Below, in pieces: positions 1 through 48,892 of a stretch of 48,892 nucleotides of DNA. The DNA is taken from assembly GCA_025454155.1 (NCBI GenBank), contig JALOOZ010000001.1, positions 1 to 48,892 on the forward strand. Direction: 5' to 3'. Positions within the stretch are counted from its first letter, which is position 1, and the number at the start of each line of letters is the position of its first letter. Under the pieces are notes generated by a model, which did no database searches, was not told the origin of the DNA, and worked only from the letters and a program-made list of their open reading frames with translations. This DNA is from Thermodesulfobacteriota bacterium (GTDB taxonomy: Bacteria > Desulfobacterota > Desulfomonilia > UBA1062). The position numbers were made by a program, and so were the translations under genes.

Positions 1-2
1 CC

Positions 3-149
3 GCCAAGTGCTACGGCGGCGACATCACGCGCAAGCGCAAGCTGCTGGAAAAGCAGAAGAAGGGCAAGAAGCGGATGAAAATGGTGGGCTCGGTGAGCAT
101 CCCGCAGAGCGCCTTCCTGGCGGTGCTGAAATCCGACACGGATTCGTGA
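3..149 (+). CDS. lepA: Elongation factor 4 (LepA), C-terminal fragment
   Basis: Frame from nt 3 reads [48 protein letters not shown], the typical LepA C-terminus; truncated by the window edge; stop overlaps the next ATG (TGATG). Confidence 0.9.
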
Positions 150-1282
150 TGGCCCAGGAGACCTCGATTCCCGGTCTTTACGTCCACATCCCGTTCTGCG
201 CATCCAGGTGCGGATACTGCGACTTTTTTTCCGTCACGGACATGGGGCTCATGGCCGGCTTCATGCTGGCACTGGTCGGAGAGATCGATGCCTGCCGAGG
301 GGAGTTCCGCGAGTTCGACACCGTCTACCTCGGCGGAGGAACTCCGTCCCTGCTTCCCCTGCAGCAGCTGGAAAGGATCATGGACAGGATTCGGCGTGTC
401 TTCAGGATCCTTCCCGGGGCCGAAATCACCATCGAAATCAACCCTGCCGACTGGAGACGCGATGAGCTGTTTGCGGTACGCGAACTGGGCATCAACCGGA
501 TCTCCATCGGTATCCAGTCGTTCGACGAGAAGGAGCTGGCCCTTCTCGGCCGCCGGCATGGCAGGGAACAGGCACTGCGCACCCTGGAAGACGCCGCTGC
601 GTCTGGGTTCGACAACCTGGGCCTTGACCTGATCTACGGCCTGCCCGGACAGGAGTTCCGTCAGTGGCAGGCCTCCCTCGTGCAGGCCCTGGCCTTCGAA
701 CCCGCCCACGTCTCATGCTATGAACTGGAGCTCAAGCCCCGCACGCCGCTGGGCCGCCGGTATGAGCAGGGCGAATTCCCTGTGCGCACCGAAGCCACCC
801 AGCGAGACTTCTTCATGAAAACATCGGAATTCCTGGAGGGGTCGGGATACATCCACTACGAGGTCTCCAGCTTCGCCAGGGGCATGGGCATGGCATCGCG
901 GCACAACCAGAAATACTGGGACCACACGCCCTACCTGGGCCTCGGTCCATCTGCCCATTCCTTCAGGGACGGGCGGCGCTGGTGGAACCATGAATCCATC
1001 GGAGATTACATCCGTGATCTCGAAAACGGGAAGCGTCCCGTCAGCGGCAGGGAAGAGCTCACCGCCGAACAGCTGGCCCTGGAGGCTCTCTTCCTGGGCC
1101 TCAGGACAAGCAGGGGGATCCACCTCGGGCAGTACCGCAGCCGCTACGGCATCGACCTCATGGCGGAAAAGGGCCCATTACTGAAGGACCTGGGCAGGGC
1201 AGGCCTCATCGATATCGAACGAGACAGCATCCGCCCCACCCGTACCGGCATGGCTGTGGCTGACAGCCTGGCCCTGCTGTAG
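149..1282 (+). CDS. hemW: HemW-type radical SAM protein (coproporphyrinogen III oxidase-like)
   Basis: [28 protein letters not shown]... with CxxxCxxC radical SAM motif, LGGGTPS and GLGPSAHSF; start reassigned downstream of the ORF-track start because of the lepA overlap. Confidence 0.88.
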   Translation: MAQETSIPGLYVHIPFCASRCGYCDFFSVTDMGLMAGFMLALVGEIDACRGEFREFDTVYLGGGTPSLLPLQQLERIMDRIRRVFRILPGAEITIEINPADWRRDELFAVRELGINRISIGIQSFDEKELALLGRRHGREQALRTLEDAAASGFDNLGLDLIYGLPGQEFRQWQASLVQALAFEPAHVSCYELELKPRTPLGRRYEQGEFPVRTEATQRDFFMKTSEFLEGSGYIHYEVSSFARGMGMASRHNQKYWDHTPYLGLGPSAHSFRDGRRWWNHESIGDYIRDLENGKRPVSGREELTAEQLALEALFLGLRTSRGIHLGQYRSRYGIDLMAEKGPLLKDLGRAGLIDIERDSIRPTRTGMAVADSLALL

Positions 1283-1339
1283 CATGTCAACATCACCAAT
1301 GAACTTGAAAGACCGGAGGAAATTATTCCATTGATTTTA

Positions 1340-1364
1340 TAACGCTGTTATTATAACAGGGTTA
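1340..1364. promoter_or_regulatory. Candidate TetR-family operator (25-bp imperfect palindrome)
   Basis: TAACGCTGTTAT-T-ATAACAGGGTTA, 11/12 arm matches, 24 bp upstream of the TetR-family ATG. Confidence 0.65.
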
Positions 1365-1388
1365 TCCTAATGGTGGGGGTATTCCCGT

Positions 1389-2039
1389 ATGCCTCGAACA
1401 CCCCGGTCACAACGTGAGATCGATCTCGTAAAAAAGGAAATCCTCGACTCCGCCTTGGAGTTCATCCTAGCGGACGGCTTCCAGAATCTCAGCATGCGCA
1501 AGCTCGCCTCCAGGCTGGGCATGACCGCCACGACCATATACAATTACTTTTCAAACAAGGACGAGATAAACCTCATGATCCGCATGCGCGGCTCCGAGTT
1601 GCTCTACCAGCGATTTCTGAAGTGCTGTGATCAGCACACCGACCCCCTCTTGAAGATGCAAGCCATGATCCGTGCCTATTTCGATTTCGGCATCAGCTAC
1701 CCTAATTACTACGATATCCTGTTCAACCTGCACACTCCCAAATACCTCGACTACATAGGGACTGATCTGGAACCTATTGCTCGAACGGAAAAGGAGTCGT
1801 CTCTGCGGAACTATGAGATCGTTGCCAGGACTCTTGCGGAGGTCATGTGCATCCGGGGCGACGTGAGCCATGATCTTGTGAAAGACAGGACCATCCAGAT
1901 GTGGTGCGAAATCCACGGTACTATCTGCCTCCATAACAGTAACTTGCTGCGTGAAATTGATGACAATCCGGCGGAATTGACAGGTCGCATGATAGACGAC
2001 GTCATCGCTCGCCTCATGAGATTCGGAGACGAGCAGTAG
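1389..2039 (+). CDS. TetR/AcrR family transcriptional regulator
   Basis: N-terminal HTH: ILDSALEFILADGFQNLSMRKLASRLGMTATTIYNYFSNKDEI. Confidence 0.88.
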   Translation: MPRTPRSQREIDLVKKEILDSALEFILADGFQNLSMRKLASRLGMTATTIYNYFSNKDEINLMIRMRGSELLYQRFLKCCDQHTDPLLKMQAMIRAYFDFGISYPNYYDILFNLHTPKYLDYIGTDLEPIARTEKESSLRNYEIVARTLAEVMCIRGDVSHDLVKDRTIQMWCEIHGTICLHNSNLLREIDDNPAELTGRMIDDVIARLMRFGDEQ

Positions 2040-2104
2040 GAAGTCGACTCTGCGCCTCGGGAAATCCGTACCGGTATCATATGCTACCTGAAAGGAGGAC
2101 TGTC

Positions 2105-5100
2105 ATGCAGCAGCATGTGGCCGCACAGCACCAGACACCCGGGGGTGCCGTGCAGAAGAAGAGATCCACGAACTTTCTCGTGAACGTGCTTTTGCACGCC
2201 ATGGCCATGTTTTTCAACAGGCGCAGCTCGCTCAGGAAGTACCTTGCGAGCGACAATGGATGGCTCAATTTCACGGTGGGGATACGGACCGAGGCCGGTT
2301 CGGTCGAGAGCGCCATCTCATTTCAGAACGGGAAGGTCTCCGTCGCCCACCACATACCCGCCAACGCCGACGTCGTGGTGATCCTCGCATCCGACACAGC
2401 GCTCAAGAAGCTCCTCACCGCCCCGACCACCGAGCAAGTCTACATGCTGCTCAAGAGCGAGATGAGGACCGAAGGCAAACAGACATACCTGCTCATGTTC
2501 CTCTTCCTCGTCTCCGTTCTCCTCCACAATCAGCAGATAAAGGGCCTGGAGAAGGAACGTGCCCACTTCAGGAAGAGCGCCTTCAGCGAATGCCCGCAGC
2601 ATCGCCCCGAATTGAGCAGGGAACTGGCCGAACGCAGGGCGCAACGCATGGTGGCGGAGTCAGTGGACCCGGGCGTGAAATTCCTGGGGGATCCCTATCT
2701 GCCGCAGTTCACCCTCGAGGACTTCCCCCGCCTGAAAAAGTTCCTCGACCTCCATTTCGACACCAGGGCACAGGTCTGCATCGAGATGCCCAAACTCCTC
2801 ACCGAGTGGCACAAGAAGAACGGCTTCGACGCCAAGCCAGACGGCACGCCGTGGGTCCCGGAGCTCAGGCGGGGGTACGCCTTCAAGTACATCATGGAAA
2901 ACCGCAGACCTATCATCCGGAAGGACGACCTCGTGGCAGGCACCACGACCTCGAAAGAGGTCGGGGCCTTACCGTATGTCGATGCGGCAGGGACATACCT
3001 CTGGCCGGAGCTCTTCACCGTACCCCACCGGCTACTCTTCCCCTACGACATCACGGAGGAGGAGGCCTGGACCCTCCACCATGAGATCTTCCCCTACTGG
3101 GCGGATAAAAACTTCAGGGAACGCCTCCGCAGCAGGCACAATGACCCACTGGCACTGCGGATCGACGAGCGTTTCGCCGTATATTTCTCCTTCAAATCCT
3201 CCGCCTTCTCACACATCATTCCGGATTTCCCTCGAATCCTTCGTCTGGGAACACACGGCATAATCGAGGAGATCCGGGCCGACATGACACGGGACCCTGG
3301 CGATGCAGGCAGGAATGCTGCACGGGAGGCCATGATCGTCTCCCTCGAGGGGCTTGCAGCCTATTCCAAGAACCTCGCGAGGCAGGCGGCTGATGATGCG
3401 GCATCAGAGGCCGACCTGAAGCGCAGGATCGAGCTGGAGAACCTCTCAGGCGTGTGCACCCGGGTGGTGGAATACCCGGCGCGCACCCTCGACGAGGCGG
3501 TCAATGCAATCTGGATCTCCATGGTGGGCGCCCATATCGAGAACACCAACGCAGGGCTGTCCCTCGGGAGGCTGGACCAGTGGCTCCAGCCGTACTTCGA
3601 GGCCGACATGGCCAAGCTCGAAACAAACCAAGAACGTGAAGCATACATCAAACACGCCATCGAGCTCATCGGTTGCTTCTTCTTCCGCTGCACCGACCAC
3701 CTCCCCTGCATGCCCTACATAGCGACAATCTACTTCGGAGGGAGTTCCTCCGACCAGGCGATCACCCTGGGGGGCGTGAACCCGGATGGCGAGGACGCAG
3801 TGAACGACATGACCTATCTTTTTCTCAAGGTCACGGAGATGCTCTCGCTCCGCGACCCCAACATGAACGCACGCTACCACCCCGGCAAGAACAGCGACAC
3901 CTACCTCAAGCGCCTCTGCGAGGTGAATCTCACCACAGCCGCAACCCCGTCCATGCACAACGACGCAGTCATCATGGAGTCGCTCAGGCAATTCAACTAC
4001 GACGAGCGAGACCTGAACGACTGGGCTGCGGTTGGGTGTGTGGAGCCCACCATCGCCGGCAAGCACACCGGACATACCAACTTCCAGCTGATCAACCTGG
4101 TGGCGGCCCTGGAGATGGCCCTCAACAACGGGACCCACCCCCTCATGCGGTGGAAACTCGGACCCGACACCGGGGTAATCGAGAATGGCGATTTCAAGAG
4201 CTTCGAACAGTTCTATGAGGCCTTTCTCACCCAATTCACTTTTCTGATCGACCAGTCCATACAGCTCAACAACTGGTATGCTGCGGAGCACCAGTACGTG
4301 CGGCCCACACCGTACATCTCCGCCCTCATCGACGGATGCAGCCGCAACGGCCTGGACGCCACGAAGGGCGGCGCAAAATACAACAGCTCCGGCACCGCCA
4401 TCATCGGGCTGGCAGACGTTACCGATTCGCTCATGGTCATCAAGAAGCTGGTCTTCGACGAAAAGAAGGTTCCTTTCGCCCACCTCAAGCGGGCCGTGGA
4501 TACCGATTTTCGGAATGACCCGGCACTCCATGCCATGGTCACCAAGAAGGTGCCCTTCTTCGGCTCCGGCAGCGACGAGGCGGTGGCCATGGCCAACCGC
4601 ATCACCAAGTTCGCCCACGACTACTACACCCCGATTCCGCACTATCGCGGCGGGAAGTACACGGTGGGCTTCTGGTCCATGTCCCAGCATGTCGCCTTCG
4701 GCACGCTTACCGGTGCGCTGCCGTCCGGTAGGCGGGCAGGCCAACCCTTCACCCCCGGCCTAACCCCGGAGCCGAACGCATCGAGAAGCCTCCTGGACAA
4801 TATGCGCGACGTGGCGCGCCTCGATCCGCACAACATCACCAACAACCTGGCCTTTAATGTAAAGATCGTTCCTTCCCCCCATGATACCCGGGAGAAGGCG
4901 GTGCAGGATATGTTCTCCTACGTGAAGACCTACTTCACCCTCGGCGGCATGCAGATGCAGATGAACGTGGTGACCTCTGACACGCTGCGGGACGCCATGG
5001 CCTACCCGGACAGCTACCGCAACCTGCTGGTCCGGATCTCGGGCTACAACGCCTACTTCGTAACCCTTCACAGAGACCTGCAGCTCGAGCTCATCCACCG

Positions 5101-5125
5101 GGCCGAGTACGGCATCGAACGGTGA
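2105..5125 (+). CDS. Glycyl radical enzyme (GRE1) with N-terminal SCP2-like domain
   Basis: Active-site AVGCVEP, C-terminal glycyl loop VRISGYNAYF; N-terminal ~130 aa (NGWLNFTVGIRTEAG...ADVVVILASDTALKKLLTAPTTEQVYMLLKSEMRTEG) resembles an SCP2 sterol carrier domain. Start placed at MQQHVAAQ after AAAGGAGG. Confidence 0.88.
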   Translation: MQQHVAAQHQTPGGAVQKKRSTNFLVNVLLHAMAMFFNRRSSLRKYLASDNGWLNFTVGIRTEAGSVESAISFQNGKVSVAHHIPANADVVVILASDTALKKLLTAPTTEQVYMLLKSEMRTEGKQTYLLMFLFLVSVLLHNQQIKGLEKERAHFRKSAFSECPQHRPELSRELAERRAQRMVAESVDPGVKFLGDPYLPQFTLEDFPRLKKFLDLHFDTRAQVCIEMPKLLTEWHKKNGFDAKPDGTPWVPELRRGYAFKYIMENRRPIIRKDDLVAGTTTSKEVGALPYVDAAGTYLWPELFTVPHRLLFPYDITEEEAWTLHHEIFPYWADKNFRERLRSRHNDPLALRIDERFAVYFSFKSSAFSHIIPDFPRILRLGTHGIIEEIRADMTRDPGDAGRNAAREAMIVSLEGLAAYSKNLARQAADDAASEADLKRRIELENLSGVCTRVVEYPARTLDEAVNAIWISMVGAHIENTNAGLSLGRLDQWLQPYFEADMAKLETNQEREAYIKHAIELIGCFFFRCTDHLPCMPYIATIYFGGSSSDQAITLGGVNPDGEDAVNDMTYLFLKVTEMLSLRDPNMNARYHPGKNSDTYLKRLCEVNLTTAATPSMHNDAVIMESLRQFNYDERDLNDWAAVGCVEPTIAGKHTGHTNFQLINLVAALEMALNNGTHPLMRWKLGPDTGVIENGDFKSFEQFYEAFLTQFTFLIDQSIQLNNWYAAEHQYVRPTPYISALIDGCSRNGLDATKGGAKYNSSGTAIIGLADVTDSLMVIKKLVFDEKKVPFAHLKRAVDTDFRNDPALHAMVTKKVPFFGSGSDEAVAMANRITKFAHDYYTPIPHYRGGKYTVGFWSMSQHVAFGTLTGALPSGRRAGQPFTPGLTPEPNASRSLLDNMRDVARLDPHNITNNLAFNVKIVPSPHDTREKAVQDMFSYVKTYFTLGGMQMQMNVVTSDTLRDAMAYPDSYRNLLVRISGYNAYFVTLHRDLQLELIHRAEYGIER

Positions 5126-5144
5126 AGGGGAAATTCGAGGAACC

Positions 5145-6083
5145 ATGAAGAGCACCCCGGAAAAAGTTCAGCGCTCACCTCTCATCCTGGACATCAAGGG
5201 CAACTCCCTGGATGACGGCCCGGGCATCCGAAGCGTGGTCTTTTTCAAAGGCTGTCCTCTTTCATGCGTATGGTGCCATAACCCGGAAAGCAAGGGCTCC
5301 GGAGAGGAAATCTCATATGATGCGAAAGAGTGCATCGGCTGTGATACATGTCTCTCCACCTGTCCCAGGGGGGCCCTGTCGCGCGTGAACTCCCTCTATG
5401 TCGACCGGAACAGGTGCGATCTCTGCTTCGCCTGCACCGGGTTCTGCCCATCAGGTGCCCTGAGCAGGGTGGGCCGGGAGATGAGCATAGAGGAGATCGC
5501 TGCTAAGGTGATCGTGGACAAGCCCTTTTTTGAAACCTCAGGAGGGGGCGTGACACTCTCCGGAGGCGAACCGACCCTCTTCATGGACTTCGTCTCGCAG
5601 CTGCTTTCCCTCCTGAAAACCCACGGGATAGGCACCCTCCTCGAAACATGCGGCCAATTCGATCTCGATCGTTTCATGGACAGGTTGTATCCATATCTCG
5701 ATGCCATCTACTATGACATCAAGCTCATGGACTCGAAGGCTCATGAGCACTACTGCGGTGTGTCCAATGCGCGGATCCTCGACAACTTCACCAGACTGCA
5801 TGCCGCGGCTGCGGCCGACGGCAGGACGCTCCTCCCGCGGATTCCACTTATCCCTGACATCACCGATTCCACGGAAAACATTACCGGAATCGCCGGTTTC
5901 CTTGGTTGCCTCGGCGTCAAGAAAGCCGCGCTGTTGGCCTATAATCCCCTCTGGCACGAGAAGAGCGCCAAGATAGGAGCCGACGACCCCTGTCGCGACA
6001 ACCATCTGATGAGCTCCTGGCCGGAGTGCGAACGCCTGGAGCGCGCCAGGGAGATCTTCATGCAAGCGGGGATTGAGCCATGA
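5145..6083 (+). CDS. Glycyl radical enzyme activating protein (AE1), radical SAM with ferredoxin-type insert
   Basis: DDGPGIRSVVFFKGCPLSCVWCHNPES, two CxxCxxC...CP clusters, TSGGGVTLSGGEPT; 19 nt after GRE1. Confidence 0.92.
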   Translation: MKSTPEKVQRSPLILDIKGNSLDDGPGIRSVVFFKGCPLSCVWCHNPESKGSGEEISYDAKECIGCDTCLSTCPRGALSRVNSLYVDRNRCDLCFACTGFCPSGALSRVGREMSIEEIAAKVIVDKPFFETSGGGVTLSGGEPTLFMDFVSQLLSLLKTHGIGTLLETCGQFDLDRFMDRLYPYLDAIYYDIKLMDSKAHEHYCGVSNARILDNFTRLHAAAAADGRTLLPRIPLIPDITDSTENITGIAGFLGCLGVKKAALLAYNPLWHEKSAKIGADDPCRDNHLMSSWPECERLERAREIFMQAGIEP

Positions 6084-6108
6084 GGGACTGGTCTTGGGAG
6101 GATTCACC

Positions 6109-7356
6109 ATGAAGGGACTCATGTTCAATTACAGCCTCCCCAGGATCGCCCTGAAAAAGGTCGGACTGGGCGGAGATTTCTTCCTGGTCAAATATAGCGA
6201 AACATGGCCGGTTCCGAAGATCTTTCACCCGAACCAGGTTCTGGTGAAAACCCGATTGGCAGGCATCTGCGCATCAGACCTGCATCAGATGACGGTCTCG
6301 ATGTCTCTGTATCCCAGCATCATGGCATCTCCCGTGAACCCCGTTCCCATGGGCCATGAAGTCGTGGGAACCATAGCTGAAGTCGGGTCAGCCGTCAGCG
6401 GGCTCCGGCCGGGGGATCGGGTTGTATATAATCCCGTGGCCCGGTGCTCCTTCTTCGGATTCAGGCCCTGCCCCAGCTGCCTGCAAGGTAACTACCAGCA
6501 CTGCTTCTGCCTTCTAGGCATTGGGGACGGGACCGATCGCGAGCGTGAGTGCGGCGGCAGGAGGAGGTTCGGGGGGTTCGGTGGAGGCGGGTTCAGCGAG
6601 AACCTGCTGGGGTATGAGAAACAATTCCACCTGGTTCCCGATCATGTGCCGGACGATGTGGCGGTGCTCGCCGAGCCCTTCACCATTGCCCTGCATGCGG
6701 TGGCACGTCATATGCCCCGGCATGATGACACCGTTGTCGTGGTGGGTGCGGGGATCATAGGTCTCCTTACCATAAAGGCGCTGAGGGCACTGGGCTCCCG
6801 ATGTCGGATCATCTCGCTGGCACGCTATCCCATGCAGGTGGAAATGGCCATCAAGCTCGGCGCCACCGAGGTCATATCGGAACGCGACATGAAAAAGCTC
6901 TATGACAGGGTTGCCGGAGCGACTGGGGGATCACTCTTTGCCCCGCTTCTCAGCAAGCAGGTGCTCTACGGCAACAAGGGCCCCGACATAATCTACGACA
7001 GCGTGGCCTCGGAATCTTCGGTGGAAGACGACCTCCGCCTTGTCAGGAGCAACGGTAAGGTCGTGCTCACCGGCCTGGATTTCCATATCACCCGAAAGGT
7101 GGACTGGTCGCTGGTGGTATGGAAAGAGATCGAGGTCACCGGAACCCTCTTTTCAGGAAAAGAGCCCATCGAAGAAAATGAGTTGGACGCCTTTGACATG
7201 GCACTAAAGCTCATGGCGAGCGATCCCTGTGGTTTCTCAGGCCTTGTCACCAACACCTTCCCGATTGAAAGATACCGGGAGGCCGTACAGTGCTTCCGTT
7301 CGAAAAAGGCGACCAACGCCATAAAAGTGGTGCTGGATTTCAGGGGGGTAAGTTAA
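6109..7356 (+). CDS. Zinc-type medium-chain dehydrogenase/reductase
   Basis: CASDLHQM, MGHEVVGTIAEVG, GDRVVYNP, CPSC...C structural zinc cysteines, VVVVGAGIIGLLTIKALRALG Rossmann motif. Confidence 0.82.
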   Translation: MKGLMFNYSLPRIALKKVGLGGDFFLVKYSETWPVPKIFHPNQVLVKTRLAGICASDLHQMTVSMSLYPSIMASPVNPVPMGHEVVGTIAEVGSAVSGLRPGDRVVYNPVARCSFFGFRPCPSCLQGNYQHCFCLLGIGDGTDRERECGGRRRFGGFGGGGFSENLLGYEKQFHLVPDHVPDDVAVLAEPFTIALHAVARHMPRHDDTVVVVGAGIIGLLTIKALRALGSRCRIISLARYPMQVEMAIKLGATEVISERDMKKLYDRVAGATGGSLFAPLLSKQVLYGNKGPDIIYDSVASESSVEDDLRLVRSNGKVVLTGLDFHITRKVDWSLVVWKEIEVTGTLFSGKEPIEENELDAFDMALKLMASDPCGFSGLVTNTFPIERYREAVQCFRSKKATNAIKVVLDFRGVS

Positions 7357-7383
7357 CACATCGCTCCGTCTTAAGGATGTGAT

Positions 7384-8850
7384 TCACCTCCGCCTCCCGC
7401 CGAAGATAGAACCGAGGACACCGCGGATGATCTGCCTGCCGACCTGGCTGCCGATGGCATGGGCAGCGCTCTTGGCCATGGCCGAGAAGAGGTCTGTGCC
7501 CTGGGAATGCCCCTTCGGGGATGCCTGCTTCTCCGCACGTACCTCCTCCTGTTCCTTCTCCGCCTGCTCGGCCCTGACCTTGAGCATCTCAAAGGCCGAT
7601 TCGCGGTCAATGGCCTTTTCGTAGTGGCCGTATATCACCGATCCCCTGATGATCTCCAGCCGCTCCTGGGCGCTCAGCGGGGTCAGCCGGCTGTGAGGGG
7701 GGCAGATGAAGGCCCGCTGCACCACCGTGGGGGCCCCTTTCTCGTCGAGCATCGACACCAGGGCCTCGCCGACCTCCAGCTCGGTTATCACCCTGGCCAC
7801 GTCCAGCCCCTCCCCTGAGCGGAATGTTTCCGCCGCTGCCTTCACGCTCTTCTGGTCTCTGGGAGTGAAGGCCCTCAGGGCATGCTGGACCCTGTTCCCC
7901 AGCTGTCCGAGGACGGTCTCCGGCAGGTCGATGGGATTCTGGGTGATGAAATAGATGCCCACACCCTTGGAGCGGATGAGGCGTACAACCTGCTCGATCT
8001 TCTCCACCAGTGCCTTGGGGGCATCGTCGAAGAGGAGATGTGCCTCATCGAAGAAGAAGACCAGCCTGGGCTTTTCAGGGTCGCCCACCTCCGGGAGCTG
8101 CTCGAAGAGCTCGGAGAGCATCCAGAGCAGAAAGGTGGCGTACAGCTTCGGAGACTGCATAAGCCTGTCGGCGGCGAGGATGTTGATGACCCCCTGCGCC
8201 TTCGTGTCGGCCTGCATGAGATCGTGGAGATTCAGGGCCGGCTCCCCGAAGAACTTTTCGCCGCCCTGATCCTCGAGGGTCAGCAGGCTGCGCTGGATGG
8301 CGCCGATGCTGGCCGATGAGATGTTCCCGTACTGCGTCTTGAACTGTTCCGCCTTATCTCCGACAAACTGGAGCATGGAGCGCAGATCCTTCAGGTCGAG
8401 CAGGAGGAGCCCATTGTCATCGGCGATCCTGAACACGATGGAGAGGACCCCGCTCTGGATCTCGTTGAGCATGAGGATGCGGCCCAGAAGCACCGGGCCC
8501 ATCTCTGAAACTGTGGTGCGGACCGGATGGCCCTGCTCCCCGAAGACGTCCCAGAAGACCACCGGATAACCTTCGAAGCCGAATCCCTCGAGGCCCAGCT
8601 GCCTGATGCGATCGTTGACCTTGGGATTATCACCGCCGGGCAGGGGAAGGCCGGAGAGGTCGCCCTTCACGTCCGCCATGAAGACGGGCACCCCGAAGGC
8701 ACTGAACTGCTCGGCCAGTGTCCTCAGCGTGATCGTCTTTCCGGTGCCAGTTGCACCCGCGATGAGGCCGTGGCGGTTGGCCATTCTCGGGATGATGGCG
8801 ATGTCGGACTGTGCCTTTGCAATGACAAGAGAACTCTGGTGTGCGCCCAT
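7384..8850 (-). CDS. HerA/YjgR-like (DUF853 family) ATPase
   Basis: MGAHQSSLVIAKAQSDIAIIPRMANRHGLIAGATGTGKTITLRTLAEQFS...VFMADVKGDLSG; Walker A GATGTGKT. ORF-track N-terminus trimmed. Confidence 0.85.
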   Translation of the reverse strand: MGAHQSSLVIAKAQSDIAIIPRMANRHGLIAGATGTGKTITLRTLAEQFSAFGVPVFMADVKGDLSGLPLPGGDNPKVNDRIRQLGLEGFGFEGYPVVFWDVFGEQGHPVRTTVSEMGPVLLGRILMLNEIQSGVLSIVFRIADDNGLLLLDLKDLRSMLQFVGDKAEQFKTQYGNISSASIGAIQRSLLTLEDQGGEKFFGEPALNLHDLMQADTKAQGVINILAADRLMQSPKLYATFLLWMLSELFEQLPEVGDPEKPRLVFFFDEAHLLFDDAPKALVEKIEQVVRLIRSKGVGIYFITQNPIDLPETVLGQLGNRVQHALRAFTPRDQKSVKAAAETFRSGEGLDVARVITELEVGEALVSMLDEKGAPTVVQRAFICPPHSRLTPLSAQERLEIIRGSVIYGHYEKAIDRESAFEMLKVRAEQAEKEQEEVRAEKQASPKGHSQGTDLFSAMAKSAAHAIGSQVGRQIIRGVLGSIFGGRRR

Positions 8851-8861
8851 GGTCACTCCTT

Positions 8862-9620
8862 TCAGGCGGGTTTTTTGAAGAGCTCCGCATAGAGCAGGGC
8901 CTGGTTGCGGTTCTCCACGCCCAGGGCCTGTTCCAGTCCCCCGATATCCATATTGATGTTGATGGCCTCCTTGGTCATACGCAGCCCTGCGGGGTTCTTG
9001 CCGTTCATGATCCTGGCGATCTGGAGCGCTGTATCCATGAGCGTGTCCCGCTCCACCATGCGGCTGGCGAAACCGAGATCCATGGCCTCCCGGGCGGTCA
9101 TGAAACTGCCGGTGAGCATGAACTCGTAGGCCCGGCCCGCCCCGATCATGCGGGGCAGGAAGTAGCTGCATGCCATGTCCGCACCACCGAAGCCGATGTT
9201 GATGTAGGCAGCTGAAAAACGTGCATCCGTGGTGATGATGCGCACATCGGACGCAAGGGCGAAGCTGAACCCGATACCGGCTGCCGCACCGTGCACCATG
9301 CAGACGATGACCTGCGGGACCTGCCTCATCTTCAGCATCAGCCTGCCCATGCGGCACTGGGCGTGGTAGAACTGGTGGGCATTCATCCTCTCCTGGATCT
9401 GCATGGCCTCCTTCATGTCCAGGCCGGCACAGAACCCCTTGTCCCCGTTCCCTCTGAGCATGACCACCCGGGTGTCCACGTCGTTCTCGCGATTCAGCCA
9501 GAAATGCTCCAGCTCCTCCATCATGTGCTGATTGACCGCATTGTACGTGTCAGGACGGTTGAGCGTCAGGATGCCGATGCCCGGCTCCCGGGGTTCATAG
9601 ACGATGGTATCATAGTGCAT
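8862..9620 (-). CDS. Enoyl-CoA hydratase/isomerase family protein
   Basis: MHYDTIVYEPREPGIGILTLNRPDTYNAVNQHMMEEL...GDKGFCAGLDMKEA...HGAAAGIGFSFALASDVRI; start trimmed to MHYD with RBS aggagg. Confidence 0.87.
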   Translation of the reverse strand: MHYDTIVYEPREPGIGILTLNRPDTYNAVNQHMMEELEHFWLNRENDVDTRVVMLRGNGDKGFCAGLDMKEAMQIQERMNAHQFYHAQCRMGRLMLKMRQVPQVIVCMVHGAAAGIGFSFALASDVRIITTDARFSAAYINIGFGGADMACSYFLPRMIGAGRAYEFMLTGSFMTAREAMDLGFASRMVERDTLMDTALQIARIMNGKNPAGLRMTKEAININMDIGGLEQALGVENRNQALLYAELFKKPA

Positions 9621-9760
9621 GCAGGCGACCTCCTCTGAAAGACTTCTTACCCCATAGTATACCCACAGGAGGTTTGGAGTAAATACGCAGGCCGACAGAA
9701 GACCTGATCCCTGCACCTTTTCCCCTTGCCACTCCCGCGGTTCACGTGTATATTGTCAGC

Positions 9761-9771
9761 TGGCCATACCA
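9761..9771. promoter_or_regulatory. Candidate FadR/GntR-type operator
   Basis: TGGCCATACCA approximates the FadR-subfamily consensus TnGTnnnACnA (one mismatch), nested in GCTGG-N8-CCAGC, 21 bp before the GntR-family ATG. Confidence 0.4.
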
Positions 9772-9792
9772 CCAGCCACCTGCGGAGGTGCC

Positions 9793-10536
9793 ATGAAGGA
9801 CATCCTGAAGCCGCTGAAATCGGACAGCCTGGTCGAGGTGTTCATCTCCCGGTTTGAAGACCTCATCCTCACCGGCAGGATAGCCATCGGCCAGAAACTC
9901 CCCTCGGAGCGCGAACTGGCCCTGCAGCTGGGCGTGAGCAGACCCGTGGTGCACGAGGGCCTCATCGACCTCGCCGCCAAAGGCCTGGTCACCATGAAAC
10001 CGAGGGTCGGCACCGTCGTGAACGACTACCGCAAAGGGGGTTCCCTCGCCATCCTGAACTCCATCATCAATTACCAGCAGGGAGGGCTCGACCGGAACCT
10101 GCTGGACAGTCTCCTCGCCACAAGGCAGCTCGTGGAAACCGAAACCTCCCGTCTCGCAGCAAGGAACCGCACCGAAGAACACATGGAGGAGTTCCACGGC
10201 ATCGTCGATGCCGAGGAGACGGCGAACCCCAGGGACCTGAAGAGAATCACCGGGCTCGACTTCAGCTTCCATCACCTGATGGGCATGGCATCGGGCAACC
10301 TCATCTACCCGCTGCTCATCAATTCGTTCAAGCCGGTTTACATGAACTTCACCACCCTCTTCTTCTCGGATGCGGACATGGTGCCGGAGACGATCGTATT
10401 CCACCGGCGGCTGGTCAAGGCCATTGAAGACAAGGACTCAGACAGGGCAGGAGCCATCATGCACGAGACGCTCACCCACGGCGAGCGTCACCTCAGGAGG
10501 ATCCTCACCCAGGCAGTGAAGGAGGTCAGGCAATGA
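9793..10536 (+). CDS. GntR/FadR family transcriptional regulator
   Basis: GRIAIGQKLPSERELALQLGVSRPVVHEGLIDLAAKGLVTMKPRVGTVV plus FCD-like effector domain. Confidence 0.9.
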   Translation: MKDILKPLKSDSLVEVFISRFEDLILTGRIAIGQKLPSERELALQLGVSRPVVHEGLIDLAAKGLVTMKPRVGTVVNDYRKGGSLAILNSIINYQQGGLDRNLLDSLLATRQLVETETSRLAARNRTEEHMEEFHGIVDAEETANPRDLKRITGLDFSFHHLMGMASGNLIYPLLINSFKPVYMNFTTLFFSDADMVPETIVFHRRLVKAIEDKDSDRAGAIMHETLTHGERHLRRILTQAVKEVRQ

Positions 10537-13049
10537 GCATGGCAGAAGCGCTCCAGGTAACGAAAAAAATCAAGGAGCCGAAGAACCTCTCCCCCAGGAT
10601 CACGTGGCTCCGCGACTACTATTTCGAAGGGGCGAAACGGGCCTGGAACAACGAGTTCACGGCCTGGACCACAGGCACCGACTGGGACGAGGTCTTCGAC
10701 GAGATGACCTTCTACATCGTGCCAGAGACCTACCCCTTTCTCCAGACCTTCGGTTCGTCCATCAGACAGGCGGCCAGGCCGGTGAAGCTGCACCCGGACT
10801 TCTGGTCCTGGAGCCTGGCGGAGCGCAAGGCATGGTTCGTCAAGGAGGTCATGGTGAACCACGTGCCCCAGGAGCTCCTGCCGGGCGACCTCATCGCCGG
10901 TGCACGATTCAACATCCAGACGTCCATGTGCTGGTCGAAGAAAGAGGCCAGGGAGCGCAGCAGGCTGGTACATGGCAAACATGGAGTGCGCGCCGCCATG
11001 AAGTGGTTCCACGACCACGGCTACGGCAATTCGGGTGCCACCTCGGGCCACCTCATACCGGGCTACGAGCGGGCGCTGAAGATCGGATGGATGGGCATTC
11101 ACGAGGAGCTTGAAAGGCACTACCAGGCATTGGGTCCAAAAGACAGGCAGGGAAGGAAGGGCGCACAGCTCAGGGCCATGATGACAGCCGCCACCATGCC
11201 CCGGGAACTTGCCGCCAGATATGCCGCGCTGTGCGACAAGATGGCGGATGAGGAGAAGGCCTTTGTCCGCAAGGCAGAGCTGAAGCAGATGGCGGCCAAT
11301 CTCAAGCGCGTCCCCTGGGAGCCGGCACGTACCTTCTGGGAGGCCCTGCAGTCCCTCTGGCTCACCCACATGCTCATCATAAGCGACGAGAACTACCCGG
11401 GCCCGGGTGTGTCCTTCGGCCGCATCGATCAGTACCTGCTTCCTTTCTGGCGGCGATCCATCGAAGAGGGCATGGATCCCGAGTTCGGCAAGGAGGTCAT
11501 GAAGTGCTTCTGGGTGCACGCCAACACGGCCTACGACGCCATGGTGCGCATCGGCAACAACGGCATCACTGCAGGCTACGGACAGCTCATCACCCTGTCG
11601 GGCATGGGTGAGGGCGGCAAAGACATGACCAATGAGCTGACGTACGCCATGCTGGAGGTCATCGACGAGATGACTCCCATCCTCGAGCCCAAACCCAACG
11701 TGCGCCTCCACCGGAACAGCCCGGACGCCCTGCTCGACACCGTGGTGGACATGGTCGGGTCCAGCCAGGGCTCGCCCTTCCTCATCAACTTCGACGAACG
11801 GTCCATGGCCGGCATGATGGTGGAGGCGAGGAAGGCGGGGGTGACGCACCTGATCAACGAGGCAAACGTGCACGATTACGCGCCGGTAGGATGCCTGGAA
11901 AACACCATGGTGGGTAACGACCGCTCGGGTACGGTGGACAACAACCTGAATCTGCTCAAGGCCGTTGAGCTTTCCCTGAACGACGGGAAGGACTTCTTCG
12001 ACTTCATCGACCCCATAACCCTCAAGAAGGAGAAGGTGGCCCAGGCAGGTCCAAAGACCGGCGATCCGCGGCATTTCAAAGACTGGGAAGCGTTCTGGAA
12101 GGCCTATGTGGAGCAGACCCGCCACATCGTCGCCTGCTGTGCGGCACTCTACGAGCAGTCGGAATCGATCCGGGCCCGTTTCTGCCCCACGCCGTACCTC
12201 TCGTGCCTGGTCAAGGGCTGCGCCGAGCAGGGGCTCGACGTGACCCAGGGGGGGGCCGAGCTGAGCTTCACCACCCTGGAGGCGGTGACGTTCGCCACCA
12301 CGGTGGACAGCCTGCTGGCGATCAAACACCTGGTGTACGAGAAGAGGGAGTGCACCATGGACGAACTCATCGCTGCGCTGAAGGCCAACTGGGAAGGTCA
12401 CGAAACCCTACAGGCCAAGGCGCGATTCAAGGCCCCCAAGTACGGACAGGACGACGACGCTGCCGACGCCATGGCCTCACAGGTGATGAAGCTGTGGTGC
12501 GAGGAGGCCTGGAAGTACAGAACCGTCTCCACGAACAGGCAGTTCAGGCCCGGCATGCTCAGCTGGAACTACTGGGTGGCCGACGGCTTCATCCTGCCGG
12601 CAAGCCCGGACGGCAGACCCAAGGGCAGGTTCCTCTCCAACGCCATCTGTCCATCCAACGGCGCCGACATCAACGGGCCCACGGCCAACACCAACTCGGT
12701 GGGCAAGGCCCTGGGCGGTGCATCTGCAGACGGCATGGGCGATTACCTGGGCTACCGCAACTGCCTGCCCAACGGCGCCAGCCACACCATCTCCATCAAC
12801 CCCTCGCTCCTCAAGGACCCTGAGCACAAGGAGAAGTTCAAGGCCTTCCTGCGCGGATATGCGGAGAACGGGGGCACCTGCCTGCAGCTGAACATGATCG
12901 ATGCGGATACCCTCAAGGATGCCCAGAGGCGGCCCGAGGACTACCGTTCGCTGCTGGTGCGGATTACGGGCTACAACGCATACTTCACGAGCGTGGGCAG
13001 GGAGCTGCAGAACGAGCTCATTGCCAGGATCAGCCATGATGCGCTGTAG
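10533..13049 (+). CDS. Glycyl radical enzyme (GRE2)
   Basis: Active-site PVGCLENTMVGNDRSGTVDNNLNLL; glycyl loop VRITGYNAYF; ATGA overlap with the GntR stop. Confidence 0.9.
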   Translation: MSMAEALQVTKKIKEPKNLSPRITWLRDYYFEGAKRAWNNEFTAWTTGTDWDEVFDEMTFYIVPETYPFLQTFGSSIRQAARPVKLHPDFWSWSLAERKAWFVKEVMVNHVPQELLPGDLIAGARFNIQTSMCWSKKEARERSRLVHGKHGVRAAMKWFHDHGYGNSGATSGHLIPGYERALKIGWMGIHEELERHYQALGPKDRQGRKGAQLRAMMTAATMPRELAARYAALCDKMADEEKAFVRKAELKQMAANLKRVPWEPARTFWEALQSLWLTHMLIISDENYPGPGVSFGRIDQYLLPFWRRSIEEGMDPEFGKEVMKCFWVHANTAYDAMVRIGNNGITAGYGQLITLSGMGEGGKDMTNELTYAMLEVIDEMTPILEPKPNVRLHRNSPDALLDTVVDMVGSSQGSPFLINFDERSMAGMMVEARKAGVTHLINEANVHDYAPVGCLENTMVGNDRSGTVDNNLNLLKAVELSLNDGKDFFDFIDPITLKKEKVAQAGPKTGDPRHFKDWEAFWKAYVEQTRHIVACCAALYEQSESIRARFCPTPYLSCLVKGCAEQGLDVTQGGAELSFTTLEAVTFATTVDSLLAIKHLVYEKRECTMDELIAALKANWEGHETLQAKARFKAPKYGQDDDAADAMASQVMKLWCEEAWKYRTVSTNRQFRPGMLSWNYWVADGFILPASPDGRPKGRFLSNAICPSNGADINGPTANTNSVGKALGGASADGMGDYLGYRNCLPNGASHTISINPSLLKDPEHKEKFKAFLRGYAENGGTCLQLNMIDADTLKDAQRRPEDYRSLLVRITGYNAYFTSVGRELQNELIARISHDAL

Positions 13050-13081
13050 GAAGATCGCTCTCAAGGGAGAAGAACCTGACA

Positions 13082-13124
13082 TCCCTGGAATGATCGACTC
13101 CCCAGGAGTTGATCATTCCAGGGA
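13082..13124. other. Strong intergenic hairpin between GRE2 and AE2 genes
   Basis: TCCCTGGAATGATCGACTCC-CCA-GGAGTTGATCATTCCAGGGA: 20-bp stem with one G:U, 3-nt loop, no downstream U-run. Confidence 0.85.
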
Positions 13125-13205
13125 GGCGCAGAACACACAGTGTCACCGGAGAACGTCTAACGTGAAAGGGAGCCTTTACCCGCCCGGTTCGGCCAGTGAA
13201 AAACG

Positions 13206-14219
13206 ATGAGAACAGAGAACAACAACACCGGCACCATCCTCCGCATCCAGCGCATGTCCACCGAGGACGGGCCGGGCATCAGGAGCACGGTCTTTTTCAA
13301 GGGCTGCCCGTTGTCCTGTGTGTGGTGCCATAACCCGGAGAGCATCTCCCCGAAGTTCCAGGTTCACTGGGTGGGCTCACGGTGCATAGGGTGCCGGAGC
13401 TGCCTCGATGCGTGCCCGGAAAGGGCCCTGACCGCAGGCAAGAAAGGCATCGCCATCGACCGGGAGAGATGCACGGGCTGCCTGAAGTGCACCGATGTAT
13501 GCCCTTCAACGGCCCTGGAGGCCTACGGGCAGGCCTACAGTCTGGATGCCCTCGTGAGCGAGGTGCTCAAGGACCGGGTCTACTTCGATAAGTCCGGCGG
13601 CGGGGTGACTCTTTCCGGCGGAGAGCCCACCATGCAGGCGGACTTCAGCCTGGAGCTGCTGAAGGCCCTGAAGGGCACGGGTGTGCACACGGCCCTCGAC
13701 ACCTGCGGCCAGTGCGGCTGGGACACCCTGGAGTCGCTCCTGCCCCATGCGGACATGGTGCTTTACGACATCAAGGAGATCGACCCGGAGCGGCACCGTG
13801 CCTTTACCGGCGTGACGAACGCAAAGGTGCTCGAGAACCTCCTCAGGCTGGGCGGGTTCATGAGGGATCGTGGCTGCCCCCGGGAGCTCTGGGTGCGCAC
13901 GCCCCTCATCCCGGGATGCACGGCATCCTCCGAAAACCTCCGCGGCATCGGCGCCTTCCTCAAGGGGAACCTGGGTGCCCTGGTGGACAGGTGGGAGCTG
14001 TGCAGCTTCAACAACCTGTGCCTGAACAAGTACGATGGTCTGGGCTTGGACTGGCGCTTCAGGGGGAACGGCCTGCTCGGCAGGGATGAGGCGGAGCACC
14101 TGGCTGTCGTTGCCCGGGGCTCGGGAGTGGATGCGAGGATAGTTCACCTCAGCGGTCCGCTGAGGCTGGAGGCGGCGGAGAAGGCCGCCCTGAGCGTGAT
14201 CAAGGGAGGAAGTGTATGA
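13206..14219 (+). CDS. Glycyl radical enzyme activating protein (AE2)
   Basis: EDGPGIRSTVFFKGCPLSCVWCHNPES; CIGCRSCLDACP and CTGCLKCTDVCP clusters; SGGGVTLSGGEPT. Confidence 0.92.
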   Translation: MRTENNNTGTILRIQRMSTEDGPGIRSTVFFKGCPLSCVWCHNPESISPKFQVHWVGSRCIGCRSCLDACPERALTAGKKGIAIDRERCTGCLKCTDVCPSTALEAYGQAYSLDALVSEVLKDRVYFDKSGGGVTLSGGEPTMQADFSLELLKALKGTGVHTALDTCGQCGWDTLESLLPHADMVLYDIKEIDPERHRAFTGVTNAKVLENLLRLGGFMRDRGCPRELWVRTPLIPGCTASSENLRGIGAFLKGNLGALVDRWELCSFNNLCLNKYDGLGLDWRFRGNGLLGRDEAEHLAVVARGSGVDARIVHLSGPLRLEAAEKAALSVIKGGSV

Positions 14220-15079
14220 AAAGGACCTCTGCGAGCTTTGATACTCATGATATGAAGCAGTTCGAGCCCGAGGCCAAGGTGGGTCTCATCGCCACCGTCA
14301 ATCCGGACGGCCTGCCCCACATCACCCTGATCACGGCCCTGCAGGCAAAAACCCCTTCGCAGCTCATCTGGGGCCAGTTTTCAGAGGGGCTCAGCAAGAA
14401 GCACGTGCGCGCCAATCCCAAGACCGGCTTCGCCATCATGACCATGGACCGCAGCCTGTGGCGGGGCAAGGCGGTGTGGACCCACACGGAGACCCACGGC
14501 GAGGACCATGAGATGTTCAACAACAAACCCATGTTCCGCTACAACGCCTATACAGGGCTGCACACCATCCATTACATGGACCTGAAAGAAACCTGGGGCA
14601 GGGAAGGCCTGCCCCTGCTCAGGATCGTCCTGGCCTCGATCCTTACCGGGTTCGCCAAGCCGGCGGCACGCCCGGACACAAGAGTCCGTATATTGAAGCC
14701 CTGGGCCGAGAGCCTGTTCAACAGGCTCGACACGGTCAAGTTCCTTTCCCTCGTGGGCAGCGACGGCTTTCCTGTCATTGTCCCCCTCATCCAGTGCCAG
14801 GCCTCAGGCAGCACGCGGCTCGTTTTCTCGCCCTTCGCATACGGCGAAGACCTCAAGGAACTGAAGCAGGGCATGAGCGTGGCGGTGTTCGGCCTGACCC
14901 TGCAGATGGAGGACGTGCTCGTGCGGGGGGTGTTCGGCGGGTTTGGAAAAGCCCGGGGGATCACGCTCGGACACATGGACATCGACTGGGTGTACAACTC
15001 CATGCCGCCCCTGCACGGCCAGATCTATCCGGAAACTGAACTGAGACCGGTTGCGCATTTTTCAAGGAGTGAAGCATGA
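14216..15079 (+). CDS. Pyridoxamine 5'-phosphate oxidase-like (FMN split-barrel) protein, apparently two repeats
   Basis: AKVGLIATVNPDGLPHITLITAL...QLIWGQFSEGLSKKHVRANPKTGFAIM and a second half VKFLSLVGSDGFPVIVPLIQC...LVFSPFAYGEDLKELKQGMSVAVF; ATGA overlap with AE2. Confidence 0.65.
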   Translation: MKRTSASFDTHDMKQFEPEAKVGLIATVNPDGLPHITLITALQAKTPSQLIWGQFSEGLSKKHVRANPKTGFAIMTMDRSLWRGKAVWTHTETHGEDHEMFNNKPMFRYNAYTGLHTIHYMDLKETWGREGLPLLRIVLASILTGFAKPAARPDTRVRILKPWAESLFNRLDTVKFLSLVGSDGFPVIVPLIQCQASGSTRLVFSPFAYGEDLKELKQGMSVAVFGLTLQMEDVLVRGVFGGFGKARGITLGHMDIDWVYNSMPPLHGQIYPETELRPVAHFSRSEA

Positions 15080-15300
15080 ATCGAAGCAAGGGTGCCGATA
15101 TCGACCGACTATCATACAGGCCCAGGGGTGGATACTTCGAGCCGAAAAGGGACAGTTTCGGGAGGGCTTCGTTCTGCATGCCCGGGGTGTGCTCTCTGGC
15201 CGCCCTCTCCATGGCGGCCGAAGACGAGCATTGGAAGATCTCCAGACTGACACCCAGGCACGAGCGGGATGCTCCTCGAGACAAGGTCATGATCACATGA
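15076..15300 (+). CDS. Small hypothetical protein (74 aa), possibly translationally coupled
   Basis: ATG overlaps the upstream TGA (ATGA); sits between the split-barrel gene and GRE3; no recognised domain. Confidence 0.35.
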   Translation: MNRSKGADIDRLSYRPRGGYFEPKRDSFGRASFCMPGVCSLAALSMAAEDEHWKISRLTPRHERDAPRDKVMIT

Positions 15301-15328
15301 GCGGGATTGCTCCAGGGAGGATTCAGCA

Positions 15329-17710
15329 ATGAGGGCACAGACAGAAAGGATCGAACGCATCCGCGAGGCGCGGCAGACTCCGGAGCGCTTCAGGCGCATA
15401 AAGGAAGCCCTTTTCGCCCAGAAGGTTCACCTGTGCACGGAGCGGGCGATTCTCATCACCGAGTTCTTCAAGGAACACGATAACCCGGACGAGCCCATGG
15501 TGATCCGAAAGGCCAAGGCCCTGCGCTACCTGCTCAGGAGAAAGTCGGTGAAAATCTTCGCGGACGAGCTCATTGCAGGTAACGTGGGCGGTCACCGCAA
15601 ATCATGCATCATCCAGCCCGAGCTTGCCGGAACGGTCATGAGTGAAGAGCTCCTGTGGATGGACAGGAGGAAGACGAATCCCTATCCCATCTCCTGGGCC
15701 GACCGGATGCGACTCCTCTTCAAGGTCAATCTCTACTGGTACTTCCGGAACATGGGCGCGCGTGCATTCAAGTGGTACAGCCCCAGCCTGTCGCGCTTCC
15801 TGCTGGAGCAGCTTTCGGCCACTTACTATCTCATCAACGAGAGCGGCGGCATCGGCCATTTCCTGCCCGGTTACGATAGGATGATCGCACTGGGAATCAG
15901 GGGTTACATGGAGGTCCTGGATGAGCCGAAGAGCGACCTCCAGGCCGCGGCGCTCATTGTCTGTGAAGGCCTCGCCGACTATGCAAACAGGCTCTCAGAG
16001 GAGGCCTCACGCCTCGCCGTCCGTGAAGGAGACCCGGCACGGAAGCAAGAGCTCCGGGAGATCGCCCGCATCTGCGCCAAGGTGCCCCTGGAGCCTGCCG
16101 AGACGCTGCACGAGGCCCTCCAGTCACTGTGGCTCACGCACATGGCGGTTTGTCTGGAGGGATTGAACTCCGCCATATCGTTCGGCCGGATCGACCAGTA
16201 CCTCTACCCCTTCTACAGGGCCGACATCGACTCAGGCCGGCTGACCCGCGAGCAGGCCCTGGATCTGCTGCTGTGCTTCTCGGCCAAGACCACCGAGCAC
16301 ATGTTCCTGCTTTCCAGCAGGGTCAGCGAGTATCACGGGGGCTATCTGGTGGCCCAGGCCGCCACGGTGGGCGGTGTGGACGGCGAGGGCAGGGACGCGG
16401 TGAACGATCTCACCTGGCTGTTCCTCGACGTCATGGAGCTCGCAGGGCTGCGCGATCCGAACTACATGGCCCGGATCAGCACGTCATCTCCGGAGGAGTA
16501 TGTGCGCCGAGCCGTGGAGGTGGCCTGCAAGGGCAACGCGGTGCCCGGCCTGTTCAACGACGAGGCGACCATCGCTGCTCTCATGGCCCACGGCTACCCG
16601 GAGGGTGAGGCACGGGACTACGGCGTGGTCGGCTGTGTGGAACCCACTTTGCCGGGAAGGAGCTTCTGCTCCACCGATGCCGCTCTCTTCAACCTGCCCA
16701 TGTGCCTGGTCCTCGCCCTGAACCGGGGCAGGAAACCTGGCTCCAGACTGCGAATCGGGGCAAGGACGCCCGATCCATCGGGCTTCAGGTCCATGGATGA
16801 TGTCATCGAAGCCTTCAGAATCCAGGTGGACCACATGGTAAGACGTCTGATCAAGGACATCCAGGTCATGGAGAAGGCCAACCGCGACTACCACCCCACT
16901 CCTTTTTCCTCTATGCTGGTGAGGGGGTGCCTGGAGAGCGGCAACGACGTGACCGCGGGAGGTGCCCTGTACAACTCGAGCGGCATCCAGGGCGTGGGCG
17001 TGGCAGACGTGGCCGACTCCCTTGCGGCCATGGACGAGGTGGTGTTCAGGCGCAGGTCGCACAGCCTGAACGAGGTGGTCGAGGCCATGAAGGTGAATTT
17101 CAAGGGGCTTGGGAAGCTCAGGGCCGAGCTGCTCGCCGCCCCCAAGTTCGGCAATGACCACGCACTCCCCGACCGCCATGCAGACCTGGTGGCGCACATC
17201 TTCCACGATGCGCTGGCAAAACACCGCAGCACCCGGGGAGGCCCCTACATCTCAGGGTTCTACTCGTCCACCACCCACGTGGGCTTCGGCCACAGGACCG
17301 GCGCCCTGCCGAGCGGCAGGATGGCGGGCGAGCCCTTTGCGGCAAGCATGGGGTGCTGCAACGGGAGCGACAGGCAGGGTCCCACGGCCCTGCTCAACTC
17401 CGTGGCTGCAGTGGACTCGAAGCTCTCCCCGAACGGCTATGCCCTGAACCTGCGCTTCGATGTGCCGTCGCTGAAGGGGGACCGTGCCGTTGACACCATG
17501 ACCGCGCTGGCAAAGGGCTTCTTCTCCCAGGGCGGCATGGAAATGCAGCTCAACGTGCTCGATCCAGAGGTGCTGGAGGATGCCAGGGCCAACCCGGGCA
17601 GGCACCCTGGCATCGTGGTGCGTGTGGCCGGCTACTGTGCTTACTTCGTCGATCTGCCGGACACGGTGAAGGACGAGATCATCAAACGGACCAGGATCTC
17701 ACTGGAGTAG
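15329..17710 (+). CDS. Glycyl radical enzyme (GRE3)
   Basis: VVGCVEPTLPGRSFCSTDAALFNLP active site; glycyl loop VRVAGYCAYF; SGGIGHFLPGYDRMIALG substrate-loop region. Confidence 0.9.
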   Translation: MRAQTERIERIREARQTPERFRRIKEALFAQKVHLCTERAILITEFFKEHDNPDEPMVIRKAKALRYLLRRKSVKIFADELIAGNVGGHRKSCIIQPELAGTVMSEELLWMDRRKTNPYPISWADRMRLLFKVNLYWYFRNMGARAFKWYSPSLSRFLLEQLSATYYLINESGGIGHFLPGYDRMIALGIRGYMEVLDEPKSDLQAAALIVCEGLADYANRLSEEASRLAVREGDPARKQELREIARICAKVPLEPAETLHEALQSLWLTHMAVCLEGLNSAISFGRIDQYLYPFYRADIDSGRLTREQALDLLLCFSAKTTEHMFLLSSRVSEYHGGYLVAQAATVGGVDGEGRDAVNDLTWLFLDVMELAGLRDPNYMARISTSSPEEYVRRAVEVACKGNAVPGLFNDEATIAALMAHGYPEGEARDYGVVGCVEPTLPGRSFCSTDAALFNLPMCLVLALNRGRKPGSRLRIGARTPDPSGFRSMDDVIEAFRIQVDHMVRRLIKDIQVMEKANRDYHPTPFSSMLVRGCLESGNDVTAGGALYNSSGIQGVGVADVADSLAAMDEVVFRRRSHSLNEVVEAMKVNFKGLGKLRAELLAAPKFGNDHALPDRHADLVAHIFHDALAKHRSTRGGPYISGFYSSTTHVGFGHRTGALPSGRMAGEPFAASMGCCNGSDRQGPTALLNSVAAVDSKLSPNGYALNLRFDVPSLKGDRAVDTMTALAKGFFSQGGMEMQLNVLDPEVLEDARANPGRHPGIVVRVAGYCAYFVDLPDTVKDEIIKRTRISLE

Positions 17711-17726
17711 GTTCCGCACCGACGGT

Positions 17727-18737
17727 TCACCCGAGATGCTCACGGCAGACCGACGAGAAACGCCGGAGATCCTTGTAGTCCATGACCGTGGACATGGGCA
17801 GGTTGGTCTCTTCGATGCCCGCCTCCCTGATGGCTGCCACCGGGTTCAGGCCGCCGATGAGGATGACGCCCATCTTGTTCACGTCCACCGGTGCCTGGCA
17901 GACGGACTCCCCCATCTTGCCCATGGTGATCACCGGTGTCATGCCCACGTCCTTCAGATCCCTGATGACCTCCTCGACTCCGTCCCTGCACACCCCGGCG
18001 ATCTCGGAGAGGTTGGCCAGGATCTTGCCTTCGCCGTGCTGCAGCACTCCCCGAACCGCGGTCATGCGGGCGCTGATGAAGGCCTCAGAGGGGTCAAGGG
18101 AAGTGCCGGAGTAATGGATGAGCTCCACGAACCGCATGGGCTTGTGTTCGCTCATCTGGAGGATGCCGCCGAACTTGGATTCCACCGGTATGCCACGCTT
18201 GAGGAGCATGCCGGTGAGCACGATGCTGCACACCGTTGCAAAGCCGATGCATCCGTCGGGCACGTGCACGTCGCCCAGGAAAGCCCCTTCAGGGGCTACC
18301 GCCACCAGCTCGCTGACGCAGCACCCCTTGTCGAAGGCCGTCTTCATACCCTTGAGGGCATCCCTGAAATGCTGCTGGGGAAAGAACGAGACGTTGATGG
18401 GGACCATGCCCCTGCCCGCACGTGCATCGAAGGTGGTTTTGTAGGAGAGGATCTCCATGCGCGAGATGCAGTAGCCAACCTTTTCGTGGACCCTGGCGTT
18501 CCTGAGCTCCTCGATGCCCTTTGCCGTAATGACCCTGCCGTCGCGGCGGCCCACGAACCTGGTCAGTTCCTTGGTGTCCATGAACTGGAGGTGGTACCGC
18601 ACGGCCCGTTCGCTCAGGCTCACCCCGTAGTCCTTGAGCCTGCGTGCGATGATCCGCGCCCCCACCGAACCCTGCGCCTGGTTCAGGATGCGCAATATCA
18701 GGATGCTCTTCCGTTCCATCTCGTCGTAGGTGAACAT
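17727..18737 (-). CDS. NrpR-like transcriptional regulator (N-terminal winged helix + DUF128/NrpR domain)
   Basis: ERKSILILRILNQAQGSVGARIIARRLKDYGVSLSERAVRYHLQFMDTKELTRFVGRRDGRVITAKGIEEL followed by an NrpR-type effector region (DGCIGFATVCSIVLTGMLLKRGIPVESKFGGILQM; GMTPVITMGKMGESVCQAPVDVNKMGVILIGGLNPVAAIREAGIE). Confidence 0.75.
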   Translation of the reverse strand: MFTYDEMERKSILILRILNQAQGSVGARIIARRLKDYGVSLSERAVRYHLQFMDTKELTRFVGRRDGRVITAKGIEELRNARVHEKVGYCISRMEILSYKTTFDARAGRGMVPINVSFFPQQHFRDALKGMKTAFDKGCCVSELVAVAPEGAFLGDVHVPDGCIGFATVCSIVLTGMLLKRGIPVESKFGGILQMSEHKPMRFVELIHYSGTSLDPSEAFISARMTAVRGVLQHGEGKILANLSEIAGVCRDGVEEVIRDLKDVGMTPVITMGKMGESVCQAPVDVNKMGVILIGGLNPVAAIREAGIEETNLPMSTVMDYKDLRRFSSVCREHLG

Positions 18738-18757
18738 GGCTGGACTCCTTGGCCATA

Positions 18758-18771
18758 GGAAACCGATTTCC
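18758..18771. promoter_or_regulatory. Candidate NrpR-type operator GGAA-N6-TTCC
   Basis: GGAAACCGATTTCC, 20 bp upstream of the NrpR-like start, in the divergent promoter with yggS. Confidence 0.55.
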
Positions 18772-18869
18772 GATGATGGTTACACGCTTGCACAGGGCCT
18801 GTCAACGGTGATCCCCTGGGGATGCGATTGCTGATTGACATCGATATCCTCAGGGCTTAGGGGAAAACC

Positions 18870-19532
18870 ATGGGGCAGATCAGGGACAATGCAGCCAGGC
18901 TCCTCGCAGGGATCCCCCGGGGCATAACGGTGCTGGCCGCGGCCAAGGCGAGGTATGCATCAGAGATCCTGGAGGTCATCGATGCAGGCATCACCGACAT
19001 CGGCGAGAATTATTTCCAGGAATCGCGCGCCATGATCGAGGCCATCGGCGATAAGGCCACCTGGCACTTCATCGGCCATATCCAGAAAAACAAGGTCAAA
19101 CACATCGTGCCGCTCTTCGACATGATCCAGACCGTGGACAGCCTGGAGCTCGCGGCCATGATCGATCAGCATGCGGCAAAGCACGGCAAGGTCATGCCCG
19201 TGCTCGTCGAGGTGAACAGCGGCCGCGAAGAGAACAAGCACGGCGCCATGCCCGGGGCGGTGGCAGAGCTGATCATGCAGATGGCTGTGCTGCCGAACCT
19301 CCGCGTGAAGGGACTCATGACCATGGGGCCTTTCCTGGACGACTTCGAGGGGCTCAGGCCGTTCTTCCGGCAGACCAGGGCTCTGTTCGAGGAGATCGGT
19401 TCACAGGATATCCCGAACGTACGGATGGAGATCCTCTCCATGGGCATGAGCGACTCCTTTCCCATAGCCATCGAGGAAGGGGCCACCATGGTACGCATCG
19501 GTACCATGATCTTCGGTCAACGGCCATACTGA
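18870..19532 (+). CDS. yggS: YggS family pyridoxal phosphate homeostasis protein
   Basis: GITVLAAAKARYASEILEVIDAGITDIGENYFQE...TWHFIGHIQKNKVKHI...LSMGMSDSFPIAIEEGATMVRIGTMIFG. Confidence 0.92.
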   Translation: MGQIRDNAARLLAGIPRGITVLAAAKARYASEILEVIDAGITDIGENYFQESRAMIEAIGDKATWHFIGHIQKNKVKHIVPLFDMIQTVDSLELAAMIDQHAAKHGKVMPVLVEVNSGREENKHGAMPGAVAELIMQMAVLPNLRVKGLMTMGPFLDDFEGLRPFFRQTRALFEEIGSQDIPNVRMEILSMGMSDSFPIAIEEGATMVRIGTMIFGQRPY

Positions 19533-19689
19533 GGATTCAGGGCCTATTCATTCCATCCATGCCCCTAGCACTCTCATATGGATCTGATGCAAGACTCATG
19601 ATATAATTAGGATAATCGGATTGCGCAGCGGTGGTCCCCGCATCAGGAAATCACGGGCGAAGGAGTTCCACCAGAAGGAGGTTTTTCCC

Positions 19690-22164
19690 ATGGCTGGATT
19701 ACCGCGTTTCTCGGCATCCTTGACATCCGCGGCGGTGGCCCCTGTGGAAGGGTTTACCCCCCCGACTCCCCGCATCGCCGCCATCAGGGCGAAGCTGCTG
19801 TCCACGCCGTACTCGATCTGTCTGGAACGGCCGAAGCTCATGGAGGAATTCTGGAGTTCCAGGGAGGGTCGCCGGAGCGCCAAGCTTGAGCATCCCCTGG
19901 TCCATCGAGCCCTGACCCTGCAGTACATATTCTCTCACCGCAAGCCCCGCATTTACGATGATGAGATCATCATCGGCAACATGACCTCCAAGCGCATTGC
20001 AGCCAACTACTACATCGAGGGCGGATCGATCAACATCCTGGAGGATTTCGCCCGGCTGGGGAAACGGACCATTCCCCTGAAACTGACCATCCAGGAAACC
20101 GCTGGAGTCCTTCACCTCGGGCTCAAGAACGCGTTCAAGAGCGTGGGCGCAAAGGCGCTCCTCAAGCCGGGGCGTCTTTCCTATTTTCTGGATTTCTTCA
20201 GGGCCAAACGCCACTTCGTGACGGAGGAGGCGGGCATCGGCCATCAGGTCGGAAACTACTGGATGGTCGTACATGAGGGTTTGCGCGGCCCGTATGGGGA
20301 GGCCAAACAGAGGCTGGAGGAGGGGAGACTTGCAGACGGATCCCGCCTTGATGCCGATCAGAGGGCCTTCTTCAGCTCAGTGCTGATCACCATAGACGGC
20401 ATCAGAAAGATGGCGGAAAACCTTGCCGCCGAGGCCGAACATCTCGCGCAGATGAAGGGGGAGTCTGAACAGCGAAGGGCCGAACTCCTGGCAGCGGCCG
20501 CCGCCTGCCGACGGGTTCCCTTTGAACCCGCCCGGACCTATCTCGAGGGTTTGCAGGCAACCTGGCTCATCCACATGGCCCTGAACCTGGAGGACTTCGA
20601 ACAGGGGCTCTCCTTCGGCCGGATGGACCAGATCCTGCTGCCCCTCTATCGGAGCGATGTTGAACTGGGCCGGCTGAACACCGGGCAGGCCACGGAGATG
20701 ACGGCCTGTTTCTGCCTGAAGACCTGCGAGACCATGCCGCTCTATTCCCAGCGGGTGGATCAGTTCTTCAGCGGCAACGGGGTCGCCCAGGCCTTTACCC
20801 TGGGGGGCACGGACGAAAAGGGGAATGACCTGACCAACGAGCTTTCCGGCCTTATCCTGGACGCCTATGCCCAGGTCCTGACCCGTGAGCCGGCTGTGCA
20901 TGTCCGCATCCATCCCGCCACACCCGAATGGTTTTTCCAGAAAAGCGTGGAGCTTCTCCAGATGGGCACCAGCAGGCCCTCCTTCTTCGGGGACACGGCC
21001 GTAGTCAGAGCCCTCCAGGAAGCTGGCATGACCAGGGAGCACGCCCGGGACTACGCCGTCATCGGCTGCGTGGAGATGGCAAGCCAGGGACGCACGTACA
21101 ACTCTTCGGACGCCGCGCTCTTCAACCTACCTCTCTGCCTGGAGCTGGCACTCAATGAAGGCAGGCGCTTCCACGGAAAGGCCCGGATCGAGGGCCGCCG
21201 CCGCTTCGGCGCCCCCACACCGCCGGTCTCCACGATGAAAACCTTTGACGACGTACTCGATGCTTTCCGGGCCCAGGTCCGCCACGGGGTCGATGACATG
21301 GTGAAGGTGATCGGATGGCTGGAGGAGGTCTACCGGACAATCCGGCCGACACCGGTGAATTCGATCCTCACCGAGGGCTGCCTCGAGACGGGCAAGGATG
21401 TGACCTGGGGGGGCGGCCTTTATGATTACACCTCCATCCAGGCGGCAGGGCTCGCCGATGCGGGCGACTCCCTCTACGCCCTGAAGAGGATCATCTTTGA
21501 TCAGAAGCGTTTCAGCCTGGACGAGTTTGTCGGGATCCTGCAGGACAACTTCCGCGGCAGGGAGGACCTGAGGGTTGAACTGGCCTCGAAGCTGCCACGG
21601 TACGGCAACGGCGATCCGGACGTGGACCATATGACCCAGCTCGCGGCCGACGCCTTTTCCGACGCCCTTTCAGCCCACAAGAACTCGCGCGGAGGGCGGT
21701 ATGTTCCCGGGTTCTACTCCATGACCTGCCACATCGGCTTCGGCCGCGTGACCGGGGCCCTTCCCAACGGGCGGCCGGCCGGCCGGCGGCTCTCCAACGG
21801 TCTTGCCCCGGTGGATGGGTGCGACCGAATGGGTCCCACGGCCGTTCTGCGTTCAGCAGCCTCCCTGGACAGCAGGAAGTGGATGAACTGCCATGCCTTG
21901 AACCTGAAGTTCGACAGGCAGATAGTCCAGGGCAAGACTGGACGGAAGGCCCTGGTGAGCCTCTTGAAGAATTATTTCGCCCTCGGGGGGATGCAGGTTC
22001 AGGTGAACATACTCGATACCGAGACGCTCAAGGCTGCGAAGAGGGACCCCGCATCATACCCCGGTATCGTGGTCCGTGTGGCCGGTTATTGTGCCTATTT
22101 CAATGACCTCCAGCCCGCCGTGCAGGACGAGATCATCGAGAGGACAGCCCATGGTATCACCTGA
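19690..22164 (+). CDS. Glycyl radical enzyme (GRE4)
   Basis: VIGCVEMASQGRTYNSSDAALFNLP; glycyl loop VRVAGYCAYF; start at MAGLPRFS after AGAAGGAGG. Confidence 0.9.
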   Translation: MAGLPRFSASLTSAAVAPVEGFTPPTPRIAAIRAKLLSTPYSICLERPKLMEEFWSSREGRRSAKLEHPLVHRALTLQYIFSHRKPRIYDDEIIIGNMTSKRIAANYYIEGGSINILEDFARLGKRTIPLKLTIQETAGVLHLGLKNAFKSVGAKALLKPGRLSYFLDFFRAKRHFVTEEAGIGHQVGNYWMVVHEGLRGPYGEAKQRLEEGRLADGSRLDADQRAFFSSVLITIDGIRKMAENLAAEAEHLAQMKGESEQRRAELLAAAAACRRVPFEPARTYLEGLQATWLIHMALNLEDFEQGLSFGRMDQILLPLYRSDVELGRLNTGQATEMTACFCLKTCETMPLYSQRVDQFFSGNGVAQAFTLGGTDEKGNDLTNELSGLILDAYAQVLTREPAVHVRIHPATPEWFFQKSVELLQMGTSRPSFFGDTAVVRALQEAGMTREHARDYAVIGCVEMASQGRTYNSSDAALFNLPLCLELALNEGRRFHGKARIEGRRRFGAPTPPVSTMKTFDDVLDAFRAQVRHGVDDMVKVIGWLEEVYRTIRPTPVNSILTEGCLETGKDVTWGGGLYDYTSIQAAGLADAGDSLYALKRIIFDQKRFSLDEFVGILQDNFRGREDLRVELASKLPRYGNGDPDVDHMTQLAADAFSDALSAHKNSRGGRYVPGFYSMTCHIGFGRVTGALPNGRPAGRRLSNGLAPVDGCDRMGPTAVLRSAASLDSRKWMNCHALNLKFDRQIVQGKTGRKALVSLLKNYFALGGMQVQVNILDTETLKAAKRDPASYPGIVVRVAGYCAYFNDLQPAVQDEIIERTAHGIT

Positions 22165-23203
22165 GCCTCTCGTCTTCTCCCTGCAGCATTTCTGCCTTCA
22201 CGACGGCCCCGGGATACGGAGCCTGGTCTTTTTCAAAGGGTGCCCCTTGCGGTGTCCCTGGTGCCAGAACGTCGAATCCTGGAAGGCGGGCTCAGAGATT
22301 GCATTCAAACCCGCGCTCTGCATCAACTGCGGTACGTGTGTAAGGAAATGCCCGGAACACGCCCTGGCCGAAGTCGGTACGAGGGATACAACAAGGTGCA
22401 GGGGGTGTTTCACCTGTATCGACAGCTGCCCATCGGGTGCCATGACTCTCTTCGGCGTCCAACGGTCTCCCGAAGATGTTGTGGAGGAGCTGCGCCCCGA
22501 GTTCTCGCTCTTCACGACCTCCGGAGGCGGGGTTACCTTCACCGGCGGGGAACCAACCCTGTATCCGGACTTTTCCGCCAGGCTGGCAAGGTCTCTGCGC
22601 ACCGAAGGCATTCACATCGCCATGGAGACCTGTGGATTCTTCGACCTCAAGAGGCTGCGTCCTCTCCTCCGGGAGCTTCGTCTCGTACTCTTCGACATCA
22701 AGATCTATGACAGAGAGCAGCACCGGCAGATGTGCGGTGCCGACAACACGGTGATCAAAAAGAACCTGAAGGCCCTTGTCGAGGCCGGAAGCGGGCAGGG
22801 GGCGCCTGCTGTCTGGCCGCGCCTTCCACTGGTGCCGGGTCTGACCGACGGGCAGGATAACATCAAAGGCTGGGCCGGCTTTCTTCGTTCACTGGGGATC
22901 TCCTTCCTGACCATTGTACCCTATCACCCCATGGGAGCCAGCAAGCGCCGGTGGCTGGGGCTCCCGGCCGGCCCTGAACTGCGAGTGCCTACAGATGCCG
23001 AGATTCAGACCGCCGGTGGGTTGTTCTCAGCCGAAGGAATCATGACCTATAAGCCCGGCGAGGAACCTTTTCCGGAGGATTCCATCGGTCCGGCACAGGG
23101 ACTGCCCCGCGATCTTCCCGGGGCCGCACATGACCGGCGGGTCGAACACCGGGGCCTGCCTACCGATGGTCACGGGCCAACAGGGCTGAATACCCCTCGA
23201 TGA
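22151..23203 (+). CDS. Glycyl radical enzyme activating protein (AE4)
   Basis: HDGPGIRSLVFFKGCPLRCPWCQNVES, two ferredoxin-like Cys clusters, SGGGVTFTGGEPT; overlaps the GRE4 stop by 14 nt. Confidence 0.9.
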   Translation: MVSPEPLVFSLQHFCLHDGPGIRSLVFFKGCPLRCPWCQNVESWKAGSEIAFKPALCINCGTCVRKCPEHALAEVGTRDTTRCRGCFTCIDSCPSGAMTLFGVQRSPEDVVEELRPEFSLFTTSGGGVTFTGGEPTLYPDFSARLARSLRTEGIHIAMETCGFFDLKRLRPLLRELRLVLFDIKIYDREQHRQMCGADNTVIKKNLKALVEAGSGQGAPAVWPRLPLVPGLTDGQDNIKGWAGFLRSLGISFLTIVPYHPMGASKRRWLGLPAGPELRVPTDAEIQTAGGLFSAEGIMTYKPGEEPFPEDSIGPAQGLPRDLPGAAHDRRVEHRGLPTDGHGPTGLNTPR

Positions 23204-23316
23204 TATCGCCGCTGTTTGTACGCAGGACCCCCACCTGAAGACGGATTCCGTCAAGCGCCGTTTCAGGAGACAGGACCGGCAGCCACAGTCAATACAGCCT
23301 TGCGGTCAGGCCATGC

Positions 23317-24084
23317 ATGCTCTATAAGGGTGCGATGAAGATCACCGAGCAGGCCTGCTTCTACCCGGACGGCTACGTGTACTTCGATCCCGCCACCAGA
23401 GGCTTCCAGAGGGAGGACCTCTGGCTGGACGGCCGCATCCACTGCTGGTACATCCACCCCAAGCCGGACAATGCCCGGCCTCAGCTCATCGTGCACCTCC
23501 ACGGCAATGCCGAGAACATGACGTCTCACGTCACAGGGGTCATGTTCCTGCTGGAGGCGGGTTTTCCCATCCTGGCCTTTGACTACGGCGGGTACGGCCA
23601 GTCCAAGGGCACGCCCACCCTGAAGGGGATCCAGGACGATGCCAGGCTGGTGTTCAGCCACATCCTCGGGAATCCCGGGACCTTCGGAGGCTCGGTCTTC
23701 GGCTTCGGCCAGTCCATGGGGGCTTACACCCTGGCCAGGATACTGCCTGATTTCCCGGGCCTGTCGGGTGCCATCCTGGAGGCCGGCCTGTACTCGTTTC
23801 ATGCCCTGTTCTGCGAGGCCTATCCGGCCATGGAGTGCACCGTGCCCGCCGAGGGTTACTCGGCCCTGGATACGCTGCCTTCCAGCCTGGTGCCCAAGCT
23901 CTTCATCCACGGCACCATCGACGGTGTAGTCCCCTTCTCCCACTCCATCCGGATGCACGAGGTGGCTGCAGGGCCCAAAGACCTCCTCATCCTCGACGGC
24001 GTGGGGCACATCGATGCATTCATATCGCGGCAGTCCTTCGTCTACCGGGAGAAGATCATGGAGTTCATCCGGCAGTACGGCTGA
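23317..24084 (+). CDS. Alpha/beta hydrolase family protein
   Basis: QLIVHLHGNAENM...ILAFDYGGYGQSKG...GFGQSMGAYTLARIL...LFIHGTIDGVVPFSHS...GVGHIDAF. Confidence 0.85.
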   Translation: MLYKGAMKITEQACFYPDGYVYFDPATRGFQREDLWLDGRIHCWYIHPKPDNARPQLIVHLHGNAENMTSHVTGVMFLLEAGFPILAFDYGGYGQSKGTPTLKGIQDDARLVFSHILGNPGTFGGSVFGFGQSMGAYTLARILPDFPGLSGAILEAGLYSFHALFCEAYPAMECTVPAEGYSALDTLPSSLVPKLFIHGTIDGVVPFSHSIRMHEVAAGPKDLLILDGVGHIDAFISRQSFVYREKIMEFIRQYG

Positions 24085-24117
24085 CGTCATCCCTGAGGCC
24101 TCACCGAAAGAAGTCCC

Positions 24118-26757
<2,640 letters not shown>

Positions 26758-26824
26758 TTCTTCCTGCTCCTCCGTTCCCGTATGAATCGCCGGGGCTCTA
26801 TAATGCTCACCCCGACCTTTTTCC

Positions 26825-26854
26825 TTTGTAGGTCTGAAGGGCTTATATTTCAAG
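26825..26854 (-). promoter_or_regulatory. Candidate sigma32-like promoter for clpB
   Basis: Minus strand CTTGAAA-N15-CCTACAAA; exact heat-shock -35 heptamer, weak -10. Confidence 0.4.
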
Positions 26855-27019
26855 ATCTTTCCCGACACATTATGCCATGGAAACGGGTCCCAGGGATGGC
26901 ACGGTCCCCTGGTGATGTGCAATGCAAGGAGGCCGTTACGGAATCAATTGACAGTGGCTTGGAAATCGGTGACATCATCTTTTCAGGAATGCACGGCGCA
27001 AAGGTCGGGAAATGGTGTC

Positions 27020-28090
27020 ATGACCACGAGGAGATCCGACAAGGGTACTGAGGAAGACAGGAAGACCACCCTGCCCCTGTACCCGATTTCCACAGGCGCC
27101 ACCGGCAGGTCCACGAACCTGGGGCGGCGGCTCATGCAAGGCACCCTGATTCTCTGCGGGATCATCTGGGTCTCGGACATCGCCTACAGAATCGTCAACG
27201 ACGTCTCCTATGTGAACCGCCAGCAGTGCGTCCTGTACAAGATCCTTCCGAAGACCGGCTTTGTTGTGTTCGAATATTTCTTTGAGACCCTCGTCGTCGT
27301 CTGTATCGGGATCTTCATCGCGGTGCTCCTGGGCCGCTGGTTTCTGCGGTTGCAGAAATTCTTCCCCAGCAATCCCGTCACCGCATTCCTCTATGCCTCC
27401 GTTCTCCCGGTTTGCTCCTGCGCGGTGATCCCCCTAATCTCCTCCCTGAAAGGGCGGGCAAGGTTCATGACCACCATGTCGTTCGTCCTTGCAGCCCCCC
27501 TTCTCAGCCCGTACATCCTGGTGCTGTCCTTTTCAGTGCTGGGGTTCACCTATGGCATGCTCAGGATAGCCTCCTCCTTTCTTGTCGTGATGGCCACCAT
27601 AGGCATACTCGGATTGGTTCAGAGAAACGCCACGGGCCTGGAATTCCTGACAGCAGGGACTGGTTGCCAGGAGCCCTGCAGGGGGAAGGAAGACGACATC
27701 TACCTTGAGACCTACGGAATTCTCAAGGGCATGCTTCCGCTCATACTCCTCGGGGCCGCCCTGGGCGTAGGGCTCGAGCTGCTTGGACCGAGGTCCTATC
27801 TGCTGAACAGCCTGGCGGGAAAGGGGGCCTTCGGGGTGCTCGCCTGGATCACGATAGGGGTTCCCCTCTATTTCTGCAATGGTGCAGAGGTCCTCTTTCT
27901 CCGGCCCCTGGTCAGCCACGGATTCCCGCTGGGCACGGCCATCGGGTTCTCGCTGACGTCCACCACGGTCTGCACCACGTCCATCGCCATGCTCATCAAG
28001 ACCATCGGGGCACGGCTTTCCGTGGTGCTGGTCGTATGCGTGTTCACCTTTTCGTGCCTGCTGGCGTTTCTCATAAATGCGCTGTTCTAG
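27020..28090 (+). CDS. Permease (DUF318/YraQ-ArsP-like)
   Basis: Multiple TM segments, ASVLPVCSCAVIPLISSLKGRARFMTTMSFVLAAPLLSPY motif; start uncertain (ORF extends to 26912). Confidence 0.75.
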   Translation: MTTRRSDKGTEEDRKTTLPLYPISTGATGRSTNLGRRLMQGTLILCGIIWVSDIAYRIVNDVSYVNRQQCVLYKILPKTGFVVFEYFFETLVVVCIGIFIAVLLGRWFLRLQKFFPSNPVTAFLYASVLPVCSCAVIPLISSLKGRARFMTTMSFVLAAPLLSPYILVLSFSVLGFTYGMLRIASSFLVVMATIGILGLVQRNATGLEFLTAGTGCQEPCRGKEDDIYLETYGILKGMLPLILLGAALGVGLELLGPRSYLLNSLAGKGAFGVLAWITIGVPLYFCNGAEVLFLRPLVSHGFPLGTAIGFSLTSTTVCTTSIAMLIKTIGARLSVVLVVCVFTFSCLLAFLINALF

Positions 28091-28104
28091 CCTCCCCTGC
28101 AGCT

Positions 28105-28965
28105 TCAGAAGGTGTATACAACCGTAAGGGTCGGGCCGGTGGTCCTGTCCCGGGACTCGGTCTTCTCCCACGTCCGCGGGTTCATGGCCTCCAGGTACCA
28201 CTCCTGAAAGCGGTATCCAAGCTGCATGACCAGGTTGTCGATGGGCAGGAGGCTCACGTTCGCCTCACCATTGAAGGAAACTGAGTATTTGGGGTAGATG
28301 TCGAAGGTGACGTCTTCCTGATCCGTCATCTTCAGGTCGATCAGCGCCAGGCCCATACCCCCCTGTATCCCGAAGACCAGCTTCTCGAAAATGGGGTACA
28401 CGACACCGAAGCCGACCGTGGGCATATGCACCCGGGCGTCCAGGGTGTAGTCATAGACCGCCTGTCCCATGTCGGTGTCGTATCTCAAGGTCAGGTCGTA
28501 CTCGACTGTCTGATATTTGTACCCCGCATACACCCTGCAGTATCTGAGGAACGATGCCCTGTCCTGGTACTGGGCCAGCGAGTAGATGGCAGCCAGGTCG
28601 TAATCCATGCGGGTGGTGTCGATGCCGGTTTCGAGCGTCATGGTGTCTGCCTGGCCGTGCCAGTCCTGAGAAAAGTGACTTAAAAACATGGGTGCGAAGC
28701 TGAAGGCCCATGCACCGTCATCCGTCTGGTACCCGAGAACCGGTCCCGCCAGATAACCCGAGCCCTTGTCCACGTCGGATACCAGGGTCACGCCCACCTC
28801 GGCGAACCCCGCACCGATGTCCTTCTCGAACCAGTCGAGGACCGCCGAGTCCCATTGTGCCTGCCAGTATTTGGCCCCGACCAGGAAGGTCCCGGCTCTA
28901 GCTTCCGAAAGAGGTAAACCGAGAATGAATGTCAATGCCACGAGAACCACGCATGTTCGCTTCAT
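28105..28965 (-). CDS. Putative outer membrane beta-barrel protein
   Basis: Signal peptide MKRTCVVLVALTFILGLPLSEARA; alternating beta pattern; C-terminus ...GPTLTVVYTF with terminal aromatic. Confidence 0.6.
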   Translation of the reverse strand: MKRTCVVLVALTFILGLPLSEARAGTFLVGAKYWQAQWDSAVLDWFEKDIGAGFAEVGVTLVSDVDKGSGYLAGPVLGYQTDDGAWAFSFAPMFLSHFSQDWHGQADTMTLETGIDTTRMDYDLAAIYSLAQYQDRASFLRYCRVYAGYKYQTVEYDLTLRYDTDMGQAVYDYTLDARVHMPTVGFGVVYPIFEKLVFGIQGGMGLALIDLKMTDQEDVTFDIYPKYSVSFNGEANVSLLPIDNLVMQLGYRFQEWYLEAMNPRTWEKTESRDRTTGPTLTVVYTF

Positions 28966-29030
28966 ATCAGGACTCCTCCCCTTACCATCATCTGACTCCC
29001 AGGACGTCGTCGTGTTGCAGCACCGGTCTC

Positions 29031-29870
29031 CTACAGCGTGATGGGAATGGCCATGGCCAGCGTTGCCAGGTTCTTCTTCGCCCTGAGGAAATTCGGATCG
29101 TATTCCAGCGCCTCCGAGAACTTTTCCCTCGCCTCATGCAGAAGGATGATCGCATCCTTGTTCTTGCCGATCCTCTTCAGCTCCTCGGCCCGGGCCATCG
29201 CCATCTCTCCGGAATAGTTCCTCAGCGACGCATCCACGGATTTCGTCTCGACGGAATTCACTATCCTCGCCTTATCCTCTTCATCCAGCATGACTTCCAG
29301 GAAGTCGATGACCTTGACGAAGAGTTTTTTCTCAATCATGAAGAACTTGTCCGTCTCGCCGTTCATGGAGGCCGCTCCCAGCTGGATGCCCTCCTCCACG
29401 GAGAATATCTGCACGGCCATCCTGAGCTCTCCGTTCATCTCCGCGAACGAGCCCGTGAGAATATACTTCGCAGCGGTGAGCCTGCCGAGCTTCACCACGG
29501 TTTCCTTGTCCACGAGGTCCGATTTCTGCAGCTCGTATTCACGTACGATGTCCCTCAGCCGCTCCCTCTCGACGATATTGAAGACCCCCAGGGCCTCGAG
29601 GTCCGTGCTGAGCATGGTTGCAATGCCGTATTCCCAGGGCTGGAACTGGGACGCCTGATCCCTGGCCGTGGTGTTCTTGAAGTTCAGGACGGCCAGGCCG
29701 GCCCTGTCCGGCCGGGGTATGCCCGCGGTGTGATGACCCTGCGGAGCGGTACTGCACCCTGCCGAGAGGAGGGAAAGAACCACTGCCAGAACCGGCATGC
29801 ATGTCCTGCGATACCTCCCCGTGCCTGGTCCAGCAGAGAAGCTAGCCATGGTCCCGCTCCATCGGCTCAC
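29031..29870 (-). CDS. CsgG-like lipoprotein
   Basis: Lipobox VLSLLSAGCSTAP; LAVLNFKNTT...YGIATMLSTDLEALGVFNIVERERLRDIVREYELQ...AAKYILTGSFAEMNGELRMAVQIFSVEEG. Confidence 0.75.
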   Translation of the reverse strand: MSRWSGTMASFSAGPGTGRYRRTCMPVLAVVLSLLSAGCSTAPQGHHTAGIPRPDRAGLAVLNFKNTTARDQASQFQPWEYGIATMLSTDLEALGVFNIVERERLRDIVREYELQKSDLVDKETVVKLGRLTAAKYILTGSFAEMNGELRMAVQIFSVEEGIQLGAASMNGETDKFFMIEKKLFVKVIDFLEVMLDEEDKARIVNSVETKSVDASLRNYSGEMAMARAEELKRIGKNKDAIILLHEAREKFSEALEYDPNFLRAKKNLATLAMAIPITL

Positions 29871-31069
29871 TGTTGCTGGAAGCTGATTTTCAACCTGTAC
29901 TTGTTGAAGAGGGCAACCTGCCGGAAATCATCGTAGTCGCTCCAGGAAGACCCGCCCGTGTTGCTCTTGGCCCATGCGTCAGACTGGCTGAGGGGATAAC
30001 TGCCAATAGCGATAATGTAGGTGCCGGGATTGATATCCATGGACAGGTAGGGGCTCTGCCCGGTCCGTGTAGAATGCCCTCCCGGCGCGCAGTCGCCATC
30101 ATCATCACATGAAGGATATGAACCTGTGCTGCTGCCGACACAGGTCCCGGCCTGGTTGAACAGATACATGTTCGCCTTGAGCTTGTTGTTGGAAGCGCCG
30201 TCACTGAAAAGGTCCGTGGGGATGGTCACCTTGTTTCCGCACCCCTCCCATGCATCCACATCGATCACAATGCGCCCGGCCTTGGTGATGGACATTACGA
30301 TATGATCAACTTCGGAGCTGCTAACTATTGATCCTGACAAGGGATTATTGAAGGATATGACAGGCTTGGTTCCCCCGCCGGTGTCGTTCACCGTAACAAC
30401 CACCGAGTCACTGCTCGAATCGCCGTTCTGATCCGTCACCCTGAAGACCACGGTATACACCCCTGTGGTCGCGAATGTCACGGCACCGGGATTGAGTACG
30501 GTCTGATTACCAGCACCCCCTCCAAAGTCCCACATGTACACGAAGGGAGTATCCCCGCTGGAGACCGACCCGGAAAAGTTCACAGATTCGCCCCTGAGGA
30601 CAGTGACGGCACTGGGGGATGGTGCAGTGATCGTGGCCGCCGGTATGGTGTTTCCGCCACCCGAGGTTTTCATGCCGCCTGCATGGCAGCCCTCACAGGA
30701 CAGCCCCGGGTTCTCCCCTTTTGTCTCGTGGCAGTTGTGGCACTGGGTCATGATGCAGCCATGCTGTTCCACAGGGTCACAGAGCTTTTCCACATCTGAG
30801 CCGGCCGTATGGCACGACCTGCAGTACCAGTGGGTCTGCCCGGCAATGGTCTGATGATCGTGGCACTTGATGCACATACCGTTGAAACGGGCCGAATGCT
30901 GCTCATGATTGAACTTGACATCCGACCAGGTCACGCAGCTGAACGTGACCACCCTGGAAGATTCCGGGATCACGGCCTGCTCTCCGGGGCGGTTGCTTGA
31001 AACGTCACATTGAATAAGAACAGGCGAGAGGAAGAAAACGAGGACTATGCCGGCGAACGTTCCTTTCAT
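29867..31069 (-). CDS. Multiheme c-type cytochrome with PKD domain and C-terminal beta-rich domain
   Basis: Four CxxCH motifs (CIKCH, CRSCH, CHNCH, CEGCH); PKD segment GDTPFVYMWDFGGGAGNQTVLNPGAVTFATTGVYTVVFRVTDQNG; signal peptide MKGTFAGIVLVFFLSPVLIQC. Confidence 0.82.
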   Translation of the reverse strand: MKGTFAGIVLVFFLSPVLIQCDVSSNRPGEQAVIPESSRVVTFSCVTWSDVKFNHEQHSARFNGMCIKCHDHQTIAGQTHWYCRSCHTAGSDVEKLCDPVEQHGCIMTQCHNCHETKGENPGLSCEGCHAGGMKTSGGGNTIPAATITAPSPSAVTVLRGESVNFSGSVSSGDTPFVYMWDFGGGAGNQTVLNPGAVTFATTGVYTVVFRVTDQNGDSSSDSVVVTVNDTGGGTKPVISFNNPLSGSIVSSSEVDHIVMSITKAGRIVIDVDAWEGCGNKVTIPTDLFSDGASNNKLKANMYLFNQAGTCVGSSTGSYPSCDDDGDCAPGGHSTRTGQSPYLSMDINPGTYIIAIGSYPLSQSDAWAKSNTGGSSWSDYDDFRQVALFNKYRLKISFQQQ

Positions 31070-31281
31070 GACTCCCTCCTGATGGGCCACGTATTCTGGC
31101 GATGAGGCCTGTGAACATGGCTCGTTGATACATAAAAAGAAACATCCAGTACATTCAAAGGCGCGCTGCGGTCTTTCCCGCTGCAATCAAGCACTTTAGA
31201 AATACAATGATATTCAAGGACCATCAATGATAATTATGACGGAAAACCGTTGAGGCAGGGCATCGAATACCCATGACGTTC

Positions 31282-31311
31282 AAAAGGGGAGGCCTCGAAC
31301 AGCCCCCCCTT
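31282..31311 (-). terminator. Candidate rho-independent terminator after the Hsp20 cluster
   Basis: Minus strand AAGGGGGGGC-tgttcgag-GCCTCCCCTT followed by TT: 10-bp arms with one mismatch, then a short T-run. Confidence 0.55.
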
Positions 31312-31342
31312 CGATCGCCACAGTCCCTGTAAGAAACCGCAC

Positions 31343-31846
31343 TCAGTCGGCCTTGATCCTGATCTTTTTCTGCGACTGCTTCTCCCTCTCAAGCTTGGGC
31401 AGGGTGATGGTGAGGATGCCTTTCTTGAAGGACGCCTCGGCCTTCTCGGTGTTCACCTCCTTGGGGATGGGGAGCACCCTGGTGAAGGTCCCGTAGGAGC
31501 GCTCCATATAGTAGGCCTCCTTGTCCTTCTGCTCGGTCTCTCCCTTCTTCTCACCCTTGATGGTCAGGGAATCCTTGCTCAGGCTGATCTCGATGTCCTT
31601 CTCGTCCATGCCGGGCAGTTCGGCGCTCACGGTGATGGACTTTTCGTCCTCGGTCATGTTCACCTGTGGATTGAAGGCACCCAGCGACCCCATCTCTTCG
31701 GTCCATGGCCGCAGCCCGGCACCCTTGAAAAAGTCATCGAACAGCCTGTTCATCTCCCGCTGGAACACATCCAGGGGATGCGCCTCATACTCACGGTCGG
31801 CAGGCAGATTCCTGCGCGTCCAACGGAACGGTGTCAGGTATTTCAT
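31343..31846 (-). CDS. Hsp20/alpha-crystallin family small heat shock protein
   Basis: FNPQVNMTEDEKSITVSAELPGMDEKDIEISLSKDSLTIKGEKK...FKKGILTITLPK. Confidence 0.95.
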   Translation of the reverse strand: MKYLTPFRWTRRNLPADREYEAHPLDVFQREMNRLFDDFFKGAGLRPWTEEMGSLGAFNPQVNMTEDEKSITVSAELPGMDEKDIEISLSKDSLTIKGEKKGETEQKDKEAYYMERSYGTFTRVLPIPKEVNTEKAEASFKKGILTITLPKLEREKQSQKKIRIKAD

Positions 31847-31878
31847 GGTTTTCCCCTCCTTTGTGCTTCTCTCTGTCC

Positions 31879-32289
31879 TTATCCTGCCTTGATCGGTATG
31901 CTCCTGGTCTTGACCGCCTCTGCCTTGGGCAGCACGATGCTGAGCACGCCGTTTTTCATCTTTGCCTCGATCCTGTCCCTCTCGAACGCCTCGTTCAGCG
32001 TGAAGGCCCGGTGGTAGTCGCCGATGCCGTACTCCGAGTAGGTCGTACTGTGCTTGTCGAAGGACACCTCGCCGACCTGCGCTTCGATGGTGAGCACATC
32101 GTTTTCCAGGGAGATGTTCACCCCCTTGTCATCGGCGCCGGGCATGTCCGCATAGATGTACAGGTTGTTGGCATCTTCGAGGATGTCCACTGCCGGTGTG
32201 AAGACGACCCGGTCCTTGGTCCTCTCGGCGACCGAGGTATCCGGGACCTGGGTCTTTTCCAAATTTTTTTTCGTCTCTGCCATGATCAC
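31879..32289 (-). CDS. Hsp20/alpha-crystallin family protein
   Basis: PAVDILEDANNLYIYADMPGADDKGVNISLENDVLTIEA...MKNGVLSIVLPKAEA. Confidence 0.93.
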   Translation of the reverse strand: MIMAETKKNLEKTQVPDTSVAERTKDRVVFTPAVDILEDANNLYIYADMPGADDKGVNISLENDVLTIEAQVGEVSFDKHSTTYSEYGIGDYHRAFTLNEAFERDRIEAKMKNGVLSIVLPKAEAVKTRSIPIKAG

Positions 32290-32301
32290 TCACCTCCTGT
32301 A

Positions 32302-32748
32302 TTAATTTCCAGGCGTCACGCTTATCTTCCTTGGCTTGTCAGCCTCTGCCCGGGGAAGCACGATCCTGAGCACGCCGTTGACATACTCGGCCTGGACCTT
32401 TCCGGCATCGACATTGAAGGGCAGCTGCACGGTCCTGAAGAAGTCACCTGATCCGCGTTCCCGGCGGTGCCATGTCTCACCCTCCTTGACCTCGTGGGGC
32501 TTCCTCGTGCCCTTGATGGACAGCGTATCGCCAGTGACCGTGAGCTCGACATCCGCGGGGTCAATACCCGGGATCTCAGAGGTTATGATCACATCCTCGT
32601 CGCCGGAATGGATGTTCAACGGCGGGAAGTTCGCCACACGCCGCGGTTTTGGCAGGGGGAAGATGCTGCTGACCTCCTGCTGCATGCGATCTATCTCCCT
32701 CCATGGGTCCCATCTCCAACTCGGTCTTGCTATGGTAATCATATCCAT
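32302..32748 (-). CDS. Hsp20/alpha-crystallin family protein
   Basis: PPLNIHSGDEDVIITSEIPGIDPADVELTVTGDTLSIKGTRK...YVNGVLRIVLPRAEA. Confidence 0.95.
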   Translation of the reverse strand: MDMITIARPSWRWDPWREIDRMQQEVSSIFPLPKPRRVANFPPLNIHSGDEDVIITSEIPGIDPADVELTVTGDTLSIKGTRKPHEVKEGETWHRRERGSGDFFRTVQLPFNVDAGKVQAEYVNGVLRIVLPRAEADKPRKISVTPGN

Positions 32749-32787
32749 TTCCCTCCTGACATAGGTTGGATGCTTTTTTCACACGTT

Positions 32788-32815
32788 TATTAGGGACACT
32801 TTTTAAGATTTCAAG
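32788..32815 (-). promoter_or_regulatory. Candidate sigma32-like heat-shock promoter for the Hsp20 cluster
   Basis: Minus strand CTTGAAA-N13-CCCTAATA, ~40 nt upstream of the first Hsp20 ATG. Confidence 0.6.
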
Positions 32816-33113
32816 GGGGGGTAGAACAGTGCATGAAAGAAACATTATTTCATCAATCAATGAATGATACCATGATATTACATGTTGCGCTTCATGCTCC
32901 CGAACTGGGATTTTCAGCAGGCCCATGAAATGAGTCAAGGGCATCCCGTTCCTGAGTGAACAGCCATTCGCCGTGAATAGTTGCTTAAAAATCAGACTGT
33001 TTTAAATATCGAATCCGCAGCACCTTTGCCAGAACACGAAAAACGCTCTGTACAGCGCCCCTTTTTGATGTTACATAACCACGAATCCCGAAGAGAAGAG
33101 TATCAGAAAGGCC

Positions 33114-33326
33114 ATGGCAGCAAAGGGAAAGATAACCATAGATCAAGGGTTGTGCAAGAGTTGTGAGCTGTGCATTACCGTTTGTCCTGAAAAGGCAATC
33201 CGCATAGCAGAAACCTTCAACCACCGCGGCTACCATCCTGCGGAGTTCGTGCTCGAGACCTGCAGGGGGTGCTCGCTGTGCGCCGTGATGTGCCCCGAGG
33301 TCGCCATCGAGGTGGAGCGTGGATAA
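33114..33326 (+). CDS. 2-oxoacid:ferredoxin oxidoreductase, ferredoxin (delta) subunit
   Basis: CKSCELCITVCP and CRGCSLCAVMCP clusters; first gene of the alpha/beta/gamma operon. Confidence 0.9.
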   Translation: MAAKGKITIDQGLCKSCELCITVCPEKAIRIAETFNHRGYHPAEFVLETCRGCSLCAVMCPEVAIEVERG

Positions 33327-34389
33327 GCCCGAAAAGACCATGATGAAGGGCACCGACGCCATCGGTGAGGCAGCGATACAGGCCGGGTGCCGGTGCTACT
33401 TCGGCTACCCCATCACCCCGCAGAACGAGATCCCCGAATACATGTCCAGACGCATGGACGAGGTGGGCGGCGTCTTCCTGCAGGGAGAGAGCGAGATCGC
33501 ATCCATCAACATGGTGCTGGGTGCAGCGGCTGCAGGGGTGCGGGCCATGACGAGCTCCTCGTCCCCGGGCATCAGCCTCAAGCAGGAAGGGCTCTCCTTC
33601 CTCGCCTCCCTGGAGCTCCCGGCGGTCATCGTCAACATCAACCGGGGCGGACCTGGCCTGGGCAACATCGCTCCCAGCCAGGGCGACTACTACCAGGCCA
33701 CCCGGGGCGGCGGGCACGGCGACTACCGCATGCCGGTCTATGCCCCTGCGTCGGTCCAGGAGCTCTACGACATCACCATGAAGTCCTTCGACATCGCCGA
33801 CCTGTACCGCACACCGGTCATGATCCTGGGCGACGGCATGATGGGCCAGATCGTGGAGCCCATCGTCATGCATGCCAGGCCCGAGGTGGATCTCCCGCCC
33901 AAGGATTATATCCTGGACGGCGCCGAGGGGAGGCCGTCACGCATCGTCAAGTCCCTGATCCTGGACGTGCGCCTCATGGAGGAGCACAACTGGAAGCTCA
34001 AGCGGAAATATGACCTCATGAGAAACGAGCTCCCCATGCACGAGGAGTTCATGACCGAGGACGCCAAGATGGTCGTGGTCGCCTACGGCACGGCCGCCAG
34101 GATCGCCAAGGGCGCGGTGAATCGCGTCAGGAGCAATGGCCTGAAGGTGGGGCTCATACGGCCCATCACCCTGTGGCCGTTCCCGGACGAGGCCATTGCG
34201 GGCATCACCAAGAGGGCAAAGGTGATCCTGGTCTTCGAGATGAGCACCGGCCAGATGATCGACGACGTGCGCCTCGCCACCCAGGGAAAGGTGGAGTGCG
34301 AGTTCTACGGCAGGCCGGGCGGGGTTGTCGCTGCACCTCAGGAGATCGCCAGGATCATCGAGCGGCACTGGCTGCAGAAGGAGCTGTGA
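33319..34389 (+). CDS. vorB: 2-oxoacid:ferredoxin oxidoreductase alpha subunit (VorB-like)
   Basis: KGTDAIGEAAIQAGCRCYFGYPITPQNEIPEYM...GESEIASINMVLGAAAAGVRAMTSSSSPGISL; GTG start overlapping the delta subunit. Confidence 0.87.
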   Translation: MDKPEKTMMKGTDAIGEAAIQAGCRCYFGYPITPQNEIPEYMSRRMDEVGGVFLQGESEIASINMVLGAAAAGVRAMTSSSSPGISLKQEGLSFLASLELPAVIVNINRGGPGLGNIAPSQGDYYQATRGGGHGDYRMPVYAPASVQELYDITMKSFDIADLYRTPVMILGDGMMGQIVEPIVMHARPEVDLPPKDYILDGAEGRPSRIVKSLILDVRLMEEHNWKLKRKYDLMRNELPMHEEFMTEDAKMVVVAYGTAARIAKGAVNRVRSNGLKVGLIRPITLWPFPDEAIAGITKRAKVILVFEMSTGQMIDDVRLATQGKVECEFYGRPGGVVAAPQEIARIIERHWLQKEL

Positions 34390-35132
34390 TGAAAAAGGTG
34401 TTCACCAGACCTGAATGCCTGAAGCGAACCCCCTTCCACTACTGCCCGGGGTGCGGGCACTCCATCATCCACCGGCTCGTGGCCGAGCTCATCGACGAGA
34501 TGGGGCTGCGGGGCAAGGCCATCTGCGTCCCACCGGCAGGCTGTGCAGTGCTGGCATACAACTACTTCGACATCGATGTGTGCGAGTCGGCCCACGGCAG
34601 GGGCTGTGCCATCGCCACCGGATTCAAGCGGGCCCTGCCCGACCGCTTCGTGTTCACCTACCAGGGCGACGGCGACATGGCGGCCATAGGCACGGCCGAG
34701 ACAATCCATGCAGCCAACCGGGGCGAGGTCATCACTTCCATCTTCGTGAACAACGCGGTGTACGGCATGACCGGCGGGCAGATGGCCCCCACCACCATGC
34801 TCGGCCAGAAGACCACCACCTCACCCTTTGGAAGACGTTCCAAGGTGGAGGGTTTTCCTCTGCGGATCACGAACCTCATCGCCCAGCTCGACGGGGCAGC
34901 CTATGTGACGCGGACCTCGGTGGCCACGCCGGCCAAGGTCATGGCCACCAAGAAGGCGATAAAGAAGGCCTTCGAGATCCAGCTGCAAGGTCTCGGGTAT
35001 ACCCTGGTCGAGATCCTGTCCCCCTGCCCCACCAACTGGAAAATGACCCCGGTGGAATCCTTCAAGTACCTGGAAGAGCGCATGGAGAAGGAATACCCGC
35101 TGGGGGTTTTCAAGGACATTACGAAGGACTAA
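34389..35132 (+). CDS. 2-oxoacid:ferredoxin oxidoreductase beta subunit (ThDP-binding)
   Basis: FHYCPGCGHSIIHRL...GRGCAIATGFKRALPDRFVFTYQGDGDMAAIGTAE...NNAVYGMTGGQMAPTT; start set at the TGATG overlap. Confidence 0.92.
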   Translation: MKKVFTRPECLKRTPFHYCPGCGHSIIHRLVAELIDEMGLRGKAICVPPAGCAVLAYNYFDIDVCESAHGRGCAIATGFKRALPDRFVFTYQGDGDMAAIGTAETIHAANRGEVITSIFVNNAVYGMTGGQMAPTTMLGQKTTTSPFGRRSKVEGFPLRITNLIAQLDGAAYVTRTSVATPAKVMATKKAIKKAFEIQLQGLGYTLVEILSPCPTNWKMTPVESFKYLEERMEKEYPLGVFKDITKD

Positions 35133-35143
35133 GGAACGCTGAT

Positions 35144-35689
35144 ATGCTTCAGAAGACCATCATGAGCGGCATAGGCGGGCAGGGCATCCTGTTCTCCGGC
35201 CTGTGCCTCGCCTGGACGGCCATGCTCGAGGGTCACCAGGTGACCTATCTCCCGTCCTACGGCGCAGAGATGCGCGGCGGAGTCACCTCGTGCACCATCG
35301 CCATCTCGGACGAGGAGATCGCATCACCTGTGGCATCGTCGCCCGACTATCTGGTCATCATGGACAATGAATCGCTCCTGCGTCTCCAGAACCTGGGTGC
35401 ATCGGGGGGAGAGATCTTCATCAACACCAGCATCGTCACCGACCGGCCCGGCCGCGGAGACATCGAACTCGTGGAGATCCCGGTGACAGACATCGCACGC
35501 TCCACCGTGGGCGAGCAGTATGCCAACATGATCATGCTGGGCGCCTTCGTGAACAGGACCCACCAGGTGAAATTCTCCTCCATGGTCGACAATATGGACA
35601 TCATCCTTGGCAAGGGAAAGGCCAAGTTCAGGGACAAGAACATCGAGGCCCTCAAGATCGGGTATGAATATTTTCTGAAGGAGAAGTAG
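35144..35689 (+). CDS. 2-oxoacid:ferredoxin oxidoreductase gamma subunit
   Basis: MLQKTIMSGIGGQGILFSGLCLAWTAMLEGHQVTYLPSYGAEMRGGVTSCTIAISDEEIASP. Confidence 0.92.
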   Translation: MLQKTIMSGIGGQGILFSGLCLAWTAMLEGHQVTYLPSYGAEMRGGVTSCTIAISDEEIASPVASSPDYLVIMDNESLLRLQNLGASGGEIFINTSIVTDRPGRGDIELVEIPVTDIARSTVGEQYANMIMLGAFVNRTHQVKFSSMVDNMDIILGKGKAKFRDKNIEALKIGYEYFLKEK

Positions 35690-35692
35690 GCC

Positions 35693-36121
35693 ATGCCTGT
35701 CAAACAGTTTCGGCTCCAGTCAGCGAACGTTTCCGGAAAGCTCTCGTACCTCTCTGACGTTCTGGCCAAGCACGGCGTGAATATCCGGGCCATCTCGGTG
35801 GGCCTCGAATCCCAGGAAGTATCCTCCATCTGTGTCGTGGTGGACGACCCGAAGAAGGCAAAGAATGCCTTTGCCGCAGAGAATGTCGAGTATCAGGAGA
35901 CCGAGGTGCTGGCCGTGGAGATGCCCGATCATCCCGGCGGCATGAATGCGGTGCTCAAGCCCCTGCGCGACGCTAAGATCAACGCCATCACCATGTACCC
36001 CTACATCGGCAGGGCCAACAACCCCATCATCATCATGGAGGTGGACAACCTCAAGGTGGCCACCGACGTGCTCAAGCGCAACTGGGTCAAGCTCTGGGAC
36101 AAGGACCTGTACCGGCTCTAG
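35693..36121 (+). CDS. ACT domain-containing protein (tandem ACT)
   Basis: QFRLQSANVSGKLSYLSDVLAKHGVNIRAISVG and a second ACT-like half (NAVLKPLRDAKINAITMYPYIGRANNPIIIMEVDN). Confidence 0.82.
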   Translation: MPVKQFRLQSANVSGKLSYLSDVLAKHGVNIRAISVGLESQEVSSICVVVDDPKKAKNAFAAENVEYQETEVLAVEMPDHPGGMNAVLKPLRDAKINAITMYPYIGRANNPIIIMEVDNLKVATDVLKRNWVKLWDKDLYRL

Positions 36122-36182
36122 ACAGGGACATCAACAGACCAGGAATGCATCCACCCGTTATGGCGGAGTCGGCCCCCCTTTC

Positions 36183-36857
36183 TCACCCCACTTCCCGGCG
36201 CTGCCTTCCGGCAAGCTCTCTCATGGCGATGACGCCCACCTTCACAATGGTGTCATAGGCATCCCATGCCGACATGACTATACCGAACCCTGCAGGCAGG
36301 AGGCGTGCCTTCCGCCTGAAGGGGAGGACCCTCCGGAAGATGGCCTTGACCCACCTGTTCACCCCTTTGCTCACATACTTCTGAGGCAGGAGCCTTGTCA
36401 TGAAGCCCTTGGCGACCTGCCCCGAATCACGTTCGGACCCTGGTGGCCTGAGGCCATAGGCCTCCCCGAGGATGAGGATGGAGATTTCTTCCATTTCGCG
36501 GTGGTCTTCCGGATCAAGTCCATAAAGGACGCTCAACGTGAGGATCAGCGTGACACCCTGGTCCAGGGTGAAGAAGTCCTCCACGCTGATGAGTACCCAG
36601 GAGATGATGGTGCCGATGCCCGGCACCGCTGACGGCAGGTTGATGAAGGCGTTGCGGATCGCCTGGCCCTGCGCCAGGTCCTCGATGAGATCCTGAACGG
36701 CGATCTGCCTTCCAACGGCATGCAGCTCGTCCCGCACCTGTCCGGCCAGGACCCGCGCACGTCTCACGTTGCCCCGGAGAAGACTCCTGATGAGGCTGCG
36801 GAACCGTTCGCTGATGGCACCCACGATATCTGTTCCGGCGGGGATCTTCTCACTCAT
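36183..36857 (-). CDS. EcsC-like family protein
   Basis: LPSAVPGIGTIISWVLISVEDFFTLDQGVTLILTLSVLYGLDPED...GFGIVMSAWDAYDTIVKVGVIAM; family assigned from pattern only. Confidence 0.5.
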   Translation of the reverse strand: MSEKIPAGTDIVGAISERFRSLIRSLLRGNVRRARVLAGQVRDELHAVGRQIAVQDLIEDLAQGQAIRNAFINLPSAVPGIGTIISWVLISVEDFFTLDQGVTLILTLSVLYGLDPEDHREMEEISILILGEAYGLRPPGSERDSGQVAKGFMTRLLPQKYVSKGVNRWVKAIFRRVLPFRRKARLLPAGFGIVMSAWDAYDTIVKVGVIAMRELAGRQRREVG

Positions 36858-37053
36858 ACGGTGCGCCTGTTGGAGCTGTTTTTCTATAAGTCATATACAA
36901 TATCAACCTGTTATGGTATGTACCGGGATATACAATGGTTTGTAAAGGGGTCATTATTGACAACCTGGCAATTTTCCCATACATGTTCATTTTCTTTCTG
37001 GGCAAAGACGCATCCCCCCGATGCACGATATATCATACAAGGAGGAAATACCC

Positions 37054-38235
37054 ATGGGTATTCAGTCCATCAAGGACCTGGACCTGAACCGGAAAAGGGT
37101 TTTGATCAGAGTGGACTTCAACGTGCCGCTCGACGAGAACAGCGCCATCACCGATGACGCCCGCATCAAGGCTGCCCTGCCGACGATCCAGCATGCAATC
37201 AGCAAGGGAGGGAAGGTCATCCTCATGTCGCACCTGGGCAGGCCCAAGAAGGCGGACAAGAAATTGAGCCTGATCCCCGTGGCCAGGAGGCTTTCCGAGC
37301 TGCTCGGAACCAGCGTGAACATGGCGCCGGACTGCGTCGGTGAAAAGGTTAAGGCCATGGTGGATAGGCTATCCCCCGGCGATGTCCTCCTGCTGGAGAA
37401 TCTGCGGTTTCACCCGGAAGAAGAGAAGAACAACCCCGAGTTCGCCAAGGAACTTGCATCGCTGGGCGACGTGTACGTGGACGACGCCTTTGCCACGGCC
37501 CACCGGGCCCATGCTTCCACCGCCGGCTTGTGCGCCTACATGAAGGAGTCGGCGGCGGGCTTCCTGCTCATGAAAGAGGTGGAGTACATCAACAAGGCCC
37601 TGAAGAATCCTTCCCGGCCCTTTGCGGCGGTAATGGGGGGGGCCAAGGTCTCTGACAAGCTGGAGCTCGTGGAAAACCTCCTGGACAAGGCGGACAAGAT
37701 CATCATCGGAGGGGGCATGGCCTTCACCTTCGTGAAGGCGCTGGGTCAGGGGATCGGCAAGTCCCTGGTGGAGGAGGATCTCCTCGACACGGCCCGTTCC
37801 ATCATGGAGAAGGCCAAGGCCAAGGGGGTGAAGCTCTACCTGCCCGTTGACTGCGTGTGCTCGACAGGGCCCAAGGACGGAATGCGGGCCACGCTCAAAA
37901 CCATTCAGGAAATTCCTTCGGATCTCATGGGCCTCGACATAGGTCCCGCGAGTTCTCAGCTGTTCTCCATCGCGCTGGGAGACTGCGGCACCATTGTATG
38001 GAATGGCCCCATGGGGGTCTTCGAGGTGAAGGAATTCGCAGGAGGGACCCTGGCCGTGGCCAAGGCCGTGGCTTCATCCCAGGGCTTGACCATCGTGGGC
38101 GGTGGTGATACAGATGCTGCACTCCATAAAACCGGGCTCACAGACAAGGTGAGCTTCGTGTCAACGGCGGGAGGCGCCTTCCTCGAGATGCTCGGCGGCA
38201 GGGTTCTTCCCGGTGTTGCGGTGCTGGAGAAGTAG
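37054..38235 (+). CDS. pgk: Phosphoglycerate kinase
   Basis: KRVLIRVDFNVPLDENSAITDDARIKAALPTIQHAISKGGKVILMSHLGRPK...GGGDTDAALHKTG. Confidence 0.97.
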   Translation: MGIQSIKDLDLNRKRVLIRVDFNVPLDENSAITDDARIKAALPTIQHAISKGGKVILMSHLGRPKKADKKLSLIPVARRLSELLGTSVNMAPDCVGEKVKAMVDRLSPGDVLLLENLRFHPEEEKNNPEFAKELASLGDVYVDDAFATAHRAHASTAGLCAYMKESAAGFLLMKEVEYINKALKNPSRPFAAVMGGAKVSDKLELVENLLDKADKIIIGGGMAFTFVKALGQGIGKSLVEEDLLDTARSIMEKAKAKGVKLYLPVDCVCSTGPKDGMRATLKTIQEIPSDLMGLDIGPASSQLFSIALGDCGTIVWNGPMGVFEVKEFAGGTLAVAKAVASSQGLTIVGGGDTDAALHKTGLTDKVSFVSTAGGAFLEMLGGRVLPGVAVLEK

Positions 38236-38244
38236 GCGGGAACC

Positions 38245-39000
<756 letters not shown>

Positions 39001-39004
39001 GAAC

Positions 39005-39388
39005 ATGATGTACAATCTCATACTGGTCATTCACATTCTCGTATGCATCGGCCTCATCATCGCGGTTCTCCTGCAGGCCGGCAAAGGCGCGGACATCGGT
39101 GCCGTCTTCGGTGGGGCAGGAAGCCAGGCACTTTTCGGCAGCACGGGTCCGGTGGACTTCATAAAGAAGGCCACGCTCGTCATGGTCGTAGTGTTCATGC
39201 TCACCTCCCTGACATTGGGGTTCTTCAACCTCGAAAGGCCCACCAAGAGCATCATGTCATCCGCACCCGCACCGGCCCAGACAGTCCCTGGAGCACCAGC
39301 AGGCCAGGGCGCTCCACCGGTTACCGCAGCGCCTTCCGCGCCCGCGGTTCCCGTACAGCCGGCCGCTCCTGTGACCCCCGCGCAATAA
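39005..39388 (+). CDS. secG: Preprotein translocase subunit SecG
   Basis: VIHILVCIGLIIAVLLQAGKGADIGAVFGGAGSQALFGSTG; Pro/Ala-rich tail. Confidence 0.93.
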   Translation: MMYNLILVIHILVCIGLIIAVLLQAGKGADIGAVFGGAGSQALFGSTGPVDFIKKATLVMVVVFMLTSLTLGFFNLERPTKSIMSSAPAPAQTVPGAPAGQGAPPVTAAPSAPAVPVQPAAPVTPAQ

Positions 39389-39424
39389 ACAGTCAGGGGA
39401 ACGGCGCAGAGGGGGATCTTCTGC

Positions 39425-39480
39425 CTCCCGGAGACGATCACCTTCACGTGATAAAAGGTGATGTTGACCGGTTCCGGGAG
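39425..39480. other. Compound (nested) hairpin between secG and the paaK-like gene
   Basis: Outer arms CTCCCGGA (39425-39432)/TCCGGGAG (39473-39480); inner arms ATCACCTT (39437-39444)/AAGGTGAT (39455-39462), both perfect. Confidence 0.6.
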
Positions 39481-39584
39481 ATCACCTGTTGCTCTCCATT
39501 CCCTTGACCTGAAGTTTGACAGTACACCCGCGTTAATGGTAGCTCTAGGTCCTGAAAATTGATCCTATCAGCAGGAGAAGAATC

Positions 39585-40874
39585 ATGTACTGGGACAGGA
39601 AAGACGAATGCATCTCCCGTGACGAACTCGGTGAGCTCCAGCTCAAGCGGCTGAAGAAGACCCTGCAGAGGGCGGCAGCGTCCCCCTTCTACCGGGATCG
39701 GGGCATCAAGGACATTCAAATATCCGGCCTTTCAGACATCCGCAAGCTCCCCTTCACCACCAAGGACGACCTGCGGGATGCGTATCCCTACGGCATGGTG
39801 AGCTGCCCCCTGGACAAGGTGGTCAGGCTCCACTCATCTTCGGGCACCACCGGTACCCCAACGGTGGTCTACCACTCCATCAAGGACATCGACAAATGGA
39901 CCGAGCTGGTGGCCCGTTGCCTGTACATGATAGGGATGAGAGAGAGCGATGTCTTCCAGAACATGATCGGCTACGGGCTGTTTACCGGGGGTCTCGGCCT
40001 GCACTACGGGGCCGAGCGCCTCGGGTGCCTCACCATCCCCACCGGGCCGGGCAACACCAAACGGCAGCTCAAGTTCATGAAGGACTTCGCCACGAGCGCC
40101 ATCCACGTGATCCCGAGCTATGCCCTGCACCTTGCCGACGAGGTGGAATCCCTCGGAATCGATCCAAGGAATGAATTCCCCCGCCTGAAGTATGCCCTCC
40201 TGGGTGCGGAGCCCCACACGGAGGAGACGAGGAGGAAGGTGGAAGACTTCTTCGGCATCGCCGCCTTCAACTCCTACGGCCTGTCCGAGATGAACGGACC
40301 GGGCGTGGCCTTCGAGTGTCCGGCCAGGGACGGCATGCACATCTGGGAAGACGCCTTCCTCGTGGAGATCATCGATCCCGAGACACACCAGCATGTTGCA
40401 CCCGGCGAAAAGGGCGAGCTCGTGCTCACCACGCTGCAGCGGGAGGCAATGCCCATCCTGCGATACCGCACCAAGGACCTCACCTCGCTTGTCTCCGGAC
40501 CCTGCTCCTGCGGCAGGACCCATCACCGGATCACCAGGATCACCGGCCGCAGCGACGACATGCTCATCCTGAAAGGCGTCAACATCTTCCCCATGCAGAT
40601 CGAGGCCGTGCTCATCGGAATCCCCGGCGTGGGGAGGAACTACCAGATCACCCTGGAATCAAAGGGGCACAACGACCATATGATCGTGAAGGTGGAGATC
40701 GACTCGAGTCTTTCCATCAACGACTACAAATCGCTGGATACTCTCAGGAAGAGGATCGGCAGGGAGCTCAGGGACGAGATCCTCATCACGCCAGACGTGG
40801 TGTTGTGCGAACCGGGCGGGATCCCGGTGGCCCAGGGCAAGGCGGTACGGGTGGTGGACAACCGAACTCTGTGA
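39585..40874 (+). CDS. paaK: Phenylacetate-CoA ligase family (PaaK-like)
   Basis: FTTKDDLRDAYPYGM...LHSSSGTTGTPTVVYHS...NSYGLSEMNGPGVAFEC...RITGRSDDMLILKGVNIFPMQIE. Confidence 0.92.
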   Translation: MYWDRKDECISRDELGELQLKRLKKTLQRAAASPFYRDRGIKDIQISGLSDIRKLPFTTKDDLRDAYPYGMVSCPLDKVVRLHSSSGTTGTPTVVYHSIKDIDKWTELVARCLYMIGMRESDVFQNMIGYGLFTGGLGLHYGAERLGCLTIPTGPGNTKRQLKFMKDFATSAIHVIPSYALHLADEVESLGIDPRNEFPRLKYALLGAEPHTEETRRKVEDFFGIAAFNSYGLSEMNGPGVAFECPARDGMHIWEDAFLVEIIDPETHQHVAPGEKGELVLTTLQREAMPILRYRTKDLTSLVSGPCSCGRTHHRITRITGRSDDMLILKGVNIFPMQIEAVLIGIPGVGRNYQITLESKGHNDHMIVKVEIDSSLSINDYKSLDTLRKRIGRELRDEILITPDVVLCEPGGIPVAQGKAVRVVDNRTL

Positions 40875-41007
40875 CGGTCCTGCATGGCAGGGAGAGAAGC
40901 CCAGAAATGCACCCCTCCATACGATTCTGACGGCAGCATGACAGGGATCTTCAGAGGGTGGTTCTGCATGCCGCCCGGGAAGGCGGCGGGAGGGACTGTT
41001 CAAGTGT

Positions 41008-41208
41008 TCAGCCGGTCTTGTCCCCCTTGTTCTTGTCCTCCAGGTCGCCTTTGGGGGTCTTGTCGCCCGAGTCTGTCACCGCGGACTTGAAGTTCTTGAT
41101 CCCCTTGCCCAGAGCGCTTCCCACCTCGGGGAGCTTTCCTGCACCGAATATCACGAGTACGATCACCAGAATGACGATCAGTTCTGTCATGCCGAGTCCG
41201 CCAAACAT
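41008..41208 (-). CDS. tatA: Twin-arginine translocase subunit TatA/E family
   Basis: [44 protein letters not shown]. Confidence 0.95.
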
Positions 41209-41337
41209 TGTCCTGTCCTCCTTCTGTCGGTAAGGTAAAGCCTTATCACATCGTCAGGCCCAAGGCAACTCCCACGGGCTTAAAGCAGGGTTCATTCCGG
41301 TTGTGCTCGAAAAAGGATTCCAGTACAGTACCTCCCT

Positions 41338-43095
41338 ATGCCTGAATCGTTCTCGCACAGATGCCTGTACATCGACTTGGGAACCCGGGACGTGCGCAGG
41401 GAACAGCTCGAGACGGATATCTCCCTGGCCTTCCTCGGCGGCAGGGGCATCGGGACTTACTTCCTCGGCATGTCGCCAACACTTGAAGCCGTTGACGCAT
41501 GCAGTCCCCTCATCTTCGCCGCAGGTCCGCTGACCGGTACCAGGATCCCCTCGTCCGGCCGCATGGTGATATCGGCCTTCTCGCCGCTCACGAACACGGT
41601 GTGCAGCTGCTCGGTGGGGGGCGGGCTCGCCCTGCAGATGATACAGGCGGGAATCGACATCATCCATGTTACGGGCAGGGCCGACCGTCAGAGCGTCATC
41701 CTGATCCTGGACGGCACGGTCACCATCGAGGAGGTCCCCATGCCGGAGGATCTCCCCTTGTCAGCTGTCTTCGAGGGGCTGAAGCCCCCGGGCGGCTCGG
41801 TAGCTGCCATAGGCGAGGCGGCCTTCAAGGGATGCCTGTATGCCTCCATCATGGTGGACTCATCCTTTGCCTCGGGAAGGGGGGGGCTGGGACTGGTCAT
41901 GGCTTCCAAGAACCTCCGTGCCCTGTCGGTCAGGGGCTCAGGCCGGGCAAACCGGCCTGTCCCGGACAGGAAAGCCGAAGAGACCTCCCGCAGGGACATC
42001 CTCAGACTTTTCGACGCATCGCCGTTCATCATGGGCCGCTCCGGCATCGGAACCTACGGCACCCCGTCGCTGGTCGACCTCATGGCCTCGCGCCGCATGA
42101 TGCCCACGGCCAACTTCCGCAGGACCTTCTTCGAGGGTTACCGGGCCTTTTCCGGCACCACCATCAGGGAACAGCTCCGGCCAAGTCGCTATGCCTGCCA
42201 CGGCTGCCCCATCGCGTGCAAGCAGCGGTCAGGTGGAGAGATACCCGAATACGAGACGCTCTCGCACTTCGGGGCCCTCAACGAGAACGACGACCTCTCG
42301 GCCATCATCGAGGCAAACCACATCTGCAACAACGCCGGCATGGACACCATCAGCGCCGCGTCCACCATCGCCTGTCTGGCGGAGATCAGGGAGGAGCGTT
42401 ACACCGGCGGTGTGCTGGTGGACAAGGTGCGGTTGATCCTTGGAACTGACCGTGAGGCCGAGCTGCTCCGGCAGGGTTCCGCACGGCTGGCGGTCGAGCT
42501 GGGGTCTCCGGAGAAATCCATGAGCGTCAAAAGCCTGGAGCTCCCGGCCTATGATCCCCGGGGCGCATACGGCATGGCATTGGCCTACGGGACCTCCACC
42601 AGGGGGGGGTGCCACCTGCGGGCCTACCCCATCGCCCACGAGATCCTCCGCAAGCCGGTGGCAACAGACCGCTTCTCCTTTGCAGGCAAGGCCCGCATCA
42701 TCAAGCTCGCCGAGGACCTGGGCGCGGTCATCGACTCCATCGGCGCCTGCAAGTTCGCCTTCCTGGGGGCCTCATTGGAGGAATATGCCCGGGGCTTTTC
42801 CGCCGTGACCGGACTTCCGCATGACACCCAGGCTCTCATGCGCTCCGGTGACACCATCTACACCCTCGAGCGCTACATCAATACCCTGCGGGGCTTTTCC
42901 AGGAATGACGACTTGCTGCCGGAGCGCTTTTTCCGGGAGCCCGGTACACCCGGGCCGGGCATCGACATACCCCCGCTCGCCAAAGACGCCTATGAGGAGG
43001 CCCTCGACAGATACTACCGGATCCGCGGCTGCAACCCGGACGGGACCCTCACGGACATCCGTCTGAAAGGGCTGGAGATATGCTCGATCAGATAG
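41338..43095 (+). CDS. Aldehyde ferredoxin oxidoreductase family tungsten enzyme
   Basis: FLGGRGIGTYFL...FAAGPLTGTRIPSSGRMVISAFSPLTNT...CHGCPIACK...LNENDDLSAIIEANHICNNAGMDTIS. Confidence 0.9.
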   Translation: MPESFSHRCLYIDLGTRDVRREQLETDISLAFLGGRGIGTYFLGMSPTLEAVDACSPLIFAAGPLTGTRIPSSGRMVISAFSPLTNTVCSCSVGGGLALQMIQAGIDIIHVTGRADRQSVILILDGTVTIEEVPMPEDLPLSAVFEGLKPPGGSVAAIGEAAFKGCLYASIMVDSSFASGRGGLGLVMASKNLRALSVRGSGRANRPVPDRKAEETSRRDILRLFDASPFIMGRSGIGTYGTPSLVDLMASRRMMPTANFRRTFFEGYRAFSGTTIREQLRPSRYACHGCPIACKQRSGGEIPEYETLSHFGALNENDDLSAIIEANHICNNAGMDTISAASTIACLAEIREERYTGGVLVDKVRLILGTDREAELLRQGSARLAVELGSPEKSMSVKSLELPAYDPRGAYGMALAYGTSTRGGCHLRAYPIAHEILRKPVATDRFSFAGKARIIKLAEDLGAVIDSIGACKFAFLGASLEEYARGFSAVTGLPHDTQALMRSGDTIYTLERYINTLRGFSRNDDLLPERFFREPGTPGPGIDIPPLAKDAYEEALDRYYRIRGCNPDGTLTDIRLKGLEICSIR

Positions 43096-44210
43096 ACTCC
43101 TTCCTTAGGAAGCTCCTGGCCCACGGCCTCGTCTCCAACCCCGCAGAGGCCCAGCTCTACGCCCTGGACGACGAGATCTATACCAACCGGGACACGGTCC
43201 CCGACGAAGTCATCTCGCTGTTCGATGCACTGAACATCAGCAGCCTCATCATCGCGAGGCCAGAGCCGCTTCGGTGGGCCATCATATCCGAGCTGCTCCG
43301 TTCGCAGGCCGACATCATCTCCCCCTCCGACTCGGAAAGCCTCACCTTCATCCACGACATCCCTGTGGTGCGCTCGTTCCAGGCGGGCAGGGTTGCCTGG
43401 GCCTTGAGCAGACGCAAGGGCTGCATCGTCGAGGGGCTCGGGATCATCACGACCGGGGCCGTATCCCTGGAGCAGGCCTTCATAGCGTTCAGCTCCATCT
43501 GTTTCGCCACCTTTGTCAAGTATTTCAGCGATGTGCTGAACGGCCTCACCGGACATGCACCAAGGCCGTCTGCCGAAGAGATCGCTGCCTGCAGGGGATA
43601 TCTCTCGAGTATCTCCCTGAAGGCGGAGGGAATCAACCTTTCCCCGCAGACCCCGATGGGCGAGATGGGGATCATCTCCGCCATGGATGCCGCAGGAAAG
43701 GCCATGGTGTCAGCGGGGCTGGTGGACTCTTTTTTCGGCAACATATCCCTGAAAGAGGGCCTCCTTATCTACATATCCCAGACAGGGTCCTCCCTGGACG
43801 AGCTCCAGGGCCGCATCGACTGCACGACCATGGACGGCTCCTCTACCTGCGAAATCACCTCTTCCTCGGAACTCTGTGCCCACGTGAGGATCTACGAACT
43901 CACCGGCACCCGGGTCATCATACACGGCCACCCGAGATTCTCGGTGATCATGTCCATGATGGGCGGCCCTTTGGACTTCGATCAGAAGAGGCATGTGGGA
44001 GGTGTCCCGGTTGTGGCCGGCGAAGTGGGGGCAGGGGCAAGGGGTCTCATGCACACGCTGCCGGAGGCCATGATGGCAGGCCATGCTGCCATCGTCGCCG
44101 GCCACGGCACCTTCGCCTGCTCGGACACCTCTTTTCGTGAGGCCTTCGAGAGGCTCGCAGCCGTTGAGCAGATGTGCCTGGGCATGTACAGGACCGCCCT
44201 CAAGGCCTGA
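43080..44210 (+). CDS. Class II aldolase/adducin-domain protein with extra N-terminal region
   Basis: C-terminal half AMVSAGLVDSFFGNISLKEG...SELCAHVRIYELTGTRVIIHGHPRFSV...GHAAIVAGHGTFACSDTSFREAFERLAAVEQM; overlaps the AOR stop by 16 nt. Confidence 0.78.
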   Translation: MLDQIDSFLRKLLAHGLVSNPAEAQLYALDDEIYTNRDTVPDEVISLFDALNISSLIIARPEPLRWAIISELLRSQADIISPSDSESLTFIHDIPVVRSFQAGRVAWALSRRKGCIVEGLGIITTGAVSLEQAFIAFSSICFATFVKYFSDVLNGLTGHAPRPSAEEIAACRGYLSSISLKAEGINLSPQTPMGEMGIISAMDAAGKAMVSAGLVDSFFGNISLKEGLLIYISQTGSSLDELQGRIDCTTMDGSSTCEITSSSELCAHVRIYELTGTRVIIHGHPRFSVIMSMMGGPLDFDQKRHVGGVPVVAGEVGAGARGLMHTLPEAMMAGHAAIVAGHGTFACSDTSFREAFERLAAVEQMCLGMYRTALKA

Positions 44211-44369
44211 AAGATCGCGTCTATTTTCCCGGGAAGGACAGGGGCCTCCCATGGACAAGCCACCACCCGGAGCAGGGGGGATGGGCTGGCGAATCCTCGA
44301 TCTGCATCTATGTGTTGACATCTCCATGAAAATACCGGACAAAAAAGACGGTTCAAAGGGGGATGGGCT

Positions 44370-44702
44370 ATGAGAAAGATCCTTGTTCTCTGCATCGGCG
44401 CTCTTCTCATCGGGACTGCGGCATCCGCCAAGGAGTATGCCATCATCAGGAACACCATGTTCGGCGGACAAAAGATCGAGGTGTACAAGAGCCTGAATGA
44501 TGCCCTCGACAATTACTCGGGCCAGGGCAAGATCTATGAAATCACCCTCACACCGGTACCCCTCAAGCGGGTGGAAAGCAAGAAAAGGATAGAGGTATCC
44601 GAGTTCAGGTGGACGGTGGATGAAAAGTACGAAAAGCCTGAAAAGGGACCCAAGCCCGAGAAGGTGGAGAAGGCCGACAAGAACGCCGCACAGAAGAAAT
44701 AG
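44370..44702 (+). CDS. Small secreted lysine-rich hypothetical protein
   Basis: Signal peptide MRKILVLCIGALLIGTAASA; K/E-rich tail. Confidence 0.5.
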   Translation: MRKILVLCIGALLIGTAASAKEYAIIRNTMFGGQKIEVYKSLNDALDNYSGQGKIYEITLTPVPLKRVESKKRIEVSEFRWTVDEKYEKPEKGPKPEKVEKADKNAAQKK

Positions 44703-44821
44703 TCTGTCGGATTCATTCCGTTGGACACCCTTTCCATGATACCGATTGACCGTGACGTGCAGTTTGGCTAACCTATGACGAATGACAGACAACTACCTCT
44801 GAGAATGAAAGGAGGATAGCC

Positions 44822-45097
44822 ATGGACGAGTACGAAGCCCAAGCAAGGAAGATCCAGTTACAGAGAAAACACAGTATGCACGAGGAGACTCTGGCCAGGG
44901 TCATTCAGGATCTCGAAGAAAATCTCGCACGTCACGATAAATACACCGGTCCTGAGAGCATCTTTGCCCATGTGAAGGCAAATGCAGCAGCACTCCTCTT
45001 CCTCTGCCAGGAACGCAAACGAGACCGTGACAAGCGCAAGGGAGACTATAGCAAGCCCGTCCAGGAGCTGCCACCCTCGGGCAGTGACATCGTTTAG
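44822..45097 (+). CDS. Small hypothetical protein
   Basis: ORF with AAAGGAGG RBS just upstream of ATG; charged, helical; no recognised domain. Confidence 0.55.
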   Translation: MDEYEAQARKIQLQRKHSMHEETLARVIQDLEENLARHDKYTGPESIFAHVKANAAALLFLCQERKRDRDKRKGDYSKPVQELPPSGSDIV

Positions 45098-45121
45098 AAG
45101 CTGTTTTCCATGATCTCTCCC

Positions 45122-45152
45122 CCACCGATCCAGGGATGTCCTGGATCGGTGG
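45122..45152. terminator. Terminator-like perfect hairpin
   Basis: CCACCGATCCAGG-GATGT-CCTGGATCGGTGG, 13-bp perfect stem, 5-nt loop; U-run weak. Confidence 0.5.
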
Positions 45153-45357
45153 TGATTCATTGATTCCGGTTTCAAAATTGTTATTTGGTTTCAGCCTTTT
45201 GGGCGCCAGCACACCCCGTTATACCTTGTAGTTAATTGATATTGTTATTGTTTTCCTGAACTTGCATTTTCCGTCCACCTGTAGTAAAGGCAGTAACCAA
45301 TGCATTGTTCACCTGATACCCATTTGTTCAGGGCATTCTGCGGGGAGGCTCCATCCC

Positions 45358-46740
45358 ATGTTCAAAGACAATACTCCGTCTTTTGTACGGTTCTTTATCG
45401 TGATTTCCACGGCTGTTCTCCTGGGGCTGTTCATCTTGCCCCCGAGCGGTTCCTCCAGCACCGGGGCGACATCTGCTTCCACAGGCCCCCGCCTGGTGAA
45501 GGAGCGGTTGTCCCAGCGGCAGGAACCTGACGATCCAGTCGCGCCCACCAGGAAGATCGTCGTCATACGGAAGGGAGACCACTTCTCCGGCATCCTGGAA
45601 AAGGCGGGCATATCGAAAGGGGATGCCTTGTACATCGCGAGAAAGGCCGGCAAGGTCTACAGGCTCGGCAGGATGCTCCCTGGAAGCGAGCTGGAACTCT
45701 ATTTCACCCCTGACGGCAAGGGCCTCCAGGAAGTGGACTACAAGGTAAACAACCGCACCCGCCTCGTGCTGTACAACGGCAAGGTCATCCACCGTGAAAC
45801 ACGTGCAACCCTGAAGGCATCCCGGTCTTCCATACATACATCCGCTGCAGTGACAAAGAAGCTCCCTGTCCCAAGCACCCATCGCAAAGGCACACGGATC
45901 GGATCCAGGGGTCAAGGGGGTGGGGAGACGGTCTCATCTCCGTCAGCCGGTCAGCAGACCGACAGGATCTCTCCCGCCGGAACGGAGGCGGCAGTCACCC
46001 CGAAGATACCCAGCAGCATGCGCCTGGTGACTTTGTACGCCCCAGGTGCCTGCCGGGATACGGTGCATCCTTATCAGATGTCATATGGCCTCCTGGCCCA
46101 AGGAAAGGTCCCTTCTCCGGTTACAGCACCCTGGGATACGAAGTCGTTGTCGGGTGAATTCTCCAGGCCTGGGGAAAGGACCCATCGGTTCGCTGCGTCC
46201 CATGCCAAGCACCGGGTGAAAGCCGTCACTCGTGAAGACAAGTTCAAGAAGAAATCCAGGATAGCACAGAGGGCAGCAAAAAGGAGGCACCTTGACGACG
46301 GCTTCCTCAAGGCGCCCCTGGCATACCGGTACATATCTTCCGGCTTCACCAGCAGAAGGATACATCCCATAACGAACAACGCCCAGCCCCATTACGGCAT
46401 CGATTATGCCGCCCCGAGGGGAACCCCGGTGCATGCCATCGGATCGGGGCAGGTGATCTTCATGGGGTGGGACGGAGGTTTCGGCAAGACCATCCGCATC
46501 CGGCACAGGAACGGGTATATCTCGCACTATGGCCATCTGTCACGGTACACCCGGGGCGTCAGGGTCGGCAAACGGATAAACCGCGGAGAGATCATAGGCA
46601 ATGTCGGGATGACAGGGCTCGCCACGGGGCCCCACCTTGATTTCCGGATAACCCACCGGGGAAGCTTCATCAATCCCGCCGGTCTCGAGCAGCACCTCAA
46701 GAGGCTTTCCTCCCAAACGACCCGCAGGACGCGGGGTTGA
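45358..46740 (+). CDS. M23 family metallopeptidase (peptidoglycan DD-metalloendopeptidase type)
   Basis: SGFTSRRIHPITNNAQPHYGIDYAAPRGTPVHAIGSGQV...ISHYGHLSRY...GMTGLATGPHLDFRI. Confidence 0.92.
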   Translation: MFKDNTPSFVRFFIVISTAVLLGLFILPPSGSSSTGATSASTGPRLVKERLSQRQEPDDPVAPTRKIVVIRKGDHFSGILEKAGISKGDALYIARKAGKVYRLGRMLPGSELELYFTPDGKGLQEVDYKVNNRTRLVLYNGKVIHRETRATLKASRSSIHTSAAVTKKLPVPSTHRKGTRIGSRGQGGGETVSSPSAGQQTDRISPAGTEAAVTPKIPSSMRLVTLYAPGACRDTVHPYQMSYGLLAQGKVPSPVTAPWDTKSLSGEFSRPGERTHRFAASHAKHRVKAVTREDKFKKKSRIAQRAAKRRHLDDGFLKAPLAYRYISSGFTSRRIHPITNNAQPHYGIDYAAPRGTPVHAIGSGQVIFMGWDGGFGKTIRIRHRNGYISHYGHLSRYTRGVRVGKRINRGEIIGNVGMTGLATGPHLDFRITHRGSFINPAGLEQHLKRLSSQTTRRTRG

Positions 46741-46772
46741 CAGAGGGGGAGATTAGGTCTACCAACCGGGCC

Positions 46773-47897
46773 ATGAGGTCAGGAACATCCCGGGTCAGCC
46801 CCCGGGCGCTCTGCATGCTGGCTTTCCTGCTGGCAGCTTATCCTCCCGAACTGCAGGCAGATGACCCGTCAAGGGAAGTACCTGTCTGTTCACAAAGGCT
46901 GCTTGCAGTAGGCGACATCATGCTCTCCGGCAGCGCCAGGCCAGTTTTCAGGGTGAAGGGTTACGCCTACGCCTTCCAGGACAGGGCCTTGGCGAGGCTC
47001 ACCTCCAGGGCCGACGTGGCGTTCGGCAACCTGGAATATCCCATCACACGTTCCGGATCCCCCATAAAGGACAAGAAATACACCTTCCGGGGTTCCCTTG
47101 AATCCCTCAAGGCCGTCAAGGGTGCGGGCTTCGACATGCTGTCCCTGGCGAACAACCACATCATGGACTATGGGGTGAAGGGACTGATGGACACCCTCAT
47201 GCAGTGCAGAAAGAACAGGCTTGTCCATGCAGGAGCCGGGACAGACCTGACAACGGCCAGCAGACCAGGGATAGTGGTCAGGAACGGGGTCAGATACGGC
47301 CTCCTGGCATATTCCATGACCTTTCCTGAGGACTTCTGGGCAACAAAGGACAGGCCGGGCACAGCCCATCCCGACATAACCCGGATGGATCTGGACATAC
47401 GGGCCGTCCGTCCGGCCGTGGATATCCTGATCGTGAGCTTCCACTGGGGCGAAGAGCTCATGCGCGAACCCAAGCAGTACCAGGTCGGATTCGCCCGGTA
47501 CGCCATCAGGAGCGGGGCCGACGTCGTGGTCGGCCACCACCCCCACGTACCCCAAGCCATCGAGATCTACCGCGGCAGACCCATCTTCTACAGCCTAGGC
47601 AACTACGCCTTCGGAAGCATCAGCAGCGCCTCCACCGTAAGCATCGCAGCCGAAACCATTTTCCAGAGGTACAATCCTGTGCAGGTGAACATCTACCCTC
47701 TGAACGTGTCCAACAAGGAGGTCGGCTTCCAGCCGAGGCTTGCCAAAGGGAATACCGCGGAAAAGATCATCGCTCACCTCCGGGAAATCTCCCTGCCTTT
47801 CGGTACTCCCATCAGTTTCAGGAAAGGAATCGGGACCATCACCATAGCACCGGAAGACGACCGGGCCACCCCCGCGGATAGGCCTGCCGGTTCATAA
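46773..47897 (+). CDS. CapA family protein (poly-gamma-glutamate biosynthesis-type metallophosphatase fold)
   Basis: LLAVGDIMLSGS...VAFGNLEYPITRSG...FDMLSLANNHIMDYGVKGLMDT...VSFHWGEEL...DVVVGHHPHVPQAIEIYRGRPIFYSLGNYAFG; alternative TTG start at 46737. Confidence 0.9.
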   Translation: MRSGTSRVSPRALCMLAFLLAAYPPELQADDPSREVPVCSQRLLAVGDIMLSGSARPVFRVKGYAYAFQDRALARLTSRADVAFGNLEYPITRSGSPIKDKKYTFRGSLESLKAVKGAGFDMLSLANNHIMDYGVKGLMDTLMQCRKNRLVHAGAGTDLTTASRPGIVVRNGVRYGLLAYSMTFPEDFWATKDRPGTAHPDITRMDLDIRAVRPAVDILIVSFHWGEELMREPKQYQVGFARYAIRSGADVVVGHHPHVPQAIEIYRGRPIFYSLGNYAFGSISSASTVSIAAETIFQRYNPVQVNIYPLNVSNKEVGFQPRLAKGNTAEKIIAHLREISLPFGTPISFRKGIGTITIAPEDDRATPADRPAGS

Positions 47898-47934
47898 TAT
47901 GGTCAAAGGCTCATGCCTTGCGCGCAACAAGGCC

Positions 47935-48678
47935 TCACTCCAGGTCCCTCCTCGATCTCAGGACTGCATATCCTTTGAACAGCACATACCCCGCCCAGGC
48001 ACAGGCCGCTAACATGACCAGAAACCCGAGCCATACCGCACCATGGGCAAGGGCATGGTCGTATTCGAGCAGTCCGAGGGTGCCCAGGATGTTCTCCCAG
48101 TCGTGGATGCCCGGGACATCCCTGCCCGTCACTCCGCCCAGCAGGGTCAGTTCCAGGGCCCGTGCATCGTTGATATAGGGGGCCATGTCGATGAAGTTCT
48201 CCCCGAACCACCACAGGGCCACGGAAGCACCGAAGGGATCTCTGGTCTTGAAGAGCAGTACGCCGGCACACAACAGGGGCATGATGAGCTGGAAAATGCT
48301 CCCCCCGAGCACGGTCATGAACTCGCCGAACGGCCTGAAGAAGATATGCCCTGCCTCGTGGAACGGCAGGTTCACAAAATGAAGGATCGTATTACCCGCC
48401 TCCCCGATGGGTGTGAAAAAAAGCTTGCATCCCCAGGCCACAAGTACCGCCAGGAGCATTACCTTCATGCCCAGGGTGACGGGGTCCGTGTCGGGTTTCA
48501 CGGAAAAGAGCAGTCCGCTGAGCGTTTCCTCGGGGAAAGAATCCATCGACGTATCATCCTTTCCCGGGTGGCCGTGATAAAAACCAGCCTTGTGGCTGAC
48601 CTTGGCAAAGATCACCCCGCACAGAAGGCATTCTCCATACCCGTCGGGCTGTTCATGGGCACACTTGGGGCAGATCAT
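47935..48678 (-). CDS. Zinc-ribbon membrane protein with HExxH (M50-like) motif
   Basis: MICPKCAHEQPDGYGECLLCGVIF zinc ribbon; FHEAGHIFFRPFGEFMTVLGGSIFQLIMPL. Confidence 0.65.
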   Translation of the reverse strand: MICPKCAHEQPDGYGECLLCGVIFAKVSHKAGFYHGHPGKDDTSMDSFPEETLSGLLFSVKPDTDPVTLGMKVMLLAVLVAWGCKLFFTPIGEAGNTILHFVNLPFHEAGHIFFRPFGEFMTVLGGSIFQLIMPLLCAGVLLFKTRDPFGASVALWWFGENFIDMAPYINDARALELTLLGGVTGRDVPGIHDWENILGTLGLLEYDHALAHGAVWLGFLVMLAACAWAGYVLFKGYAVLRSRRDLE

Positions 48679-48803
48679 GGGTTCGCCGCCTCTATGAGCT
48701 GAGGGTGTCTGGTGGTCTGCCTCATGGTGACCATGTTGTCCCTTTCGGCACTTGGGTCTGATCATATGAAACAGGAACGAAAGAGGCATCTTCCCGCGCC
48801 ATT

Positions 48804-48892
48804 CATTCTATCGTCTGGACGTCAATGTCATTCCTGCGTATGATTATCTCCACGCCACGGCAGGCGTATGCTCGAACCGACTGAAGAGGGGG
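48804..48892 (-). CDS. C-terminal fragment of an unidentified protein
   Basis: Open minus-strand frame PPLQSVRAYACRGVEIIIRRNDIDVQTIE* truncated by the window edge; too short to identify. Confidence 0.25.

Follow-up and report, generated by a model that had tools for sequence, protein, structure and literature searches.

Four divergent glycyl radical enzymes in a composite gene island of a Thermodesulfobacteriota bacterium, one of them carrying an SCP2-type domain

RESULTS

Gene content of the island

The window, which is the whole stretch of DNA that was analyzed, comprised 48,892 nucleotides of contig JALOOZ010000001.1 of a Thermodesulfobacteriota bacterium. A part of 20 kb encoded four intact glycyl radical enzymes, GRE1 to GRE4, and three activases. 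All four GREs matched the PF02901 barrel and the PF01228 glycyl domain far above cut-off, which made them members of the glycyl radical enzyme superfamily. The active-site motif was GCVEP in GRE1 and GRE3, GCLEN in GRE2, and GCVEM in GRE4, and the glycyl loop was GYNAYF in GRE1 and GRE2 and GYCAYF in GRE3 and GRE4. The active-site Cys and the C-terminal Gly loop were kept in 70/70 homologues of GRE1 and 18/18 homologues of GRE2, and both were read directly in the sequences of GRE3 and GRE4. The three activases possessed a ferredoxin insert and scored 265 to 312 bits against TIGR02494 (cut-off, 174 bits). A preliminary description of this DNA had listed these four GREs with their motifs and loops, and three such activases, and both statements were borne out. 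The complete genome of 2.76 Mb contained six PF01228 matches, four of them inside these 20 kb, so that the clustering of the GREs was not due to chance.

The upstream cassette started with the gene for a TetR-family regulator (positions 1389 to 2039, + strand; PF00440, 44.7 bits), followed by those for GRE1 (2081 to 5125, + strand; 1014 aa), activase 1 (5145 to 6083, + strand; a radical SAM protein, 265 bits), and a zinc-dependent alcohol dehydrogenase (6073 to 7356, + strand; PF08240 and PF00107; the ATG at 6109 is the likelier start). The GRE1 gene had been recognized before, but its start had been placed at 2105 instead of 2081 and an extra N-terminal domain had gone unnoticed. This cassette of 6.1 kb (1283 to 7396, no strand assigned) was located between hemW and herA. 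Both genes were only 98 bp apart in the sister genome G004, where the cassette was absent (blastn comparison with L106).

The core operon contained the genes for a GntR/FadR-type regulator (9793 to 10536, + strand; PF07840, 66.8 bits, cut-off, 23.6), GRE2 (10533 to 13049, + strand; 838 aa), activase 2 (13206 to 14219, + strand; 312 bits), and, as the invariant third gene of the GRE2-activase-PNPOx order, a PNPOx-like protein with an FMN split barrel (14216 to 15079, + strand; PF01243, 29.0 bits, cut-off, 28.1), with the gene for GRE3 behind it (15329 to 17710, + strand; 793 aa). The next two genes encoded an NrpR-like regulator (17727 to 18737, − strand; PF01995, 264 bits) and YggS (18870 to 19532, + strand; TIGR00044, 175.6 bits, cut-off, 106). 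The downstream cassette (19517 to 23322, no strand assigned) harbored the genes for GRE4 (19690 to 22164, + strand; 824 aa) and activase 3 (22151 to 23203, + strand; 268 bits; the reading frame opens at 22076 and 22151 is the likely ATG). It was positioned between yggS and a hydrolase gene. At the equivalent place in the sister genome G002, it was absent and another gene was present instead (blastn comparison with L109).

A radical SAM activase was encoded directly after GRE1, GRE2, and GRE4 but not after GRE3, and no activase of its own for GRE3 was found within the window. A separate set of partner genes for every GRE, as assumed before, was thus not supported. The position of the NrpR-like gene was conserved, with a glutamate dehydrogenase-like gene adjoining it in several relatives. 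NrpR and YggS, previously listed among the regulator or regulator-like genes accompanying the GREs, are conserved chromosomal backbone genes, and a role as GRE regulators was not supported. The island is a composite of one conserved core operon and two flanking cassettes and not a set of four equal modules. The absence of the GRE1 and GRE4 cassettes from equivalent sites in sister genomes may result from insertion here or loss there, and their scattered distribution, which was sporadic for GRE4, favors insertion. In agreement with the preliminary description, no microcompartment shell gene was present within the part of the window proteins that the Pfam scan covered, and no small subunit of an X-succinate synthase of the BSS or MAS type among the island genes and their typed neighbors.

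Relation to characterized glycyl radical enzymes

None of the four GREs reached an NCBIfam equivalog cut-off for CutC, HypD, HpsG/HpfG, IAD, HPAD, or PFL, the best score being 475 bits versus the required 1050. They fell into separate clades, apart from GD, PD, CutC, HypD, and IslA, in a maximum-likelihood tree of 57 rows. The reference rows of this tree were taken from PDB alignments, some of them truncated, and its deep joins are unsure because of long branches. GRE3 and GRE4 were sisters in this tree and GRE2 formed a very long branch. BSS, HPAD, and PFL were compared with the island GREs by score, outside the tree. All solved structures matched by GRE1 to GRE4 were distant. High identity to characterized GREs, which had been named as the observation to speak against their divergence, was seen neither by score nor in the tree. 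Judged by these comparisons, all four GREs appear to be uncharacterized. The differing residues of their active-site loops may reflect four different substrates.

The top PDB match for GRE2, GRE3, and GRE4 was PFL2 from Archaeoglobus fulgidus (2f3o), which fell, as a long branch, on the same side of the tree as GRE1, GRE3, and GRE4. It has no SCP2 domain and is not known for an operon relation. The solved structures nearest to the core of GRE1 were the B12-independent glycerol and 1,2-propanediol dehydratases (1r8w and 5i2a), which share with GRE1 the GC-x-E motif, an equivalent of His164, the glycyl loop, and a ferredoxin-insert activase. GRE1 differed from them by its additional SCP2 domain and by scores far below those of the family. 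A long N-terminal extension also occurs in the type II choline TMA-lyase CutC (9f3w, 1150 aa); however, that extension matched GRE-core sequence in phmmer and not SCP2.

The SCP2 domain of GRE1

The main novelty of the island, overlooked in the preliminary description, is the fusion of GRE1 to an SCP2 domain. About 200 aa precede the GRE core, with the SCP2 domain at approximately residues 28 to 222 and the core at approximately residues 217 to 1014. The match of the GRE1 protein from the window to the Pfam SCP2 model (PF02036) was weak, 16.3 bits with an E value of 0.012 versus a gathering threshold of 21.3 bits, and 33 of 73 GRE1 homologues matched this model, at best with 2e-5. SCP2 proteins were the only matches in a PDB search with a profile of the N-terminal region. 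An AlphaFold2 model of this domain (pLDDT 81) yielded 46 top Foldseek matches that were all of the SCP2 type, the best being UbiJ-SCP2 (4.9e-7, probability 1.00). The predicted fold thus confirmed an SCP2 assignment of the N terminus. UbiJ and UbiT, SCP2 proteins of ubiquinone synthesis with the same fold, are carriers for hydrophobic substrates and, unlike the GRE1 domain, they are not fused to a radical enzyme. The SCP2 domain of GRE1 may bind a lipid or another hydrophobic ligand.

The fusion was present at 86 distinct loci, with named hosts from the Desulfobacterota, Spirochaetota, Actinomycetota, Chloroflexota, and Myxococcota. Loci also occurred in Smithella metagenome-assembled genomes (MAGs), up to three paralogues existed in one genome, and the cultured Desulfoluna limicola ASN36 (locus L192) possessed an SCP2-GRE with adjoining activase and SDR genes. 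At four loci, a split form was found, with SCP2 encoded by a separate gene beside the GRE, followed by the activase. One of these was located on a chromosome of 6,500,104 bp from the same class as the host, which we take to be that of Desulfomonile tiedjei. The fused and split forms were sister clades in the tree (support 100/100). No report of a link between a GRE and SCP2 was found in a literature search that covered freely accessible papers. Two papers considered, on a limonenylsuccinate synthase (PMC12583861) and a benzene cluster (PMC13101534), describe other enzymes.

Active site and gene neighborhood of GRE1

Cys653, Glu655, and Gly988 were invariant across 70 GRE1 homologues, and His378 was nearly invariant. 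The core was closest to propanediol and glycerol dehydratases with 360 bits, versus 180 bits for BSS and 210 bits for MAS. Residues H281, S282, and D447 hold the diol in GD. The corresponding positions of GRE1 were occupied by small residues, so that the similarity of the core does not imply simple diol dehydration.

The constant partners of SCP2-GREs were the TetR and activase genes, with a TetR gene at most three genes away at 35 of 85 loci. Genes for alcohol, aldehyde, or keto oxidoreductases were about 5-fold more common within three genes of the SCP2-GRE (31/445) than at a distance of five to eight genes (4/286; P = 2e-4). Such a redox gene resided within three genes at 26 of the 85 loci, and most loci were without one. 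The alcohol dehydrogenase had homologues behind GRE1 at two other loci (L159 and L163). For some of the partner SDRs, the nearest matches were HpnA, OleD, and sterol enzymes, but no score reached its cut-off, and an assignment as KDSR or OleD was discarded for this reason.

Acyl-CoA or fatty-acid genes and glycerol genes were not enriched near GRE1 compared to genes further out, and a connection of GRE1 to these gene classes was therefore rejected. As a hint only, genes for GlpK, MlaE, and an acyl-CoA ligase were near GRE1 in one genus and in G011. At a spirochaete locus (L172), the genes for an FGGY kinase and a GlpD-like protein came after GRE1; the kinase resembled xylulokinase more closely than it did glycerol kinase.

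The core operon and its co-occurrence with GRE1

Nearly every member of the host family carried the GRE2-activase-PNPOx unit, in a single copy. The gene order was also kept in many other families of the Desulfobacterota, in Spirochaetota, and in one Chloroflexota MAG, and extended down to 48 to 51% identity of GRE2. The best NCBIfam matches of the regulator were to FadR, below cut-off, and a FadR-like regulator of GRE2 would fit lipid metabolism. The structure model of GRE2 was built from a shallow alignment and reached a pLDDT of 65.

Among 395 genomes of the Desulfobacterota, those outside the host family contained GRE2 in 9 of 19 SCP2-GRE genomes, versus 1.3 expected (P = 4e-7), or 7 of 12 when counted by genus (P = 4e-6). 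In the sample of 218 Spirochaetota genomes, GRE2 was present in 18 of 21 SCP2-GRE genomes versus 2.8 expected (P = 4e-16), and the association persisted among genomes with at least two GREs (P = 2e-5). A few split SCP2 genes are among these counts, which are corrected for shared ancestry only in part and not by a full species tree. The co-occurrence may reflect a shared habitat. Four Spirochaetota genomes contained exactly two PF01228 matches and both the GRE1 and GRE2 families. Thirty SCP2-GRE genomes were selected from different phyla, and 21 of them possessed GRE2; some SCP2-GRE genomes were without it, among them that of D. limicola. Both genes were adjacent in a Chloroflexota MAG (L181) and separated by about 17 kb in G003 and about 15 kb in G124. 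This strong co-occurrence in two phyla indicates that the units of the island are not simply independent. The earlier idea of several linked modules was correct in that several units are joined here, but it overstated their independence.

DISCUSSION

From the SCP2 domain a hydrophobic substrate may be deduced for GRE1, from the dehydratase-like core an eliminase-type chemistry, and from the redox gene partners a carbonyl or alcohol product. In such a mechanism, activase 1 would install the radical on Gly988, from where it would move to Cys653. The SCP2 domain would bind a lipid-like substrate and present it to the core, and the thiyl radical of Cys653 would abstract a hydrogen adjacent to a leaving group (C-O or comparable), assisted by Glu655 and His378. 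The elimination would yield an aldehyde or ketone to be converted by the neighboring alcohol dehydrogenase or, elsewhere, by an SDR or aldehyde:ferredoxin oxidoreductase, and GRE2 may work in the same overall process. Confidence is moderate in this mechanism and low in any given substrate. The complete proposal, with hydrophobic substrate presentation to a dehydratase- or lyase-type GRE1, a carbonyl product, and a process shared with GRE2, is put forward tentatively, with a chance of being correct that is somewhat short of even.

A reading along the lines of the preliminary description would have four independent catabolic GREs with unrelated substrates gathered in a permissive chromosomal region, and a link between GRE1 and GRE2 would then reflect nothing but a shared habitat. 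The four separate clades, the organization of two units as separate cassettes, the sporadic occurrence of GRE4, and the SCP2-GRE genomes without GRE2 agree with this. It is nevertheless unlikely because the association of GRE1 with GRE2 holds among GRE-rich genomes and both are adjacent in the Chloroflexota MAG. If the SCP2 domain were instead a structural or regulatory element, serving as dimer contact or in docking to the membrane or activase, the substrate of GRE1 could be small and polar. The proximity of the core to glycerol and propanediol dehydratases would fit, and some SCP2-fold domains of other enzymes are not known to have a lipid ligand. The existence of SCP2 as a separate protein encoded beside the GRE and the exchange of the diol-binding residues for small ones make this quite unlikely.

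GRE1 may also synthesize or modify a lipid or isoprenoid rather than degrade one, comparable to the role of UbiJ in quinone synthesis. UbiJ-SCP2 was the best fold match, and the nearest relatives of some partner SDRs point in the same direction, but the patchy spread, up to three paralogues per genome, local control by TetR, and the cassette form suit catabolism better and render biosynthesis improbable. Very improbable is a fumarate-adding X-succinate synthase that uses SCP2 as a hydrocarbon carrier. Hydrophobic substrates, relatives from hydrocarbon-rich settings, and the loci in Smithella MAGs would be in line with it; however, small subunits were beside GRE1 in none of the loci examined, the BSS and MAS scores were far under those of the dehydratases, and the Glu residue in the GC-x-E motif is that of eliminases.

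Returning to the proposed presentation of a hydrophobic substrate to an eliminase-type GRE1, the characterized GREs, to our knowledge, either have small-molecule substrates or catalyze the addition of fumarate to hydrocarbons. How refractory lipids are degraded without oxygen in sediments, aquifers, and digesters is poorly explained. A widespread clade with a lipid-carrier domain, fused as well as split, suggests radical chemistry on lipids in these habitats, and the pattern would point to a novel anaerobic route for breaking down oily molecules. The recurrent pairing of the SCP2-GRE with a second, very divergent GRE offers a testable prediction. In a bolder version, which is rather unlikely to hold in full, the SCP2-GRE would be the first glycyl radical lyase to act on lipids. 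Together with GRE2-activase-PNPOx, it would form a two-radical-enzyme pathway for the anaerobic cleavage of a C-O bond in ether lipids, diol lipids, or the like, which would provide the missing oxygen-independent counterpart of alkylglycerol monooxygenase.

The gene for GRE3 followed the GRE2 operon in eight related genomes. In threonyl radical enzyme pairs, two radical enzymes are encoded beside one activase (PMC11528403), and GRE2 and GRE3 resemble them in this arrangement. They differ from these pairs in that both retain the glycine and are not near neighbors of each other in the tree.

Activase-GRE fusions and further observations

At three Spirochaetota loci, a radical SAM activase and a complete glycyl radical enzyme (GRE) were located in one open reading frame (ORF) of 1112 to 1182 aa (L241:296-3640, L242:5130-8468, and L243:5024-8572), each ORF containing PF04055 together with PF02901, the GRE barrel, and PF01228, the glycyl domain. 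Four further genomes (G490, G431, G587, and G519) possessed a PF01228 match in an ORF similar in size to these fusions, and the SCP2-GRE and GRE2 were both present in all 7 genomes with either kind of ORF. No published description of such a single-ORF fusion was found in a literature search.

Tandem arrangements of GRE genes also occurred. The Spirochaetota genome G576 had 20 PF01228 matches, many of them in tandem on a single contig, G576:C64 (L249). A rumen Clostridia MAG contained one activase gene and five GRE genes in tandem (L189:7809-18898), and in each of these five GREs the motif read GCNQ, with another residue in place of the active-site Glu.

Within the window, the gene for the PNPOx-like protein (14216-15079) occupied a position in the GRE2 operon, the third, that stayed constant in different families and phyla. 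An ArsP-like permease gene (26912-28090) adjoined clpB, and the region at 33319-44207, downstream of the GRE island, harbored genes for a 2-oxoacid:ferredoxin oxidoreductase, an AMP-binding CoA ligase, an aldehyde:ferredoxin oxidoreductase, and a class II aldolase.
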